The position numbers were made by a program, and so were the translations under genes. A stretch of 62,423 nucleotides of DNA from Ruania albidiflava DSM 18029. GTDB taxonomy: Bacteria; Actinomycetota; Actinomycetes; Actinomycetales; Beutenbergiaceae. The notes below the pieces were generated by a model. The model ran no database searches. It saw nothing but the letters and a program-made list of their open reading frames with translations, and was not told where the DNA came from. This document shows, in pieces, positions 1-62,423 of this stretch. The stretch spans positions 1 through 62,423 of the forward strand of contig NZ_ATWL01000016.1 in assembly GCF_000421225.1 (NCBI RefSeq). The letters are read 5' to 3'. Numbering within the stretch: the first letter of the stretch is position 1; each line of letters starts with the position of its first letter.

Positions 1-747
1 GAGGGGGTCGATGTCGAGGCCGGTGAAGGCGTCCTCGGGCAGCTCGCCGGCTACGGCGAGGTCGTCGATGTAGTAGTCGACACCGACGGGGCTGAACCCG
101 GCCGACCCGAAGTAGATGTCACCCATGGTGGGTGAGGCGTCGTTGCGGCGGTCGGTCTCGAACCGCACGCCGTTGACGATGAGCTCAGCGCGGTCGAGGG
201 TGGCATTGATCGTGACATCGACCCACTCGTTCAGCGCAGCGCCATCGACAACTGTGGCGACATCGGCAAAGCTGGAACCGTCGTAGGCCGCGATCCGGAT
301 GTCGTCCCCATCGGGGTTGAACGTGAAGCGCCACACCCCGTTCGCGCTGGTGCCCTCAGCGCCCTGGATCGCCACGTACGGACCGGCGTCGAACTGCGCG
401 GGTGAGAACCGGTAGGAGACCGAGCGCTCCTGCGTCTGCGGGTAGTGGCACCAGGCCCGGGTGTAGACGGAGCTGTCCTGATCGACCAGCCGCATCGCCC
501 GGTTCGTCTCGGCTGCCCCACCGAAACCGGCCTCGGCGATGCTGACATCACCGACGGTCTCGCACTCAGCCGGCGGCTCACCGAGCGCCTCCTCGTCGAA
601 GGTACGCACTGTGCCATCAGCCGGAGCCGCAACAGCGACCTGACCCGGCACCACCGCCAACGCCAACGCCACCACACCAGCGGTCACAGCAGCAACACCC
701 GCGCGTCGGCGGGCGGACGGTCTGGTCCGGACCAGAGAGTGGGGCAT
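1..747 (-). CDS. Secreted protein with LamG/concanavalin-like fold, C-terminus beyond window
   Basis: This minus-strand gene starts at ATG 747 (GGAG about 9 nt upstream) and runs off the left edge, so only about 249 residues are visible. Residues 1-45 form a signal peptide (MPHSLVRTRPSARRRAG, then an Ala/Val-rich hydrophobic core ending near VAAPADG). The remainder reads as one beta-sandwich: repeated short strands such as ERSVSYRFS, WVDVTINA, ELIVNG, then YYIDDLAV, a pattern seen in laminin-G/concanavalin-like modules of secreted polysaccharide-active enzymes. The missing C-terminal part could hold a catalytic domain. The gene is divergent from the IclR regulator and probably shares its operators. 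Seen: signal peptide and strand pattern. Inferred: carbohydrate or ligand binding outside the cell. Confidence 0.7.
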   Translation of the reverse strand, partial: MPHSLVRTRPSARRRAGVAAVTAGVVALALAVVPGQVAVAAPADGTVRTFDEEALGEPPAECETVGDVSIAEAGFGGAAETNRAMRLVDQDSSVYTRAWCHYPQTQERSVSYRFSPAQFDAGPYVAIQGAEGTSANGVWRFTFNPDGDDIRIAAYDGSSFADVATVVDGAALNEWVDVTINATLDRAELIVNGVRFETDRRNDASPTMGDIYFGSAGFSPVGVDYYIDDLAVAGELPEDAFTGLDIDPL

Positions 748-789
748 CACGTTCGGCTCCTTCGCGTACGGTGTCGCCGCCACTATCAA

Positions 790-808
790 CATGAACCGCC
801 GTTCCATG
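790..808. promoter_or_regulatory. Probable IclR operator, copy 1
   Basis: CATGAACCGCCGTTCCATG is an imperfect inverted repeat that closely resembles the perfect palindrome at 915-933 (both CATG...GCC...CCATG, 19 bp). It lies about 45-60 bp upstream of the start of the leftward secreted-protein gene, where a promoter for that gene is expected. IclR-family proteins classically bind TGGAA...TTCCA-type palindromes, so this is assigned as the operator for the divergent gene. Confidence 0.5.
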
Positions 809-914
809 TCGAGAGTTCCAGATCGTGTTACCGGATCGTTACATTCTCGGTCGATCAGGCCATTCCCGGCCTGTGGCCCGGCAGCATGCCTGCGGGGGCG
901 TGACCAAATGGAGA

Positions 915-933
915 CATGGAACGCCTTTCCATG
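915..933. promoter_or_regulatory. Probable IclR operator, copy 2 (perfect palindrome)
   Basis: CATGGAACGCCTTTCCATG has perfect 7-bp arms (CATGGAA/TTCCATG) around a 5-bp centre. It overlaps the expected -35 position of a promoter whose -10-like TACGTT (949-954) sits 7 nt before the iclR ATG at 962. That geometry suggests a leaderless transcript autorepressed by the product of the downstream gene. The TGGAA/TTCCA arms match the known style of IclR-family operators. Confidence 0.6.
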
Positions 934-961
934 TTGCCGATCCTCTGTTACGTTGCCGGAC

Positions 962-1768
962 ATGGAACAGCGTGCCACGTCGTACCACTCGCAGGGTCTG
1001 AACCGGGCTCTGGCGATCCTGCGCCTCCTGGGCAAGGCGGACACGCCGCTGACGCTGGCTGCGATCGCCTCGCAGCTCGACCTCCCCAAGTCGACTGTGG
1101 TCCGCCTCCTGCACGTGATGGAGGATGAAGGGTTCGTGCGCAAGTTCGGTGAGCACCCTGCGTACTCGATCGGGCACGCCATCCACGAGATCGCTGAGGG
1201 GTATCGCCCCCCGAGCATGGCCGAGATCACCGCGCCCGTGCTCAGCAGGCTCGCTGACGAGGTCGGATTCACAGCCAACCTCGGCGTGCTCGAAGGTCCC
1301 TCAGTCCTCCACCTGCACGTGGCCGAGCCGCAGCGCGCCCTACGGTTCGCGACGGGCGGCACGCTCGACTTCGCCTACTGCACCGGTCTGGGCAAGCTGC
1401 TCATGTCCGAGCTTGCGGAGGACGCGATCGACGCGCACCTGCCGGAGGCGGAGCCCTACCCGAGCTGGACGCCCCGCACCATCACGACCCGAGCCGGGCT
1501 CGTCGCCGAGCTCGCACGGATTCGCACGGTCGGCTACAGCATCGACGACCAGGAGCGGAACCGAGGCGTCACCTGCATGGCTGTGCTGCTGCCCACCGAC
1601 CACGCTCCTACGCTCGCGCTGTCGGTCTCCGCTCCGAGTGCTGAGCTTGAGGCACCCGCCCAGGAGGCTCTGCTGCCCGTCCTGAGAGCGGCCGCCGCCG
1701 AGCTGGTCGCTCTGCCGGGGTTCGAGACTGCGCTCGCCCCGCTGCGCACCCGGATGGTGCTCGGATGA
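962..1768 (+). CDS. IclR-family transcriptional regulator
   Basis: The 268-aa protein has the IclR layout: an N-terminal winged helix (about residues 10-75, LTLAAIASQLDLPKSTVVRL as the recognition-helix region) and a C-terminal effector-binding GAF-like domain (about 85-260) with the family's typical stretch near GLGKLLMSEL. An upstream in-frame extension to 791 exists, but the start at 962 is preferred: it gives normal family length, lies 7 nt after a -10-like TACGTT and just after the palindrome at 915-933. Its stop overlaps the next ATG (ATGA), so it heads the catabolic operon to 15523 and likely controls it and the divergent secreted protein. The effector is unknown; an intermediate of the pathway is likely. 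Confidence 0.9.
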   Translation: MEQRATSYHSQGLNRALAILRLLGKADTPLTLAAIASQLDLPKSTVVRLLHVMEDEGFVRKFGEHPAYSIGHAIHEIAEGYRPPSMAEITAPVLSRLADEVGFTANLGVLEGPSVLHLHVAEPQRALRFATGGTLDFAYCTGLGKLLMSELAEDAIDAHLPEAEPYPSWTPRTITTRAGLVAELARIRTVGYSIDDQERNRGVTCMAVLLPTDHAPTLALSVSAPSAELEAPAQEALLPVLRAAAAELVALPGFETALAPLRTRMVLG

Positions 1769-2646
1769 TCGTCGACGTCCACAGCCACTGCCACCAGCCG
1801 GAGCACTGGGGCCGCGAGCACGAAGACCACTGGCAGGACGCCTACGGTGGCGAGCCGTACCCGGTCGTCACCCCGGAGTCGTACGACCAGGTGATGCAGG
1901 AAGCAGACGTCGACGTCGCGATCGTGTTCGGCCTGGCGGCAGCGCAGGCCGGCGTGCGCACACCGAACGCATTCGTCGCCGACTTCGTCGCGCAGATGAG
2001 GACACCCGCTATCCCGTTCTGCTCGATCGATCCGCTCGAGGCCGACTGGCGCGACCAGCTCGACGAAGCGATCGAGCTCGGTTTTCAAGGCGTGAAGCTC
2101 TATCCGGTGCTCGCCCTCTTCGATCCTCTCGCTCCGGAGTTCGACGAGTTCTACACGAAGCTGACGTCGAACGGCATGGTCGCCCTCTGGCACATGGGCG
2201 CCACGCCCAGCCCGGTCGGACGCCTCGCGGTGAGCCAGCCGATGGTGATCGACGAGGTCGCTCGCCGCCATCCGGACCTGACGCAGGTGATGGCGCACAT
2301 GGGACACCCCTGGCAACGCGACACGAATGTCGTCCTCCGCAAGAACCGGCGGGTGTTCGCCGATGTCTCCGGTGTCCCGTCGCGTCCGATGGACGCGTTC
2401 TTCGCGCTCGTCGGAGCCCAGGAGTGGCGCACGGTCGACAAGCTCGTCTTCGGGTCCGACTACCCCCTGTGGACCCCCGCGCAGGCCATCGCGAACCTCC
2501 GCTCGATCGGCGAGTTCCGCGCCGGGAACCTGCCGTACGTGGCCGAGGACACGATCGATCAGATCATCCACTGCGATGCACTGACGATGCTCGAGCTCTC
2601 CCACCCGGTCGACACGCACTCATCGAAACCAAGGAGCACCACGTGA
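1765..2646 (+). CDS. Amidohydrolase-2 family metal-dependent hydrolase/decarboxylase-like
   Basis: This 293-aa protein is a TIM-barrel metal-dependent hydrolase of the amidohydrolase_2 (ACMSD/uracil-decarboxylase-related) branch. The N-terminal HSHCH motif (His6, His8) supplies the first metal ligands, GVKLYPV marks a mid-barrel strand, VMAHMGHPW carries a further histidine, and FGSDYPLW gives the strand-8 aspartate. Members hydrolyse C-N or ester bonds or decarboxylate small acids. It overlaps the IclR stop by 4 nt and the next gene's GTG, so translation is coupled. The exact substrate cannot be read from sequence; in context it should act on a product of the imported conjugate. Confidence 0.85.
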   Translation: MIVDVHSHCHQPEHWGREHEDHWQDAYGGEPYPVVTPESYDQVMQEADVDVAIVFGLAAAQAGVRTPNAFVADFVAQMRTPAIPFCSIDPLEADWRDQLDEAIELGFQGVKLYPVLALFDPLAPEFDEFYTKLTSNGMVALWHMGATPSPVGRLAVSQPMVIDEVARRHPDLTQVMAHMGHPWQRDTNVVLRKNRRVFADVSGVPSRPMDAFFALVGAQEWRTVDKLVFGSDYPLWTPAQAIANLRSIGEFRAGNLPYVAEDTIDQIIHCDALTMLELSHPVDTHSSKPRSTT

Positions 2647-3968
2647 CATCCGTCTCCCGCCGCCTCGCCAAGGAGGCAGAGCGCATCATCCCGGGCGGAG
2701 TGAACTCCGCCACGCGAAACATCGGCGCCCCCTGGGCGTGGAAGTCTGCGCGCGGTGCGACGATCACCGACCTGGACGGCGGCAGCTACACCGACTACCA
2801 CGCCGCATTCGGCGCGATCCTTCTCGGGCACTGCGATGAGCGCGTCAACGACGCGGTCACGCGCGCCATCGCCGACATCGACCTGCTGGGTGTGGGCACG
2901 ACCGAGCTCGAGGTGGAGGCGGCACAGCTGATCGTGGATGCCATCCCGAGCGCCGAGATGGTCATCTCCACGATGAGCGGCTCGGAAGCGACGTTCCAGG
3001 CGGTCCGCCTTGCTCGCGGCACGACCGGGCGCCCCTACATCCTGAAGTTCCAGGGCTGCTTCCACGGTTCCTACGACGGGCTCGCCCGCAACGTGATCTC
3101 GACGCCCGACCGTGCGTGGAAGCGCGACCCGAACTCGTCCGGCATCCTCGACGACGCTGTGGACCACACCCTCATCGCCGAGTTCAACGACCTCGCCTCG
3201 GTCGAGGAGCTGTTCGCCCTGCATCCCGAGCAGATCGCGGCCGTGATCCTCGAGCCCGTGCCGCACAACGTCGGCGCGCTGCTTCCGGAGCAGTCCTTCC
3301 TCGAGGGCCTGCGTGAGCTCACCCGCAAGCACGGCACCGTCCTCATCTTCGACGAGGTGATCACCGGCTTCCGCCACGCCCTGGGCGGCTACCAGGAGCT
3401 GTGCGGGGTCACACCGGATCTGACCACGTTCGGCAAGGCGATGGGCAACGGCTTCCCGGTCTCGGGCCTGGCCGGCAGCACCGAGGTGATGACCAACTTC
3501 ACCCCCAGCGGTGGCACCGTGATGCTGGCCGGCACCTTCAACGGCAACGCCTCCTCGATGGCCGCCGCCATCGCCACGATCAACGTGCTGAAGGACCCTG
3601 ACGTCGACTTCTACGGCCACGTCTATCGCCTGGGCGACCGTATGCGCACCGGCCTTCAGACGATCGCCGATGACCACGGCATCGCCGCACGCATCACCGG
3701 CCTCGGTTCGGTGTTCATCCCGTACTTCCTCGACGGGGAGGTACGCGGCTATCGGGACCTGCTGCGTAACAACGACAACGCCTACGCCACCTTCCACCGT
3801 CGGATGATCGACAAGGGCTCGTTCATGTACCCGATGGCACTGAAGCGGAACCACATCTCGCTCGCGCACACCGAGGAGCACATCGACACCACGCTCACCC
3901 AGGCGGAAGAGGTCCTGGGCGCGATGGCGCGCGAAGGGTTCTTCGAGACGGCTCAGGTCGGCACCTGA
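2643..3968 (+). CDS. Class III aminotransferase, glutamate-1-semialdehyde aminomutase-like
   Basis: Start GTG 2643 follows AAGGAG and overlaps the preceding stop (GTGA); the protein is 441 aa. It has the fold-type-I class III features: an SGSEAT phosphate-binding loop, FHGSYDG, the IFDEVITGFR motif (Asp237) and the PLP lysine in FGKAMGNGFPVSG (Lys265). The N-terminal IPGGVNSATR is typical of the glutamate-1-semialdehyde 2,1-aminomutase group, but a haem-biosynthesis HemL would not be expected inside a catabolic operon beside deacylases and an importer. I read it as a HemL-like paralogue moving an amino group on a pathway intermediate, perhaps a 1,2-amino shift or an omega-transamination. Confidence 0.85.
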   Translation: MTSVSRRLAKEAERIIPGGVNSATRNIGAPWAWKSARGATITDLDGGSYTDYHAAFGAILLGHCDERVNDAVTRAIADIDLLGVGTTELEVEAAQLIVDAIPSAEMVISTMSGSEATFQAVRLARGTTGRPYILKFQGCFHGSYDGLARNVISTPDRAWKRDPNSSGILDDAVDHTLIAEFNDLASVEELFALHPEQIAAVILEPVPHNVGALLPEQSFLEGLRELTRKHGTVLIFDEVITGFRHALGGYQELCGVTPDLTTFGKAMGNGFPVSGLAGSTEVMTNFTPSGGTVMLAGTFNGNASSMAAAIATINVLKDPDVDFYGHVYRLGDRMRTGLQTIADDHGIAARITGLGSVFIPYFLDGEVRGYRDLLRNNDNAYATFHRRMIDKGSFMYPMALKRNHISLAHTEEHIDTTLTQAEEVLGAMAREGFFETAQVGT

Positions 3969-3969
3969 C

Positions 3970-5529
3970 ATGTCCTCGATCTCCCAGACAGTGCTGCGCG
4001 GCGGCCTCGTCGCCGACGGGTCCGGCGGCGAGCCCTTCCGCGGCGATGTCCTGATCGCTGAGGACCGGATCGCCGCCGTCGTCCCGGCGAGCGAACGACC
4101 CGTCGCTGGGTACGACGCGGAGATCGTCGACTGCGCCGGCCGGGTCGTCGCCCCAGGCTTCGTGGACCTGCACTGCCACTCCGACCTCAGCCTGCTCGCC
4201 TATCCGGACAACGAGAGCAGGATCACCCAGGGCATCACCACGGAAGTGGTCGGCAACTGCGGTATGACGCCGGCCCCGGGCAATGCCGACGTCGCCGGCC
4301 TGGCACGGATCATCAGCACCATCGACGTCGCACCTGAGGTGGAGTGGACCTGGACCGATGTCGCCGGCTGGCTGCAGGCGCTCGACGACTGCCCCACGGC
4401 CACCAATGTTGCCGCTCAGGTCGGGCACGGCTCGGCACGGTTCGCCGTGGGCAGCACCAGCACGGTGGCACTCGACGACGGTCAGCTGGCGGCGCTCGAG
4501 CACGAGCTGGAGGAGGCATTCTCCGCCGGAGTCGTAGGTGCCAGCGTCGGCCTCATGTATGCGCCAGGCGAATCGGCCCGGGAGGAAGAGCTCGCTTCTC
4601 TCGCACGCACGGTGGCCGCTCATGACGGCGTCCTGTCGGCCCATCTGCGCGACTATCGCACGAGCGCGCTGCGGCGCTCGGTCGACGAGCTGGCTGATGT
4701 CGTGAGCGGTGACGGGCCGCGGCTGCAGATCTCCCACCTGCGCGGTGTAGGCGGAGAAGACGGCTTCACCGAGGTGCTTGCCCATGTCGAGCAGCTGAGG
4801 GAATCGAGGGACATCGCTGCGGACGCCTACCCGTACGTGCACGGGCACACCACGCTCATCCAGCTGCTGCCATCGGACCTGCGCGCCGCGGGGCCAGACG
4901 CCGTGGTCGAGGCCTGCCGGAGGGCCCCAGCGGCGATCGCCGACCACCTCGAGACCGCCGGCTACCAGCCCGGTCAGATCATCGTGATGAAGGCGGCGAG
5001 CACCCCCGACGTGGTCGGGAAGGACCTCACCGAGCTCCAGGGCGACCCCTGGCGCCTGCTCGTCGACCTGCTGGTGGCGAACCAGGCCTTGGTGGATGTC
5101 GCCGTGGAGAGCGGGCTGTGGAGCGACGTCGACCTGGCGCTCGCCACCCCCTGGGTCAGCGTCGCCTCCGACGGCACAGCGCTGAACCGAACGCATCACA
5201 GCTCCGCCGCCCACCCCCGCTCCTGGGGCGCGTTCTCCGCCGGTTACCGGCGGCTGCGCCAGCACGGTACGCCGATCGGCGAAACCGTCCGGCGTCTGTC
5301 CACCGCACCGGCCGCCCGGGCCGGAATCGCCGGCGGTATCACCCGCGGGCACCGTGCCGACCTGGTCGTCCTCGACGACCTGACGTTCGACTCCGCCGCG
5401 ACGTTCGAGCAGCCGGCGCAACCCTCCGTCGGGCTCGAGCACGTCTACGTCAACGGCTCGGCCGTCATCGGATCCGGGCACCACACCGGAGCCCGGCCAG
5501 GAAAGCTCATCAGGAAGGGTCAGCAGTGA
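3970..5529 (+). CDS. N-acyl-D-amino-acid deacylase (amidohydrolase-3 family)
   Basis: The 519-aa protein has the full D-aminoacylase architecture: a small beta-sandwich built from both termini (residues 1-60 and about 440-510) and a metal-binding TIM barrel. GFVDLHCHSD supplies His68 and His70; VGNCG supplies the metal-binding Cys97 characteristic of D-aminoacylases; the late VSVASDGT supplies the catalytic Asp. The family removes acyl groups from N-acyl-D-amino acids; some members act on other cyclic or acyl amides. It starts one nucleotide after the aminotransferase stop. Together with the downstream D-serine-dehydratase-like enzyme it is the strongest pointer to a D-amino acid in the substrate. 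Confidence 0.87.
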   Translation: MSSISQTVLRGGLVADGSGGEPFRGDVLIAEDRIAAVVPASERPVAGYDAEIVDCAGRVVAPGFVDLHCHSDLSLLAYPDNESRITQGITTEVVGNCGMTPAPGNADVAGLARIISTIDVAPEVEWTWTDVAGWLQALDDCPTATNVAAQVGHGSARFAVGSTSTVALDDGQLAALEHELEEAFSAGVVGASVGLMYAPGESAREEELASLARTVAAHDGVLSAHLRDYRTSALRRSVDELADVVSGDGPRLQISHLRGVGGEDGFTEVLAHVEQLRESRDIAADAYPYVHGHTTLIQLLPSDLRAAGPDAVVEACRRAPAAIADHLETAGYQPGQIIVMKAASTPDVVGKDLTELQGDPWRLLVDLLVANQALVDVAVESGLWSDVDLALATPWVSVASDGTALNRTHHSSAAHPRSWGAFSAGYRRLRQHGTPIGETVRRLSTAPAARAGIAGGITRGHRADLVVLDDLTFDSAATFEQPAQPSVGLEHVYVNGSAVIGSGHHTGARPGKLIRKGQQ

Positions 5530-6542
5530 CCGAACACGAATCGCCCCTCGGCGTCGGAATCGTGGGAGTCGGCGGCATCGCGCTGTCCCACATGGCTGCC
5601 TTGCGCGCCATGACGAGCGCACAGCTCGTCGCAGTGTGCGATGTGGACGCCGCCCGTGCTACCGAGGTGGCGCACCTGCAGCGATGCACCGGGTATGGCT
5701 CGCTCGAGGAGCTCCTCGCCGACGACGAGGTCGAGGCCGTGATCGTCTGCACGCCGAACATGACGCACGAGCAGCTCGGTGTCCAGGTGCTCAGGGCCGG
5801 TAAGCACCTGCTGATGGAGAAGCCACTGGCGCTGACCTCCGACGGGGCACGCACCGTCGCCGCCGAGGCGACTGCCCGCGATCTTGCCCTCGCGGTAGGC
5901 CACAGCCACCGCTTCAGCGACCAGAGCCTGGCGATCCGCGAGCTCATCGACGCTGGGGACATCGGCACGCCGCGGTTCGTCCGCATCGTGATGAACGGCG
6001 GATGGATCTGGCCTGGCTGGCAGGCATGGATGCTGAACCCCGAGCTGTCCGGCGGCCACTCGCTGCACAACGGTGTCCACCTCGTCGACCTCGCGAGCTG
6101 GTGGATGGGAGAGCCTGCGACGAGCGTCTTCTCCGTCGGACAGCACGCCACCAGCGAAGCCCTGGAGATCCACGACTACCTGGTCATGGAGCTCGGCTTC
6201 GCGAGCGGCGGGTCGGCGGTCTGCGAGATCAGTCGCGGCGAGCGGCCCCGCAGCACCGGTTACCTCGAGCTCACCGTCGTGGGTACCGACGGCATCGCAG
6301 CACGCACATGGGATGCCGAGGGCGTTCTCGCCTGGACCGACGCAGGTCTGACGGCGTGGAGCGTGACCGGTTCCGCCGACCGAACCTTCGTCCGCGAGCT
6401 CGAGGCTTTCGTCGCCGCGGCGCGCCGTGAGGCCGACGTCGTCCCGCCGCTGTCAGCAGCGATCCACGCCGTCGACATCGCCGTTGCGTCGGAGGAGTCG
6501 CTCCGCGCGGGCCGCACGATCGAGATCGGAGCACCGGCATGA
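5526..6542 (+). CDS. Gfo/Idh/MocA family NAD(P)-dependent oxidoreductase
   Basis: Start GTG 5526 overlaps the deacylase stop; the protein is 338 aa. The N-terminal Rossmann fold begins at GVGIVGVGGIALSHM, followed by VAVCDVDAARA, and carries the family lysine in the MEKPLALT motif. The C-terminal alpha/beta domain (about residues 125-330) includes GHSHRF and the substrate-binding histidine candidate in HNGVHLVDLASWW. The family oxidises or reduces hydroxyl groups, most often on sugars, inositols or amino-sugar derivatives. Its presence argues that the imported compound has a sugar or polyol-like part. It is followed with 4-nt overlap by a small protein related to its own C-terminal domain type. 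Confidence 0.9.
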   Translation: MTEHESPLGVGIVGVGGIALSHMAALRAMTSAQLVAVCDVDAARATEVAHLQRCTGYGSLEELLADDEVEAVIVCTPNMTHEQLGVQVLRAGKHLLMEKPLALTSDGARTVAAEATARDLALAVGHSHRFSDQSLAIRELIDAGDIGTPRFVRIVMNGGWIWPGWQAWMLNPELSGGHSLHNGVHLVDLASWWMGEPATSVFSVGQHATSEALEIHDYLVMELGFASGGSAVCEISRGERPRSTGYLELTVVGTDGIAARTWDAEGVLAWTDAGLTAWSVTGSADRTFVRELEAFVAAARREADVVPPLSAAIHAVDIAVASEESLRAGRTIEIGAPA

Positions 6543-7048
6543 CCGTCCCACTGACTACCCAGCCTGGTTTCACCCGCGCGCTCGCCGCGGTCCGTGGCGC
6601 AGAGATCGGACTTCTGCGTGCGGTGGCTCTGGACCTCGTCGCGGTCGGCGAGGGGGACGCGCTGCGCGAGCTCGGCCCTGAGGCGATCGAGCTCATCCGC
6701 AGCGCGACCGGTCCGGTATCGGTCGAGCTCCAGGCTCATGCGACGGCGGATGGCGCCACGACGTTCCTCGGGCGGGCCAGCCACGGGATCGCAGTGAGCG
6801 CACACCTGTCGCTCGTCGCGGGGGAACCCCGGGAGTACCTCCGAGCAACGATCCGGCTCGTGGGCACCCATGGTTCGGTGCTGGTGGACCTGCTGCGCCC
6901 GCTGCTGGACGTGCGCACGGCGGCCGGCGCGAGACAGGTGCGTTTCGGGCCGCCTGGCACGCAGATCCCGGCGGCCGACGCCGCCGACACGCTGTCTGCG
7001 ATTGCCGAGTCAGCGCGATCCGGCCGAGCGAAATCGACTACCTGGTGA
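6539..7048 (+). CDS. Small protein resembling an oxidoreductase C-terminal domain
   Basis: This 169-aa protein overlaps the preceding dehydrogenase by 4 nt (ATGA). It lacks any Rossmann motif. The middle, with SVELQAHATADGATTFLGRA and then TIRLVGTHGSVLVDLLRP, resembles the beta-sheet 'value-for-comparison plus GT.GSL.VD' stretch of the C-terminal domain of Gfo/Idh/MocA proteins. It may therefore be a separately encoded subunit that completes or modifies the active site or oligomer interface of the upstream enzyme. I do not recognise a named family; the domain resemblance is by eye only. The downstream gene begins after a clear GGAGGA site. Confidence 0.6.
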   Translation: MTVPLTTQPGFTRALAAVRGAEIGLLRAVALDLVAVGEGDALRELGPEAIELIRSATGPVSVELQAHATADGATTFLGRASHGIAVSAHLSLVAGEPREYLRATIRLVGTHGSVLVDLLRPLLDVRTAAGARQVRFGPPGTQIPAADAADTLSAIAESARSGRAKSTTW

Positions 7049-7061
7049 CGGAGGACAGAAC

Positions 7062-7907
7062 ATGAAGTGGCTGACATTCGATGAGGGCGGCACCGTCCGG
7101 CACGGGTATCTCGACGGTGACGAGATCGTCGTGACCGGCGACGGGGACCTGGCCGCAGTGGTCCGAGGTGAGTTTGGGACCGGGGTGAGGGAGCGTCGCC
7201 CGGTGCAGGGCGTGCGCATCCTCGCTCCGCTGCTCACACCGGGCAAGGTGATCGCCGTCGCCGCGAACTACCAGGAGCACGTCAAGGAGAGCGGCAGCGA
7301 GGCCCGCGACCAGAAGACGGCGACGCCGCGCCTGTTCCTGAAGCCCGACACCGCGATCACCGGCCCGGATGCACCCGTGGTGCTCAACCCGATCACGAGC
7401 CAGCTGGACTGGGAGGTCGAGATCGCCGCAGTGGTCGGCCGCCGCGCCAGCAGCGTGCCCGTGGCGCAGGCTCTGGACCATGTGTTCGGCTACACCACGA
7501 GCAACGACATCTCCGCGCGCAGCCTCGACCTGGACGTCCCGCGTGACGGCGAGGCATGGACCGGGTTCTTCGACTGGCTCGAGGGGAAGTGGCTCGACGG
7601 CTCAGCGCCGATGGGCCCCTACCTCGTCACCACCGATGAGGTGCCCGATCCGCAGAACCTCGAGCTCACCCTCGAGCTCAACGGTCAGATCATGCAACGG
7701 GGTAGCTCCACGGACATGGTCCACACCGTCGCCGAGCTCGTGTCGTTCAGCTCACGGCTGATGACCCTCAATCCGGGTGACGTGATCCTCACCGGCACAC
7801 CGTCCGGCGTCGGTGCCACCACCGGCGTCTTCCTCAAGCCCGGCGACCGCATGGTCGCCGAGGTCGAGGGCCTCGGGCCCCTGACCACCCCCGTCGTGGC
7901 GAGCTAG
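7062..7907 (+). CDS. Fumarylacetoacetate hydrolase-family protein
   Basis: Start ATG 7062 has GGAGGA 6 nt upstream; the protein is 281 aa, normal for the single-domain FAH branch. Signature stretches are GKVIAVAANYQEHVKES, the metal-binding DWEVEIAAVVG, FGYTTSNDISARSLD, and the terminal LNPGDVILTGTPSGVG. Family members cleave C-C bonds of 2,4-dioxo acids, decarboxylate, or hydrate 2-keto acids. In sugar-acid pathways (for example 2,4-diketo-3-deoxy sugar acids made after a dehydrogenase) such an enzyme performs the last cleavage, which fits the dehydrogenase just upstream. The exact reaction is inferred. Confidence 0.88.
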   Translation: MKWLTFDEGGTVRHGYLDGDEIVVTGDGDLAAVVRGEFGTGVRERRPVQGVRILAPLLTPGKVIAVAANYQEHVKESGSEARDQKTATPRLFLKPDTAITGPDAPVVLNPITSQLDWEVEIAAVVGRRASSVPVAQALDHVFGYTTSNDISARSLDLDVPRDGEAWTGFFDWLEGKWLDGSAPMGPYLVTTDEVPDPQNLELTLELNGQIMQRGSSTDMVHTVAELVSFSSRLMTLNPGDVILTGTPSGVGATTGVFLKPGDRMVAEVEGLGPLTTPVVAS

Positions 7908-7977
7908 CGCCGCCCGGAATCGCGGTACCTGTTCACACCCATCATCCCGGTCCCCCCCTGATCACGAAGGAGTCATC

Positions 7978-9579
7978 ATGAGATCCCGTATCGCCGCAGC
8001 CGCAGTAGCGCTCGGCGCCACCACCGCCCTCCTGGCGGGCTGCACCGGCGGCAGCCCCGGCGGTGAAGGAGCAGCCGACGGCCCTAGCTCGGCCAACCTG
8101 TACCTGTACCAGGCCCCGGTCCAGTTCAATCCACTGGCGCCCGGACAGGGCGCCGAACAGCTCACGATGTCGTTGGTGTACAACGGCTTGTTCAACGTGG
8201 GCCCGGACTTCGAGCCGGTGCCGCGGCTGGCGGAGTCGTGGGACATGTCAGAGGACGCCACGACCTACACCTTCCACCTCCGGGACGGGCTCGAGTGGAG
8301 TGATGGCGAGCCGATCACGGCAGAGGACGTCGTGTTCACCTACAACCTGTTCGCCAACCCCGAGGTCGCCAGCCCCAATGCCGCGCCGTTCGCCGGCGTC
8401 GTGGGATTCCAGGACGTCCAGGACGGCGCAGCCGACACGCTCGAAGGTCTTGTGGCCGAGGACGACCAGACCGTGACGATCACGCTGACGGATCCGACCC
8501 CCGGCTTCCTCGCGCTGTTCGGCAGCGGCTACGGGATCCTCCCCGAGCACATCCTCGGAGACGTCGATCCCGGCGAGGTCATGCAGGACGAGTTCTTCGA
8601 GCGTCCCACGGTGAGCTCCGGGCCGTACGTCATGGAGGAGTTCAACGTCGACGAGAACATCGTGCTCGAGGCCAACCCGAACTACTGGTCCGAGGTGGGT
8701 ATCGACACGCTCTACCTGCAGATGGTCACCAGCGACGTCGCTACCGCCCAGCTCGCCACCGGAGAGATCGACGTCGTGCAGATCTCCCCGCAGGATCTGG
8801 AGACGGTCGAGGGACTCGACGGGGTCAATGTCAGCTCGGCACCGTCGCCAGGGTTCCTGAGGCTGCTCGTGAACTTCACGAAGTTCGAGGACGAGCGGAT
8901 CCGGCAGGGATTCCTCCAGGCGATCGATCGCCAGGGCATCATCGATGGGATCCTCGGCGGCCACGGTGAGGTCATCAACAGCACGATCATGACCCCCTGG
9001 GCACTCCCCGACGACCTTGAGCCCTACGAGTACAACCCCGACGAGGCGCAGGCCCTTCTCGAGGAAGCCGGTTATGACTTCTCCGAGGAGCTCCGGGTGA
9101 GCTGGATCCCAGGTACCGCCGACCGGGACGCGGCCGTGCAGATCGTGCTCGAGAACTTGAAGGCGATCGGCATCAACGCCGTCGCCGACCAGATCGAGAG
9201 CGCGAACCAGCTGGGCATGATCGAGAACGCGGAGTACGACCTGATGATCTCGGGTGGTGGAAACTACACTCCGGATCCGACGGTCTCGGCCAACGCTCTC
9301 CTCTGTGACAGCGTCTTCCCGGCCGGCGGGAACACGTCCCTGTTCTGCAACGAGGATCTCGACCAGCTGCTGGACGAGGGAGCCGTGACGGCCGACGAGG
9401 ACGAGCGCGCACAGATCTATCAGGATGCCGCTCGGCTGGACAACCAGCTGGTGCCGTACCTGTGGCTCTATGTCCCGGACACGCTCTGGGCCACGAGCGA
9501 CCGCATCGAGGGCTTCGAGCCGCACGGTGACTTCGCCAACGGGTTCTGGAACGCTGCCGACTGGACCGTCACGGACTGA
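7978..9579 (+). CDS. ABC transporter substrate-binding lipoprotein, peptide/SBP_5 family
   Basis: The 533-aa protein has a lipoprotein signal (LLAGC, lipidated Cys22) after a short positively charged N-terminus, then the class C SBP_5 fold: PVPRLAESWDMSED, YTFHLRDGLEWSDG and the ITAEDVVFTYN element are family hallmarks. SBP_5 proteins bind di- and oligopeptides, nickel chelates, or glycosides and opine-like amino-acid conjugates. AAGGAG precedes the ATG by 5 nt, and a 70-nt gap from the FAH gene may hold an internal promoter or a processing site giving extra SBP expression. It is followed by matching permease and ATPase genes. Confidence 0.93.
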   Translation: MRSRIAAAAVALGATTALLAGCTGGSPGGEGAADGPSSANLYLYQAPVQFNPLAPGQGAEQLTMSLVYNGLFNVGPDFEPVPRLAESWDMSEDATTYTFHLRDGLEWSDGEPITAEDVVFTYNLFANPEVASPNAAPFAGVVGFQDVQDGAADTLEGLVAEDDQTVTITLTDPTPGFLALFGSGYGILPEHILGDVDPGEVMQDEFFERPTVSSGPYVMEEFNVDENIVLEANPNYWSEVGIDTLYLQMVTSDVATAQLATGEIDVVQISPQDLETVEGLDGVNVSSAPSPGFLRLLVNFTKFEDERIRQGFLQAIDRQGIIDGILGGHGEVINSTIMTPWALPDDLEPYEYNPDEAQALLEEAGYDFSEELRVSWIPGTADRDAAVQIVLENLKAIGINAVADQIESANQLGMIENAEYDLMISGGGNYTPDPTVSANALLCDSVFPAGGNTSLFCNEDLDQLLDEGAVTADEDERAQIYQDAARLDNQLVPYLWLYVPDTLWATSDRIEGFEPHGDFANGFWNAADWTVTD

Positions 9580-9583
9580 TTGC

Positions 9584-10543
9584 ATGCTGAGATCTCTCCT
9601 CCCACGCCTCCTCTCCAGCGTGGCCGTCTTCCTGCTGATCGCCATCGGACTGTTCACCCTGGTCCGGCTGGCCCCCGGCGACCCCATCGACATGATGGTG
9701 CCGCCCGAGCTGGCGGGCGCCCCACGAGACGCCTACATCGCATCGGTCCGCGAGCGGTTCGGTCTCGACCAGCCGATCGTGGTGCAGTTCTGGCGGTGGC
9801 TCGGCGGGCTGATGACCGGAGATCTCGGCTTCTCCTACACCACGGGCCGGCCGGTCGGCGAGCTGCTCGCCGGCCGGCTGGGTCCGACGGCGCTGCTGAT
9901 GGGCAGCGCACTCTTCATCGGGCTGGTCATCGCCGTACCGGCAGGGGTGATCGCGGCCGTGCGACGGAACACCATCGCCGACTACACGATCAGCTCCGTG
10001 AGTGTGCTGGCCATCGCCGTTCCGAGCTTCTTCCTCGGCATGCTCGCCATCTACACGTTCGCGGTGAAGCTGCAGGTGCTCCCCTCCTCGGGGATGCACA
10101 GCACGGGTCGGGACGATCTCGGTGACCTGTTGCTGCACATGATCATGCCGGTCGGTCTGCTCGCCCTGGCCAATGCGGCAAACTTCATCCGCTATGTCCG
10201 CAGCGGCGTGCTCGAGGAGCTCGAGAAGGACTATGTCCGCACGATCATCGCCAAGGGTGGAACGCGGACGAGGGCGTTGCGGCATGCGTTGCGGAACAGC
10301 CTCATGTCACTGATCACGGTGCTGGCGATGACGATCCCGATCGCGCTCTCCGGCGCGGTCGTGCTGGAACAGATCTTCTCCTGGCCCGGTATGGGTCAGC
10401 TCGCGATCGACGCTCTCGGGAACCGCGACTACCCGGTCCTGATCGGTTTCGGGCTCTACATCGCCGTGCTCGTGCTGATCTGCAACCTGATCGCTGACCT
10501 GTCCTACACGATCATCGACCCGAGGGTGAGGACTGCACGATGA
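9584..10543 (+). CDS. ABC transporter permease, DppB type
   Basis: Start ATG 9584 lies 5 nt after the SBP stop and gives a 319-aa membrane protein. The first helix (LLSSVAVFLLIAIGLFTLVRLAPGD) with the conserved LVRLAPGDP just after it is the DppB/OppB signature; five further hydrophobic segments follow. The cytoplasmic coupling (EAA) loop reads RTIIAKGGTRTRALRHALRN. It forms a heterodimeric pore with the next gene product and is predicted to sit in the cytoplasmic membrane. Its stop overlaps the next ATG. Confidence 0.92.
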   Translation: MLRSLLPRLLSSVAVFLLIAIGLFTLVRLAPGDPIDMMVPPELAGAPRDAYIASVRERFGLDQPIVVQFWRWLGGLMTGDLGFSYTTGRPVGELLAGRLGPTALLMGSALFIGLVIAVPAGVIAAVRRNTIADYTISSVSVLAIAVPSFFLGMLAIYTFAVKLQVLPSSGMHSTGRDDLGDLLLHMIMPVGLLALANAANFIRYVRSGVLEELEKDYVRTIIAKGGTRTRALRHALRNSLMSLITVLAMTIPIALSGAVVLEQIFSWPGMGQLAIDALGNRDYPVLIGFGLYIAVLVLICNLIADLSYTIIDPRVRTAR

Positions 10544-11445
10544 CAGACCACGGTCACTCTCCCGCGTCGACCGTCGACGTGGCACCGACCTCGCAGGAGT
10601 CGTCGCCGGACAAGCTCGCGTGGCGCCGGTTCCTGAAGAATCCGGTCGCGGTGATCGGCGTGCTCGCTCTGCTGATCACGGTGCTTGCCAGTGTGCTCGC
10701 GCCGGTGATCAGCCCCTACCCGCCGAACGCCATCGACCTCGGGAACGTCCGTCAGCCTCCGTCCGCCGACCATCTGCTCGGCACCGACTCCACCGGCCGC
10801 GACGTTTTCAGCCGTCTGCTCGCAGGCGGACAGATCTCGCTCATGGTGGGGTTCCTGGCCGCCCTGATGGCCGTGGCGATCGGCACGCTGGCCGGTGTCG
10901 TGGCGGGGTGGTTCGGCGGAATCGTGGACGGGATCATCAGCCGCATCATCGACATCATGCTCTCGGTGCCGGCGGTCCTGGTGATCATCGTTCTGGCCGG
11001 CGTGATAGGCCCGAGCGTGCCGATGCTCGTCGTGGTCATCGCGGGTCTCGCGTGGCCGACGCCGGCGCGTATCGCCCGGGGCGTGGTCCTGAGCCTGCGC
11101 GAGGAGGAGTTCGTCCAGGCCGCCCGCGCCCTCGGCTCCCGGACAGGATTCATCATCTTCCGGCACCTCGTGCCGGGCGTGCTGCCTCCGATCGTGGTCT
11201 CGGCGACCCTCCTCGTGGCCGAGGCGGTCCTGCTGGAGTCATCGCTGTCGTTCCTCGGTGCCGGTGTCCAGCCGCCGGAGTCCAGCTGGGGAAACATGCT
11301 CAACGAGGCACAGTCCCTCACCGTCCTCTCGTCCATGCCATGGCTGTGGGTGCCCGCCGGTCTCATGATCGCCGTCACTGTCCTGTCGGCGATGGCGGTC
11401 GGAGACGGTGTCCGTGACGCCATCGACCCCCGGAAGAACAACTGA
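10540..11445 (+). CDS. ABC transporter permease, DppC type
   Basis: The 301-aa protein begins with a cytoplasmic tail containing WRRFLKNPVAVIGV, typical of the DppC/OppC N-terminal domain, then HLLGTDSTGRDVFSRLLAGG, the best-known family signature. The coupling loop is EEEFVQAARALGSRTGFIIF followed by RHLVPGVLPP. Five to six membrane helices are evident. It overlaps the DppB-type gene by 4 nt and is followed at once by the fused ATPase gene, so the importer is complete in the order SBP, DppB, DppC, DppDF. Confidence 0.92.
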   Translation: MTDHGHSPASTVDVAPTSQESSPDKLAWRRFLKNPVAVIGVLALLITVLASVLAPVISPYPPNAIDLGNVRQPPSADHLLGTDSTGRDVFSRLLAGGQISLMVGFLAALMAVAIGTLAGVVAGWFGGIVDGIISRIIDIMLSVPAVLVIIVLAGVIGPSVPMLVVVIAGLAWPTPARIARGVVLSLREEEFVQAARALGSRTGFIIFRHLVPGVLPPIVVSATLLVAEAVLLESSLSFLGAGVQPPESSWGNMLNEAQSLTVLSSMPWLWVPAGLMIAVTVLSAMAVGDGVRDAIDPRKNN

Positions 11446-11446
11446 C

Positions 11447-13111
11447 ATGACGAAGCAGACAGCACCGACGCCGCCGCTGGCCGTGCATGACCTCACGCTC
11501 GACATCTCCACCCCCCAGGGCAAGGTGCGCATCCTCGAGGACGTGGCGTTCGAGGTTCGGCCCGGCGAGATCGTCGGCATCGTCGGGGAGTCCGGATCGG
11601 GCAAGAGCATGACTGCGCTCAGCGTGCTGCGGATCCTGCCCGCGGGCGCCCGCATCGTCGGCGGGCGCATCGAGTTCGAGGGCGTCGACCTCGCCACCCT
11701 CAGCTCGGGCCGGATGCGCAGGATCCGAGGGCGCCGCATCGCGATGGTCTTCCAGGACCACATGACGACCCTCGACCCGGTGATCTCCATCGGCGCGCAG
11801 ATCGAGGAGGCGTATCGGATCCACCATCCGCGGGTCCCCCGCGCGAAGGCTCGCGAGAAGATGGTCGAGACCCTGGAGCTGGTCGGCGTGCCCGATGCGG
11901 CGGACCGGTCCAAGCAGTACCCGCACCAGTGGTCCGGCGGGATGCGCCAGCGAGCGGTGATCGCGATGGCACTCATCAACGATCCGGACCTCATCATCGC
12001 CGACGAGCCGACCACGGCGCTCGACGTCACGATCCAGGCGGAGATCCTCGCCGTCCTCCGCGAGCTCCGCGATCGACGAAGCCTCGCGATCATGCTGATC
12101 ACGCACGACATGGGCGTGATCGCCGACATGGCCGATCGCATCGTGGTGATGAAGGAGGGGAAGGTGGTGGAGATGGCCGAGGCACACGCGCTGTTCTCCT
12201 CTCCTGAGCATCCCTACACACGCAAGCTGCTCGACGCCGTACCCCAGCCGTCGGACGCGACGCCGGAGCGCGGTCGGGTAGAGGAAGCAGAACCTGCTGC
12301 CCTTCAGGTGAGCGACCTCGTGGTGGAGTACCACCGTTCGTGGCGCAGGCAGGGCGTGCGTGCCGTCGACGGCGTCAGCTTCTCGGTACCTGCAGGCCAG
12401 GTGCTCGGCCTGGTCGGCGAGTCCGGATCTGGCAAGTCCACGATCGGCAAGGCGATCGTGGGGCTGGCTCCGATCACGGCCGGGAGCATCCGGGTCGGGG
12501 ACGTCGAGCTGAAGGCGCTGCGGGGTGGGCAGGCGCGTGCGGCGCGCGAGAGGTTCGGCATGGTCTTCCAGGATCCGGCATCATCGCTGAATCCGCGGAT
12601 GACGATCGGCGAGTGCATCGCCGAACCGCTCGTGGCGCACCGCCGCACGATGTCTCGTACCGCTCGTCACGCACGGGTGGTCGAGCTGCTCGAGCAGGTG
12701 CAGCTGCCGGCCGCATGGACGACGCGATTCCCGCACGAGCTCTCCGGAGGACAGCGGCAGCGCGTCGGCATCGCACGCGCCCTGGCTCTGGATCCCGAGC
12801 TGCTCATCGCCGACGAGCCGACCTCGGCGCTCGATGTCTCGGTCCAGGCCGCCGTGCTCGAGGTGTTCCAAGATCTGCAGCAGCGTCTCGGGTTCTCGTG
12901 CCTGTTCATCAGCCACGACCTCGCAGTCGTCGAGCTGCTGTCGGAGAACGTCGTCGTCCTGCAGCAGGGACAGATCGTCGAGGAAGGCAATGCGCGGTCG
13001 GTGCTCAACGACCCGCAGACCGAGTACGCACGCCGGCTCGTCGACGCTGCCCCGTTCCCCGACCCCGCCCGTCAGCGGGCTCGCCATGTCACACGGATCA
13101 CCAACGTCTAG
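11447..13111 (+). CDS. Fused dipeptide-type ABC transporter ATPase (DppD-DppF)
   Basis: The 554-aa protein carries two complete ABC cassettes. Cassette 1 (about residues 10-270) has Walker A GESGSGKSM, Q-loop VFQDHMTTLDP, signature WSGGMRQRA and Walker B LIIADEPTTALD. Cassette 2 (about 290-545) has Walker A GESGSGKST, VFQDPASSLNPR, LSGGQRQRVGIARAL and LLIADEPTSALD. Both have the oligopeptide-type C-terminal extension (HPYTRKLLDAVP, EYARRLVDAAPFPD). Start ATG 11447 lies one nucleotide after the DppC stop; an upstream in-frame extension inside dppC is rejected. DppD/DppF fusions are known in actinobacteria and proteobacteria, so both ATP sites are expected to function. Confidence 0.94.
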   Translation: MTKQTAPTPPLAVHDLTLDISTPQGKVRILEDVAFEVRPGEIVGIVGESGSGKSMTALSVLRILPAGARIVGGRIEFEGVDLATLSSGRMRRIRGRRIAMVFQDHMTTLDPVISIGAQIEEAYRIHHPRVPRAKAREKMVETLELVGVPDAADRSKQYPHQWSGGMRQRAVIAMALINDPDLIIADEPTTALDVTIQAEILAVLRELRDRRSLAIMLITHDMGVIADMADRIVVMKEGKVVEMAEAHALFSSPEHPYTRKLLDAVPQPSDATPERGRVEEAEPAALQVSDLVVEYHRSWRRQGVRAVDGVSFSVPAGQVLGLVGESGSGKSTIGKAIVGLAPITAGSIRVGDVELKALRGGQARAARERFGMVFQDPASSLNPRMTIGECIAEPLVAHRRTMSRTARHARVVELLEQVQLPAAWTTRFPHELSGGQRQRVGIARALALDPELLIADEPTSALDVSVQAAVLEVFQDLQQRLGFSCLFISHDLAVVELLSENVVVLQQGQIVEEGNARSVLNDPQTEYARRLVDAAPFPDPARQRARHVTRITNV

Positions 13112-13142
13112 TGCAGTCCCAGTCCGACACAGGAGAACATCC

Positions 13143-13994
13143 ATGCGCATCATGACCGTCTACGCCCACCCCGCCGACACGATCACCAACTGCGGCGGCA
13201 CGTTGGCGTTGCACGCCGACGCCGGTGACGAGATCGTCGCGGTGATCCTCACCCACGGCGGTCGCATCCACCCGAATGTGTATGCCGAGGAGGCGCGCAA
13301 GGAGAACGCCGACCCCAGGCTCACCGCTGCCGGCCGGGCGGAGATCATCGAGAACAAGAAGGGTGAGCTGCGCCGCGCGGCCGACATCATCGGCATCGGC
13401 ACCATCGAGTTCCTCGACCACGACGACCTGATGAGCACCGTCCAGGAAGACCTGGTGGACCAGGTCGCCGAGCTGATCGCCGAACACCGGCCCGACGTCG
13501 TCATCGCCGACTACCCGCAGAACCCCGCCGTGACAAACTCCACCCACACCATCGCGACGATGGTGCTGATCGCCGCCATGGACAGGGCGGCCTCGTTCCT
13601 GAAGAACCTGGACGGCAAGGAGGAGGTCAACATCAAGCAGGTGTTCCTCGGTGGCCTTCCGGTGCTCGCCAGTGACGCACTGTCCACCTACGGCGTCCGC
13701 AACGACCTCCTCATCGACATCACCTCGGTCGTCGGTCGGAAGGTGGCGGCGATGGACTGCTTCACCAGCCAGGGCTACGACGGCCCGTTCGCCCGCAAGC
13801 TCATCGAAGCGAGCAACGGCGAGTTCGGACGTTCTGCGGGTGTAGCACTCGCCGAACCCTATGTCCGGTTCCGCAGCGAGACGAGGGCGCTGCTGCCGTT
13901 GACGGAGTATGCGGAGGCGGCCGACCCGCTCACCCGCCACGTGTCGTACTCCCAGTTCGACGTGCGACGCGAGTTCCCGCTCACCCAGGGATGA
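13143..13994 (+). CDS. PIG-L-like deacetylase-fold protein with altered active-site motif
   Basis: Start ATG 13143 follows AGGAGA; the product is 283 aa. It has the PIG-L/MshB fold markers: an N-terminal YAHPADTITNCGGTLALHA and a mid-protein PDVVIADYP segment followed by His135 where the third zinc ligand is expected. The canonical motif is AHPDDE. Here His9 and Asp12 (zinc ligands) are kept, but the catalytic-base Asp is Ala11 and the following Glu is Thr13. Classical N-acetylglucosaminide deacetylase chemistry is therefore doubtful, although the metal site may remain. It could be a lyase or hydrolase variant or a binding protein. It follows the importer by 31 nt within the operon. Confidence 0.8.
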   Translation: MRIMTVYAHPADTITNCGGTLALHADAGDEIVAVILTHGGRIHPNVYAEEARKENADPRLTAAGRAEIIENKKGELRRAADIIGIGTIEFLDHDDLMSTVQEDLVDQVAELIAEHRPDVVIADYPQNPAVTNSTHTIATMVLIAAMDRAASFLKNLDGKEEVNIKQVFLGGLPVLASDALSTYGVRNDLLIDITSVVGRKVAAMDCFTSQGYDGPFARKLIEASNGEFGRSAGVALAEPYVRFRSETRALLPLTEYAEAADPLTRHVSYSQFDVRREFPLTQG

Positions 13995-14020
13995 ATCCGC
14001 CCACCAGACTTGGAGACCCT

Positions 14021-15133
14021 GTGACTGTGACCAACCTGCCCGCCCTCATCGGCCGCTCGATCGAGGAGCTCCCCACTCCCGCGGTGCTGATCGACCTCCC
14101 GACGTTGCATCGCAACATCACGCAGATGGCAGAGGCTGCCCGCGGTTTCGGTGTCGCCCTGCGCCCGCACTGGAAGACGAGCAAGTGCGCTGAGGTCGCT
14201 CGTCGGCAGCTCGAGGCGGGCGCCACCGGGCTGTCCGCAGCGACGGCTGCCGAGGTCGATGCGCTCTCCGCGGCCGGGTTCACGGAAATCTTCTGGGCGT
14301 ATCCGCCGGTGGGCTCCCACCGGATCGAGACAGCCCTGCGCGCTGCGCGGCGCGCACGCGTGATCGTCGGAGTCGACTCGCTCGCATCGGCCGAACCGCT
14401 TGCCGAGGCCGCCGACGCCGAGGAGGTCGAGATCGAGGTCCGTCTCGAGGTCGACTCCGGGCTGGGGCGCACAGGGGTCGACCCTGATGACGCGCGAGGC
14501 GTCGCACGAGGCCTCGCGCACCTGCCCGGGCTCGTGCTGGAGGGCGTCTTCACCCACGAGGGCCAGGTCCAGGGGGTAGGCGCTGACCCCGAGCGGCGCA
14601 CCGAGGTCGGGACGGCAGCGGGTCAGCTGCTCGTGCAGGTGGCCGAGGCGCTGCGGGCGGACGGGCACCAGGTCCCGAGCGTCTCGGTCGGCTCGACCGC
14701 CGGCGCCCGTTCGGCCCCTCGGGTCCCGGGGGTCACCGAGGCTCGGCCGGGAACCTACGTCTACGGCGACGAGAACCAGGTCGCGATCGGCACGATCGAC
14801 CCGAGCGATGCCGCGATGAGCGTACTCAGCCGCGTGATCAGCACCCAGCGCGGTGATCCGGTGCTGGTCGACGCCGGGATCAAGGCGATGAGCTCGGACG
14901 GGTCCCTGCACGGTGATGGCCGGATCGGCACTGTGGTCTCCGGCAGCGGGGGCGTGCTGGCGAGCGGGTATGAAGAGCACGGCGTCCTCCGCGGCTCGTC
15001 GGCTCTGCAGGTCGGTGACCTGATCCGGATCCGCCCCAACCACGCCTGTGGGCTGACCAACATGCATTCGCACGTCTTCGCCGTCGAGGACGGCGTCGTC
15101 GTCGACATCTGGTCCGTTCTGGGCCGCCACTAG
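14021..15133 (+). CDS. PLP enzyme of the D-serine dehydratase / D-threonine aldolase type
   Basis: GTG 14021 has GGAG 5 nt upstream and gives 370 aa; an ATG at 13991, overlapping the previous stop, is an alternative with no good ribosome site. The fold-type-III alanine-racemase-like barrel starts at LPTPAVLIDLPTLHRNI, with the PLP lysine in LRPHWKTSKC and GLSAATAAEVDAL following. The C-terminal PNHACGLTN has a His-x-Cys pair like the zinc ligands of eukaryote-type D-serine dehydratases. The reaction would be metal-assisted dehydration or retro-aldol cleavage of a 3-hydroxy-D-amino acid. Dehydration gives an enamine, which explains the RidA gene immediately downstream. Confidence 0.85.
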   Translation: MTVTNLPALIGRSIEELPTPAVLIDLPTLHRNITQMAEAARGFGVALRPHWKTSKCAEVARRQLEAGATGLSAATAAEVDALSAAGFTEIFWAYPPVGSHRIETALRAARRARVIVGVDSLASAEPLAEAADAEEVEIEVRLEVDSGLGRTGVDPDDARGVARGLAHLPGLVLEGVFTHEGQVQGVGADPERRTEVGTAAGQLLVQVAEALRADGHQVPSVSVGSTAGARSAPRVPGVTEARPGTYVYGDENQVAIGTIDPSDAAMSVLSRVISTQRGDPVLVDAGIKAMSSDGSLHGDGRIGTVVSGSGGVLASGYEEHGVLRGSSALQVGDLIRIRPNHACGLTNMHSHVFAVEDGVVVDIWSVLGRH

Positions 15134-15145
15134 AAAGGAACGACA

Positions 15146-15523
15146 GTGCAGCAGATCTCCACACCCTCGGCCCCGGAGCCGGCCGGCACCTACTCCTCCG
15201 GAATCGTCAGCGGCGGTTTCCTGTTCATCGCAGGCCAAGGGCCGTTCACCCCCGAGGGCACCCTGGTCGGTGAGACGTTCGCCGACCAGGTCCGGCAGAC
15301 GTTCGCGAACCTCGAGGCCGTCGCGGTGGCGGCGGGCACGTCGATGGACAACGCGGTCCGCATCGGGGTCTACCTCAACGACCTCGCCGACTGGGCCGAG
15401 TTCAACGAGGTCTCGAAGGAGCTCCTGAGCACGCCCTACCCGGCGCGCACGTCGATCCAGGCCGACCTGAACGGCTTCCTCGTCGAGGTCGATGCGATCG
15501 TCGCCCTTCCGGCGGACGAGTGA
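15146..15523 (+). CDS. RidA family enamine/imine deaminase
   Basis: Start GTG 15146 follows AAAGGAA by 5 nt; the protein is 125 aa, standard for RidA/YjgF. The catalytic arginine is Arg101 in YPARTSIQ and the acidic partner is Glu114 in FLVEVDAI; ISGQGP-like turn appears as IAGQGPF. Trimeric RidA hydrolyses 2-aminoacrylate and similar enamines released by PLP enzymes, yielding keto acids and ammonia. Its place as last gene of the operon, directly after a D-serine-dehydratase-like enzyme, supports formation of a reactive enamine in this pathway. Confidence 0.93.
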   Translation: MQQISTPSAPEPAGTYSSGIVSGGFLFIAGQGPFTPEGTLVGETFADQVRQTFANLEAVAVAAGTSMDNAVRIGVYLNDLADWAEFNEVSKELLSTPYPARTSIQADLNGFLVEVDAIVALPADE

Positions 15524-15642
15524 GGCAGATGGCGTGAACGGCACAGGGGCGCAGTGCGGCGAGCACCCCTGGCACTTCACCGATCCGCGGCGTACCGTCG
15601 AAGCAGACGCGCACCACCCCCGCGCACGCGAGGAGAGCTGAG

Positions 15643-16689
15643 ATGACCCGCACCTGGACCCGTTGGCTACCGGCAGCCGCCGTCCCCGTGGTGGTGGCTG
15701 CCTCCGTGACTCTTGCCGGCAGCAGTGCAGGCGCCGACGAGCTGCCCGACCGCACCCCCGAGCAGGTGCTCACCCTGCTCGCCTCCCACGACCACCAGCC
15801 GCTGTCCGGTGAGTTCACCCAGACCTCCGACCTCGGGCTGCCCAGCCTGCCCGGCGACCTGCCCGGCACCGACGACGCCACCACAGGTGTGCTCACCGCG
15901 CTCGACCTGATCGACAGCGACCACACCGGCCGGGTGTTCGTCGGCGAGCAGGACCAGGCCCGGGTGCAGGTCTTCGACACCTTCGGTGAGCGGGACGTGA
16001 TCGTCGACGGTGACCAGGCCTGGTTCTACGACTCCGGCGACGACACCGCTACCCACCTTACCGCCCCCGAGAACGCCGAGGACGCCGAGCACACCCAGCA
16101 GACCCCGACCCTCACCCCGGAGCAGCTGGCACAGCACGTCATCGAGGCCGCCGACCCCAGCACCGCACTGACCATCGGGGAGAACGTCCAGGTGGCCGGG
16201 CGCACCGCCTACGACCTGGTGCTCACGCCCCGCTCCACCGACACGCTCGTGGGCCAGGTGAGCATCGCCGTCGACGGTGAGACCGGCCTGCCGCTGCAGG
16301 TGACCATCACCGCCCGCGGCCAGAGCGACCCGGCCCTCCAGGTGGGCTACACCAGCCTCGACCTCACCGCCCCCGATGCGGGCCTGTTCGACTTCACCCC
16401 GCCGAGCGGCACCACAGTGGAGGAGGTCACGCCCGGTCAGCACGACGGCCAGGGGATCGCACCGGGGGAGCAGAGCCCGGTCGAGCACGTCGGTACCGGT
16501 TGGGACAGTGTCCTCCTCGCCCCCGCCGGCACCCTCGACCTGAGCAGCCAACCGGTGCTCGCCCAGCTGACCACCGCTGTGGACGGCGGGCACGCGGTCA
16601 GCACGAACCTGCTCAGCCTGCTCATCACCGACGACGGCCAGGTGCGCCTCGGCGCCGTCCCCGTCGAGGCGCTGCAGGCGGTGAGGTGA
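15643..16689 (+). CDS. Secreted LolA/RseB-like protein
   Basis: This 348-aa protein starts at ATG 15643 after GAGGAGAG. Residues 1-32 form a Sec signal peptide (hydrophobic core AAVPVVVAASVTLAG, cleavage near AGADE). The mature part opens with LTLLASHDHQPLSGEFTQTSDLG and contains RVQVFDTFGERDVIVDGDQAWFYDS-like antiparallel strands, the half-barrel seen in LolA/LolB/RseB proteins, which bind acyl chains or lipoproteins. Its stop overlaps the start of an ABC-2 ATPase gene. In a monoderm actinobacterium a LolA-like protein cannot serve an outer membrane; it may carry a lipid or act as a sensor for the exporter. Confidence 0.75.
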   Translation: MTRTWTRWLPAAAVPVVVAASVTLAGSSAGADELPDRTPEQVLTLLASHDHQPLSGEFTQTSDLGLPSLPGDLPGTDDATTGVLTALDLIDSDHTGRVFVGEQDQARVQVFDTFGERDVIVDGDQAWFYDSGDDTATHLTAPENAEDAEHTQQTPTLTPEQLAQHVIEAADPSTALTIGENVQVAGRTAYDLVLTPRSTDTLVGQVSIAVDGETGLPLQVTITARGQSDPALQVGYTSLDLTAPDAGLFDFTPPSGTTVEEVTPGQHDGQGIAPGEQSPVEHVGTGWDSVLLAPAGTLDLSSQPVLAQLTTAVDGGHAVSTNLLSLLITDDGQVRLGAVPVEALQAVR

Positions 16690-17639
16690 CCGACCTGGCG
16701 GTCGAGACCAGGGGCCTGACCAAACGCTTCGGCCACCAGCTCGCCGTCGACTCTCTGGACCTGGCGGCACCGCGCGGCAGCGTGTTCGCCCTCCTCGGCC
16801 CGAACGGCTCGGGCAAGACCACCACGATCCGGATGCTGCTGGGCCTAGCCGCCGCCACCGGCGGCACCGCCCGGGTGCTCGACCACGAGGTGCCCGGCGG
16901 GCTCGGCGCCGCGCTGCCGCAGGTCGGGGCGCTGATCGAGGGGCCGGCGTTCTACCCGTTCCTGACCGGTGCGGACAACCTCGCCCGGCTGGACGCGGCG
17001 GACCCGCGCGGGCGAGCCCGCACCCGCTCCCACCGGGTCGCCGAGGCACTGGAGCGGGTCGGGCTGACCAAGGCCGCCGGCAAGAAGGTGCGCGCCTACT
17101 CCCTGGGCATGAAGCAGCGCCTCGGGCTGGCGAACGCGCTGCTGCTCCCGCGCGAGCTGCTCGTGCTGGACGAGCCCACGAACGGCCTGGACCCGCAGGG
17201 CACCCGGGAGGTGCGGTCCCTGATCCGGTCGTTGGCCGACGGCGGAACCACAGTTCTCGTCTCCTCTCACCTCCTCGCTGAGGTCGAGCAGGTGAGCACC
17301 CATGCAGCCGTGATGCACCAGGGCCGGCTGAAGGCTCAGGGCACACTGGCCGAGCTGCGGGCGGCGGGCACCGCCCAGGTGCTGCTGCGCACCCCAGACC
17401 CAGAGGCCGCCGCCGCGGAGCTGGTCCGGTTCGGGCTGGTCGTCACCGGGCGGCAGCAGGCCGCCGACGGCAGCACCGACCTGACCGCCACGCTGCCCGA
17501 GGACGCCCCGGCTCCGGAGTACCTGGTCGCCGAGCTGGTAGCCGCCGGGGTGGGGGTGCGCGGCTTCGAGGTGCGCCGGCCGAGCATGGAGGAGCTGTTC
17601 GTGGCACTGACCGGGGAGGGGTTCGACGTTGCCCGGTGA
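16686..17639 (+). CDS. ABC-2 type exporter ATPase
   Basis: Start GTG 16686 overlaps the previous stop (GTGA); product 317 aa. One ABC domain is present: Walker A GPNGSGKTT, signature YSLGMKQRLGLA, Walker B LLVLDEPTNGLDPQG, switch His in SSHLLAEVE. The C-terminal 90 residues (about 225-317) form the DUF4162-like extension of DrrA/NatA-type exporters, ending VRRPSMEELFVALTG. It powers the membrane protein encoded next and is likely co-regulated with the LolA-like gene. The substrate is unknown. Confidence 0.92.
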   Translation: MTDLAVETRGLTKRFGHQLAVDSLDLAAPRGSVFALLGPNGSGKTTTIRMLLGLAAATGGTARVLDHEVPGGLGAALPQVGALIEGPAFYPFLTGADNLARLDAADPRGRARTRSHRVAEALERVGLTKAAGKKVRAYSLGMKQRLGLANALLLPRELLVLDEPTNGLDPQGTREVRSLIRSLADGGTTVLVSSHLLAEVEQVSTHAAVMHQGRLKAQGTLAELRAAGTAQVLLRTPDPEAAAAELVRFGLVVTGRQQAADGSTDLTATLPEDAPAPEYLVAELVAAGVGVRGFEVRRPSMEELFVALTGEGFDVAR

Positions 17640-18471
17640 TCGCGCGGCGGGCGGCACCACCATCGCGCTCCTCGCCTCCGAGCTGCGGGTGCTGCTGCGT
17701 CGCGGCCGCACCTGGGCGATGTTCGGTGCGCTGGCCGCGATCCCGGTGCTGCTCGCCCTGGTGGTGTTCTTCTCCGCCTCCCCACCGGGCCCTGGTGAGG
17801 GTCCGCCGCTGCTGGACAAGGTCACCCAGAACGGTATGTTCGTCTCGGTGACCGCCCTGGTGGTGACCACGCCGCTGTTCCTGCCGCTGACGATCTCGGT
17901 GGTCTCCGGGGATGCGATCGCCGGCGAGGCCGGACTGGGTACGCTGCGCTACCTGCTGGTCGCCCCGGCCGGGCGGCTGCGGCTGCTGGTGGTGAAGTAT
18001 GCCGGTGCCGCAGTGTTCGCCGTGCTCGCTCCGGCGGTGGTGCTGCTCGTCGGCTGGGCGATCGGTTCGGCCCTGTTCGGGGTGGGGGAAGCCACCTTGC
18101 TCTCCGGGGACGTGATCGGACCCGGTGGGGCGCTGGCCCGGTCGGCGCTGGTCGCCCTGCACGTGGCGATCTCCATGCTCGGGCTGAGCGCGATCGGCCT
18201 GTTCGCCTCCACGTTGACCACGGTGGGCGTCGGTGCGATGGCTGCCACGGCGGTGCTCGCCGTGGTGGCGCAGGTCCTGGGCCAGCTGGATCAGCTCGCC
18301 TGGCTGCACCCGTGGCTGTTCACCCACCACTGGCTCGGCATGATGGACCTGCTCCGCGAGCCGATCAGCTTCTCCGGCCTGACCGACAACTTGGTGCTGC
18401 AGGCCGGCTACCTCGCCTTCTTCGGGGCGCTGGCCTACGGCCGCTTCACCACCAAGGACGTACTGTCCTAG
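17629..18471 (+). CDS. ABC-2 type exporter permease
   Basis: The start is TTG 17629, inside the end of the ATPase gene, with a purine-rich GGGGAGGGG site 8 nt upstream; no ATG or GTG gives the conserved N-terminus. The 280-aa protein has a cytoplasmic start (ASELRVLLRRGRTWAMFGALAAIPVLL) then six hydrophobic segments, with GDAIAGEAGLGTLRYLLVAPAGR between helices 2 and 3, the typical ABC-2 membrane-domain coupling region. It ends at a CTAG that it shares with the convergent adenosyltransferase gene, so the two coding regions overlap by 4 nt. Confidence 0.88.
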   Translation: MPGDRAAGGTTIALLASELRVLLRRGRTWAMFGALAAIPVLLALVVFFSASPPGPGEGPPLLDKVTQNGMFVSVTALVVTTPLFLPLTISVVSGDAIAGEAGLGTLRYLLVAPAGRLRLLVVKYAGAAVFAVLAPAVVLLVGWAIGSALFGVGEATLLSGDVIGPGGALARSALVALHVAISMLGLSAIGLFASTLTTVGVGAMAATAVLAVVAQVLGQLDQLAWLHPWLFTHHWLGMMDLLREPISFSGLTDNLVLQAGYLAFFGALAYGRFTTKDVLS

Positions 18472-19016
18472 TCGTGGCTGGCGGGCTCCTCGGCATCCCC
18501 GGCCGCCTGCCGGGCGAGCACGAACAGCAGGTCGGAGAGGCGGTTCAGGTAGCGGGCGACGGCGTCGCTCACCTGGGCACCGGCATCCCGCGCGGCCAAC
18601 GTGGCCCGCTCCGCCCGGCGGGCGACCGTGCGGGCATGGTCCAGGTACGCACTGAGCAGGGTGGCACCGGGCACGATGAACACCGGCCGCAGCGGGTGGG
18701 CGGCCACGCAGTCGTCGATCAGCTGCTCCAGACCGGCCACATCCTCGGCGGTGACCAGCGACCGGCCTGGCTCCAGCCGGTCCCGATGCCTCGGGTTGAC
18801 GGACAGGTCCGCACCGAGCACGAACAGCTCCCGCTGCAGCCGCAGCAGCACCTGCGCAAGCCCAGTGTCCTCGCAGCCCGCGCGCGCTACGCCCAGCAGG
18901 GCCACCAGCTCGTCCACGTCCCCGCAGGCGACGACCACCGCGTCCGTCTTCGCCACTCGGCCGCCCAGCCACCGGCCGGTGCTGCCGTCGTCCCCGGTAC
19001 CCGTGTAGATGCGCAT
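18468..19016 (-). CDS. Cob(I)alamin adenosyltransferase, PduO type
   Basis: The 182-aa protein starts MRIYTGTGDDGSTGRW, the PduO-type phosphate-binding start (normally TKTGD.G.T), then KTDAVVVACGDVDELVALLG. The C-terminal half has FIVPGATLLSAYLDHARTVARRAER and a final NRLSDLLFVLARQ, which match the conserved ATP- and corrinoid-binding helices. Residues Arg in ARTVARRAER and Asn-Arg-Leu-Ser-Asp are the known active-site stretch. It converts cob(I)alamin to adenosylcobalamin in the cytoplasm. It is divergent from the riboswitch-controlled B12 uptake operon, a sensible pairing. Longer upstream in-frame extensions lack support. Confidence 0.9.
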   Translation of the reverse strand: MRIYTGTGDDGSTGRWLGGRVAKTDAVVVACGDVDELVALLGVARAGCEDTGLAQVLLRLQRELFVLGADLSVNPRHRDRLEPGRSLVTAEDVAGLEQLIDDCVAAHPLRPVFIVPGATLLSAYLDHARTVARRAERATLAARDAGAQVSDAVARYLNRLSDLLFVLARQAAGDAEEPASHD

Positions 19017-19104
19017 GCCCCCAGCATGGCGCAGCGGTTGGCGGGCTGACCAGGCTCCAGGACCGTGGCCGCGCACGTGCCGGAGGTGGGACACTGAAGG
19101 ACAC

Positions 19105-19215
19105 AACTGCACAGGCCGTGGCGCCAGGGGAAGCCGGTGCAACTCCGGCGCTGTCCCGCAACCGTGAGCCGGTACGCCGGCGAGCCGGAGCACCTGCCCA
19201 GGCCGGCAACTCTCG
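19105..19215 (+). ncRNA. Cobalamin (B12) riboswitch
   Basis: The leader contains the diagnostic B12-box region GCCGGTGCAACTCCGGCGCT followed by GTCCCGCAACCGTGA, plus flanking CAGGCC (from 19112) and CCTGCCCAGGCCGG (from 19193) that can close the outer helix. It lies about 80 nt upstream of the first gene of the ECF uptake operon on the same strand, and a run ending ACTGGAAGG supplies the ribosome site, so control of translation or transcription by adenosylcobalamin is expected. Boundaries are approximate. Confidence 0.9.
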
Positions 19216-19294
19216 ACCCGTCGCGGACTGCGGGCTCCGAGTCCCACGCGTGGGGCGTGGGCGGACCCGTCGCGACCAGCACTGGAAGGTAGCG

Positions 19295-20023
19295 ATGCGT
19301 CCCTCACCCACCCTGCTGGCCGGCCCGGCCAGGTCCGCCCGGTTGCTCGCCGCGGCGGCACTCCTCCCGCTCACGACGGCGGTACTCGCCCTGGGCGCCT
19401 CACCCGCCCAGGCGCAGGTCGTCTCCGGCACCGGGTGCACCGATACCGACGGGGTCACCGTGGTGGTCGACTTCACCGACCTCGGCGGCGACATCGAGGT
19501 CGGCTGCGCCGAAGGTGACCCAGCCAGCGGCCGAGAGGCGCTCGAGTCCGCCGGCTTCGCCCCGGAGGACTCCCAGCCCGGCATGATCTGCACCATCGAT
19601 GGTCAACCCGACCCGTGCCCGGAGGAGTTCGACGGCTCCTACTGGTCCTACTGGTTCGCCGAGGACGATGCCTGGACCAGCTACCAGGTCGGTGCCGACG
19701 ACGCCGAACCCGCCCCCGGCGACGTGGAGGGCTGGCGCTACTTCGACGGCTCCGCCGGACCGCAGGTGGAGCCCGCCGAGGCGGCAGCCGCTGCGGCCGA
19801 CGCCGCTGAGGGCAGCGCCGACGACGCCGGGGAGAACGACTCCGGCTCCGGCGACGATGGCGCCGACAAGACGTCGACCGCCGTTCCGGAAGAAGACGAC
19901 GATGCCGACCCCTCCGGGTACATCGCCGCCGGTGTGGTGGCCGTGGTGCTCGTCGCCGGCATCGTGCTCGTGGTGCGCCGCCGCAGGGCCTCCGCACACA
20001 GCGAGGACAGCTCCGAGAAGTGA
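19295..20023 (+). CDS. Membrane-anchored extracellular protein, DUF4430-like, in B12 uptake operon
   Basis: Start ATG 19295 (GGAAGG upstream) gives 242 aa. Residues 1-41 are a signal peptide (cleavage near AQAQVV). Residues about 42-155 look like a DUF4430/transcobalamin-C-like beta domain: GVTVVVDF, GREALESAGF, ICTIDGQPD and SYWSYWFAED. An acidic Ala/Asp/Ser-rich stalk follows (about 160-208), then one membrane helix (YIAAGVVAVVLVAGIVLVV) and a basic tail. The riboswitch and the downstream ECF genes imply that it captures a corrinoid at the cell surface or assists the S component; that role is inferred. Its end overlaps ecfT. Confidence 0.8.
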   Translation: MRPSPTLLAGPARSARLLAAAALLPLTTAVLALGASPAQAQVVSGTGCTDTDGVTVVVDFTDLGGDIEVGCAEGDPASGREALESAGFAPEDSQPGMICTIDGQPDPCPEEFDGSYWSYWFAEDDAWTSYQVGADDAEPAPGDVEGWRYFDGSAGPQVEPAEAAAAAADAAEGSADDAGENDSGSGDDGADKTSTAVPEEDDDADPSGYIAAGVVAVVLVAGIVLVVRRRRASAHSEDSSEK

Positions 20024-21105
20024 CCACGCTGGCCGCCGAGCACAACGACAGCCTGCGCAGCACCGGGCACCCGCTCGCCTGGTGGGCGTGGGCCGCCGGC
20101 TGCGCGGTAGCCGCCTCCCGGGTAGGCAACCCCGTGGTGCTCGTGCTGCTCCTGCTCGCGGTGGTGCTGGTCGCCCTGGCCCGCCGTCCGGCCGGTCCAT
20201 GGCACCGAGCCCTGGAAGCCGGTCTGCTGCTCGGCGCGGTCGTGGTGCTGGTGCGGACCGGGTTCTACCTGCTGCTCGGGCTGCCGGACTCCAGCCCGGT
20301 GCTGGTCACCCTGCCGACGATCGAGCTGCCCGCGTGGTTCAGCAACGTGTCCCTGCTGGGGGAGGTGCACGTGGCCGGACTGGTGCAGGCAGCGGTCGCC
20401 GGGCTCGCGCTCGCCGTGCTGATCGTGACCGTCGGTGCGGTCAACGCCGTGGCCAGCCCGCGCCGGGCGCTGCGCAGCCTGCCCGCCTCCCTGCACCATC
20501 TGGGCAGCGCCGCGGTGATCGCCGTGTCCGCCGCACCGCAGCTGCTCACTGCCGCGCGCCGGGTGCGGCGGGCTCAGCGGCTCCGCGGGCAACCGGCCCG
20601 CGGGCTGCGCGGCCTGGCCGCCACGCTGATCCCGGTGCTCGCCGGCGCGCTGGACCAGGCGCTCGACCTGGCCGCCTCGATGGACTCCCGCGGCTACGCC
20701 CGCGCGCAGCGCGGCGGCAGCCGCCTGGTCGGTGCCGCGCTGGTCATCGCCCTGCTCGCCGCTGCCGCCGGCGGGTACGGGCTGCTCGCCGCCACCGGTG
20801 CCACCACGCTGTCGGCGGTGCTGCTGGCCGGGGGCGTGCTGCTCGCCGTCGGCGCGTCGGTGCTGGCCAGCCGGTCGGTGCGCCGCACCCGGTACCGGGC
20901 CGAGCCGTGGGGCTGGCCGGAGACGGTGATCACCACGTGCGGGGTACTGGCCGCCGCCACTGCCTGGGTCGGCGTCATCCTTGACCCGGCCGGGCTGGGG
21001 CCGTGGCGGCTGTCCACCGGCTGGCCCGGTCTGCCCCTGCTCGCCCTGGGGATCCTCGCTGCTGCGGCGGTGCCGGCTTTCCTGCCGGACCGGGAGGGCC
21101 GATGA
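20020..21105 (+). CDS. ecfT: ECF transporter T component (CbiQ/EcfT family)
   Basis: GTG 20020 overlaps the previous stop (GTGA). The 361-aa protein is mostly hydrophobic with about 8 membrane segments, longer than the usual 250-280 aa because of extra C-terminal helices. Coupling-helix motifs of EcfT proteins are present: ARRVRRAQRLRG and SMDSRGYAR, the second being the Ala/Ser-Arg-Gly motif that contacts the ATPases. It should couple ATP hydrolysis by the fused EcfA-EcfA' to toppling of the S component. The operon is under the cobalamin riboswitch. Confidence 0.88.
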   Translation: MTTLAAEHNDSLRSTGHPLAWWAWAAGCAVAASRVGNPVVLVLLLLAVVLVALARRPAGPWHRALEAGLLLGAVVVLVRTGFYLLLGLPDSSPVLVTLPTIELPAWFSNVSLLGEVHVAGLVQAAVAGLALAVLIVTVGAVNAVASPRRALRSLPASLHHLGSAAVIAVSAAPQLLTAARRVRRAQRLRGQPARGLRGLAATLIPVLAGALDQALDLAASMDSRGYARAQRGGSRLVGAALVIALLAAAAGGYGLLAATGATTLSAVLLAGGVLLAVGASVLASRSVRRTRYRAEPWGWPETVITTCGVLAAATAWVGVILDPAGLGPWRLSTGWPGLPLLALGILAAAAVPAFLPDREGR

Positions 21106-22658
21106 TCGAGATCGAGAACCTCTCCGTCGGCTACGACGCGCCGGTGCTGGACCGCCTCAGCGCGACCATCGACGAGGGCGAGCTGTGCCTGGTGATCGGC
21201 CCCACCGGGTCCGGCAAGTCCACCCTGCTCGGCGCGATCAGTGCCCGGGTGCCGCACCTGACCGGTGGGCGGGTGGCCGGCCGCGTCCGTATCGATGGCC
21301 GGGACACCCGCCAGCACCGACCGCGTGACCTGGCCGACCTGGTCGGGGTGGTGGGCCAGGACCCGGCGGCCACGTTCACCACCGACGTGGTCGAGGACGA
21401 GCTGGCCTTCACCATGGAACAGCTCGGCGTGCCGGAGCCACTGATGCGCCGCCGCCTGGAGGACGTGCTCGACCTGCTCGACCTGGCCGAGCTGCGCCGC
21501 CGGCCGCTGGCCACCCTGTCCGGCGGGCAGGCGCAACGGGTGGCGATCGGCGCGGTGCTCACCGCCCAGCCCCGGGTGCTGGTGCTGGACGAACCGACCT
21601 CCGCCCTCGACCCGGCTGCCGCCGAGGACGTGCTCGCCGCCCTGGCCCGGTTGGTGCACGACGCCGGGGTGACGGTGGTGCTCGCCGAGCACCGGCTGGA
21701 ACGGGTGGTGGGCTTCGCCGACCGGGTCATCTCCCTCACCCCGACGCCGGACGGCGCCACGGCGGCGGTGGGTGCCCCGGCCGAGGTGCTCGCCCGCGCC
21801 GCAGTGGCGCCCCCGGTGACCCGGCTCGGCCGGCTCGCCGGCTGGGAGCCGCTCCCGCTGACTGTACGGGACGCACGCCGAGCGGCCGGTGACCTGCGCA
21901 CCCGCCTGGGCTCCGCCGTCGTCCCCCGGACCCCCGCACCGGGTGAGGAGCTGCTCCGCGCCGACCGGCTCCGGGTGACCTACGGGTCGGTGGTGGCCGT
22001 GCGGGACGTGGACCTGAGCGTGCCCGCCGGGCAGATCCTCGCGCTGACCGGCCGCAACGGCGCCGGCAAGTCCTCCCTGCTCTGGGCGCTCGCCGGGGCG
22101 CTGCCCCCCACCGCCGGGAGGGTGCGGGCCGGCGGGCGGGTGGCACTGGTGCCGCAGTCTCCGGAAGACCTGCTGTTCCGGCTCACCGTGGTCGCCGAGT
22201 GCGCCGCCGCCGACCCGCCTGGCGAGAGCGGTGCCACCCGCACGTTGCTGGACGAGCTCGCCCCCGGCGTGCCGGGAGAGGTGAACCCGCGGGACCTCTC
22301 CGAGGGGCAGCGGCTCGCCCTGGCGTTGGCGGTCCAGCTGGCGCCGGGAGCCACGGTGCTGCTGCTGGATGAGCCCACCCGCGGGCTGGACTACGGCGCC
22401 AAGGCACGGCTTGCGGAGGTGCTGATCGGGTTGCGAGATGCGGGGCATGCGGTCGTGGTGGCCAGCCACGATGTGGAGTTCCTCGCCCAGGTGGCTGGCC
22501 GGATCGTGCAGCTCGCCGACGGGCAGGTGGTCACCGACGGACCCGCGCGCACCGTGCTCACCGACTCCGCGCTGACCGCTCCCCAGGTGGCCCGGGTGCT
22601 CGCCCCGGTGCCGTTGCTCTCCGTCGCCGAGGTCGCCGCGGCGCTGGCGGGCCGATGA
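21102..22658 (+). CDS. ecfA: ECF transporter fused ATPase (EcfA-EcfA')
   Basis: Start ATG 21102 (ATGA overlap) gives 518 aa with two ABC domains. The first has Walker A GPTGSGKST, the Q-loop VVGQDPAATF, signature LSGGQAQRVAIG and Walker B VLVLDEPTSALDP; the second (about residues 285-515) has GRNGAGKSS, VPQSPEDLLF, LSEGQRLALALA and VLLLDEPTRGLDYG. The second domain's signature is degenerate (SEG for SGG), so one of the two composite sites may be less active. Fused EcfA pairs are common in actinobacteria. It energises cobalamin uptake. Confidence 0.92.
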   Translation: MIEIENLSVGYDAPVLDRLSATIDEGELCLVIGPTGSGKSTLLGAISARVPHLTGGRVAGRVRIDGRDTRQHRPRDLADLVGVVGQDPAATFTTDVVEDELAFTMEQLGVPEPLMRRRLEDVLDLLDLAELRRRPLATLSGGQAQRVAIGAVLTAQPRVLVLDEPTSALDPAAAEDVLAALARLVHDAGVTVVLAEHRLERVVGFADRVISLTPTPDGATAAVGAPAEVLARAAVAPPVTRLGRLAGWEPLPLTVRDARRAAGDLRTRLGSAVVPRTPAPGEELLRADRLRVTYGSVVAVRDVDLSVPAGQILALTGRNGAGKSSLLWALAGALPPTAGRVRAGGRVALVPQSPEDLLFRLTVVAECAAADPPGESGATRTLLDELAPGVPGEVNPRDLSEGQRLALALAVQLAPGATVLLLDEPTRGLDYGAKARLAEVLIGLRDAGHAVVVASHDVEFLAQVAGRIVQLADGQVVTDGPARTVLTDSALTAPQVARVLAPVPLLSVAEVAAALAGR

Positions 22659-23488
22659 CGGCGGAGCAGGGCTGGTCTGCCACCTCACCGTGGCGGGCGG
22701 GTCGGGCGGTGCCGGTCGGGCTACGGCTCGGGCTCGTCCTCGGCGCGGTCTCCCTGGTGGGGTTGCTCGCCTTCGGGTGGCCGCTGCTGATCGCGCCGGG
22801 TTCGGTGCTGGCGTCCGCCACGACGGCGCCGCTGGTGCTGGGTGTGGTGCTGGCGGCGGCGTTGGTGGTCACCCTGGTGGCGGTCTCCGACGGCGGGTTG
22901 GACGTGCGGGCGGTGGCGATGCTCGGGCTCCTGTCGGCGGTGGGTGCGCTGGTGCGTCCGATCGGGTCGGGCACCGGGGGAGTGGAGACGGTGTTCGTGC
23001 TGCTGGTGCTCGGTGGTCGGGTGTTCGGTGCCGGGTTCGGGTTCCTGCTCGGGGTGACCACGATGGTCGCCTCTGCACTGCTCACCGGCGGGGTGGGGCC
23101 GTGGCTGCCGTACCAGATGCTCGCCGCCGGCTGGGTCGGCCTCGGAGCCGGGCTGCTGCCGGAACGGATCGGCGCCCGGCGGCTGCATGGGGTGGCCGAG
23201 CTGGTGCTGCTCGCCGCCTACGGTGCGATCGCATCGGTGCTGTTTGGGGTGGTGATGAACCTGTCCTTCTGGCCGTTCCTGGCCGGGACGGGCACTGCGA
23301 TCTCGTTCGTCGCCGGGGCGCCGGTCGTGGAGAACTTGGGCCGGTTCCTGGCGTACTCGGTCGTCACCTCCCTGCCCTGGGACCTGCTGCGCGCGCTGAC
23401 CACCGTGGTCGGGATCGGGCTGTTCGGGCACGCGGTGCTTGTGACGCTACGCCGCGCCGCACGGCGTGCGGTGTTCATCGAGCAGTGA
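22655..23488 (+). CDS. ECF transporter S component, probable cobalamin-specific
   Basis: The 277-aa protein has six to seven hydrophobic segments: near 22-42, 52-75, 88-106, 112-160, 165-185 and 195-250. The stretch GVETVFVLLVLGGRVFGAGFG then GFLLGVTTMVASALLTGGVGPWLPYQM is typical of EcfS proteins, where the substrate pocket is formed. It overlaps ecfA by 4 nt and ends the riboswitch-driven operon. The RNA element makes cobalamin or a precursor (cobinamide) the likely substrate, as for CbrT; this is inferred from regulation and not from pocket residues. Confidence 0.85.
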   Translation: MTAEQGWSATSPWRAGRAVPVGLRLGLVLGAVSLVGLLAFGWPLLIAPGSVLASATTAPLVLGVVLAAALVVTLVAVSDGGLDVRAVAMLGLLSAVGALVRPIGSGTGGVETVFVLLVLGGRVFGAGFGFLLGVTTMVASALLTGGVGPWLPYQMLAAGWVGLGAGLLPERIGARRLHGVAELVLLAAYGAIASVLFGVVMNLSFWPFLAGTGTAISFVAGAPVVENLGRFLAYSVVTSLPWDLLRALTTVVGIGLFGHAVLVTLRRAARRAVFIEQ

Positions 23489-23563
23489 GGGACGAGCTGC
23501 CTCTGGCGCGCTGCCCCACGCTTGCGCACCAGCGGGTACGTGACCGGCGGTGCAGATTGGTGC

Positions 23564-24679
23564 CTACGCCTCCGAGAGCAGAGGGAGGTGCGGCACGTCG
23601 GCTGCGCGACCGATACTCGACTGCCGCACCATGAGCTGGGGGCGGACCAGCAGCTGCTGAGGCGGTGCCTCGGCGCCTTGCCGGAGTCGCGTCAGCAGGA
23701 CCTTCATCGCCAGTCTGCCCACGTAGGTCTTCGCTGGCCGCACTGCTGTCAGTGCGGGTTCGCCCATCGGGGCGATCTCGTCGTCGTAGGCGACGATGGC
23801 GAGGTCCTCGGGTATCCGTATCCCTGCTTCCCCGCATCGCTGTGCTAGCGCCAGGGCATCGGGATCGGGCTGCACGATCAGCGCCGTCAGCGTGCCGTTG
23901 CGGACCCGTTCGACGACATCGGTCACTGCGGACTCGCGGGAGTCTCGGTGGAACATCCCCATCTGGCCCACGAGCTGACGGTCCGGGTCCAGTCCATGTC
24001 GGCGGAGGGCAGCACGCCAGCCCACCGCTACCTGAGTTCCGGTGACGTTGTCCGTGCCGAACAGGCCGATCCACCGGTGGCCCTGGGCGTGCAGGTGCTC
24101 CACTGCGGCGGCGCCGCCGCGCACGTGGTCCGAGGCGACCCACTGCAGCTGTTCGACGAACTGGTCCGAAGCCGGTTGCCGCTCGACCAGGACAACCGGG
24201 ATCGGTAGTGCGTCGAGCCAGTGCAGCAGCTCCGGTGATGTCGGTCGTCGCAGCTCCGGGGCAACGATCAGCCCCTGGATCTCAGATCGGGCGACGAGCC
24301 CGCCGATCTGCTCACGATCGGCCATCGGATCATATTCAGAACCACGAAGGACCAGTCGTGCTCCGGCGGAGTCTGCTGCCGCCTTCGCCCCCCGGGCCAC
24401 CGCCGGGAAGTAGTAGTGCAGGCTGGGCACCACCATGCCGACGACCCAGTGCGGTCCGTCCGAGGGGTAGCGACCGGGGACCCGCCCCGGTGCCACCGGG
24501 GTGGCGCCCCCGTGCTCCCGACTGATCAGACCACGCTGCGTCAGCACGCTGAGGTCGCGGCGCACAGTGGGCTGTGACACTCCGAGCTCAACCGCTATCT
24601 CGCTGACCCGGATCGAACCACGGGTGCGCAAGAGGGTGAGCAGACGTTCGCGCCGCTTCGTGGGTAGGTGGTCGGACAT
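23564..24679 (-). CDS. DeoR-type HTH / LacI-type sensor hybrid regulator
   Basis: ATG 24679 is preferred over upstream ATGs at 24700 and 24706 because AGAGGAG lies 6 nt before it; the product is 371 aa. Residues 1-60 are a DeoR-type winged helix (KRRERLLTLLRTRGSIRVSE, GVSQPTVRRDL, REHGGA). From about 70 the protein is a LacI/periplasmic-binding-like sensor: WVVGMVVPSLHYYFP, GLIVAP, ASDHVRGGAAAVEHL, IAIVAYDDEIAPMGEPALT. This combination binds sugars as inducers. It is divergent from a CUT1-type sugar importer operon and very likely represses it through sites in 24718-24771. Confidence 0.9.
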   Translation of the reverse strand: MSDHLPTKRRERLLTLLRTRGSIRVSEIAVELGVSQPTVRRDLSVLTQRGLISREHGGATPVAPGRVPGRYPSDGPHWVVGMVVPSLHYYFPAVARGAKAAADSAGARLVLRGSEYDPMADREQIGGLVARSEIQGLIVAPELRRPTSPELLHWLDALPIPVVLVERQPASDQFVEQLQWVASDHVRGGAAAVEHLHAQGHRWIGLFGTDNVTGTQVAVGWRAALRRHGLDPDRQLVGQMGMFHRDSRESAVTDVVERVRNGTLTALIVQPDPDALALAQRCGEAGIRIPEDLAIVAYDDEIAPMGEPALTAVRPAKTYVGRLAMKVLLTRLRQGAEAPPQQLLVRPQLMVRQSSIGRAADVPHLPLLSEA

Positions 24680-24717
24680 TCGGGGCTCCTCTGTCGACAT
24701 GACCATCCTGCCAAACG

Positions 24718-24771
24718 AATGATCACGTTCGTGCAGAGCCGTGCGCGAAACGTGATCGATTGTGATCGATT
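24718..24771. promoter_or_regulatory. Probable operator region of the DeoR/LacI hybrid
   Basis: The intergenic region holds GATCACGTT at 24721-24729 and its inverse AACGTGATC at 24749-24757, giving two oppositely facing half-sites 19 bp apart. The right half continues as a tandem direct repeat of GTGATCGATT (24752-24761 and 24762-24771). Such clustered repeats between a regulator and its divergent transport operon are typical binding sites; the assignment to this regulator is by position. Confidence 0.5.
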
Positions 24772-24846
24772 GTCTTGCTAGCTGCTCGTGACGACGGATA
24801 AACAAGTGCCTGCTCGGTGACAACGACGACACGTACGGGAGACTTC

Positions 24847-25830
24847 TTGCCGACACTGACTGAGACGAGGCGGCGCCCATCCGTCCCGGAGGAAGCGATC
24901 GGGAAGCGGGGACAGGCCCGGTCCCGGCGACGCCGACGGCCGCCAGGGGCAGCTCCGCTGATCCTGATGGCACTGCCCGGACTGGTGCTGCTGCTGGCTT
25001 TCCAGTACGTGCCGTTGGCCGGAAACGTCATTGCGTTCAAGGACTATCTGCCGTTCATCGGTATCGCAGAGAGTGACTGGGTCGGCCTCGAGAACTTCGA
25101 GATCATCACCGGCGGCGATCCGCGCTTCGTCAACGCTCTCGGCAACACCTTGATCATCACGCTCGTTCAGGTGGTCCTGGTGTTTCCGATACCGATCTGT
25201 CTGGCACTGGCGATGAACAGCCTGGTGTCGGAGCGCATCAAGCGTCTGGTCCAGTCAGTGCTGTACCTCCCGCACTTCCTGTCCTGGGTGATCGTGGTCG
25301 CTGTCTTCCAGCAGTTCTTGGGTGGCGCGGGGATGATCAACAACTTCCTGCGGAGCCAGGGGTGGGACACGTTCTCCATCATCGGCGATCCGGATGCCTT
25401 CATCCCGCTGATCACCGCCCAAGTGGTCTGGAAGGACTCCGGCTGGGCGACGATCCTGTTCCTGGCAGTCCTCTCGCAGGTCAGCACGGAGCTGTACGAG
25501 GCGGCGAGCGTGGACGGGGCCGGCCGCTGGCGGCAGATGTGGCACGTGACGCTGCCGGCGCTGCGACCGATCGTGGTGCTGCTGCTCATCCTCAAGCTCG
25601 GCGATGCCCTGTCGGTGGGCTTCGAACAGATCATTCTGCAGCAGCAAGCAGTGGGCCTGCAGGCATCCGAGGTGCTCGACACCTACGTCTACAACAACGG
25701 CATCGTCGACCAGAACTGGAGTGAGGCGGCGGCCGTGGGCCTGGTGAAGGGCGTGGTCGGCGTGGTGCTCGTCTGGGGTGCCAACAAGGTGGCGCACATC
25801 TTCGGAGAGGACGGTCTGTACCGCACATGA
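24847..25830 (+). CDS. Carbohydrate ABC permease, LplB/MalF type
   Basis: TTG 24847 has GGGAG 5 nt upstream; GTG 24817 in the same frame would add 10 residues but has no visible ribosome site. The 327-aa product has a basic N-terminus (RSRRRRRPPG) then six membrane segments. LILMALPGLVLLLAFQYVPLAGNVIAF-like first helix plus FKDY is typical of the LplB subgroup that works with YtcP and large lipoprotein SBPs in polysaccharide uptake. The coupling loop is EAASVDGAGRWRQMWHVTLP. The next gene overlaps by 4 nt. Confidence 0.88.
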   Translation: MPTLTETRRRPSVPEEAIGKRGQARSRRRRRPPGAAPLILMALPGLVLLLAFQYVPLAGNVIAFKDYLPFIGIAESDWVGLENFEIITGGDPRFVNALGNTLIITLVQVVLVFPIPICLALAMNSLVSERIKRLVQSVLYLPHFLSWVIVVAVFQQFLGGAGMINNFLRSQGWDTFSIIGDPDAFIPLITAQVVWKDSGWATILFLAVLSQVSTELYEAASVDGAGRWRQMWHVTLPALRPIVVLLLILKLGDALSVGFEQIILQQQAVGLQASEVLDTYVYNNGIVDQNWSEAAAVGLVKGVVGVVLVWGANKVAHIFGEDGLYRT

Positions 25831-26750
25831 GCACCATCACCCCAACCCCCGCACGCCGCCGTCGCCGTCGTCCGCTGGTCGGGGGGCAGCTGCCTCCCTC
25901 GCCAGCGGCGACCGTGGTGAAGGCCATCGTCTTCTCCGTGGCCTGTGCGTTGGTCGTGCTGCCCTTCGTCGGGATCCTCTCCACGTCCATGGCGCCGCCG
26001 GAGCAGGTCTCCCGGGCCGGTGGACTCGTGCTCTTCCCGGAAAGCCTCGACTTCTCCGCCTATCAGGCGATCCTCTCCGGCGGCATCGTCACCCGTGCGC
26101 TCGGGATCAGTGTCATCGTCACCGTCTGCGGGACACTGCTCAGTCTCACGGTCAGCTCACTGCTCGCCTACACCCTGACCCGGCCGGCCCTACCGTTCCG
26201 GCGTGGGCTGACCATGCTCGTGGTGATCAGCCTGTTCTTCAGCCCGGGGTTGCTGCCCACCTACCTGGCGGTGCAGTCCTATGGGCTGCTGAACTCGCTG
26301 GCCTCGCTGATCGTCCCCACTGCGCTGAGCGCATTCAACGTGATCGTGCTGCGGGCATTCTTCGGCAGTCTGCCCAGCGACATCCTGGACGCGGCCGAGA
26401 TCGACGGGGCCTCGGAGATCCGGATTCTGACCAGCATCGTCGTGCCGCTGTCCAAGGCAGCGCTGGCCGTGATCGGGCTGTTCTACGCCGTCGGCTACTG
26501 GAACGCGTTCTTCTCGGCACTGCTGTATCTCAATGACTCCACGATGTGGCCGTTGCAGCTGGTGCTGCGGACCTACGTCGTCGACGACAACGCCATCACC
26601 GGCTACGACCTCGCCGCAGAAGCGATCCCGGCCCAGCCGTCGCTGCAGATGGCGATCCTGGTGGTCTCGGTGGTGCCGATCCTGCTCGTCTACCCGTGGC
26701 TGCAAAAGCACTTCGCCAAGGGTGCCCTCACCGGTGCCATCAAGGGCTGA
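25827..26750 (+). CDS. Carbohydrate ABC permease, YtcP/MalG type
   Basis: The 307-aa protein overlaps the first permease (ATGA). After an Arg-rich N-terminus (ARRRRRRPL) come six hydrophobic segments. The EAA loop reads DAAEIDGASEIRILTSIVVPLS and the protein ends with HFAKGALTGAIKG, the YtcP-type terminus. It pairs with the LplB-type subunit. No ATPase gene lies nearby, as is usual for CUT1 systems in actinobacteria that share a multitask MsiK-type ATPase encoded elsewhere. Confidence 0.9.
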   Translation: MSTITPTPARRRRRRPLVGGQLPPSPAATVVKAIVFSVACALVVLPFVGILSTSMAPPEQVSRAGGLVLFPESLDFSAYQAILSGGIVTRALGISVIVTVCGTLLSLTVSSLLAYTLTRPALPFRRGLTMLVVISLFFSPGLLPTYLAVQSYGLLNSLASLIVPTALSAFNVIVLRAFFGSLPSDILDAAEIDGASEIRILTSIVVPLSKAALAVIGLFYAVGYWNAFFSALLYLNDSTMWPLQLVLRTYVVDDNAITGYDLAAEAIPAQPSLQMAILVVSVVPILLVYPWLQKHFAKGALTGAIKG

Positions 26751-26778
26751 CCACGATTCACATACCAACTGAAAGGCA

Positions 26779-28401
26779 ATGTCAACGATGATCCCTATCT
26801 CCCGCAGAGCCCTGTTCGGAGGCATGGCCGGAGCCGGCGCCGCCGTCGTTCTCGGAAGCTGCTCCTCCGGCGGCAGCAACGACCCGGCAGCGGACCAGGA
26901 GGCGAATTCGGCCGTTCTGCCCACCTACGTGCCGTATGCGGACGTCGAACCCGATCTTCCGGCGGAGCTGGGCCGTACCTCGGGTGCCTTCTTCGCCTAT
27001 CCGGAGTCCCCGGTCGCGTTCAGCTCTGAGACGCCGGGCGACGGCGAGCCGGTGACGTTCATGGGCCCGACAAGCTTCGGTCTGCCCCCGGCTCTGGAGG
27101 ACAACCCGTTCTGGCAGGAGATGAACGAACGGATCGGCAGTGACCTGCAGATCTCCCTCACCCCGGCCGGTGAGTACGATGCCAAGTTCTCCACCACGAT
27201 TGCCGGGGACAGTCTCCCGGACGCCTTCTACGTGGGCTCGATGCCCTCTCGCCCGCGGTTCATGATGTCGAAGACCGCGGACCTGACGGAGTTCCTCGCC
27301 GGCGATGCCATCAAGGACTACCCAGGTCTGGCCTCGATCCCGACCGACTCGTGGCAGGAATGCGTCTTCGAGGGAACGATCCGGGCCATCCCGCTGAATC
27401 GGGGCCTGGTTTCCCTGCCGAGCGTGCTGATGCGCAACGACCTGCTCGCCGACGAGGGAATCGATCGTCGTGAGATCACCTCTTTCGAGACGCTCCGGGA
27501 GATCTCTGCCGAGCTGACCGGCGGTAACCGGTGGGCCTGGTCGGATGCACCGATCGGCCACCTGCGCCGGATGTGCGACATTCCGATCCGATGGACCCTC
27601 GAGGACGGCACGATCGGTACCAACCTCCTCGACGAGCGGCAGCTCGAGGCGTTGGAGGCGACTCGGAAACTGGTCGACGACGGGAGCGTCAACCCTGATG
27701 CCGCCGGCACCCCGGCTTCCACGCGCAAGCAGTGGTTCGGCGGCGGACAGATCGTGTTCATGTCCGACTCCTTCATCGCATGGTTCAGCCTGTACGTGGC
27801 CAACGCCCGCGTCGACGGGATCGACATCCAGGCGATGTCGATCCCGGGTATGACCGAGGGGGCCGGGACTCAGGACCTGCCCCGACCGAATGCCGGGTTC
27901 ACCGCCTTCTCCGCCGATGTCGGTGACCGGCTCCCGACTCTGCTGCGGATCGCCGACTGGTTGGCCGCCCCGTTCGGGACCGAGGAGTACCTGTTCAACA
28001 AGTATGGGATCGCCGGGCGCAACTACGAGCTGGACGGCTCCGACCCGGTACCGGGCGATCTCGCCACTGAGGTGAACATCGGGTCGCTGTACTTCAGTGA
28101 CACGGCACGCGTCATCTACTCGCCCGGTCGGCCGGACACGGTGCAGGACGCCTGGGACCACCAGAGTGCTGTGACCGAGAAGTCGGTGGTGGACCCGACC
28201 TACGGCCTGCTCTCCGAGACGGCGTCCCGGCAGTTGAACTCCCTGGCCGGTGCATTGGCCAGCGTGCAGGACGACATCATCTACGGGCGGCGCCCAGTCA
28301 GCGACTGGGAGCCGGCAGCACAAGAGTTCCTCGATGGTGGCGGCAGCACGATGATCGAGGAGTACCAGGAGTCTTACGACGCGCAGCAGGCTGGGCAGTG
28401 A
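26779..28401 (+). CDS. Extracellular carbohydrate-binding lipoprotein (LipO/SBP_1 type)
   Basis: The 540-aa protein begins with a Tat-like lipoprotein signal (ISRRALFGG, lipidated Cys28 in LGSCSS). ATG 26788 is an alternative start better spaced (11 nt) from the GAAAGG site. The length, about 100 residues above ordinary SBP_1 proteins, is typical of partners of LplB/YtcP permeases. SGTTIAGDSLPDAFY-like text (TTIAGDSLPDAFYVGSM) and a long aromatic-rich C-terminal lobe suggest an oligosaccharide ligand. The stop overlaps the next start (TGATG). Confidence 0.88.
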   Translation: MSTMIPISRRALFGGMAGAGAAVVLGSCSSGGSNDPAADQEANSAVLPTYVPYADVEPDLPAELGRTSGAFFAYPESPVAFSSETPGDGEPVTFMGPTSFGLPPALEDNPFWQEMNERIGSDLQISLTPAGEYDAKFSTTIAGDSLPDAFYVGSMPSRPRFMMSKTADLTEFLAGDAIKDYPGLASIPTDSWQECVFEGTIRAIPLNRGLVSLPSVLMRNDLLADEGIDRREITSFETLREISAELTGGNRWAWSDAPIGHLRRMCDIPIRWTLEDGTIGTNLLDERQLEALEATRKLVDDGSVNPDAAGTPASTRKQWFGGGQIVFMSDSFIAWFSLYVANARVDGIDIQAMSIPGMTEGAGTQDLPRPNAGFTAFSADVGDRLPTLLRIADWLAAPFGTEEYLFNKYGIAGRNYELDGSDPVPGDLATEVNIGSLYFSDTARVIYSPGRPDTVQDAWDHQSAVTEKSVVDPTYGLLSETASRQLNSLAGALASVQDDIIYGRRPVSDWEPAAQEFLDGGGSTMIEEYQESYDAQQAGQ

Positions 28402-30611
28402 TGGTGTCTGGCGCCGACGTCACGGCGACCGACAGGTCCGGAAGGCCGCCGGCAGCAGTCTCGGCCGACCAGGTAGGTGACTGGCTCACGCAGTGGTTGC
28501 GGTCGGCAGAGCAGGACTGGCACACCCGCAACGACTCGGACGGGCTCGAGCAGGGCTGGTACGGAACCGGCTACACCGCCTGGGGGATGCAGACGACGCT
28601 GCAGTACCTCGCGGCCACGGGTGCAGTAGCGGTCCACTCTCCCGATCAGGCGACGCGCAGGTGGGCGACTCGTCGGGCGCTCGCTGCTCTGAGGTATGTG
28701 GTCGCCACCCACGCGTGCGGGTTCGCTGCCGCCGAGGACGGTCGCCGGTGGGGCCGCTCCTGGATCAGCGTGCTTGGTCTGGAGCGAGCGGGATGGGTGC
28801 TCGACGAGCTCGGTCCACAGCTGGAACCCCGGTACCGGGCCGGGTTGGCCGATCTGCTGATCGACGAGGCCGACTGGCAAGCCGACCATCATGAGCGTGG
28901 CGGCGTGCCCGGGATCTGTGGTGGCCGCTGGGAGAAGGACGGCCTCAACCGGCCCGAGTCGAACCTCTGGTGCGGCGCACATCTGTGGCGCACCGCGCAG
29001 CGGTACCCGGACCATCCCCATGCCACAAAGTGGCAGGAGGTGGCCGTGCACTTCCTCCTCAACGCGGTGTCGGTACCCAGCGATGCCGACAGCACCGCTG
29101 TCGTCGACGGGGTGCCCGTGGCGCAGGCGCATCGAGGTGCGAACTTCTTCGAGTCCTACGCTCTCGACCACCACGGGTACCTGAACGTGGGCTACATGGT
29201 GATCTGCGCGAGCAACGCTGCGCTGGCCCTGCTCGACCTGAGGGCACAGGGCCGCCCTGTCCCGGAGGCGCTGCTGTGGCACCAGCGGGACCTGTGGCAG
29301 CGGATTCGACGCCTGATCGGACCGGACGGGCGGCTTCTGCGGATCGGTGGCGACGCCCGCGTCCGGTACGCGTACTGCCAGGAGTATCTGCTCCCTGCAC
29401 TCCTGCTGGCCGAGCGCGAGCTCGGTGATGCGGGTGCGGGAGAGCTCGCCGATCGTTACCTCCACCTGGTGGGGCACGAACGGGCCGAGACCTCCGACGG
29501 CCTCCTCTACGGTCGCCGTCTGCAGACGCTCGGCTCCCACCAGCCCTACTACCGTGCCCGCTTGGAGACCGACCGGGCGTGCGCGCTGGGCTTCTGGTGG
29601 CACCACACCGTGATCGGTAGCGCCGCAGGGCACCGGAGCGCCGGCGCAGCTGCGGCGACCTCCCGTCCCGAGGTGGTCCTGACCAGCACCGCCGCTGCAC
29701 GCCGCGATGAGGAGACCGACGCCTGGAGTGACCGGGAGCACGGGTTCGCCTACGTCCGCGGCACCCGGCGAACAGCGTCGGTCTCCTGGCGTGCGGCCAC
29801 CCGGACCCAGCTGCTGGCGTTCCCGACCGAGCGGCCGGACATGGCCGAGTGGGCGCACAACCTCTGCCCGGTGCTGCGGTTCGAGGGTGACGGCCGGGCC
29901 TCGAGCACCACCGAGTCCCCCCATCCGCAGCGGCGGGTCGCCGGCTACACGCTGGACACGTTCGCCGGCGGGTTCGTCAGCGCGGCCCGGGTCGAGGAGG
30001 GTGTGGCCTTGTCGGTCGCCGAAGGCTGGCGCGGTACCGGTCCGGTCGCCGACACCTGGATCGTCGTGGCTGCCCTCCCCGACGACGCGACGGTGGTCGG
30101 ACTGCACGTCTCCCGGGCGCGCGACCTTCGCCCCCCGTTGCTGAGCGCGCACGGCCTCAACTTGTTGATCCCTAACGATGTGCACAACGATCACCGGCGT
30201 TCGATCGTGCCCCTGGCCGAGAACGCCCTGTGCGTGGACGATGTGCTCGATGTAGTCGCCGATGCACCGTTAGGGGTGACCTCCCATCCGGTGACGGACC
30301 GCTCCGGGCTGCGCAGCATCGCCGTCGAGCAGATCTGCGCCGGGGCACGGCGGGGCCGGTACTGGGTGGGCGCCGGTGAGCCCATCCTGACCAGCGCCTG
30401 GGTGGTCCGGGTACGCGACGATGCAGATCCGGTACCACGACTTTCCTCGGAGAGCAGCCAGGGCGGATATCGGGTCGAGGTATCCACTCCGGCGGGTCGA
30501 TGGCGGCTTCAGCTCGACCCGGACGGAGCCGCCGGATCGATCTGGGGAGAGCAGGTGGGTGAGGTCACCCTCAGCGCCCTGTCCACGACTATCGAGGGGA
30601 AGCACCGATGA
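28401..30611 (+). CDS. Unrecognised 736-aa protein, possible polysaccharide lyase/hydrolase-like
   Basis: ATG 28401 shares one base with the SBP stop. No signal peptide or membrane helix is visible, so it should be cytoplasmic. The N-terminal 400 residues are helical with many aromatic/His patches (GYTAWGMQTTLQYLA, then FFESYALDHHGYLNVGYM and RYAYCQEYLLPALLLAER), which suggests an (alpha/alpha) toroid as in heparinase-like lyases and unsaturated-glycuronyl hydrolases. From about 430 the sequence becomes beta-rich (GFAYVRGTRRTASVSW, GYTLDTFAGGFVSAARV), like the beta-sandwich of such enzymes. I do not recognise a named family. Its overlap with the SBP and GH genes argues for processing of the imported oligosaccharide. 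Confidence 0.7.
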   Translation: MVSGADVTATDRSGRPPAAVSADQVGDWLTQWLRSAEQDWHTRNDSDGLEQGWYGTGYTAWGMQTTLQYLAATGAVAVHSPDQATRRWATRRALAALRYVVATHACGFAAAEDGRRWGRSWISVLGLERAGWVLDELGPQLEPRYRAGLADLLIDEADWQADHHERGGVPGICGGRWEKDGLNRPESNLWCGAHLWRTAQRYPDHPHATKWQEVAVHFLLNAVSVPSDADSTAVVDGVPVAQAHRGANFFESYALDHHGYLNVGYMVICASNAALALLDLRAQGRPVPEALLWHQRDLWQRIRRLIGPDGRLLRIGGDARVRYAYCQEYLLPALLLAERELGDAGAGELADRYLHLVGHERAETSDGLLYGRRLQTLGSHQPYYRARLETDRACALGFWWHHTVIGSAAGHRSAGAAAATSRPEVVLTSTAAARRDEETDAWSDREHGFAYVRGTRRTASVSWRAATRTQLLAFPTERPDMAEWAHNLCPVLRFEGDGRASSTTESPHPQRRVAGYTLDTFAGGFVSAARVEEGVALSVAEGWRGTGPVADTWIVVAALPDDATVVGLHVSRARDLRPPLLSAHGLNLLIPNDVHNDHRRSIVPLAENALCVDDVLDVVADAPLGVTSHPVTDRSGLRSIAVEQICAGARRGRYWVGAGEPILTSAWVVRVRDDADPVPRLSSESSQGGYRVEVSTPAGRWRLQLDPDGAAGSIWGEQVGEVTLSALSTTIEGKHR

Positions 30612-31873
30612 CGACACATCAGGGCCGCGTTCGAGCGGTGGGTTCGATCCTGGCGACGAGCGTCGTGGCGGCGATGCTTGCTGCCGGCGCGAGCGCCGCA
30701 ACTGCAGACGAATCCCCGGTGCAGCCGGGTCCGGACCACACCGTCACCCCGGACGCCAGGGCAACCGAACGGCTACAGGTCGGCTTCAACGGGCGCACTG
30801 AACAGATCGAGATGATCGACCACTTCTACACGCCAGACGCTGACCACGGGCCGCGGCTCTGCCAGTACTACACCGGTTGGGACACGGCGGTGCTGACCGA
30901 TGGGGAACCCGATCACCCCAGCGGCCTGGCCGCCAACATCGCGTGGCTGGAGACCGCGCAGGCCAGGGGGTGTGAGGAAGTGCTGATCTCCTTCAAGGCG
31001 CTCTCCTCGGCAGACCCCGACGATGAGTTCGACCCGGTTCCGCCCACGGTCGCTGAGTACCAGGCGGCGTTCGTCGACTATCTGGACACCGACTGGGCGG
31101 GCCTGACCGGTTACACCGGTGACTTCGCGTTCGCCGCTTGGAACGAGCCCAACCTGAACGCGACCTCCGGGAACGGTTACCCAGCACCCGCTCCGGGGGC
31201 GGACTCGGTGATCGGACCTCGGCTCGCAGCGCAGTACTACCTCGCGGCTACCAGCGCGTGCGCCTCACGAGGATGCACGGTGGCCGCGGTCAACTTCGGC
31301 TCGAACGGGGGGCGTTGGGTCGACTACCTGACCAACTGCAGGATGGCCGCGGTTCCCCGACAGGAGCACTGCGACGAGCCGAGCGAACACAATACGACCG
31401 GCCTGCCGCCGTCCTACCTGGACGAGTACCGCAACGAGATCGCGAATGCCGCTGCGGACTTCGGGCTGCCGGCGGACTTCCGACCCGACGTGGTGGCCTA
31501 CCATGGATGGTCGGACACGAACGCCTACCTGACCGGAGTGCGGACCTGTACCGGCTACGACGACTGCTTGCTCGAGCGGGTGCTCTATGCGTTCCGCGGC
31601 AGCTGGTCCGGTGCCGAGATCTGGAACACCGAAGATGGTGTGGGACAACCCGGGTTCTTCACGCATGAGGAGATCACCGATGATGTCCAGGTCGAAGCGA
31701 TGGAATATCTGCTCGGCCTCGCCGAGTCGACGCCCCGCTACACCCGGCTGTACTACACCCACCTGATCGGGTCCCCGTCCCGGCTACTGCTGACCGACGG
31801 CGACCGACCCCAGGTGCGGCCTGCGATGGGATTGCTGCAGGCCGCTGCCGCCGCGGAGAGCGTAGAGGACTGA
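30608..31873 (+). CDS. Secreted GH-A-clan glycoside hydrolase-like protein
   Basis: The 421-aa protein has a signal peptide (residues 1-33, ending AATADE). Two motifs match the catalytic pair of clan GH-A (beta/alpha)8 hydrolases: FAFAAWNEPNLN with Asn179-Glu180 as acid/base, and AEIWNTEDGVG with Glu342 as nucleophile; AYHGWSD lies between them. Several cysteines (CQYY, RGCEE, SACASRGC, NCRM, TCTGYDDC) suggest disulfides, fitting an exported enzyme. It overlaps the 736-aa gene by 4 nt and ends 9 nt from the convergent permease gene. The glycan specificity is not evident; GH39- or GH5-like families are candidates. Confidence 0.78.
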   Translation: MTTHQGRVRAVGSILATSVVAAMLAAGASAATADESPVQPGPDHTVTPDARATERLQVGFNGRTEQIEMIDHFYTPDADHGPRLCQYYTGWDTAVLTDGEPDHPSGLAANIAWLETAQARGCEEVLISFKALSSADPDDEFDPVPPTVAEYQAAFVDYLDTDWAGLTGYTGDFAFAAWNEPNLNATSGNGYPAPAPGADSVIGPRLAAQYYLAATSACASRGCTVAAVNFGSNGGRWVDYLTNCRMAAVPRQEHCDEPSEHNTTGLPPSYLDEYRNEIANAAADFGLPADFRPDVVAYHGWSDTNAYLTGVRTCTGYDDCLLERVLYAFRGSWSGAEIWNTEDGVGQPGFFTHEEITDDVQVEAMEYLLGLAESTPRYTRLYYTHLIGSPSRLLLTDGDRPQVRPAMGLLQAAAAAESVED

Positions 31874-31882
31874 GCCGCTGCC

Positions 31883-32758
31883 CTACTTGTTCGTGCCCAC
31901 CAGCAGGCCGGAGACGAACTGCTTCTGGAAGATGAAGAACACGAAGGCCGTCGGGATGGCTGCGATGATCGACCCCGCGGCCACCACGTTCCACTGGCTG
32001 ACGAACCCGCCCTGCAGGTTCAGCAGCGCCGCGGTGATCGGGAACTTCGTCTCCGTGCGCAGCACGGTCATCGCGAATATCAGGTCGTTGAAGATCCACG
32101 TGGTCGCCAGCGCGGTCAGCGCCGCCAGCGCCGGGCGGGTCAGCGGCAGCACCACCTGTGCGTAGATGCGCACCGGGCCGGCGCCGTCGATCACCGCCGC
32201 CTCGAACACCTCCGCCGGCAGGGCGCGCATGAACCCGTGCAGCACGAACGTGTAGAAGCCGAGCCCGAAGCCCACCTGCACCACGATCAGCGCGGTCAGC
32301 GAGTCATAGATGCCCAGCCCCTGGGCAATCTTCGCGACCGGGATGAGCAGGATCTGCGGCGGCAGCAGGTTCCCGGCCAGCATCACCAGCAGGATCACCA
32401 GCCGGCCCGGGATCCGGTACCGGCTGAGCGCGAACGCCGCCAGCGAGGCCAGGAACAAGGAGAGCACCACCGCCACCACGGTGACGATCAGCGAGTTGCG
32501 CAACGCCCCGGCGATCCCGCCCGAGCTCAGCGCGGTGCGGAAGCCTTCCAGGCTGAGCGTGGTCGGCAGCGCGGTCAGACCGCGGGCGATCAGGTCGTCG
32601 AACGGGCGCAGGGAGACCACCAGCACGAACACCATCGGCGCTATCCAGAGCAGGGTGAACGGGATCATCAGCACGTGGAACCACGGGGAGCGACGATGCT
32701 CGATGGAGCGCCGGCCGCGCTGGACCCGGCCGGACTGACGGAGTGGGGTGGTCGCCAT
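31883..32758 (-). CDS. Carbohydrate ABC permease, MalG type
   Basis: The 291-aa protein is the last gene of the leftward carbohydrate operon. It has six membrane segments (first: WFHVLMIPFTLLWIAPMVFVLVVSL), the coupling loop EAAVIDGAGPVRIYAQVVLP and the normal MalG-type end FQKQFVSGLLVGTNK. It starts one nucleotide after the MalF-type gene stop. It forms the importer with the next two products; no ATPase gene is present in the cluster. Confidence 0.92.
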   Translation of the reverse strand: MATTPLRQSGRVQRGRRSIEHRRSPWFHVLMIPFTLLWIAPMVFVLVVSLRPFDDLIARGLTALPTTLSLEGFRTALSSGGIAGALRNSLIVTVVAVVLSLFLASLAAFALSRYRIPGRLVILLVMLAGNLLPPQILLIPVAKIAQGLGIYDSLTALIVVQVGFGLGFYTFVLHGFMRALPAEVFEAAVIDGAGPVRIYAQVVLPLTRPALAALTALATTWIFNDLIFAMTVLRTETKFPITAALLNLQGGFVSQWNVVAAGSIIAAIPTAFVFFIFQKQFVSGLLVGTNK

Positions 32759-32759
32759 G

Positions 32760-33686
32760 TCAGTCCTCCGTCCGCGCCGAGCGCACCAGGTAGGTGATGA
32801 TGAATGCGATCGCGAGCAGGAAGATCACCACGGCGATCGCCGACCCGTAGCCCAGGTTCACCAGCGTGAACCCCTGCTCGAACATGTAGGTGGACAGCAG
32901 CTGGGTGGAGTTGTACGGCCCGCCGCGGGTCATCGCCCAGACGATGTCGAAGGTGCGGAGCGAGTCGATCACGGTCACCGCGAACACGACCGCGTTCACC
33001 CCGCGCAGCTGGGGGAAGACGATCTGGGCGAACCGTTGCCACCGGTTCGCCCCGTCCACGGCGGCCGCCTCCTCCAGGGACGGGTCCACGCCTTTCAGTC
33101 CGGCCAGGTAGAGCACCATGATGTAGCCGACCTGCCGCCAGACCGCCGCCACCAGCACCGCGTACAGGGCCACGTCCGGGTCCGCGAGCCACTGCCGCTG
33201 CCAGCTCTGAAGCCCGAGCAGCCCCAACGAGGCGTTCACCGGCCCGTCCGGGGAGTACAGCACCCGCCAGAACATGCCGGTCACGGTCAGCGAGAACACC
33301 ATCGGCAGGTAGATTGCCGCCCGGTACAAACCGATGCCCCGGCCGGGTCGGTTCAGCAGCACCGCCATCGCCAGGCCCACCAGCACGCTCAGCCCGCCGA
33401 ACCCGACCACCCAGATCACGTTGTTCTTCACTGCCGTCTGGAAGATCGGGTCGGCCAGCAGGTCGGTGTAGTTCTTCACACCGACCGGTTCCGCGGCCCC
33501 CACCCCGTTCCACCGGGTCATCGACAGCGAGAAGGAGTTCGCCGCGGGCCAGAACACCCAGAACGCCTCGACCGCCACCGGCAGCAGCAGGAACACCCAG
33601 ACCACCACGGGCACCTTGCGCACACCGGCCCACCAGCGCGCCACCGGGGCACGCCGGTCCGGCAGGGCCGGTGCCGCAGTGCTCAC
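32760..33686 (-). CDS. Carbohydrate ABC permease, MalF type
   Basis: The start is GTG (complement of 33684-33686), overlapping the SBP gene stop. The 308-aa protein has six hydrophobic segments, beginning VVVWVFLLLPVAVEAFWVFWPAANSF-like text preceded by a short basic tail. The coupling loop reads EEAAAVDGANRWQRFAQIVFP. The stretch WAMTRGGPYNSTQLLSTYMFEQGF is characteristic of CUT1 MalF-type subunits. It pairs with the MalG-type protein. Confidence 0.92.
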   Translation of the reverse strand: MSTAAPALPDRRAPVARWWAGVRKVPVVVWVFLLLPVAVEAFWVFWPAANSFSLSMTRWNGVGAAEPVGVKNYTDLLADPIFQTAVKNNVIWVVGFGGLSVLVGLAMAVLLNRPGRGIGLYRAAIYLPMVFSLTVTGMFWRVLYSPDGPVNASLGLLGLQSWQRQWLADPDVALYAVLVAAVWRQVGYIMVLYLAGLKGVDPSLEEAAAVDGANRWQRFAQIVFPQLRGVNAVVFAVTVIDSLRTFDIVWAMTRGGPYNSTQLLSTYMFEQGFTLVNLGYGSAIAVVIFLLAIAFIITYLVRSARTED

Positions 33687-35011
33687 TGCTCGGAGTCCCA
33701 GACCCGCTGCGCTGCTGCCTGCCAGCCCTCCTGGATCGCCGGGATGTCGTCGGGGTTGGCGAGGAACCGGGTGAGCGCATCGTCAGCGGTGGCCTGCAGC
33801 GCATCCGAGGAGTCCCGGTTGAAGAACTGGGTGATCTCCTCAGTGTTGTTCAGCAGCTCGATGCCCTTCTGCACCAACGGGGAGAACGAGGAGGTGTCCA
33901 CGTCTGGGCTGGTGGGCAGGTTCGAGGACTGGGACACCTCGATGAACGTCTCCTGCGCCTCCGGAGAGGCCAGGTAGGTCAGCAGCGCCTTCGCCCCGGC
34001 CGGGTTCTGTGACCCGGAGGCGGCGAAGTAGCCGTCCGTGGGCGCCTCCTCGGCACTGGGCACGTCTGGGTTGATCGGCGGCACGGAGAAGAAGTCCAGG
34101 TCGTCGCGCTGGTCCTCGGGGAAGAACTGGGTGACGAACGCCCCGATCAGGTACATCGCGTCCTCGTTCTGCGCCACCGGGGTGACCGCCTCCTGGTGGG
34201 AGTAGGAGGCCATGTTCGGGTCGAAGTAGGGGATGAGCTCCTTGTACTGCTCCAGCACGGCGGTCACCTCCGGATCGGTGAACGCGTGCTCCCCGGCGAG
34301 CAGCTCGCGGTGGTAGTCGGCGCCGTTGATCCGCAGGTTCAGGTAGTCGAACCAGCCGGAAGCCATCCACGGGGTGGAGCCGATGCCGTTGGCCAGCGGG
34401 TGCACCCCCTTGCCCTTGAGCTCCTCGCACAGGGCCATGAAGTCGTCCCAGGTCTCGGGAGCGCTCACGCCCCACTCCTCGAACGCGGACTTCTTGTAGA
34501 ACACCGACCACCAGTAGTAGTTCGTCGGCACGAAGATCTGTGTGCCGTCCTCCGCACTGGACAGCGACTTCAGCGCATCGGAGAAGTTTGCGCACGCGCC
34601 GTCCCCGGTCCACAGGTCAGAGATGTCCAACAGCAGGCCCTCGGCCGCATAGTCGCGGGCGACCGCCCCGGCGTACCAGGACAGCACGTCGGGCGGGGTG
34701 GCCGAGGTCAGGTAGGTGGACAGCTGGGCCCGGAACTGCTCGGTGGCGACGGTGTTCAGTGTGACGTTGCCGTCGTAGTCGGCGACGATCTGCTCGATCG
34801 CCTCCTTCGGCGCCGGGTCGGACTGGGAGTTCTGCAGGGTGACCGGCCCGTCCGGGTCGCCGGTGGGCGCCGAGCCGGACCCGGCGCCGGTGTCGGTGGT
34901 GGGCTCCTCGCCGCCACCACCGGAGCCGACGCACCCGGACAGCAGCCCGGCTGCGCCCAGACCCGTGGTGCCGAGCAGCAGGGAACGACGGGTGAGTGGT
35001 TGAGTAGACAT
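33683..35011 (-). CDS. Carbohydrate ABC transporter substrate-binding lipoprotein
   Basis: ATG at complement 35011 has a strong GAGGAGG site 6 nt upstream; product 442 aa. The signal is Tat-like and lipoprotein-type (LTRRSLLLG, Cys27 in LSGCVG), then a Gly/Thr/Ser linker to residue 55. The mature SBP_1 fold shows PPDVLSWYAGAVARDYA, NYYWWSVFYKKSAFEEWG and PAGAKALLTYLASPEAQ, the last being a CUT1 hallmark. It lies 53 nt downstream of the cellulase-like gene and has its own strong ribosome site, consistent with higher expression than its permeases. Confidence 0.92.
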   Translation of the reverse strand: MSTQPLTRRSLLLGTTGLGAAGLLSGCVGSGGGGEEPTTDTGAGSGSAPTGDPDGPVTLQNSQSDPAPKEAIEQIVADYDGNVTLNTVATEQFRAQLSTYLTSATPPDVLSWYAGAVARDYAAEGLLLDISDLWTGDGACANFSDALKSLSSAEDGTQIFVPTNYYWWSVFYKKSAFEEWGVSAPETWDDFMALCEELKGKGVHPLANGIGSTPWMASGWFDYLNLRINGADYHRELLAGEHAFTDPEVTAVLEQYKELIPYFDPNMASYSHQEAVTPVAQNEDAMYLIGAFVTQFFPEDQRDDLDFFSVPPINPDVPSAEEAPTDGYFAASGSQNPAGAKALLTYLASPEAQETFIEVSQSSNLPTSPDVDTSSFSPLVQKGIELLNNTEEITQFFNRDSSDALQATADDALTRFLANPDDIPAIQEGWQAAAQRVWDSEQ

Positions 35012-35064
35012 CTGATCCTCCTCGCGCCGACGCTGGCGCTTGATCGATGGTCCGAGCCGAGTGC

Positions 35065-36363
35065 TCAGGCCGGTGATGCTCCTGTCCGAGCGGCGAACAG
35101 GTCGTTGCACTCCACCTGTAGGGCCACATCGGCCCACATCGGGTGCTGGGGTGCGGCGTTGGAGCACACGACCGTGCCCCAGGCGCCCACCCGTGCGGAC
35201 TCCGCGACGGCGCGGCGGCAGATCTCGGCACCGACCGGGCCCTCCTCGAACGTGCCGTGCAGCGGGGTGTAGCCGACCCACCCCTCGCCGAGCACCAGCG
35301 GCACCCCGCGGGAACGGGCGGCATCGGCGGCCACCTCCAGCCACAGGGTGAGCTTCGTGGCCATCTGTTCCCGCCAGGTGCCGTAGTTCGCGTACAGCCA
35401 CCGGTCGAACGCTTCCGGGTCGCACCAGTCGTGGGTGTACATCTCGGGTGTGGCGACGATCGAGGCCTCCAGCCGCCAGGCCTGCTCCGGCGGCAGCGCC
35501 CACTCGGCCAGGTCCGGCGCCCCCGGGCGGAGCAGGTCGGCGCGGGCTGCAGCCTGGTCGTAGTCGCCCACCTCCCCGCGCAGGCCGTAGGTGTCGATCA
35601 GGTCCTGCAGCACGCCGTAGACATAGGGGTGGAATACCAGCACGTCGGCGCTGGCTGGGATCGCGCTCATCGCCGCAACCGGCACCTCGGCGTAGTTCAC
35701 CGTCACCGGCAGCCCTGGGCACAGCGAGTGGAACTCTGCCAGTCCCCGCTCCAGCCGGTCGGACAGCAGCGGCACCGCCTCGGCCCCGCGGGCACCGAGC
35801 CCGGCGGTCAGATGCCCGATCTGCACCTCGTTGTGCAGCTCGGTGAACGCGACCCGGTCGGCCAGACCATGAGAGTCGAGGAAGTCCACCAGTGCCGCCA
35901 GCGCCCGCGCCAGCTCCACGGCACGGTCCTCAGGGTCCACGGCGTGCAGGGCCCGGTACCACTCGTCGGTGGCGGCAAACGCTGGGCTCTGCTGATACTC
36001 CCAGGAGGAGACGATCACGAACATCTGGTGCCGCTGCGCCGCGCGGAACAGCTCCAGCAGGTGCGCGCGGGCGTCGATCGTGGTCGGCGACTTCACGTCG
36101 TACCAGCGCATCTGCTGCCCGACCTCGCCGCCCAGCGGGCCCAGGGTCAAGGCGCTGGTGTCCAGACCGGAGCCGAACAGCAGGTAGGGCATCGCGCAGA
36201 TCCGGATGGTGTTGTAGCCGCGCTCCCGGGCGGCGGCGAACGCGGCGTCCAGGTCTTCGAACGGCTCACCCGGTCCGGTGCGCACGTACCAGGAGAAGTC
36301 CCACAGTGTGATCGTCAGCCTCTCCGGCAGGTGGGCGGGCAGGGGCACCGGGGTGTAGGTCAT
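35065..36363 (-). CDS. Cellulase-like GH-A clan protein
   Basis: The 432-aa protein lacks a signal peptide, so it should act inside the cell. It opens ITLWDFSWYVRTGPGEPFED and has clan GH-A catalytic landmarks: VAFTELHNEVQ, with Asn178-Glu179 as acid/base, and VPLVLGEGWVGY, with Glu360 as nucleophile candidate. This matches the 'cellulase-like' uncharacterised group that often sits beside CUT1 importers. It overlaps the DUF5107 gene by 4 nt, so the two enzymes are translated together and probably act on the same imported oligosaccharide or glycoside. Confidence 0.82.
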   Translation of the reverse strand: MTYTPVPLPAHLPERLTITLWDFSWYVRTGPGEPFEDLDAAFAAARERGYNTIRICAMPYLLFGSGLDTSALTLGPLGGEVGQQMRWYDVKSPTTIDARAHLLELFRAAQRHQMFVIVSSWEYQQSPAFAATDEWYRALHAVDPEDRAVELARALAALVDFLDSHGLADRVAFTELHNEVQIGHLTAGLGARGAEAVPLLSDRLERGLAEFHSLCPGLPVTVNYAEVPVAAMSAIPASADVLVFHPYVYGVLQDLIDTYGLRGEVGDYDQAAARADLLRPGAPDLAEWALPPEQAWRLEASIVATPEMYTHDWCDPEAFDRWLYANYGTWREQMATKLTLWLEVAADAARSRGVPLVLGEGWVGYTPLHGTFEEGPVGAEICRRAVAESARVGAWGTVVCSNAAPQHPMWADVALQVECNDLFAARTGASPA

Positions 36364-39300
36364 CGGGCACTCTCTTGGTCGGTGCGGTCAGAGAGCTCGG
36401 CGAGCAGGTCGTGGGCCTCGGCATGGTCGGGCGCCGCCGCGAGCACCTCGGTCAACTGGTCTTGGCCAGCAGCCAGGTCACCGGCGAGCACGTGCAGCTG
36501 GGCGCGCAAGAACGCCACCTGCACGTCCCGTCCCTCGCGCAGGTCTGGCGGGAAGAGCAGCAGCTGCGGCAACGAGGTGGCGAAGTAGGGGATGTGTGGC
36601 TCGGTGCTGGCCAGCTCGGCCGTGAACTCCGCCAGGTCCGCCTGCAGGTGCTCGGCACGATCAGCGGCTCCCAGGCGCCGCAGCGCGAGCACGGAGAAGT
36701 AGCTGTTCTCGCTGTGCCGGGCGGCGCTCATCGTGCGAAAGTCGCCGACCTGCTCGGCCGCATCGCGCCAGGCGAGCTCTGCCTGCTCGCCCTGCCCGGC
36801 CAGGGCGTGGGCGTCCCCGAGCAGCAGCTGTAGCCGGGCGGTGGAGGCGAGGGGGTGTCGCGCCTCACCCAGGTGGGCGGGCGGTCCGATCGCCGCACCG
36901 AGCAGCTCCAGGGCGCCGGGTGCGTCCCCGGCGGCCAGCGTGCGCCGGGCGAGCGCTACGCAGGTGCGCTCCCAGGCCCGCAGCACCTCACCCTCACCGC
37001 CCTCCCAGGGCTGGAAGACCCGACCAGTCATCAGCTCGCGGGCACGCTCGGGCTTCCCGGCGGAGACCAGCAGGCCGACCAGCGTCGTGGTCAGGTCGTC
37101 GCGCTCGGCGACCCGGTCGGCGGCGGCCTGCAGCGTCGCGATCCGCTCGGCCACAGCCACCCGCCGGCGCCGGTCCAGCTGGTCGGACTCCAGCAGCAAC
37201 CGGGCGTCGTCCGGGTCCTGGGCCAGGGCTCGGTCGTAGTGCTCCCGGGCGGCAGCCAGATCGCCGTCGAGGTTCACCGCGGCCAGGCCCAGGTTCCTGC
37301 TCACGACGGCGTCGCTCGCCTGGCCAGCTGCGGCGCGCCAGGCCTGCACCGCCTCCTGCTCCCGGCCGACGGCGTAGCGCCAGTGCCCCAGCAGCGCCCA
37401 GGCGCGGGCGTGGTCGGGGTGGCGGGCCACCATGCGTTCCAGCATCGCGGCGTCCGCGGCTCGCCCGGGGAAGCACCAGCGGGCGTCGGCGGCCTGCGCG
37501 GCGGCCAGCGCGGTCGCCTCGCCGCCCGTGTCGCCAGCCTGGGCGAGCAGGTCGGCCCGGTGCAGGGCGAGCAGCGGCCCGGCAGCGGTCTGCCCGCGGA
37601 CCCGGGTCGCCTCCTGCACCTGCGCACGGTCCAGCACCGCCAGTGCCTCAGTGGTGTACCCGGTGGCGGCGTACTCCAAGGCCACGTCCAGACAGGTCTG
37701 CGCATCGCAGCCGAGCTGCTCGCCGAAGGCATGCCGGGTCCACCAGTGCAACGGGTCGATGCTGCTCGCCCGATGCAGCAGCTCGGCCGCCGCATCCTCG
37801 TGGCCGAGCCGGCGTTCGGTCAGTGCGGCCAGCGTGAGCGCCTGCAGGTGCTCCGGTTCGGTGCGCAGCACGTCGGCGAGCCGGTCCCGGGCGGCGTGGT
37901 GCCGGCCAGCGGCGGCGTCCAGGCGGGCCATCTCGTACCCGGCCGGTGCGCGCCAGCGGCGGTCCCAGGAGGCGCGGCCGAGCAGGTCGTAGGCCTCCTC
38001 CAGGTCACCGAGGGCGGTCAGTGCCAGGGCCAGGTGGTAGTGCGCACTCATGTCCGGAGGCGTCGGGTGGTAGGCGGTGAGGGCCGCGACCGCGCGGCGC
38101 AGGTGCTCGGCCGCCTCGGCCCAGCGCCCTTGCCGTAGCCGGCGGACACCCACGGCGGTGTGCGCCCCTGGGTGCTCCGGATCGCGGCGCAGCGCCTCCG
38201 CCCAGTACGGCTCCGGGGAGCGGGTGGCGTGCCGGTACTGCACCAGGTGCCCCGCGATGTCCACCAGCTCGCCGACTGTGCCGACCTGCTCCGGGGCAGC
38301 AGGCTCGCGGGCCGGGTGCATCGCCTCCTCGGCACCGGCGCCCTCGGCAGTGCCGTCGGCGCCCGGCAGCATGTGTTCGAGCAGCAGACGACCGTCGCTG
38401 CGCACCTCCACCCGCACGGCGCGCGTGACCTCGGTGAGGTCCACCTCCCACTGGACCGGTTCGTCCGGTGCGGCGGGACCGGCCCAGGAGGCGAGGGCCT
38501 CCCCAGGTGCGCCCTGTGCCCCGGAATGACCCTGGCCAGGGCGAGCTCCGCCGTCGGGCAGGAGAAGCACCTCCAGCCGCTCGTGCCGCCGGGTAGGCAC
38601 CACCCCCACACCCAGCCCGCTCGGGGTCCGCCGCGCCGCCAGGGCCGCATCCTCAGTGGCCTGCTGCACCGGGCCCACGTCCCGGACCGGGTACCAGCGC
38701 TGGCGGAACACCTTCGTCTCCCCGGGGGCGAGGAAGGCGAAGTCCGGCTGGTTGTCGGTGAACACCCCGGCCATCAGCTCCACGTACGCCGAAGCGTCGT
38801 CGGCGAGGTTCGCCTCCCAGGCGCGCCCGAACGCGGAGTTCCCCCACGTCCAGAGCTTCTTGCCGACCCCCACGCGCCGGTCGGCCACGTGCACGAACCC
38901 CACCTGGCTGCGGTGGTCGTAGCCGCCGAAGAAGTCATGGTCGGTGTGGGTGACCATGTAGGAGGTGGGCACCACGATGTTCTCCCACCAGTCCAGCCGG
39001 TCGCCGGTGACCTCCTTCCCGGAGGCGGCGGTGAACGTGCGGTCCCGGCGGGCCGGGTAGTCCAGGTCGTAGTAGGGCCGGTCCGCCACCGGGTAGGCGC
39101 ACACCGCCCGCTTGGCGTGGTCGGCGATCATCGACACGTCGGTGGGGAAGAACGCCTGGTAGTCGGTGTGCACCCGGGCGGCGACGTTCGCCCACCACAG
39201 GAACGTCTGGGTCAGCGGGGTGCGGTTGTACAGGCGCACCCGCAGCTCCAGCGCGGCGCTGCCGGGGTCCAGGTGCACACCGTGCATCCCCTTCATCCGT

Positions 39301-39830
39301 TCGAACGGGTCGTGGTCGGAGCACCACACGGTCACCGAACCGTCCTCGTGGCTCTCGATGTGGGCATCGGTGGGCAGGAACGTGGCCGGGCGGTGGTGCT
39401 GTGGCCAGTTCATCTCGATCCCGCCAGCAAGCCACGGGCCGGCCAGGCCCACCAGGGCGGGCTTGACCACCGGGTTGCTGTAGAACAGGTCCACCCCGGA
39501 GGACCGGTCGATCACCGTGTGCACGCGGCCGCCGAGCTCGGGCAGCACCACCACCCGGAGCCACTCGTTCTCCAGGTGGATCGCGTCCCAGGTGCGGGTG
39601 GTGGGGTCGGCGGCAATGCGTTCATGGAAGGGCAGCGGGTAGATCCGCCCCGAGGAGCCCTGGTAGACCCGCTGGTCCAGGTAGGCCGGCAGCGTGGACG
39701 GCTCCTCGGGCAGGTAGGTCGGCAGTGTGAGCCCGGTGCGCCAGACGGCGACCGCCTGTCCGGTCTGGTCAGCGGGTCGCGGCGGCAGGTCGACCGGTTC
39801 GGCCTGACGGGGGGACTCCTCGGTGAGCAT
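36360..39830 (-). CDS. DUF5107 domain protein with long TPR array
   Basis: The 1156-aa protein has an N-terminal DUF5107 domain (about residues 40-400), a galactose-mutarotase-like beta-sandwich with LENEWLRVVVLPELGGRVHTVIDR, GIEMNWPQHH, and QTFLWWANVAARVHTDYQ. A linker with a short beta region follows (about 410-500), then roughly 600 residues of TPR-like helical pairs (HPGAHTAVGVRRLRQGRWAEA, ARAWALLGHWRYAVGREQEA, DPDDARLLL). DUF5107 proteins cluster with sugar transport genes and are thought to act on or sense glycans. It is first in the operon and divergent from the AraC regulator; CTAGCCTCGTGAC before the ATG has a TAGCCT -10-like hexamer, so a leaderless start is possible. Confidence 0.88.
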   Translation of the reverse strand: MLTEESPRQAEPVDLPPRPADQTGQAVAVWRTGLTLPTYLPEEPSTLPAYLDQRVYQGSSGRIYPLPFHERIAADPTTRTWDAIHLENEWLRVVVLPELGGRVHTVIDRSSGVDLFYSNPVVKPALVGLAGPWLAGGIEMNWPQHHRPATFLPTDAHIESHEDGSVTVWCSDHDPFERMKGMHGVHLDPGSAALELRVRLYNRTPLTQTFLWWANVAARVHTDYQAFFPTDVSMIADHAKRAVCAYPVADRPYYDLDYPARRDRTFTAASGKEVTGDRLDWWENIVVPTSYMVTHTDHDFFGGYDHRSQVGFVHVADRRVGVGKKLWTWGNSAFGRAWEANLADDASAYVELMAGVFTDNQPDFAFLAPGETKVFRQRWYPVRDVGPVQQATEDAALAARRTPSGLGVGVVPTRRHERLEVLLLPDGGARPGQGHSGAQGAPGEALASWAGPAAPDEPVQWEVDLTEVTRAVRVEVRSDGRLLLEHMLPGADGTAEGAGAEEAMHPAREPAAPEQVGTVGELVDIAGHLVQYRHATRSPEPYWAEALRRDPEHPGAHTAVGVRRLRQGRWAEAAEHLRRAVAALTAYHPTPPDMSAHYHLALALTALGDLEEAYDLLGRASWDRRWRAPAGYEMARLDAAAGRHHAARDRLADVLRTEPEHLQALTLAALTERRLGHEDAAAELLHRASSIDPLHWWTRHAFGEQLGCDAQTCLDVALEYAATGYTTEALAVLDRAQVQEATRVRGQTAAGPLLALHRADLLAQAGDTGGEATALAAAQAADARWCFPGRAADAAMLERMVARHPDHARAWALLGHWRYAVGREQEAVQAWRAAAGQASDAVVSRNLGLAAVNLDGDLAAAREHYDRALAQDPDDARLLLESDQLDRRRRVAVAERIATLQAAADRVAERDDLTTTLVGLLVSAGKPERARELMTGRVFQPWEGGEGEVLRAWERTCVALARRTLAAGDAPGALELLGAAIGPPAHLGEARHPLASTARLQLLLGDAHALAGQGEQAELAWRDAAEQVGDFRTMSAARHSENSYFSVLALRRLGAADRAEHLQADLAEFTAELASTEPHIPYFATSLPQLLLFPPDLREGRDVQVAFLRAQLHVLAGDLAAGQDQLTEVLAAAPDHAEAHDLLAELSDRTDQESAR

Positions 39831-39898
39831 GTCACGAGGCTAGGCCGAGCCACAGCCGCATCTGAATGGCTGATCCGATGGTTCTTCCTGGACGATCC

Positions 39899-39904
39899 TA
39901 TGAT
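39899..39904 (+). promoter_or_regulatory. -10 element for leaderless AraC-regulator transcript
   Basis: TATGAT matches the -10 consensus in 5 of 6 positions and ends 6 nt before the ATG at 39911. No ribosome-binding site is visible, so transcription probably begins at the A of the start codon. The 80-bp intergenic region also serves the divergent DUF5107 gene. Confidence 0.5.
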
Positions 39905-39910
39905 TCTGCT

Positions 39911-40798
39911 ATGGTGCGCTACCTACGGGACGGGTTCCCCGGTGAACGGATGCGGGTGCTGCCGCGCCCGTTGGTGGCCCGAGCGCTGGCCGGTGGGGCC
40001 ACCGGCAGGTTGCTGGTCACCGATGCCGGGTACTTCCCGCACGCTGCGAACCATGGGCGCTCCCGCGGGGAGGGGGCGCGGGAGGCTGTGGTGCTGGTCT
40101 GCGTGGCAGGGGCCGGCTGGTGCGAGCTGGAGGATCGGGCGCTGGGGGTGCTCCCGGGGCAGGCGTTGGTGCTCGCACCGGGACAGCCGCACCTGTACCG
40201 CGCCGACGCCACCGACCCGTGGACGCTGTGGTGGTTGCACGCCACCGGTGCGGATCTGGACGATCTGTTGGCGCCGGTGCTCAGTGGCCGCGGATACGGC
40301 CTGGTGCAGCTGCACGACCCGGCACCGGTGACGCGCAGCATGGAGCAGGTGGTGCAGGCGATGGAGCGGGACGAGACGATGCCCGCGCTGCTCGCCGCCA
40401 GCGGGGCAGCCTGGCACGTGCTCGCCCAGGTCGGCTCCGACCAGCTCGCCGGCCCACGGGACGACGGCTCCCCGGTGCAGCGGGCCCGGGAGTACCTGAT
40501 GGAGAACTTCGACCAGCCGGTGCGGGTGCCGGAGCTCGCCGCCCGGGTGGGGCTGTCTGTCTCGCACTTCGCGGCCCTGTTTCGCCACGCCACCGGGGGT
40601 GGGGTGCTGGAGTACGTCAAACGGATCCGGATGGCCCGCGCGCGGGTGCTGCTGGTGAGCAGCGAGATGACTGTGGCCGAGGTCGCCCGAGCGGTGGGGT
40701 ACAGCGACCCGTTCTACTTCTCCCGACAGTTCCGAGCCGTCTCCGGGGCCAGCCCGTCCAGGTTCCGCAGCGACTCCCGTGCCGAGCGGGTGCCGTAG
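39911..40798 (+). CDS. AraC-family transcriptional regulator
   Basis: The 295-aa protein has an N-terminal cupin-like ligand domain (about 1-170; VLPGQALVLAPGQPHLYRA, WTLWWLHATGADL) and a C-terminal double HTH (about 190-290; LAARVGLSVSHFAALFRHAT, TVAEVARAVGYSDPFYFSRQ, ending SPSRFR). This is the layout of XylS/AraC sugar regulators. ATG 39911 is preferred over 39866 because a -10-like TATGAT sits 6 nt ahead and the upstream ORF has no support. It is divergent from the DUF5107 operon and should activate it on sensing a sugar. Confidence 0.9.
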   Translation: MVRYLRDGFPGERMRVLPRPLVARALAGGATGRLLVTDAGYFPHAANHGRSRGEGAREAVVLVCVAGAGWCELEDRALGVLPGQALVLAPGQPHLYRADATDPWTLWWLHATGADLDDLLAPVLSGRGYGLVQLHDPAPVTRSMEQVVQAMERDETMPALLAASGAAWHVLAQVGSDQLAGPRDDGSPVQRAREYLMENFDQPVRVPELAARVGLSVSHFAALFRHATGGGVLEYVKRIRMARARVLLVSSEMTVAEVARAVGYSDPFYFSRQFRAVSGASPSRFRSDSRAERVP

Positions 40799-40844
40799 CT
40801 GCACTGACCCGAGCAGGCTCGCTGCTGCGCCGGTCAGCGCCCGG

Positions 40845-42050
40845 TCAGCGCAGCTCGGCGAGCGCCTCGGCGACCTGCGCCAGCGCAGCGTGCAGCACGT
40901 CCTCGCTGGTGGCGAAGGAGATCCGGAAGTAGGGCGAGAGCCCGAACGCGGCGCCGTGCACCACGGCCACCCGGGCACGGTCCAGCAGGTACAGCGTCAG
41001 CGCCTCGTCCGAGTCGATCACCCGACCGTCCGGGGCGGTCGTGCCGAGAACGTCGCCACAGCTGACGTAGACGTAGAAGGCACCCTCTGGCGTGGTGCAG
41101 CCCAGCCCCGGGATCGCGTTGATGCCCGCCACCACCAGGTCCCGGCGGCGCCGGTAGATCTCGTTCGCCTCCGCGACGAACGACTGGTCCCCGGACAGCG
41201 CCGCGGCTGCGGCCGCCTGGCTCACCGAGGACGGGCAGGTGGACACCTGCGACTGCAGCGTGTTCATCGCCTTCACCAGCTGCGCGGGACCCACCCCATA
41301 GCCGATCCGCCAGCCGGTCATCGCGTAGGCCTTGGACACTCCGTTGATCAGCAGCACCCGGTCGCGCAGGTCCGGGGCGACCTGCAGCAGGCCGGGTACC
41401 GGCTCGGTACCGAAGCTGATTTCGTCGTAGATCTCGTCGGTGAGCACGTTCACCTGCGGGTGCTCGCGCAGCACCTCGGCCAGCGCCGCCAGCTCGGCAC
41501 GGCCGTAGACCGCTCCCGTGGGGTTGCCCGGTGAGTTCAGGATCAGCCACGTGGTGCGCGCAGTGATCGCCTCCGCCAGGGCCTCAGGAGTGAGCAGGAA
41601 GCCGTCCTTCTCCCGGGTCGGCACGATGACGGGGTGGCCGTCGTTGGCGGCGACCATGTCCGGGTAGGACACCCAGTAGGGCGCGGGAATGATCACCTCG
41701 GCACCGTCTTGCACGGTGGCCATCAGCGCCAGGAAGATCACCTGCTTCCCGCCGCCGCCCACGGCCAGCTCACCGGAGGAGTAGCGCAGCCCGATCCGGC
41801 GTTCGACCCGGTCCAGGATCGCGTGCTGCAGTTCCGGGGTGCCGTTGACCGAGGTGTACTTCGTCTGTCCGGACCGGATCGCCGCCTCAGCGGCCGCCTT
41901 CACGTGGTCCGGAGTGTCGAAGTCCGGTTCGCCCACGGTCAGGCTGAGCACGTCCACCCCCTCGGCGCGCAGGTCCCGCACCCGCTGGGTGGCAGCAGTG
42001 CTGGGCGACTCCTTGATCCTGGTGACACGGTCGGCGAGGGGGATGGCCAT
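40845..42050 (-). CDS. Aspartate-type PLP aminotransferase, class I
   Basis: The 401-aa protein has the aspartate aminotransferase gamma-class layout: VLSLTVGEPDFDTPDHVKAA, WLILNSPGNPTGAVY, VLTDEIYDEISF and the PLP lysine in INGVSKAYAMTGWRIGYG. The terminal arginine region PYFRISFATS binds the substrate carboxylate. It transfers the amino group between aspartate (or another amino acid) and 2-oxoglutarate in the cytoplasm. It is convergent with the AraC gene and divergent from the lipoprotein gene; it seems unrelated to the carbohydrate loci and is likely a core metabolic gene. Confidence 0.93.
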   Translation of the reverse strand: MAIPLADRVTRIKESPSTAATQRVRDLRAEGVDVLSLTVGEPDFDTPDHVKAAAEAAIRSGQTKYTSVNGTPELQHAILDRVERRIGLRYSSGELAVGGGGKQVIFLALMATVQDGAEVIIPAPYWVSYPDMVAANDGHPVIVPTREKDGFLLTPEALAEAITARTTWLILNSPGNPTGAVYGRAELAALAEVLREHPQVNVLTDEIYDEISFGTEPVPGLLQVAPDLRDRVLLINGVSKAYAMTGWRIGYGVGPAQLVKAMNTLQSQVSTCPSSVSQAAAAAALSGDQSFVAEANEIYRRRRDLVVAGINAIPGLGCTTPEGAFYVYVSCGDVLGTTAPDGRVIDSDEALTLYLLDRARVAVVHGAAFGLSPYFRISFATSEDVLHAALAQVAEALAELR

Positions 42051-42146
42051 CGGGTCAGAGTACTGGCTCTGCGTGCCGGTGCCCGGACGGTGGGGTTGTC
42101 GGTGCCGATACTCTGCCCGGGCACGCAGACACCAGGGGAGAGAGAA

Positions 42147-43034
42147 ATGCGCAGAACAGTCATGGCCTGCGGTGCGGTCATCCTCGTGCTGGCCGGGGGC
42201 TGCTCCGGGGACGGTCCGGGGCCTGACCCGACTGCGCCACCGAGCAGTGAGCCGGGCGGGTCCGGCGAGCCGAGCAGCAGCCCGAGCGTGTCAGAGAGCC
42301 CGGAGCCGTTCGACCCGCAGCAGGTGGACCTGGCCGAGCAGGAGTGGCAGTTTTCCACGGTGTACCAGGACCCGGTGGACGTGCCGCTGGAAGGCGGCGA
42401 GGCCACCGGCGAGTTCGGCCAGTGGGAGGGGAAGTTCGAGCTCGGCGATGACGACCCGCTCTACGTAGACATCGACGACGACGGGGACCAGGACGTGGTC
42501 GCCTCGATGTCCTTCTCCTTCGAGACCGCCCCGGAGACCTACCAGTGGGTGGCCACCACCTGGTTCGTCTGGCTCAACGACGGTGAGCAGCTCACCCAGC
42601 TGCCCTACCCGCTGGCCGGTTCCGGGGACTGCGACACCCAGGTGGACTCCGTCACGAAGGCCGATGACGTCGGAGTGGTCATCGACGAGGCGCAGATGGG
42701 TTGGCAGTCCGCCTGCGCCGAAGGGGCCGGGATCGAGGTGACCCGCACTGTGCAGGTCTCCTACGACACCGACGACCGGCCCTGGCTGGTGCAGACCGAC
42801 CCGTTCCCGTCCTGGGGCGGCGCCTGCCCGATGATGGTCGAGCCCTCCGACTCCGGCGGCGAGGTGCGCACCGCCCCAGAGATGGAGCCGGCCTCCCCGG
42901 AGGTCAACGCGGTGATCGTCACCAGCGAGAGCTGGCTCGGCGACGAGATCGACGATTGGGACTTCGTCACCTACCTGCAGGAGGAAGACCCGAACTTCGT
43001 CTCCTACTGCGGCTGGGCCCAGCGGTCAAACTGA
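42147..43034 (+). CDS. Putative lipoprotein with EF-hand-like acidic loop
   Basis: ATG 42147 follows GGGGAGAG. The 295-aa protein has a lipobox LAGGC (Cys19), a Pro/Ser/Gly-rich linker to about residue 60, and a globular part. YVDIDDDGDQDVV at about 108-120 is a DxDxDG calcium-loop-like element as in FG-GAP/dockerin-type sites. The rest has alternating strands with many Trp/Tyr and four cysteines. The family is not recognised. Its stop lies in the left arm of a long hairpin (43032-43088). Confidence 0.75.
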   Translation: MRRTVMACGAVILVLAGGCSGDGPGPDPTAPPSSEPGGSGEPSSSPSVSESPEPFDPQQVDLAEQEWQFSTVYQDPVDVPLEGGEATGEFGQWEGKFELGDDDPLYVDIDDDGDQDVVASMSFSFETAPETYQWVATTWFVWLNDGEQLTQLPYPLAGSGDCDTQVDSVTKADDVGVVIDEAQMGWQSACAEGAGIEVTRTVQVSYDTDDRPWLVQTDPFPSWGGACPMMVEPSDSGGEVRTAPEMEPASPEVNAVIVTSESWLGDEIDDWDFVTYLQEEDPNFVSYCGWAQRSN

Positions 43035-43088
43035 CGGTCATACGGCCGGAGCTTCGCCATATGCCGAGGTGCGGCCGTATGACCGTCA
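43032..43088. terminator. Long perfect hairpin between convergent genes, probable bidirectional terminator
   Basis: TGACGGTCATACGGCC (43032-43047) pairs perfectly with GGCCGTATGACCGTCA (43073-43088), a 16-bp stem around a 25-nt loop. Both convergent stop codons lie in it: the plus TGA at 43032-43034 and the minus TGA (tca at 43086-43088). No U tract follows, which is common in high-GC actinobacteria. The stem is unusually rich in A/T for this genome. Confidence 0.6.
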
Positions 43089-46000
43089 CTTTCCCGGCGC
43101 CCCGTACCCGCCGCCGCCCGGGGTGAGCAGCACCAGCGCGTCCCCGGCCTCCAGCTCCACCGAGTCGCAGCCCGCCAGCTCGGTCTGGGACCCGTCCGCC
43201 CGTCGCACCCACTGCTTACCCACCGCCCCCGGCGACCCGCCAGCCAGCCCGTAGGGCGCATGCACCCGGTTCCCGGCCAGCAGGGTGAGCGTGACCGGCT
43301 CGGTGAACTGCAGCACCCGGCGGGCACCGTCCCCGCCCCGGTGCGCGCCGGCGCCGCCGCTGCCGCGCCGTACCTCGAAGGACTCCACCCGCACCGGCAT
43401 CCGCCACTCCAGGATCTCCGGGTCGGTCAGCCGCGAGTTGGTCATGTGCGTCTGCACCACGTCCGTGCCGTCGAAGTCCGGACCCGCTCCGGAGCCGCTG
43501 GCCACCGTCTCGTAGTGCTGGTGCGCCGCGTTGCCGAACGTGACGTTGTTCATCGTGCCCGCTCCCTCGGCCTGCGCCCCGAGCGCCCCGTAGAGCGCGG
43601 CGGTGATCGCCTGCGAGGTCTCCACGTTCCCGGCCACCACGGCCGCCGGATAGGTCGGCGCCAGCATCGACCCGGCCGGGATGATGATCTCCAGCGGTTC
43701 CAGGCACCCGGCGTTCAGCGGGATCTCGTCGGCCACCAGGGTGCGGAACACGTACAGCACGGCCGCCTTGGCCACTGCGGAGGGGGCGTTGAAGTTGCTG
43801 CCCAGCTGCGCCGAGGTGCCAGTGAAGTCGATCCTCGCCCGGTGAGCTGCGCCGTCGATGGTGATCGCCACCTGGATCACCGCGCCACCATCCAGCTCCT
43901 GCCGCCAGGTGCCGCCGGTCAGCGTGGGGATCACCCGCGCCACCGCCTCGGCCGCGTTCGCACGCACGTGCCGCATGTACGCCTGCACCACATCCAGCCC
44001 GTAGTCGGCGACCATGGTCCGCAGCTCGGCCACCCCGCGCTCGTTCGCCGCGATCTGCGCGCGCAGGTCCGCCAGGTTGTCCTCCGGGTTGCGGCTCGGG
44101 TAGCGGGCGTTGCTGAGCAGCTCGGTGGTCTCCGCCTCGCGCAGGTGCCCGTCCCGGGCGAGCAGCCAGTTGTCGATCACCACCCCCTCCTGGTCCAGGT
44201 GGGTGCTGAACGCCGGCATCGACCCGGGGGTGGCGCCGCCGATCTCGGCGTGGTGGCCGCGGGAGGCGACGAAGAACTCCAGCGAGCCATTCAGGAACAC
44301 CGGTGTCACCACGGTCACGTCCGGCAGGTGCGTTCCCCCGTGGAACGGGTCGTTGACGGCGTAGGCGTCCCCGGGGCGCATCGTGCCCGCATTGCGCTCG
44401 GCGACGATCCGGATCGTCTCGCCCATCGACCCCAGGTGCACCGGAATGTGCGGGGCGTTCGCGATCAGGTTCCCCTCGCCGTCGAACACCGCGCAGGAGA
44501 AGTCCAACCGCTCCTTGATGTTCACCGAGTGCGCCGTGCCCTGCAGCCGCACCCCCATCTGCTCGGCCACGGACATGAACAGGTTGTTGAAGATCTCCAG
44601 GCGCATCGGGTCCCGCTCGGTGGAGACCTGCTCGACGGCGGAGCCCGCCCGGGCAACGAGCAGCAGGTTGCCCTCGGTGGTCACCTCGGCCACCCAGCCC
44701 GGCTCGACGACCGTGGTCGAGGTCGTCTCGGCGATGATCGCCGGGCCCTCCAGCCGCTCGCTCGCGGTCAGGGCGGAACGCTGCACCAGCGGCACCTGCT
44801 GCCAGGCGTCGCCGGTGAACATCGGCACCTGCCCGGCCGCCGGCCGCTGGCTGCCCAGGGCGTCGGCCGGGGTCAGGTCCGCCGTGTCCGGACTGGTGGT
44901 CAGCTCCACGGTGACCGCTTCGAGCAGGATCTCCTTGTCCGGCATGAGGAAGGAGAACCGCTGCCGGTAGGCGGCCTGGAAGGCTGCGGTCATCTCCTCA
45001 GCGGTGCCCAGCGGCACCTGCAGGGCGGTGTCCGTGCCCGCATAGCGCAGGTGCACCTGCACGGCCACGTCGTCCGGATCACTGTCGAGGTCGGTGCGCG
45101 CCTGGCTCTCCAGGTCGGCGACCAGCGGTCCGAGCCGGTCCACCGAAGCATCGGTCAGCGGCTCTTCCACTGCCTGGCTGCGGATCGCGCTCACGTCCGC
45201 CAGGCCCATGCCGTAGGCGGACAGCACCCCTGCCAGCGGGTGGATCAGCACCCGGCGCATACTGAGCGCCTCGGCCACTGCGCAGGCGTGCTGCCCGCCG
45301 GCACCGCCGAAGGTGACCAGGGTGTAGCCGGTCACGTCGTAACCGCGCTGCACGGAGATCGCTGTGATGGCTCTGGCCATGTTCGCCACGGCGATCTGCA
45401 GGAAGCCGGCGGCGACCTGCTCCGGCGAGCGACCGTCGTCGATCTCCTCCGCGAGCTCGGTGAACTGCTGCTGGACCACGCCGGCGTCCAGCGACTGGGT
45501 GCCATCACCGAACACGTGCGGGAAGTGCTCAGGCTGGATCCTCCCGAGCATCACGTTCGCATCGGTGACCGTCAGCGGCCCGCCGCGGCGGTAGGCGGCC
45601 GGCCCCGGGTCGGCGCCGGCGGAGTCCGGGCCCACCCGGTACCGGGACCCGTCATAGTGCAGGATCGACCCGCCGCCGGCGGCCACTGTGTGGATGGACA
45701 TCATCGGTGAGCGCAGCCGAGCCCCGGCCACCACGGTTTCGAACTGCCGCTCCAGCTGCCCGGCGTAGTGCGATACGTCGGTGGAGGTGCCACCCATGTC
45801 GAACCCGATCGCACGGTCGGAGCCGGCCGCCTCGGCCACCCGGGCCATACCGACCACCCCACCGGCCGGGCCGGAGAGGATCGCGTCCTTGCCGCGGAAC
45901 GAGCCGGCGGGCACCAGCCCGCCGCCGGAGGTCATGAACAGCAGCTCGGTGTTCGGCAGGCGCTCCTGGATGCCGCGGATGTACTCATCGATCACGGGGG

Positions 46001-46619
46001 AGAGGTAGGCGTCCACCACAGTGGTGTCTGCGCGGGCGACGAACTTCATCAGCGGGCTGACCTCGGCCGAGACCGAGACCTGCTCGAAGCCGAGATCGCG
46101 GGCGATCCGGGCGGCGGCCAGCTCGTGCCGCGGCTCCCGGTAGGAGTGCAGGAATGCGATCGCCACCGACCGCAGTCCGGCCGCGCGCGCCCGGCGCAGC
46201 TGCGCGGTCAGGGCGGCTTCGTCGAGCGGGCGGAGCACGGAGCCGTCGGCGGCGAGGCGTTCGTCCGCCTCGATGACCTGGCTGTGCAGCACCCCGGCGC
46301 GGACGATGTGCCGGGCGAAGATGTGCGGCCGGTCCTGGTAGCCGATCGCCAGCGCATCGGCGAAGCCGCGGGTGGTGACCAGCACAGTGGGCTCCCCGCG
46401 GCGTTCCAGCAGCGCGTTCGTCGCCAGGGTGGTGCCCATCCGGACCGTGTCCACCTGCGCACCTGGTCCGGCCAGCCGCCTGATCGCCTCGACGGCGGCA
46501 TCGGCGTAGCGCTCCGGGTCCTCCGAGAGCAGCTTGTGGGTGTGCAGGCGCCCGTCGGGTGCGCGGGCCACCACATCGGTGAACGTGCCGCCCCGGTCGA
46601 TCCAGAACTCCCAGCCCAC
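43086..46619 (-). CDS. 5-oxoprolinase/hydantoinase, fused HyuA-HyuB
   Basis: The start is GTG at complement 46619, with GAGGAG 5 nt upstream and the expected [15 protein letters not shown] beginning; an in-frame extension to 46874 is rejected. The 1177-aa protein has the hydantoinase/oxoprolinase A part (about 1-690: ATPase motifs [51 protein letters not shown]) and the B part (about 700-1170: [41 protein letters not shown]). One chain carrying both is the eukaryote-type 5-oxoprolinase layout. It hydrolyses ATP to open 5-oxoproline or a related cyclic amide. It is divergent from a TetR gene. Confidence 0.92.
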
Positions 46620-46733
46620 GCATCCTCCTCGCACGTCGCCCGGTGCACATCGTAGGGCGGAACACCGGACCGCTCTGCTCCCGATCACAGACTGGCCGCC
46701 GTGGAGCATGGCCTGCCGAAGCGATCCCGGATA

Positions 46734-46749
46734 CACTATGAACATAGTG
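46734..46749. promoter_or_regulatory. TetR operator (perfect palindrome)
   Basis: CACTATGAACATAGTG has perfect 7-bp arms around AA, 16 bp in all. It lies 36 bp upstream of the TetR-family gene start and in the region shared with the divergent oxoprolinase gene, the usual position for an autoregulatory TetR operator. A -10-like TACACT (46733-46738) overlaps its left edge. Confidence 0.6.
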
Positions 46750-46784
46750 GCACGAGGGTGGGTCCAGATGTGGAGGGAACCCTG

Positions 46785-47363
46785 ATGGCTCCTACGGTCT
46801 CCCGGCACCGGCCCCGGCTGCTGGACGCCGCGGTGGAGCTCTTGGCCGACTCCGGCCCACGTGCGCTCACGCACGCCGGGCTCGACCGGCGGGCCCGCGT
46901 GCCGGCGGGAACGACGTCGAACTACTACCGGACCCGGTTCGAGCTGCTGTTAGGCGTCGTGGACCATCTGATCGAGAAGGACCGCGAGGCGCTCGACCGG
47001 GTCAGGGCCGAGCTCGGACAGGCGACCGACGAGCGCTCGCTGCTTGCCCTGTGCGTGCGGATGATCGACTTCCTGACCGGGCCTGGCCGTTCGCTGAGCC
47101 TGGCCCGGTTCGCGTTGCTGCTGGAGTCCGGCCAGCACAGCGAGCTAGCGGCCCGGATGGCCCGATCGGCAGCCGAGGTGCACCGCACCACTGCTGCGGC
47201 CCTCCAGCATGCCGCCCCAGCCCCCGAGGCCGCCGCCGAGCGCCTCCTGGTGACCCTCAACGGTCTGGTCTTGGCCCGGACCACCTACCGCCTCGAGGTC
47301 GATGTCGAGGCCGCGCTGCGACCGGTGGTCGCCTCGGTGTTCACCCCCGCGAGCTGCTCATGA
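46785..47363 (+). CDS. TetR-family transcriptional regulator
   Basis: ATG 46785 follows GGAGGGAA by about 6 nt; product 192 aa. Residues 8-55 form the TetR HTH ([39 protein letters not shown]). The rest is helical, with [20 protein letters not shown] typical of the ligand/dimer domain. The upstream perfect palindrome at 46734-46749 is its likely operator. Its stop overlaps the alpha/beta hydrolase start, so the hydrolase is its probable regulated partner; the divergent oxoprolinase may be another. Confidence 0.9.
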
Positions 47364-48247
47364 CCACCGAGCGACTCACCTTCGACGTTGCCGGGACGGA
47401 ATGCAGCGGGCACCTGTACCTGCCCGGCGGGTCGTCCCCTCGTCCCTGCGTCGTGATGTGCCCCGGATTTGGCGGGACGCAGGACACGCCCGCCCTGGTC
47501 GCTGCCGCCGAGGCATTCGCCGATGCCGGCTACCTCGCGATGACGTTCGACTACCGCGGGTTCGGGCTGAGCGAGGGCACACCGCGCCAGCTGATCGACA
47601 TCCCGGCCCAGCTGGAAGACATCCGGGCCGCCATCCAGCACGCCCGGGACGAGCCCAGAGCTGCTGCCGACCAGATCGTGCTGTGGGGCTCCTCTCTGGG
47701 CGGCGGCCACGCCATCACCGCCGCCGCCCAGGACCCGCGGGTCGCCGCCGTCCTCACCCAGGTCCCGTTCAACGGTTTCCCGAAGGCCGGGCAGGGCCCA
47801 CCCCGCAGCGCCAGGTCCACGGTCGGCCTGCTCGGCGCGATCCTGCTCGACACGGTGCGCGGCGCACTTCGGATGTCCCCCTACTACATCCCCGCCGTGG
47901 GTGAGGAGAACGCCGTCGCCGTCATGGCGAGCGCCGGTGCGAGCCAGGCCGTCGCGGCGATGCACAGCCCCACCTGGCAGAACCGCATTGCACCACGGGG
48001 CGTGCTGCAGATGATGCGCTACAAGCCAGGCGACCACGTCCGCCAGCTCCGCGCGCCGCTGCTGGTGTGCATCGCCGAGCACGATCAGGAGACGGTCGGC
48101 GACATGACCACTGCGCTGGCCCACGACGCTCCGCACGGCCAGCTGATCGGGTACCCCTGTACCCACTTCGAGATCTATCACCCGCAGATCCGCACCCAGG
48201 TCATCACCGACCAGCTCCGCTTCCTCAGTCGCATGTTGACCGGCTAG
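47360..48247 (+). CDS. Alpha/beta hydrolase
   Basis: The 295-aa protein overlaps the TetR stop (ATGA). It has the nucleophile elbow WGSSLGGGH (Ser112), the oxyanion-region PGFGGTQD, FDYRGFGLSEG, a late acidic residue in LLVCIAEHDQE and the catalytic His candidate in PCTHFEIYH. It resembles the dienelactone-hydrolase/YcjY-like group with no signal peptide, so it is cytoplasmic. The substrate, probably an ester or xenobiotic that also induces the regulator, is not evident. Confidence 0.88.
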   Translation: MTTERLTFDVAGTECSGHLYLPGGSSPRPCVVMCPGFGGTQDTPALVAAAEAFADAGYLAMTFDYRGFGLSEGTPRQLIDIPAQLEDIRAAIQHARDEPRAAADQIVLWGSSLGGGHAITAAAQDPRVAAVLTQVPFNGFPKAGQGPPRSARSTVGLLGAILLDTVRGALRMSPYYIPAVGEENAVAVMASAGASQAVAAMHSPTWQNRIAPRGVLQMMRYKPGDHVRQLRAPLLVCIAEHDQETVGDMTTALAHDAPHGQLIGYPCTHFEIYHPQIRTQVITDQLRFLSRMLTG

Positions 48248-48292
48248 CGTGAGGGGACCAGAGAGCAGCGATGCTTCAAGGGGTGAGCGCAG

Positions 48293-48979
48293 ATGACGGG
48301 CAGCACGCGGGGCCGCCTCCCGGTGCGGATCGGTGTGGCAGCTCTCCTGCTGCTGGCCGCGGGCTGCACCTCGTCGGGCGCTTCCGAGGAGACATCGTCA
48401 CCGGCGCCGGACGAGGCGGCCGCAACTGGGTCCGGGCCTGCGGCCACGGACGCGCCGGCCGGCGGAGAGATCCCCGTGCCGACCGTGCGGGCGCTGACCA
48501 CCCCGCCCGGGTTCACCGACGTGATGCCCGCCGAGCTCACCGATCAGTGGGCCGATATCGTCACCAGCCCGGAGTGCGTGCTCGCCGGCCGTGCCGGGAC
48601 GACCACCGAGGCGGTGGACGATATGCGTGCCGCGTCGGTGCAACGACTGGACCAGCTGGCCGCCGAGAACGGTGCCTCGCCGGACGACGCCACCGACATC
48701 GACCTCACCACACAGGGCGCAGGGGAGGGCAACGACCCGCACCAGGTACTCACGCTCGTGACCGGGGACTGGCAGACCGGCGACGAGATGGTGCGGGGCC
48801 TGTCTCGGGTCGGCAACCTCGTGCAGTACGACGGATCGCTGGTCAGCCAGTGGCTGGACCTGATCTACACCTGCACAGGTGAGATCGACGAGGAGGTGTG
48901 GACCGCCGTCATCGAGGGCCTACGGCCGGTGATGCAGGTAGGCGAGGGGTGGGACGGGCTGGCGCCGGGCGACTCCTGA
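48293..48979 (+). CDS. Putative lipoprotein
   Basis: ATG 48293 has GGGGTGAG upstream. The 228-aa product has a lipobox LAAGC (Cys25), an Ala/Thr/Ser/Pro linker to about residue 62, and an acidic globular domain with two cysteines (SPECVLAG and IYTCTGE) that could form a disulfide. WADIVTSPECVL and VTGDWQTGDEMVRGL are the most structured stretches. No family is recognised. It stands alone between the hydrolase and the DinB-fusion gene. Confidence 0.7.
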   Translation: MTGSTRGRLPVRIGVAALLLLAAGCTSSGASEETSSPAPDEAAATGSGPAATDAPAGGEIPVPTVRALTTPPGFTDVMPAELTDQWADIVTSPECVLAGRAGTTTEAVDDMRAASVQRLDQLAAENGASPDDATDIDLTTQGAGEGNDPHQVLTLVTGDWQTGDEMVRGLSRVGNLVQYDGSLVSQWLDLIYTCTGEIDEEVWTAVIEGLRPVMQVGEGWDGLAPGDS

Positions 48980-49006
48980 CCTCTGCCGCCCGGTACCGTG
49001 AGGACC

Positions 49007-50107
49007 ATGCCCGACAGCGAGCTTCCCGAGGTGCCCCCGGAGACCAAGGACTGGACCTGGGTGCTGCACGAACGTTGCCCGCAGTGCACCCTGGAGGCGG
49101 GCGTGCTCACCCTGGCGGAGATCCCCGCGGTGATTCGCGCCCAGGTGCAGGTCTGGCCGGTGGTGCTGCTGCGCGGTGACGTGCTCGACCGGCCCGCGCA
49201 GCAGGTCTGGTCCCCGCTGGAGTACGCCGCCCACACTCGGGACGTGCTGCGCCTGTTCACCGACCGGCTCGCGCTGATCCGCGCCGAGGACGAACCCACC
49301 TTTGCCGACTGGGACCCGAACGAGGCGGCGCTGGCCGGCGGGTACCACGAGCTCGACCCCGAGACCGTGGGCGCCGAGATCCTCGCCTCCGCCGAGACCC
49401 TCGCTGCGGCAGTGGAGGCGGTGCCGCCGGAGTCGGCCGGCCGCCGCGGGCTGCGCAGCGACGGTGCAGCGTTCACCGTCACCACGCTGATGCAGTACCT
49501 GGTGCACGATCTGGTGCACCACCTCTGGGACGTCAGCGGCGAGCCGCCTGGCGCTTCCGCGGGAGCCACGGACGGCTCGGACTCGCTGCCCGAGGCGCTG
49601 CAGGACACCCGCCCGCGGGCCGAGGTGCTGCAGGAGGCGGGTGCGGCGGAGCAAGTTCTGGACGGCGGGACCTCCGGCGGTGAGGCTACGTCACCTGGCG
49701 TGGTGGCCGAGCAGTCCGAGGTCGGTGCTGGGTCGCCGGAGGTGGCCGCGCCCCAGGAGCCCGCGCCGGGCGCTGCGGGCGGCGCTTCCGCGGAAGCGCC
49801 GGAGTCCGGCGAGGTTCCTGAGCCACCGATCCAGGCATTCGCCAACCGGCACCGCCGGGTGCTGGGCCTGCTGGTCGCGATCATCTGCGCCGTGCTCGCT
49901 GTCGCGTACGTCACCGTGGTGCCACCGACCGTCACCGGCACGGGGTTCAGGGCGTTTCTGGTGCGCTGGACCGTGCCCGCCTGCTGGGCCCTGATCGCCG
50001 GGGTGGCGCTCACCTGGGCGCTGTCACTACGCCGTCAGATCGTGAACGGTTTCGCCTACGCTGCTGTGGCGTGCTGGGTGGTCTACCTCGTGGCCCGGCT
50101 GGTCTGA
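49007..50107 (+). CDS. DinB/DUF664-like domain fused to three membrane helices
   Basis: ATG 49007 is preferred; a TACCGT -10-like hexamer ends 7 nt earlier, suggesting a leaderless start (GTG 48998 is an alternative). The 366-aa protein has a DinB-superfamily four-helix domain in residues 1-172, with PETKDWTWVLHERCPQC, VWSPLEYAAHTRDVLRLF and a His-containing YLVHDLVHHLWDV, whose histidines fit the metal site of thiol-transferase-like DinB proteins. An Ala/Gly/Glu-rich linker (about 180-275) follows, then three hydrophobic helices at about 282-300, 315-335 and 343-365. Free-standing DinB proteins normally stop at LWDV, so the membrane tail is an unusual addition. Confidence 0.8.
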   Translation: MPDSELPEVPPETKDWTWVLHERCPQCTLEAGVLTLAEIPAVIRAQVQVWPVVLLRGDVLDRPAQQVWSPLEYAAHTRDVLRLFTDRLALIRAEDEPTFADWDPNEAALAGGYHELDPETVGAEILASAETLAAAVEAVPPESAGRRGLRSDGAAFTVTTLMQYLVHDLVHHLWDVSGEPPGASAGATDGSDSLPEALQDTRPRAEVLQEAGAAEQVLDGGTSGGEATSPGVVAEQSEVGAGSPEVAAPQEPAPGAAGGASAEAPESGEVPEPPIQAFANRHRRVLGLLVAIICAVLAVAYVTVVPPTVTGTGFRAFLVRWTVPACWALIAGVALTWALSLRRQIVNGFAYAAVACWVVYLVARLV

Positions 50108-50182
50108 GTTTCCAACCAACGACCTGGTGCTCGCTGCGGCATTCGCCGGCGTTGTCGGTCCCTGCTTCTAGGGTCGCTGACG

Positions 50183-50405
50183 ATGGCTACCTCGAAGAAG
50201 CGGAAGAAGACGCCGAGTGTCAGTGTGCGCTGAGCGCCGTCTGCCGACGATCTGTACGAGATCGTCTACTTCAAGCGGCATCCAGAGGACGACACGTCGA
50301 CGTCTGAGCCGGGGTGCGACGCGTTGTCTTGGCCCGCTCAGTGCGTGCCAAGGCATATGCCGGCCTTGTCGCGGTCGCCACAGCACCGCCGCTGTGTGCA
50401 TGGTG
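50183..50405 (+). pseudogene. Relic of a Gp49/RelE-like toxin gene (DUF891)
   Basis: ATG 50183 encodes MATSKKRKKTPSVSVR and meets an in-frame TGA at 50231. The same frame continues APSADDLYEIVYFKRHPEDD, a clear Gp49/HigB-like toxin start, then goes off-register near 50310. The next frame continues with LARSVRAKAYAGLVAVATAP, matching the family's following helix, and homology fades by about 50405. At least one stop and one frameshift make it non-functional. It occupies most of the 335-bp gap between the DinB-fusion gene and gatC; no antitoxin gene remains nearby. Confidence 0.65.
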
Positions 50406-50429
50406 GTCGGGTGCGTCCGGCGGCATCGG

Positions 50430-50435
50430 TAGACT
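50430..50435 (+). promoter_or_regulatory. -10 element for gatCAB, probable leaderless start
   Basis: TAGACT (TANNNT-type -10) ends 7 nt before the gatC ATG at 50443. No Shine-Dalgarno sequence is visible between them, so a leaderless gatC message is likely. Confidence 0.45.
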
Positions 50436-50442
50436 TTCGCTC

Positions 50443-50742
50443 ATGTCCACCATCAACTCTGACGAGGTCGCGCGTCTGGCCGGACTGGCCCGCATCGACC
50501 TCGGTCCCGAGGAGATCGAGAAGCTGGCCGGAGAACTGGACGTGATCGTCCAGGCCGTGGCCACGGTCTCCGAGGTGGCCGGCGACGACGTGCCCGCAAC
50601 TTCCCACCCGATCCCGCTGACGAATGTGCTCCGCGAGGACGTGGTCGGCCAGACTCTGCCGGTGGACGAGGTCCTCGCCCAGGCGCCCGCCGCCGAGGAC
50701 GGTCAGTTCGCCGTACCGCAGATCCTGGGGGAGGACGCATAG
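50443..50742 (+). CDS. gatC: Asp-tRNA(Asn)/Glu-tRNA(Gln) amidotransferase subunit C
   Basis: The 99-aa protein starts [20 protein letters not shown] and continues with the [14 protein letters not shown] helix and the extended C-terminal arm ([19 protein letters not shown]) that wraps between GatA and GatB. It stabilises the GatCAB complex that amidates misacylated Glu-tRNA(Gln) or Asp-tRNA(Asn). Length and motifs are normal. Its stop shares one base with the gatA start. Confidence 0.97.
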
Positions 50743-52262
50743 TGGCCGACTCGACCGACCTGCCCCGCCTGACCGCCGCAGACCTCGCCGCCAAGCTCAC
50801 CGCCGGCGAGGTCTCCAGCGTCGAGGCCACCCAGGCGCACCTGGACCGGATCGCCGCTGTGGACTCACGCATCCACTCCTTCCTGCACGTGAACACGGAG
50901 GAGGCGCTCGCTGCCGCCGCCGACGTGGACACCCGCCGCGCCGCCGGCGAGGAGCTCGCCCCGCTGGCCGGGGTGCCGATCGCGGTGAAGGACGTGGTGG
51001 TCACCAAGGGGCAGCCCACCACCGCTGGCTCGAAGATCCTGCAGGGCTGGATCCCGCCCTATGACGCCACCCTCGTCGAGCGGCTGCGCGCGGCCGGGAT
51101 GCCGATCCTCGGCAAGACGAACATGGACGAGTTCGCGATGGGCTCGAGCACCGAGCACTCGGCCTACGGCCCTACTCGCAACCCGTGGGACACCGACCGC
51201 ATCCCCGGCGGTTCCGGCGGCGGGTCGGCCGCCGCCGTGGCCGCCTACGAGGCGCCGCTGGCGATCGGCACCGACACCGGCGGTTCCATCCGCCAGCCGG
51301 CCGCCGTCACCGGCACTGTCGGCGTGAAGCCCACCTATGGCGGAGTGTCCCGGTACGGGCTGATCGCGTTGGCTTCCAGCCTGGACCAGGCCGGACCGTG
51401 CTCGCGTACCGTGCTGGACTCCGCCCTGCTGCACGACGTGATCGGTGGGCATGACCCGCGGGACTCCACCTCGCTGCCGGAAGTTCCGCCGTCGTACACC
51501 GAGGCCGCCCGGAAGGGCGCCGATGGCGACCTGGCCGGCGTGCGGGTGGGCGTGGTCACCCAGCTCGGTGGCCAGGGCTACCAGGCGGGGGTGAGCGCCG
51601 CGTTCGCTGCCAGCCTGGAGGAGCTGCGTGCCGCGGGGGCCGAGATCGTGGAGGTCTCCTGCCCCAGCTTCGACGCCGCACTGGCCGCCTACTACCTGAT
51701 CCTGCCCTCGGAGGCCTCCTCCAACCTGGCCAAGTTCGATGGGATGCGGTTCGGGCTCCGGGTCGAACCGGCCGACGGCCCGGTGACCGCCGAACGGGTG
51801 ATGGCCGCCACCCGCGGGGCGGGATTCGGTCCCGAGGTCAAGCGCCGGATCATCCTGGGCACCTATGCGCTGTCCGCCGGGTACTACGACGCCTACTACG
51901 GCTCGGCGCAGAAGGTGCGCACGCTGATCCAGCGGGACTTCGCGGCCGCCTTCGAACAGGCGGACGTGCTGGTCTCGCCGACTGCGCCGAGCACCGCGTT
52001 CCCCTTCGGGGAGAAGGTCGACGACCCGCTGGCCATGTACCTCAACGACGTGGCCACCATCCCCGCCAACCTGGCCGGTGTGCCCGGTCTGTCGCTGCCG
52101 AACGGACTCTCCGACGGTCTGCCGGCCGGCTTCCAGATCCTCGCCCCGGCCCGGGCGGACGAGCGGTTGTACCGGGTCGGTGCCGCACTGGAGGCCCGGC
52201 TGGACCAGGCGAACGGCGGCCCGCTGCTGGCCCGCGCCCCCGAGATCGAGGTGAAGGCATGA
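50742..52262 (+). CDS. gatA: Asp-tRNA(Asn)/Glu-tRNA(Gln) amidotransferase subunit A
   Basis: GTG 50742 overlaps the gatC stop and has GGGGGAGG 7 nt ahead. The 506-aa amidase-signature protein has the Ser-cisSer-Lys triad: Lys83 in [10 protein letters not shown], Ser158 in [13 protein letters not shown] and Ser182 in [12 protein letters not shown]. It releases ammonia from glutamine and channels it to GatB. No unusual feature is seen. The stop overlaps the gatB start. Confidence 0.98.
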
Positions 52263-53749
52263 CCACGCTGGTCGACTACGACGAGGCCGTGAGCCGGTTC
52301 GACCCGGTGCTCGGCATCGAGGTGCACGTGGAGCTGGGCACCGCCACGAAGATGTTTGACGACGCCCCGGCGAGCTTCGGTGAGCAGCCGAACACCTCGG
52401 TCACCCCGGTCTCCCTCGGGCTGCCCGGTGCGCTACCGGTGGTCAACGGCAAGGCCGTGGAGTACGCGATCCGGATCGGGCTGGCGCTGAACTGCCAGAT
52501 CGCCGAGACCTGCCGGTTCGCCCGGAAGAACTACTTCTACCCGGACGTGCCGAAGAACTTCCAGACCTCCCAGTACGACGAGCCGATCGCCTACGAGGGC
52601 TACCTGGACGTGGAGCTCGACGACGGCGAGATCTTCCGGGTGGAGATCGAGCGGGCACACATGGAGGAGGACGCTGGGAAGAACACCCACGTGGGCGCCA
52701 CCGGTCGGCTGCAGGGTGCTGACTACTCCCTGGTGGACTACAACCGGGCCGGTATCCCGCTGGTGGAGATCGTCACCAAGCCGATCACCGGGGCAGGGGA
52801 GCGGGCGCCGGAGGTGGCCCGCGCCTACGTCTCGGCGCTGCGGGACATCTTCCGTGCGCTCGGGGTCTCCGAAGCGCGGATGGAACGCGGCAACGTGCGC
52901 GCGGACGTGAACGTGTCCCTGCGGTCGTCCCCGGACGCGCCGCTGGGCACGCGTACCGAGACGAAGAACGTCAACTCCTTCCGCTCCATCGAGCGGGCGG
53001 TGCGCTACGAGGTCTCCCGCCAGGCGGCAGTGCTCGACGGCGGAGGTTCCGTCCTGCAGGAGACCCGCCACTTCCACGAGGAGGATGCGACCACCTCCAG
53101 CGGCCGGGTGAAGTCCGATGCCGAGGACTACCGCTACTTCCCCGAACCGGACCTGGTCCCGCTCGCCCCGTCCCGGGAGTGGGTGGCCGAGATCCGCGCC
53201 GGACTGCCCGAGCTGCCTGCCGTGCGCCGCCGCCGGCTGCGCCAGGAGTGGGGCTACTCCGAGGAGGAGATGCGCGATGTCATCAACGCCGGCGCCCTTG
53301 AGGTGATCGAGGCGACTGTGGCCGCCGGAGCCGGAGCGCCCGCCGCCCGGAAGTGGTGGATGGGCGAGCTGGCCCGCACCGCCAAGGAACGCGGGGTCGA
53401 GCTTGCCGAGGTCGGCGTGACGCCTGCGCAGGTTGCCGCGCTGCAGGCGCTGGTCGATGACGGTCGGGTGAACGACAAGCTCGCCCGCCAGGTGCTCGAA
53501 GGAGTGCTCGCCGGGGAAGGTTCGCCGGAGGAGGTGGTCACCGCCCGCGGTCTGGAGGTGGTCTCCGACGACGGCCCGCTGCTGCAGGTCATCGACGCCA
53601 CTCTGGCGGACCAGCCGGACATCGCCGAGAAGATCCGTTCGGGCAACCTCGGACCGATGGGGGTCATCATCGGTGCGGTGATGAAAGCCACCCGTGGGCA
53701 GGCGGACGCCGGCCGGGTGCGCGAGCTGGTGATGGAGCGGCTCGGCTGA
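52259..53749 (+). CDS. gatB: Asp-tRNA(Asn)/Glu-tRNA(Gln) amidotransferase subunit B
   Basis: The 496-aa protein has the GatB kinase/transamidation domain starting [39 protein letters not shown] and the magnesium/zinc-site region [13 protein letters not shown], followed by a helical domain and the C-terminal YqeY-like tail ([19 protein letters not shown] and [15 protein letters not shown]) that grips tRNA. It activates the misacylated amino acid with ATP and amidates it. Length is typical. The operon ends here. Confidence 0.98.
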
Positions 53750-54150
53750 CGCTGAGCCGCTCGAGCGAATCCGACCTGTGCCAGGTGCGGACACGATCCT
53801 CGATCACGGCGTAGAGGTCGTCGTCGATGCGAGGCCCGGGCCGATGTCCATGTCGGCCTAGGCCTCCCCACGGCGCTGAACCAACCGTTCGCGGAGGCGA
53901 TGGCCTGCACCACCTCGCTCGGCGTGCGTGGTGCTGCCGGGCGACGGTAGCGGTGTCGGTATGCAGCGCTGTGCCCGCTGTGCCCATTGCGCCGAGCCTA
54001 GGTGCTGAGCCTGATGGTGCTGTCGGTGCTCCCCTCCCTCCGGGAAGAGGGGATATCCGTCGGTGGGTCGACACTGCCGTGACACCCAGTCTGCTATCGT
54101 TGGGAGGAAGCAAACGTTCGCGATGCGAAATATGGCAATGGGAGGTCCAG
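53750..54150. other. 401-bp intergenic region, no convincing gene
   Basis: Between gatB and malate synthase I find no ORF with a family match. A minus-strand stretch (about 53765-53845) reads IDDDLYAVIEDRVRTW and could be a short relic, but it has no start, no continuation and no recognisable family. The right end holds the malate synthase promoter region: CTGCTATCGTTGGGAGG and the TTCGC-GAT-GCGAA inverted repeat. Confidence 0.4.
54117..54129. promoter_or_regulatory. Inverted repeat upstream of malate synthase, possible operator
   Basis: TTCGCGATGCGAA has perfect 5-bp arms around GAT and lies 22-34 bp before the malate synthase ATG, inside an AT-rich patch (CAAACGTTCGCGATGCGAAA). Glyoxylate-pathway genes in actinobacteria are usually repressed on rich carbon, so a regulator site here is plausible; the protein is not identified. 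Confidence 0.35.
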
Positions 54151-55737
54151 ATGGACAAGGTCAGCGGAATCGAGATCGTCGGCGATCTTCCCGAGCGTGC
54201 CGGGGAAGTGCTCACAGAGTCCGCGCAGCAACTGATCGTGGAGCTGCATCGCAGCCTGGCCGGACGCCCGGCGGAGGCCCTGGCAGCTCGCCAGCAGCGT
54301 GTTGCCGACCTGGCAGCCGGCGGCACGTTGGACTTCCTGGCCGAGACCGCCCAGGTGCGGGAGGACGAGAGCTGGCAGGTGGCCCCGCCCGCGCCTGGCC
54401 TGGTGGACCGCCGGGTGGAGATCACTGGCCCCACGGACAAGAAGATGACGATCAATGCCCTCAACGCAGGGGCGAAGGTGTGGTTGGCGGACCTCGAGGA
54501 TGCGAACACCCCGCACTGGGACGCCGTGATCGACGGTCAGCTGAACCTGCTGGATGCGGTGAATCGGCGCATCGATTTCACCGCGGAGAATGGCAAGTCC
54601 TATGCGCTCAAGCCCGATGAGGAGCTCGCCACGATCGTGATGCGCCCGCGTGGGTGGCACCTGGACGAGAAGCACATCCTCGTGGATGGTCAGGTGACCG
54701 CGGGCGGCCTGGTGGACTTCGCGCTGTTCGTGGCCACGGCCGGCCTGCGGCAGATCGAGAAGGGACAGGGCCCCTACTTCTACCTGCCGAAGATGGAGCA
54801 CTACCTCGAGGCACGGATGTGGAACGACGCCTTCAACATGGCGTCGGACCTCCTCGGTTTCCCGCGGGGGACGATCCGGGCGACCTGCCTGATCGAGACC
54901 ATCCCGGCCGCGTTCCAGATGGAGGAGATCCTCTACGAGCTGCGGGAGCACTCGGCAGGGCTGAATGCCGGCCGGTGGGACTACCTGTTCTCGATGATCA
55001 AGAACTTCCGCACGCGCGGCAAGGAGTTCCTGCTGCCAGACCGCAATGCGATCACGATGACCGTACCGTTCATGCGGGCCTACACCGAGCTGCTGGTACG
55101 CACGTGCCACAAGCGTGGCGCGCACGCCATCGGCGGGATGGCCGCGTTCATCCCGAGCAAGGATGAGTCCGTCAATGCCACCGCGTTCGAGAAGGTCCGC
55201 GCGGACAAGGCCCGTGAGGCTGGCGACGGTTTCGACGGCTCCTGGGTGGCCCACCCCGGCATGGTGGCCACCTGCAAGGAGGTGTTCACCGAGGTGCTCG
55301 GCGACAAGCCCAACCAGATCGACAACAAGCGCGAGGACGTGCAGGTCACTGCGGAGCAGCTTCTGGATGTGGCTTCGACGCCAGGCGAGGTGACCGAGGA
55401 GGGCCTGCGCAACAACATCGATGTGGCCCTGCAGTACCTCCGGGCCTGGCTCGGTGGCCTCGGCGCGGTAGCGATCCACAACCTGATGGAGGACGCCGCC
55501 ACCGCCGAGATCTCCCGCTCCCAGATCTGGCAGTGGCTGCACAACAGCATCGAGCTGGCTGACACCCACCAGGTGGTCACCAAGGAACTCATCGAGCGCG
55601 TCGTCGAGGAGGTCATCGCCAACCTCCCCGGCGCCGCTGAGGACTACGAGGAAGCGAAGTCGCTCTTCCTCGAGGTGGCGGTCTCCGACGACTACGCCGA
55701 CTTCCTCACGGTACCTGCCTACGAACGGATGTCCTGA
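54151..55737 (+). CDS. aceB: Malate synthase A
   Basis: ATG 54151 has GGGAGG 7 nt upstream; an in-frame extension back to 53827 is rejected. The 528-aa length fits isoform A. Landmarks are VWLADLEDANTPHWDAVIDG, IVMRPRGWHLDEKH, QGPYFYLPKMEHYLEARMWN, the signature KNFRTRGKEFLLPDR-type segment with FSMIKNFRT, and the late WQWLHNSIELAD. It condenses glyoxylate with acetyl-CoA to malate in the glyoxylate shunt or glycolate assimilation. No isocitrate lyase gene is in the window, but glycolate-oxidase-type genes follow 1.3 kb downstream. Composition is typical of the high-GC host. Confidence 0.96.
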   Translation: MDKVSGIEIVGDLPERAGEVLTESAQQLIVELHRSLAGRPAEALAARQQRVADLAAGGTLDFLAETAQVREDESWQVAPPAPGLVDRRVEITGPTDKKMTINALNAGAKVWLADLEDANTPHWDAVIDGQLNLLDAVNRRIDFTAENGKSYALKPDEELATIVMRPRGWHLDEKHILVDGQVTAGGLVDFALFVATAGLRQIEKGQGPYFYLPKMEHYLEARMWNDAFNMASDLLGFPRGTIRATCLIETIPAAFQMEEILYELREHSAGLNAGRWDYLFSMIKNFRTRGKEFLLPDRNAITMTVPFMRAYTELLVRTCHKRGAHAIGGMAAFIPSKDESVNATAFEKVRADKAREAGDGFDGSWVAHPGMVATCKEVFTEVLGDKPNQIDNKREDVQVTAEQLLDVASTPGEVTEEGLRNNIDVALQYLRAWLGGLGAVAIHNLMEDAATAEISRSQIWQWLHNSIELADTHQVVTKELIERVVEEVIANLPGAAEDYEEAKSLFLEVAVSDDYADFLTVPAYERMS

Positions 55738-55750
55738 CGGAATATCCGGG

Positions 55751-55794
55751 CTGGTCACGGGGTCGCGCCTCACGGAGCGCGCCCCCGTGACCAG
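55751..55794 (+). terminator. Hairpin terminator after malate synthase
   Basis: CTGGTCACGGGG (55751-55762) pairs perfectly with CCCCGTGACCAG (55783-55794), a 12-bp stem; the 20-nt loop itself can fold (GCGC...GCGC). It begins 14 nt after the aceB stop. No U run follows. It marks the boundary with the AT-richer downstream block. Confidence 0.65.
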
Positions 55795-55875
55795 TCGAAG
55801 CGGACTAGTTCGTGACTGGGGACCACCAAGTAACACCCACTGATTCAAAGGGGAAGAGCCCCTTAAGGAGCACTA

Positions 55876-57036
55876 ATGACAGTCTCGGACAACCGAGAGG
55901 CAGACTGGCTGAGCCGCGGCGCCTCAACTAGCCTGCAAGGTCTTCGAGTCCTCGACCTCACGCGCATCTTGGCGGGTCCATACCTGACAATGTTGCTGGG
56001 CGACCTTGGCGCCGATGTCATCAAGGTCGAAGGTCCAACAGGTGATGATACAAGGCACTGGGGCCCCCCGTTTGTCGATGGCGAGGCCACCTACTTCTGG
56101 AGCGCTAACAGAAATAAGCGGAGCTTGGTCCTAGATCTCAAAAGCGATGATGGACGAGCAAAGCTCGCGGAATTAGCCCGTACGGCTGATGTCATCGTCG
56201 AAAACTTTCGACCAGGCGTAGCCGCGAGACTCGGGACGTCGTACGAGGACGCACGTCAACTAAATCCCAGGATCATCTACTGCTCCATCTCGGCTTTCGG
56301 CGAGGCCGAGGCCGCCAAGAATCTGGCAGGGTACGACCTTCTTGTCCAAGCCTACGGCGGTCTCATGAGCATCACAGGGACCGAGGGCAGCGGGCCCGTC
56401 AAGGCCGGCGTCGCTTTGGTCGACGTACTGGCTGGACTGCATGGATGTGTCGGGATCCTTGCCGCTCTGCAACATCGCCATTCAACCGGTCAGGGTCAGC
56501 GCATCAAGGTAAGCCTCCTCCAGGCGCTCCTCGCCTCCCTGGCTAACCAAGCAACAGCTTATCTAGGAACCGGACGCTCTCCGGGTTTGATGGGCAATCA
56601 GCATCCTTCGATCGTCCCCTACCAAACATTCTCGACCGCGGATGGTCAGATAGCGATCGCCTGTGGCAACGATCGACACTTCGAGTCCCTATGTGAGAGT
56701 CTCGATCGGCAGGACCTCGCCGGAGATGAGCGATACTCCACGAATACGGCACGGGTCGACAACCGATCGACACTACTTCCGACTCTAGAAGAGTCGACCA
56801 AGAAAATTGCGACACAAGAACTACAGGAGATGCTCACTAAGTCCGGCGTGCCGGCGGGCCCAGTAAACGATATAGCTGGTGCATTCGAAAGCGCGAGGCA
56901 GTTGGGCTTGGACCCCATTCGCCGGATCGAGCGCGAGGGGAAGACGATACCCCAGGTGGCCAGCCCGATCGAGATGTCGGAAACGCCTGTTCGTTACGAC
57001 TATGCGCCCCCCGCCTTTCCGCAAGATCACGCGTGA
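55876..57036 (+). CDS. CaiB/BaiF family CoA transferase (class III)
   Basis: ATG 55876 has AAGGAG 5 nt upstream. The 386-aa protein has the family start GLRVLDLTRILAGPYLTMLLG and GADVIKVEGPTGDDTR; NKRSLVLDLKS follows, and the catalytic aspartate lies in GVALVDVLAGLHG (about residue 177). Members move CoA between carboxylic acids (formyl-CoA, succinyl-CoA, mesaconyl-CoA types). It begins the lower-GC block, with codons such as ATA, CTA and AAA that are rare in genes to the left. It likely activates the acid handled by the downstream genes. Confidence 0.9.
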   Translation: MTVSDNREADWLSRGASTSLQGLRVLDLTRILAGPYLTMLLGDLGADVIKVEGPTGDDTRHWGPPFVDGEATYFWSANRNKRSLVLDLKSDDGRAKLAELARTADVIVENFRPGVAARLGTSYEDARQLNPRIIYCSISAFGEAEAAKNLAGYDLLVQAYGGLMSITGTEGSGPVKAGVALVDVLAGLHGCVGILAALQHRHSTGQGQRIKVSLLQALLASLANQATAYLGTGRSPGLMGNQHPSIVPYQTFSTADGQIAIACGNDRHFESLCESLDRQDLAGDERYSTNTARVDNRSTLLPTLEESTKKIATQELQEMLTKSGVPAGPVNDIAGAFESARQLGLDPIRRIEREGKTIPQVASPIEMSETPVRYDYAPPAFPQDHA

Positions 57037-57062
57037 GCCTTTCCTCAAAATAGGAGAAACAA

Positions 57063-58514
57063 ATGTCTCCCCTCCAATCGGTCCTTCAACGCCTGACTGA
57101 GTCGTATACCCAGTCGCAGGTCGTCACCGTGCGATCCAGCCTCAGAACGTACGAAAGTGACGGTCTGGAACAATATGCATCCATACCTGGAGGAGTATTC
57201 CTGGCGCGGTCCGCCGAGGACGTCAGCCATGCTATCGCAATGTGTGTCGAGCGTGAAGTCCCCTATGTGATCCGCGGCTCTGGAACAGGACTGTCGGGTG
57301 GCGCGCTTCCCGATCCCGATGGTCTCCTCATTGTCGTTACGCAAATGCGGAGCATCATCGAGATCGATGACATCAATAGGTGCGCCGTCGTAGAGCCCGG
57401 TGTCATCAACCTCCAGCTCACCAAGCGGGCCGCGCCACACGGATACTACTTCGCGCCCGATCCGTCGAGTCAAACAATCTGCACAATCGGCGGCAATATC
57501 GCGGAGAATTCGGGGGGTGCCCATTGCCTAAAATATGGCTTCACCACCAACCATCTGACCGGACTTCGGTTTGTGACGGGGCAAGGCGATGCGGTTGATA
57601 TTGGTGGCAAGTATCAGGAGCCTGTCGGGTATGACCTCCTTGGACTGATAGGCGGGTCGGAAGGTACTCTCGGCACCATTCTAGAGGCGACAGTTAAAAT
57701 CACGAGGGCGCCGCAAGACGTCGTGACAATCCTAGCTGGTTACGAGACGATCGAAGGGGCAGCCGGCGCGACATCGGCGATCATCTCGAGCGGGATTGTT
57801 CCGTCTGCCATCGAAATGATGGATGCACTCGCCATCCAGGCGGCGGAGAAGGCTGTGGCGTGTGGATACCCGGACGGTGCCGGCGCGGTCTTGATCGTAG
57901 AACTTGATGGTCATGAATCCGAAGTGGCGGAGGAGGTGAGCCAGGTGGTGGCACACTTGAAAGCCAACAAGGCGTTCGGCGTTCGTACCGCAACGTCGGA
58001 TACCGATCGCGCAAATATTTGGCGAGGAAGGAAATCGGCCTTCGCGGCGGTGGGCCGTATCAGTCCGAACTACTTGGTGCAGGACGGTGTCGTCCCACGT
58101 TCTAGGTTGGTAGCCGTACTCTCCGAAATAACTAGAATCTCCGGAGAATACGGTATGCGAGTAGCCAACGTTTTCCATGCTGGCGACGGAAACTTGCATC
58201 CCTTGGTTCTCTTCGACGCCGAAGAAGACGGCGCTCCCGAGCGCGCGGAGGAATTAGCTGGCGAGATTCTATCCTTGTGTGTCGCGGAGGGTGGTTCGAT
58301 TACTGGCGAACACGGAGTGGGCACCGACAAGATCGACTATATGCACCTGATGTTCAATACAGACGAGCTCGATGTCATGAGGTCTGTCCGCAGCGTCTTT
58401 GACCCGGCGAACATCTTGAACCGAGGAAAACATATTCCGACACCGACAATGTGCGGTGAAACGGAAATGGGCACCGTACGGGCTGCAGGTCCCGGAAGTC
58501 AGGCAAAGCGATGA
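57063..58514 (+). CDS. glcD: FAD-linked oxidase subunit, GlcD-like
   Basis: ATG 57063 follows GGAGAA. The 483-aa flavoprotein has the FAD_binding_4 domain (about 40-220: YVIRGSGTGLSGGALP, GGNIAENSGGAHCLKYG, GLIGGSEGTLG) and the FAD-oxidase C domain (about 225-465: VFHAGDGNLHPLVLFD, GGSITGEHGVGTDK, FDPANILNRGK). These features define GlcD/D-lactate/D-2-hydroxyglutarate dehydrogenases. Followed by GlcE- and GlcF-like genes, it is the catalytic subunit of a three-part 2-hydroxy-acid oxidase; glycolate is the first candidate given the adjacent malate synthase, but D-lactate is possible. Confidence 0.9.
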   Translation: MSPLQSVLQRLTESYTQSQVVTVRSSLRTYESDGLEQYASIPGGVFLARSAEDVSHAIAMCVEREVPYVIRGSGTGLSGGALPDPDGLLIVVTQMRSIIEIDDINRCAVVEPGVINLQLTKRAAPHGYYFAPDPSSQTICTIGGNIAENSGGAHCLKYGFTTNHLTGLRFVTGQGDAVDIGGKYQEPVGYDLLGLIGGSEGTLGTILEATVKITRAPQDVVTILAGYETIEGAAGATSAIISSGIVPSAIEMMDALAIQAAEKAVACGYPDGAGAVLIVELDGHESEVAEEVSQVVAHLKANKAFGVRTATSDTDRANIWRGRKSAFAAVGRISPNYLVQDGVVPRSRLVAVLSEITRISGEYGMRVANVFHAGDGNLHPLVLFDAEEDGAPERAEELAGEILSLCVAEGGSITGEHGVGTDKIDYMHLMFNTDELDVMRSVRSVFDPANILNRGKHIPTPTMCGETEMGTVRAAGPGSQAKR

Positions 58515-59743
58515 TAAACCAAGACCAGATCTCCAACGATCTGCGGAACGTGGCGACCATTCGAGTCGCGGATCCCATCATTGGTGGAATACCTCCTCTC
58601 ACCATCACGCCCGAGTCGGAGAACGACTTGATTGACGTGGTCAAATATACTCGTGAGAACGATATGACCATCATGGCGCGGGGGAGTGGCTCCGCTCTCC
58701 AGTGTGGTGGAGTGCCAAACGGCCTCGACGCAATGGTAGAAACGACCAAGCTGTCGGATATCGTGGAATATCATCCGGACGACCTTGTGGTGGTCACAAA
58801 GGCGGGGATCAGCCTCTCTGCGCTGAATGAGACGCTTCGACGCGACAACCTCGAACTGTCCTTAGACCCGCCTAGAGAGCGATATGAGAACGGTTCGACC
58901 GTTGGCGGGCTCCTGGCGACAGGCACGGCAGGGCCACGTGCGTTGGTACGACGCTCGGTACGTGATCTCGTGCTCGGGGTGCGCGCCGTTCTGCCGGACG
59001 GTAGATGCGTTCAGTTTGGTGGCAAGGTTGTGAAGAACGTCGCCGGCTATGACCTGTCGAAACTATTTATTGGTGCCTTCGGGACCCTTGGAATAGTTAC
59101 CGAAGTGGCTTTCCGACTCCACCCACGCGCACATTCGTCCGCATACGTTGCGTCAAGTACCGATCTCGGCTCGGTAGCTGAGCTGATGGAGAAGATGGGC
59201 CGGTCACAACTTGTAGCTTCAGGCGTCGAGATGACTCGCCACCCTCGCAAGCAGGACGTCACCCTGGTGGCGGGCTTTGAGGGAACAGATCGCGGAGTGG
59301 AACGTCGCAGTGCGACGGCGATCGACGCTTTTGATGGCAAGCTGACCGAGCGCCCCGAGTGGTGGACTGATCTACCTGAGGCGGCCACTGTCTTTAAAGT
59401 GTCCTGCAGTCTTGGTGTGCTGGGAAAGGTTCTCCGACTGATCTCCGACATGGAGGACGAGCTAGGTATAGGCATCGAAGTCCGCGTATCGGGAACCGGC
59501 GTCGGATACGTTGGGGTCCACACGGCGGATAACGACTTGGCAGCGACGTTGCTGACCAAGATACGGGGCCTCCTCTCGGTAGATCGTCAGGGCGTATGTT
59601 CCATCTTGTATTCGAGTGAAGGGCTGCGGAACATAGTGGATCCCTGGGGCGAGGTAGACGGGCTAAAGTATATGCAAGAACTCAAGGATCGATTTGACCC
59701 AGATCGTAGACTCGCGCCGGGTCGATTCGTTGGAGGTATCTAA
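58511..59743 (+). CDS. glcE: FAD-linked oxidase subunit, GlcE-like
   Basis: The 410-aa protein overlaps glcD by 4 nt (ATGA). It has a shorter FAD_binding_4 part with MARGSGSALQCGGVP, YENGSTVGGLLATGTAGPRA, RDLVLGVRAVLPDGR and the FGGKVVKNVAGYDLSKLF stretch typical of GlcE, then a degenerate C-terminal domain ending FDPDRRLAPGRFVGGI. In E. coli-type glycolate oxidase GlcE is a second FAD subunit required for activity. Lower GC than host genes. Confidence 0.9.
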   Translation: MINQDQISNDLRNVATIRVADPIIGGIPPLTITPESENDLIDVVKYTRENDMTIMARGSGSALQCGGVPNGLDAMVETTKLSDIVEYHPDDLVVVTKAGISLSALNETLRRDNLELSLDPPRERYENGSTVGGLLATGTAGPRALVRRSVRDLVLGVRAVLPDGRCVQFGGKVVKNVAGYDLSKLFIGAFGTLGIVTEVAFRLHPRAHSSAYVASSTDLGSVAELMEKMGRSQLVASGVEMTRHPRKQDVTLVAGFEGTDRGVERRSATAIDAFDGKLTERPEWWTDLPEAATVFKVSCSLGVLGKVLRLISDMEDELGIGIEVRVSGTGVGYVGVHTADNDLAATLLTKIRGLLSVDRQGVCSILYSSEGLRNIVDPWGEVDGLKYMQELKDRFDPDRRLAPGRFVGGI

Positions 59744-59744
59744 G

Positions 59745-61190
59745 ATGGATATGGACGAGAACGATGTCCTGGGTCAGCTTGCCAGAGCTCGGGACAACGA
59801 GGCAAGCCCGGTCGGAGGTTCGTTCACGGCGCCGAACCCCCCCTCTCGCGATTTGATTGATGACTGTGTCCACTGTGGGTTCTGTCTCCCAGCATGCCCT
59901 ACCTACAATCTTTGGGGTCAGGAGATGGACTCGCCCCGTGGGCGTATCCATCTTATGAAGCAGGCTCTGGAAGGTGAGCCGATCGACGCGTCGATGATGG
60001 GCCATTTTGATGCGTGCCTGGGATGCATGGCGTGCGTCACAGCTTGCCCGTCCGGTGTGCAGTATGACAAGCTGATCACGTCGACGCGCGCGCAGATTGA
60101 AGAGCTGAAGAGCGACAGTCGGAGCCGTTCGCAACGATTGTTGCGGGCAGGAGTCTTCGCGCTCTTCCCGTATCGGCGCCGTTTGTCAATTGTGCGGCCG
60201 CTACTGGCTCTGTATCAGAAGCTGCGGCTCGATGTCCTCGTGCGCAAGTCTGGAATCCTCGAGCGGATATCACCGTCAATGGCTATGATGGCCAGCGTTG
60301 CGCCACGCATCACTCCCTATGTCAAGCTCCCAGAATGCATTGACGCGGTTGGTCGTCCGCGACTTGTGGTGGGGATGCTGACAGGTTGCATCCAAGACGC
60401 GTTCTATTCAAATGTCAATGCTGCGACTGCCCGTGTGCTCTCGATGGAGGGCTGCGACGTGATCATTCCCCCGCAAGAATGTTGTGGGGCACTATCCCTG
60501 CACTCGGGGCGGGCGAAAGAAGGGCGGCGGTTCGCCCGCAATCTGATTGATGCATTCGAAAAGTCCGGTGTCGACCGCATTGTGGTGAATTCGGCAGGTT
60601 GTGGTTCCAGCATGAAGGAATATGCCGAGATACTAGAAGGCGACGATGAATACCGCGAGAAGGCGGAGGAGTTTGCGGCAAAGGTCGTCGATATCTCGGA
60701 GCTGTTGGACGAAATCGGTCCGCAAGCGACACGGCATCCGCTGAACATCACGATTGCATACCATGACGCGTGTCACCTGTCCCACGCTCAGGGCATTCGA
60801 AAGCAACCTAGAAGTGTCTTGACCGGAATCCCCGGGGTGACCTTGAGGGAAATCGAGGACGGCGATATCTGTTGCGGGTCGGCAGGCGTATACAACCTGC
60901 TGAACCCCGGGCCTGCCGGCGACCTTGGCGATCGGAAGGCAACCAACGTAGCGGCGACTGGTGCTGGTCTGCTCGTCACATCGAATCCTGGTTGTCTATT
61001 GCAAATTTCGGCGGCTCTGAGCAGAAAGGGCGAGTCGATGCTAACAGCGCACACGATTCAGGTACTAGATGCGTCTCTGCGCGGGTTGGATGGTAGCGAA
61101 TTTGGCGCGTCTTTGCCGTCGGACCTGGGTGCGCGGTCGGATAGCGCTGCAGGTGGATGTCAGTGTGGTGGCCAGTGTGGTGGGAACTGA
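59745..61190 (+). CDS. glcF: Iron-sulfur subunit of glycolate-oxidase type, GlcF-like
   Basis: ATG 59745 has GGAGG 8 nt upstream (an extension to 59694 is rejected); product 481 aa. Two 4Fe-4S motifs lie near the N-terminus: CVHCGFCLPACPTY and CLGCMACVTACPSG. The C-terminal half has two CCG domains (ECCGALSLHSGRA and DICCGSAGVYNLL) with preceding Cys residues, which ligate a further cluster or haem-like centre. It passes electrons from GlcD/GlcE to the membrane quinone pool. The extra Cys-rich end GGCQCGGQCGG is unusual and could bind a metal. Confidence 0.92.
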   Translation: MDMDENDVLGQLARARDNEASPVGGSFTAPNPPSRDLIDDCVHCGFCLPACPTYNLWGQEMDSPRGRIHLMKQALEGEPIDASMMGHFDACLGCMACVTACPSGVQYDKLITSTRAQIEELKSDSRSRSQRLLRAGVFALFPYRRRLSIVRPLLALYQKLRLDVLVRKSGILERISPSMAMMASVAPRITPYVKLPECIDAVGRPRLVVGMLTGCIQDAFYSNVNAATARVLSMEGCDVIIPPQECCGALSLHSGRAKEGRRFARNLIDAFEKSGVDRIVVNSAGCGSSMKEYAEILEGDDEYREKAEEFAAKVVDISELLDEIGPQATRHPLNITIAYHDACHLSHAQGIRKQPRSVLTGIPGVTLREIEDGDICCGSAGVYNLLNPGPAGDLGDRKATNVAATGAGLLVTSNPGCLLQISAALSRKGESMLTAHTIQVLDASLRGLDGSEFGASLPSDLGARSDSAAGGCQCGGQCGGN

Positions 61191-61211
61191 AACTAAGGGT
61201 GATGTGACAAA

Positions 61212-62228
61212 TTGAGCGTTAAGGCTTGGCGCGACGGCAGTTTGGGTCGCCTCGAATTGACAAGAGAGAAGGCGCTGAATGCGTTGGATCTCCCTATGAT
61301 CCGCGCTTTGACAGCAGAGCTGGACCGATGGCGTGAAGACGCTAGCGTTCACGAGGTGATGATCTCCAGTAGCCTTGCCAAGGCGTTTTGCGTGGGGGGA
61401 GATGTCAAGGCAGTTCGGCAGCTGGTGGTAGAGGGCGATGTTGATCAGGCGGACGCGTTCTTCGGAGAAGAGTACGACCTGATTCGGCTCATCGCAGAGT
61501 ATCCTAAGCCGTGTATTGCTATGGTCGACGGCTATGCTTTTGGCGCAGGTATGGGGCTGGGCGTGCACTGTGCGTACACGGTATGTACGGAAACGTCGTC
61601 GTTTAGCATGCCAGAAGCGCAAATCGGCTTCGTGGTGGATGTCGGCTCGTCGTATTACCTGACCAGGCTGCGCGGAGACAAATCTGGGGCCATCGGTCGG
61701 ATGCTAGCTCTATGTGGATATCGTCTCCGAGCGCATGAGGCGCATCGTCTAGGTTTGGTGGATGCAGTCGTGCCGAACGGCTCGACGAGCGAGGTGATCA
61801 ACGCCATCGGTCGGCATGGAGTTGCGCGTTGGTTGAGCGAACATGACTCGGCGGCCATCACGGGGGACGCTAAGCCTGGGCTTGACGGTTCGCGCGTGGT
61901 CGACGTGTTCGATGGATCCTCACTTGAGGAGTTGATGGCCTCCGTACAGGATCCGACCAGCGAGTTGGAGACCAAAGTGCGTGACGGCCTGGCCTCGTCG
62001 TCGCCGACGTCACTGTCGCTCATTGATCTACTGTTGGCAGAAGCGCGCGGACTGAGTGTGGCTGAGTGTATTGATCGGGAGTACGCGGCCGCGAAATGGT
62101 GTCTACGACGATCAGACTTCGTCGAGGGCGTCGGTGCTGTCCTCGTTGACCGAGGTCGGGAGCCTGGGTGGCAGCCGGCAGCGTTTGAGGGCGTCGATGT
62201 GTCCGAGGCTATGAGGGTGCAGTCCTAG
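61212..62228 (+). CDS. Enoyl-CoA hydratase/3-hydroxyisobutyryl-CoA hydrolase-like protein
   Basis: The conserved N-terminus begins right at TTG 61212 (SVKAWRDGSLGRLELTREKA), so a TTG start is accepted; the nearest purine-rich site AAGGGTGAT lies 12 nt or more away. The 338-aa crotonase-fold protein has AFCVGGDVKAVRQLV, YAFGAGMGLGVHC and MPEAQIGFVVDVGSSYYLTRL, the pattern of the HIBYL-CoA hydrolase (ECH_2) branch, with the Glu and Asp of the active site kept. It would hydrolyse a 3-hydroxyacyl-CoA in the cytoplasm. Placed 21 nt after glcF, it closes the CoA-transferase/GlcDEF block. Confidence 0.82.
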   Translation: MSVKAWRDGSLGRLELTREKALNALDLPMIRALTAELDRWREDASVHEVMISSSLAKAFCVGGDVKAVRQLVVEGDVDQADAFFGEEYDLIRLIAEYPKPCIAMVDGYAFGAGMGLGVHCAYTVCTETSSFSMPEAQIGFVVDVGSSYYLTRLRGDKSGAIGRMLALCGYRLRAHEAHRLGLVDAVVPNGSTSEVINAIGRHGVARWLSEHDSAAITGDAKPGLDGSRVVDVFDGSSLEELMASVQDPTSELETKVRDGLASSSPTSLSLIDLLLAEARGLSVAECIDREYAAAKWCLRRSDFVEGVGAVLVDRGREPGWQPAAFEGVDVSEAMRVQS

Positions 62229-62332
62229 CCTCAATCGCGGGGAGCGTTCCTCGTGGTCGTCTGGCCGGCCCGTGTCGGCTGATGCCGTCGGCGTGGCGTC
62301 CCACGGGTGGACTGTGGCGAGCTACCTTCTAG

Positions 62333-62423
62333 GGCGTGTCTCCCATATGTGAGGGGGTTTTGCCTTGAGGGTTGTGGGATGGCTACTACTGCAGCGTCCC
62401 GGGATCGGGCTCTTTCGGATGAG
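62333..62423 (+). mobile_element. Possible left end of an insertion sequence, truncated by window
   Basis: After a CTAG at 62329-62332 comes GGCGTGTCTCCCATATGTGA, which resembles terminal inverted repeats of IS5-type elements. About 25 nt further an ORF opens at ATG 62379 (GTTGTGGGATGG context) reading MATTAASRDRALSDE, like the N-terminus of an IS5-family transposase (usually ...LSDE.W..I.P.LP). The right end is outside the window, so the match cannot be completed. It would explain the edge of the acquired block. Confidence 0.35.
62379..62423 (+). CDS. Partial N-terminus of putative IS transposase
   Basis: Only 15 codons (MATTAASRDRALSDE) are present before the window ends. The LSDE ending resembles the opening of IS5-group transposases, and the preceding 46 bp look like an IS end. 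The call rests on these two weak points together; it could also be an unrelated small gene. Confidence 0.3.
   Translation, partial: MATTAASRDRALSDE

Follow-up and report, generated by a model that had tools for sequence, protein, structure and literature searches.

Gene content, conservation and residue-level comparison suggest that Ruania albidiflava DSM 18029 carries a mobile operon that serves the catabolism of an N-acylated 2-amino-2-deoxy sugar or of the corresponding aldonic acid, a reading to which we assign a probability of roughly 45%. The operon lies in a window of 62,423 nt (the whole stretch of DNA analysed; contig NZ_ATWL01000016.1 of GCF_000421225.1, forward strand), and its gene set, its conservation, the metal and catalytic residues kept by its enzymes and their subfamily placement were established by sequence comparison. 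A prior sequence-only reading, which proposed uptake and breakdown of a conjugate containing a D-amino acid, was confirmed in what it observed and partly supported in how it interpreted it.

Operon organization and gene content

Fourteen neighbouring genes, all on the + strand, form an operon spanning positions 962-15523:

962..1768, +, IclR-family regulator, probably the operon's first gene (PF01614 95.7 bits, PF09339 60.1 bits)
1765..2646, +, amidohydrolase-2 protein, AH2 (PF04909, Amidohydro_2, 97.8 bits)
2643..3968, +, HemL-like class-III PLP enzyme, putative aminotransferase or aminomutase (PF00202 213.5 bits)
3970..5529, +, D-aminoacylase-like N-deacylase, DAD (PDB relatives, kept metal ligands)
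5526..6542, +, Gfo/Idh/MocA dehydrogenase (PF01408 101.1 bits, PF22725 78 bits)
6539..7048, +, ORF6, shortened second Gfo/Idh/MocA-type protein (alignment with longer forms, fold of the long form)
7062..7907, +, FAH-fold hydrolase (PF01557 228.7 bits)
7978..9579, +, peptide-type (Opp/Dpp) ABC substrate-binding lipoprotein (ORF, sequence, relatives)
9584..10543, +, ABC permease 1 (ORF, relatives)
10540..11445, +, ABC permease 2 (ORF, relatives)
11447..13111, +, fused double ABC ATPase (ORF, relatives)
13152..13994, +, PIG-L-family protein of GalB type, putative hydratase (PF02585 66.7 bits)
13991..15133, +, D-serine-dehydratase-like (DSD-like) fold-III PLP enzyme with a His-x-Cys pair (PF01168 108.2 bits, PF14031 63.3 bits)
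15146..15523, +, RidA-family protein, putative enamine/imine deaminase (PF01042 94.7 bits)

Ten of these proteins were taken into the Pfam scan, and the four importer genes were named from sequence and relatives. With the start codons chosen for the ORFs, six of the 13 junctions are overlaps of 4 bases and gaps reach 70 bases at most, so that the contiguous, one-strand arrangement described earlier holds while "mostly overlapping" is slightly strong. ORFs, Pfam and NCBIfam placed every enzyme family of the sequence-only reading at its given position on the + strand; AH2 and ORF6 had been omitted from its gene list.

A 4-base overlap with its neighbour makes the IclR gene the probable first gene of the same transcript, and its product may control the operon. 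This protein scores below the threshold of each of the eight NCBIfam models listed, coming closest to BhcR (144 of 350 bits). A consensus scan of positions 1-16500 found no promoter-like and no terminator-like site, which has no bearing either way on transcription. The importer is of the peptide type, an observation that counts against an amino-sugar substrate. Its permease 1 is 36-37% identical to permeases adjoining D-aminoacylase genes in Haloprofundus and Azospirillum, and its double ABC ATPase, one fused gene in the window, is two genes in more distant relatives.

Proposed route

For an N-acylated amino sugar, we infer all substrates and the order of steps as follows. The peptide-type ABC importer would take up the N-acylated compound, and the MocA dehydrogenase, with its shortened partner ORF6, would oxidise the sugar to a lactone that AH2 could open. 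DAD would strip the acyl group off the acid's D-configured amino group. The DSD-like zinc/PLP enzyme would then eliminate water across C2-C3 of the freed 2-amino-2-deoxyaldonate, and RidA would hydrolyse the enamine/imine to a 2-keto-3-deoxyaldonate and ammonia. After further oxidation, the FAH-fold enzyme could split a 2,4-diketo acid into pyruvate and a short hydroxy acid; the GalB-like protein may be an accessory hydratase, and the HemL-like enzyme may move or remove an amino group in a step that is not placed. Since a 2-amino-2-deoxyaldonate is itself a 3-hydroxy-D-amino acid, the separate sugar-like part of a conjugate, as proposed earlier, is not needed.

Conservation and transfer

Twelve of the 14 genes were matched in all ten relatives with long enough stretches, which is more than chance would give, among them those for MocA, ORF6, AH2, the HemL-like enzyme, DSD, RidA and the substrate-binding lipoprotein; an IclR relative (54-93%) was present in nine, and the GalB-like gene was absent from three. 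Co-occurrence in relatives had been named as the earlier claim's own test and was seen in ten of ten, and a dedicated catabolic operon, as then proposed, is supported. The five operon proteins compared share 81-91% identity with their counterparts in three distant hosts, for which RpoB identity is 71-74%, indicating that the operon moves between lineages. The gene set is kept together across several actinobacterial families, apparently having been passed between them.

A second genus keeps a core of HemL-MocA-MocA2-FAH-DAD-AH2 in all six cluster stretches read, five of them with IclR and importer, and has a longer ORF6-type partner gene behind MocA. Its clusters sit among BNR, F5/8C, melibiase, enolase-superfamily, DHDPS and 2-hydroxyacid-dehydrogenase genes, in line with a sugar substrate. 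DSD, sought by homology, was missing in five of the six, RidA, sought within the cluster stretches, in all six, and eight of 11 genomes contained no DSD relative at E <= 1e-30, which speaks against the earlier step order. Because both are missing from most of these clusters, the HemL-like enzyme, which at 59-61% is the enzyme best conserved between the two clades, may matter more. These patterns, together with scyllo-inositol dehydrogenase among the fold relatives of the MocA partner, favour an alternative in which DSD and RidA are a side activity for part of the substrates and the HemL-like enzyme, within the core, deaminates an oxidised, deacylated amino sugar or aminocyclitol. We consider this doubtful, given that DSD and RidA accompany the window operon in all ten relatives and that the other genus has a DSD of 53% alongside a second copy of the core.

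Deacylase, dehydratase and RidA-family protein

The PDB relatives of DAD are D-aminoacylase 1m7j, N-acyl-D-glutamate deacylase 3gip and PpOngB 9kb1. In alignment it keeps the HxH, Cys, two His, catalytic Asp and substrate Tyr and Arg of the D-aminoacylase family, and the Cys97 reported earlier is exactly at residue 97. Judged by its sequence, the operon DAD is not an OngB. It shares family, metal ligands, Cys, catalytic Asp and Arg with the D-aminoacylases AfDam and BbDam and the GlcNAc1A deacetylase PpOngB (PMC12017989), but differs in its alpha-carboxylate contacts (Lys to Arg and Ser to His in nine of nine operon rows aligned), and Ser292 and Gln298 of OngB are Thr and Leu in nine of nine rows, as read against two OngB-like proteins so named from their context. 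In the tree, OngB-like proteins group with AfDam (100/99), apart from the operon DAD clade.

Like the zinc-dependent D-serine/D-threo-3-hydroxyaspartate dehydratases, the DSD-like protein has the His-x-Cys pair claimed previously (HAC in all 12 operon rows), and the window protein matches both PF01168 and PF14031. The metal pair is His-x-Cys in the dehydratases and His-x-Asp in the aldolase (PMC4401734). A D-threonine aldolase/BhcC identity was rejected on HAC in place of His-x-Asp and on NF045642 (148.7 of 690 bits). DSD shares PLP barrel, C-terminal domain and His-x-Cys with the dehydratases 3anu and 3wqc and is their tree neighbour (96/96; long branches flagged), but forms its own clade at 32 and 39% identity, with the stretches GVxxHEGxVQG and YVxGDENQ absent from both. 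It is 20-25% identical to two OngC-like proteins, which stand on a separate branch (100/100). In Fischer projections, the C2/C3 arrangement of D-glucosaminate and D-galactosaminate is the same as that of (2R,3R)-3-hydroxyaspartate. This isomer is the one on which D-threo-3-hydroxyaspartate dehydratase is described to act (PMC8071972).

The RidA protein passes PF01042 and, with 97.2 bits, lies under the 106.25 cut-off of TIGR00004. RidA-type hydrolysis may occur in the window operon; the ong paper describes the role of the RidA protein OngD as still unknown, and OngC yielded KDG and ammonia in vitro without it (PMC9537276).

The closest solved relative of DSD, the D-threo-3-hydroxyaspartate dehydratase 3wqc, also lends weight to an N-acyl or peptidyl 3-hydroxy-D-amino acid as substrate, such as a D-threo-3-hydroxyaspartate derivative, which would be deacylated, dehydrated and converted by RidA to oxaloacetate, with FAH as tautomerase or decarboxylase. 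The peptide-like importer fits this, the Arg and His of the deacylase pocket could hold a second carboxylate, and two Azospirillum species have IclR, Opp importer, D-aminoacylase, RidA and DSD with no sugar enzymes beside the triad. It seems rather unlikely, since it leaves no task for MocA, ORF6, AH2, the HemL-like and the GalB-like proteins, the first four of them matched in all ten relatives, and since sugar genes surround the distant counterparts.

Genomic context in other lineages

The context of related genes elsewhere favours a sugar substrate. In the genome with the best deacylase match besides the own genome (396-genome sample of the phylum), DAD, DSD and RidA, 33, 40 and 48% identical to those of the window, lie no more than 7 kb from SIS, Amidohydro_1, sugar-MFS and ROK genes, but the triad and the sugar genes are separated by an SDR and an unknown gene, which are encoded on the opposite strand. 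One stretch of Tsukamurella holds RidA, IclR, a sugar kinase, an OngC-type enzyme, a D-aminoacylase, a KDPG-aldolase-type gene and a gluconate symporter. Three haloarchaeal loci have contiguous D-aminoacylase, FAH and PLP-enzyme genes beside GH20 and heparinase or sulfatase genes, their deacylase-FAH pairs adjoining a homologue of glucosaminate-6-phosphate ammonia-lyase; that lyase is SelA-like, not of the window DSD's family, and none was found among the operon genes scanned. Furthermore, DAD and DSD occur with a sugar ABC importer in Haladaptatus and, together with FAH and MocA, in Natrinema gelatinilyticum. Six of 13 annotated D-aminoacylase neighbourhoods (those read out of 88 plasmid records matched) are without adjoining DSD or sugar-acid genes, so that the D-aminoacylase family alone does not imply sugars.

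Accessory enzymes

The HemL-like protein passes NF000818 (401.4 of 398 bits); a glutamate-1-semialdehyde aminomutase equivalog was rejected (TIGR00713, 389 of 527.3 bits). The nearest NCBIfam model of the MocA dehydrogenase is inositol 2-dehydrogenase (141.7 of 355 bits). ORF6 has no Pfam or NCBIfam match, but alignment and fold mark it as a second, shortened MocA protein that lacks the nucleotide-binding half. It aligns with four forms of 289-319 aa and has a DKP motif; the nucleotide-binding half is missing in the window and five relatives and at least partly present in the four longer forms, PF01408 matches one second-genus protein of this type, and the long form has a Gfo/Idh/MocA fold (Foldseek E 1.7e-18). 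Its dN/dS is 0.26-0.31 against three relatives.

His6, His8, His143, His178 and Asp232 of AH2 are invariant in the ten operon proteins aligned. Its AlphaFold model (pLDDT 76.9) matches 4i6k best in the PDB (E 2.5e-10), a probable 2-pyrone-4,6-dicarboxylate hydrolase, with ACMSD-type decarboxylases next in rank, and AH2 may be a lactonase or related hydrolase. The FAH protein is nearest to 1gtt, an isomerase/decarboxylase of 4-hydroxyphenylacetate degradation, and its other solved relatives include L-2,4-diketo-3-deoxyrhamnonate hydrolase 8gsr.

The PIG-L protein, whose family was named correctly before, best matches 4-oxalomesaconate hydratase (GalB, 5cgz; E 4.2e-9). It reads AHPAD in all eight operon-family rows, GalB types having AH[AS]AD and two haloarchaeal rows the deacetylase-type AHPDD. 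An N-deacetylase role was rejected, the catalytic Asp being Ala in all eight rows as in GalB, and the protein is thus probably a hydratase of GalB type. Similarity to GalB is weak (280 against 240 aa), and no gallate genes lie near the operon.

The GalB motif and the nearest relatives of AH2 and FAH would also suit cleavage of an aromatic or pyrone-type ring, as in gallate/protocatechuate breakdown, with a GalB-like hydratase, FAH, AH2 as lactonase or decarboxylase, and the amino-acid enzymes incidental; this is very improbable, as Pfam and NCBIfam revealed no dioxygenase, galC or galD type among the operon enzymes scanned, whereas a comparison galB neighbourhood has them, and three of ten relatives dispense with the GalB-like gene. 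Breakdown of cell-wall muropeptides or N-acyl-D-amino acids, implied by the tests that the sequence-only reading put forward and in line with the deacylase family's action on the latter and with the peptide-type importer, is equally remote, as no peptidase or MurNAc etherase family appeared among the ten proteins scanned and the sugar-acid type enzymes would be left unexplained.

Comparison with known systems

By sequence, the operon core resembles the ong chitin-oxidation pathway but is not ong. In ong, which serves GlcNAc1A catabolism, deleting each triad gene was reported to abolish growth on GlcNAc1A (PMC9537276). Deacylation of a D-configured N-acyl compound followed by fold-III PLP deamination, with a RidA protein, is thus supported as proposed earlier, since the same triad does so there; the earlier remark that no pathway is described stands for the whole set in the literature searched but not for this triad (PMC9537276). 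Both the ong cluster of Pseudoalteromonas prydzensis ACAM 620 (OngB, OngC, OngD, KdgK) and the window operon combine a D-aminoacylase-family deacylase, a PLP deaminase and a RidA-family protein in a single regulated cluster that includes an uptake system. In the window, however, the deacylase and PLP enzyme come from other subfamilies, the regulator is IclR rather than MurR/RpiR, an ABC importer replaces the sodium symporter, MocA, ORF6, AH2, HemL-like, FAH and GalB-like genes are added, and KdgK is absent, with no KDG kinase among the ten operon proteins scanned and the remaining four genes being importer parts. LPMO (PF03067) was found in none of 12 operon genomes (control detected in one of 14). 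NagB was over its cut-off in nine of the 12, with a weaker match in the other three, indicating that ordinary GlcNAc needs no such operon.

If the amino-sugar reading is true, deacylase-dehydratase-RidA breakdown of amino-sugar acids would not be limited to marine chitin degraders; actinobacteria, alphaproteobacteria and haloarchaea would have built it out of different subfamilies, and the larger kit here could end in pyruvate without a kinase. It would also suggest functions for proteins with names that mislead here (HemL, PIG-L deacetylase, D-aminoacylase, alanine-racemase-like, amidohydrolase).

The non-phosphorylative L-rhamnose/L-fucose route ends in L-2,4-diketo-3-deoxyrhamnonate hydrolase, and an open-chain 2-amino-2-deoxy-aldose is an alpha-amino aldehyde, like glutamate-1-semialdehyde. 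More speculatively, the operon might encode an undescribed phosphorylation-free amino-sugar counterpart of that diketo-hydrolase route, in which a GSA-aminomutase-like enzyme acts on amino-sugar carbon chains or, alternatively, a 4-amino group is exchanged for a keto group. Such a step would supply the 2,4-diketo acid for the FAH split, and a diamino sugar or another rare N-acylated amino sugar found on bacterial surfaces could then be the substrate. Both operons unite dehydrogenase, possible lactonase, dehydratase and FAH-fold genes; the FAH protein of the window lies far below the cut-off of the rhamnose-route family (NF053535, 185.1 of 500 bits), and its operon adds enzymes of amino-sugar type.

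A conserved and mobile catabolic operon

The genes between 962 and 15523, 14 in number and all on the forward strand, form a real, conserved and mobile catabolic unit that is uncharacterised as far as our searches show. Their order is as follows.

962-15523 (first part), + strand: IclR, AH2 (amidohydrolase-2 protein), HemL-like class-III PLP enzyme, DAD (D-aminoacylase-like deacylase), MocA, ORF6, FAH-fold protein
962-15523 (second part), + strand: substrate-binding protein, two permeases, fused double ATPase, PIG-L-like protein, DSD (D-serine-dehydratase-like PLP enzyme), RidA

With the start codons chosen in the analysis, neighbouring genes overlap by 4 bases at 6 of the 13 junctions and the widest gap is 70 bases; a promoter and terminator scan of the region returned nothing. 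The Pfam and NCBIfam scan covered ten of the 14 genes, and the four importer genes were named from their sequence and relatives. All enzyme families listed by the sequence-only reading are present, and AH2 and ORF6 had been omitted; its statements on Cys97 of DAD and the His-x-Cys pair of DSD were correct. We propose, with moderate confidence as to the substrate, that the operon is of the deacylase–PLP dehydratase–RidA breakdown type for amino-sugar acids, carrying further enzymes that remain unexplained.

With DSD as query on genome contigs, 11 loci (L003-L013) were recovered from Ruania, Agrococcus, Brachybacterium, Microbacterium, Pseudolysinimonas, Leucobacter, one Streptosporangiaceae genome and others; the isolates Agrococcus baldri and Microbacterium helvum are among the carriers of the operon. 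Longer stretches were obtained for ten; the remaining locus, L011, is a 6.8-kb contig matching 5 of the 14 operon genes. AH2, HemL, DAD, MocA, ORF6, FAH, the importer genes, DSD and RidA were matched in all ten long stretches, IclR (54-93% identity) in nine, and PIG-L in seven (five at the operon position, two nearby); a whole-genome search at E <= 1e-20 gave no PIG-L match in 4 of 12 operon genomes. The relative of lower G+C (G402; L009, L029) was assessed by tblastn, as the gene caller overlooked most of its genes. The operon is rare: when 396 genomes from the order were searched, two, its own among them, had a DSD at E <= 1e-60. In Pseudolysinimonas kribbensis (L027 / L008), the deacylase, MocA and substrate-binding genes are split over several frames, which reflects either decay or sequencing errors; DSD, RidA and the permeases appear open.

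RpoB served as the yardstick of vertical descent in place of the window's fused hydantoinase A and B (oxoprolinase-like) gene (43086-46619, minus strand), dropped because four of the six operon relatives searched gave no match at E <= 1e-30; rpoB was looked for in another relative, G398, and not found. RpoB is 72, 71 and 74% identical to that of relatives G397, G399 and G406, compared with 81-91% for AH2, HemL, FAH, permease 1 and the ATPase; the other enzymes compared reach 77-80% (DAD), 82-85% (MocA), 75-83% (DSD), 89-94% (PIG-L) and 63-75% (ORF6). Against the more distant G400, the four proteins compared (70-79%) are about equal to RpoB (74%), and within the genus (G285) RpoB stands at 95% and the five first-named proteins at 90-97%. 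That the operon proteins of distant hosts are more alike than their RpoB suggests that the operon has moved horizontally within the first group, with G397, G399 and G406.

Elsewhere in the window, 54151-62228 holds malate synthase, CoA transferase, two FAD-binding genes and one iron-sulfur gene, read here as a glycolate-oxidase-like set, and an enoyl-CoA hydratase-type gene. These genes were possibly acquired, because G+C is 0.57-0.58 from about 56 kb and 0.65-0.76 in the rest of the window.

Enzymes of the proposed pathway

The nearest solved structure to DSD is D-threo-3-hydroxyaspartate dehydratase, and His-Ala-Cys, a dehydratase-type metal site, is present in 12 of 12 operon rows. In Fischer projections, D-glucosaminate and D-galactosaminate share the C2/C3 arrangement of the (2R,3R) isomer of 3-hydroxyaspartate, and D-mannosaminate differs. 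This isomer is the substrate of the known dehydratase (PMC8071972). The D-threonine aldolase metal site is His-x-Asp (PMC4401734); this criterion and the family cut-off excluded DSD as a D-threonine aldolase or BhcC.

The HemL-like protein scores above one GSAM subfamily cut-off and below the equivalog. At E <= 1e-150, it was found in 12 of 394 genomes across the class, namely its own and 11 of one further genus (~60%), all 11 of which have DAD at E <= 1e-40. Five of the 11 supplied six clusters for reading, and each cluster holds HemL, MocA, a second MocA-type gene, FAH, DAD (36-38%) and AH2 (52-57%). Five have the importer and IclR and lack DSD; in the sixth (G840), DSD (53%) occurs together with an enolase-superfamily gene, and the stretch shows no importer. 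RidA had no match within the six stretches, and DSD at E <= 1e-30 is absent genome-wide from 8 of the 11 genomes. That these clusters and genomes mostly lack DSD speaks against the pathway depending on it, and gives the HemL-like enzyme a larger part than the sequence-only reading had assigned to it. Around the clusters lie BNR-repeat, F5/8-type C, melibiase, enolase-superfamily, DHDPS, 2-hydroxyacid dehydrogenase and more amidohydrolase-2 genes; CBM_4_9 was above cut-off in one of three proteins. Plasmid neighbourhoods of HemL (Shinella, two haloarchaea) and the AH2 neighbourhood in Chelatococcus gave no usable context.

The best solved relative of the PIG-L protein is the 4-oxalmesaconate hydratase GalB. 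Where GalB has AHSAD and deacetylases have AHPDD, the operon family has AHPAD (8/8 rows), a motif on which a sugar or peptide deacetylase was rejected and which makes the protein probably an accessory hydratase or dehydratase. Two haloarchaeal loci have PIG-L genes with the usual AHPDD motif, and these are not counterparts.

ORF6 (6539-7048) has no family match in Pfam or NCBIfam. Four relatives carry a longer form (289-319 aa), one of which has a predicted Gfo/Idh/MocA fold (pLDDT 75.2, Foldseek E 1.7e-18); in the window and five relatives the nucleotide-binding half is missing and has been shed. The remaining part is under purifying selection, as dN/dS is 0.26-0.31 against three relatives. 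In the second genus, the counterpart has a full Rossmann match at one locus (L084, 66.7 bits) and a shorter form at another (L081). ORF6 of the window is thus the C-terminal half of a Gfo/Idh/MocA protein encoded by itself, and it may serve the MocA of the gene immediately upstream as a partner subunit without catalytic activity.

For the AH2 model (pLDDT 76.9), the closest fold is that of a probable 2-pyrone-4,6-dicarboxylate hydrolase (lactonase), followed by decarboxylases, so that at a guess AH2 might be a lactonase. The FAH protein is nearest to 1gtt, and its relatives include 2,4-diketo-3-deoxyrhamnonate hydrolase. DUF4862 (PF16154), a candidate for a further pathway step, lies immediately after RidA in L008 (11514) and L010 (11567) and after DSD in L011 (6146).

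Substrate suggested by related loci

We hold with moderate confidence that the substrate is an amino sugar or amino-sugar acid, because four kinds of context agree: the published ong cluster, the genome G501, Tsukamurella and haloarchaeal loci. In G501, which gave the best deacylase match in the phylum sample, SIS, Amidohydro_1, sugar-transporter and ROK genes lie <=7 kb away from the triad of DAD, DSD and RidA, separated from it by an SDR and an unknown gene on the opposite strand; of the triad, the short contig of another genome (G783) has room for DAD and DSD only. In the actinobacterium Tsukamurella, a sugar kinase, a KDPG-aldolase-type gene and a gluconate symporter accompany genes of the triad types. 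In T. tyrosinosolvens (L053, 5383-12656), the kinase, aldolase and symporter belong to what is by appearance a compact ong-type pathway, and the deacylase has GQDG where the metal motif is GNCG.

On three haloarchaeal plasmids (L046, L055, L064), D-aminoacylase, FAH and glucosaminate-6-phosphate-ammonia-lyase-like genes are contiguous and adjoin GH20 and heparinase or sulfatase genes; these are likely archaeal amino-sugar polysaccharide utilisation loci. A fourth haloarchaeal locus has D-aminoacylase and FAH together with DSD, MocA and a sugar importer, and a fifth D-aminoacylase and DSD by a sugar importer. Together the haloarchaeal loci look like a non-homologous replacement at one step.

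Counting against an amino-sugar substrate, DSD and sugar-acid genes are both missing from 6 of the 13 annotated D-aminoacylase neighbourhoods that we picked out of 88 plasmid records. A plain N-acyl-3-hydroxy-D-amino acid would also fit the Azospirillum loci, in one of which (L047) a gene annotated DUF4862 lies at 17556, ~6 kb away from the triad.

Comparison with the ong pathway

The ong cluster, which shares the triad, breaks down 2-acetamido-2-deoxygluconate (GlcNAc1A), and its description assigns no role to the RidA protein (PMC9537276). It was the one published cluster with this triad found in the open-licence literature; for haloarchaea, part of a glucosaminate route that uses different enzymes has been proposed (PMC12343721). 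Chitin-derived GlcNAc1A through membership of the ong pathway was rejected, the operon departing from it at OngB, OngC, KdgK and LPMO alike. LPMO had no match in any of the 12 operon genomes and NagB was above cut-off in nine, which makes both GlcNAc1A produced by the host itself and ordinary GlcNAc unlikely substrates.

PpOngB is among the PDB relatives of DAD, together with D-aminoacylase and N-acyl-D-glutamate deacylase. Our alignment held nine operon rows, the window and eight relatives, without G401 (frame-broken), G402 (missed by the gene caller) and G404 (contig too short); all metal ligands are retained, as are Cys97, the catalytic Asp, Tyr and Arg. PMC12017989 describes Lys254 and Ser291 of OngB as strictly conserved alpha-carboxylate binders and Ser292 and Gln298 as specificity residues. 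Read via two gammaproteobacterial proteins that were called OngB from context in unannotated stretches, the former positions are Arg and His in all nine operon rows, and the latter Thr and Leu. The tree unites the operon rows in a single clade (100/100), to which the second genus is adjacent (93/89), and OngB groups with AfDam, apart from the operon clade. OngC-like proteins, at 20-25% identity to the operon DSD, likewise occupy a separate branch.
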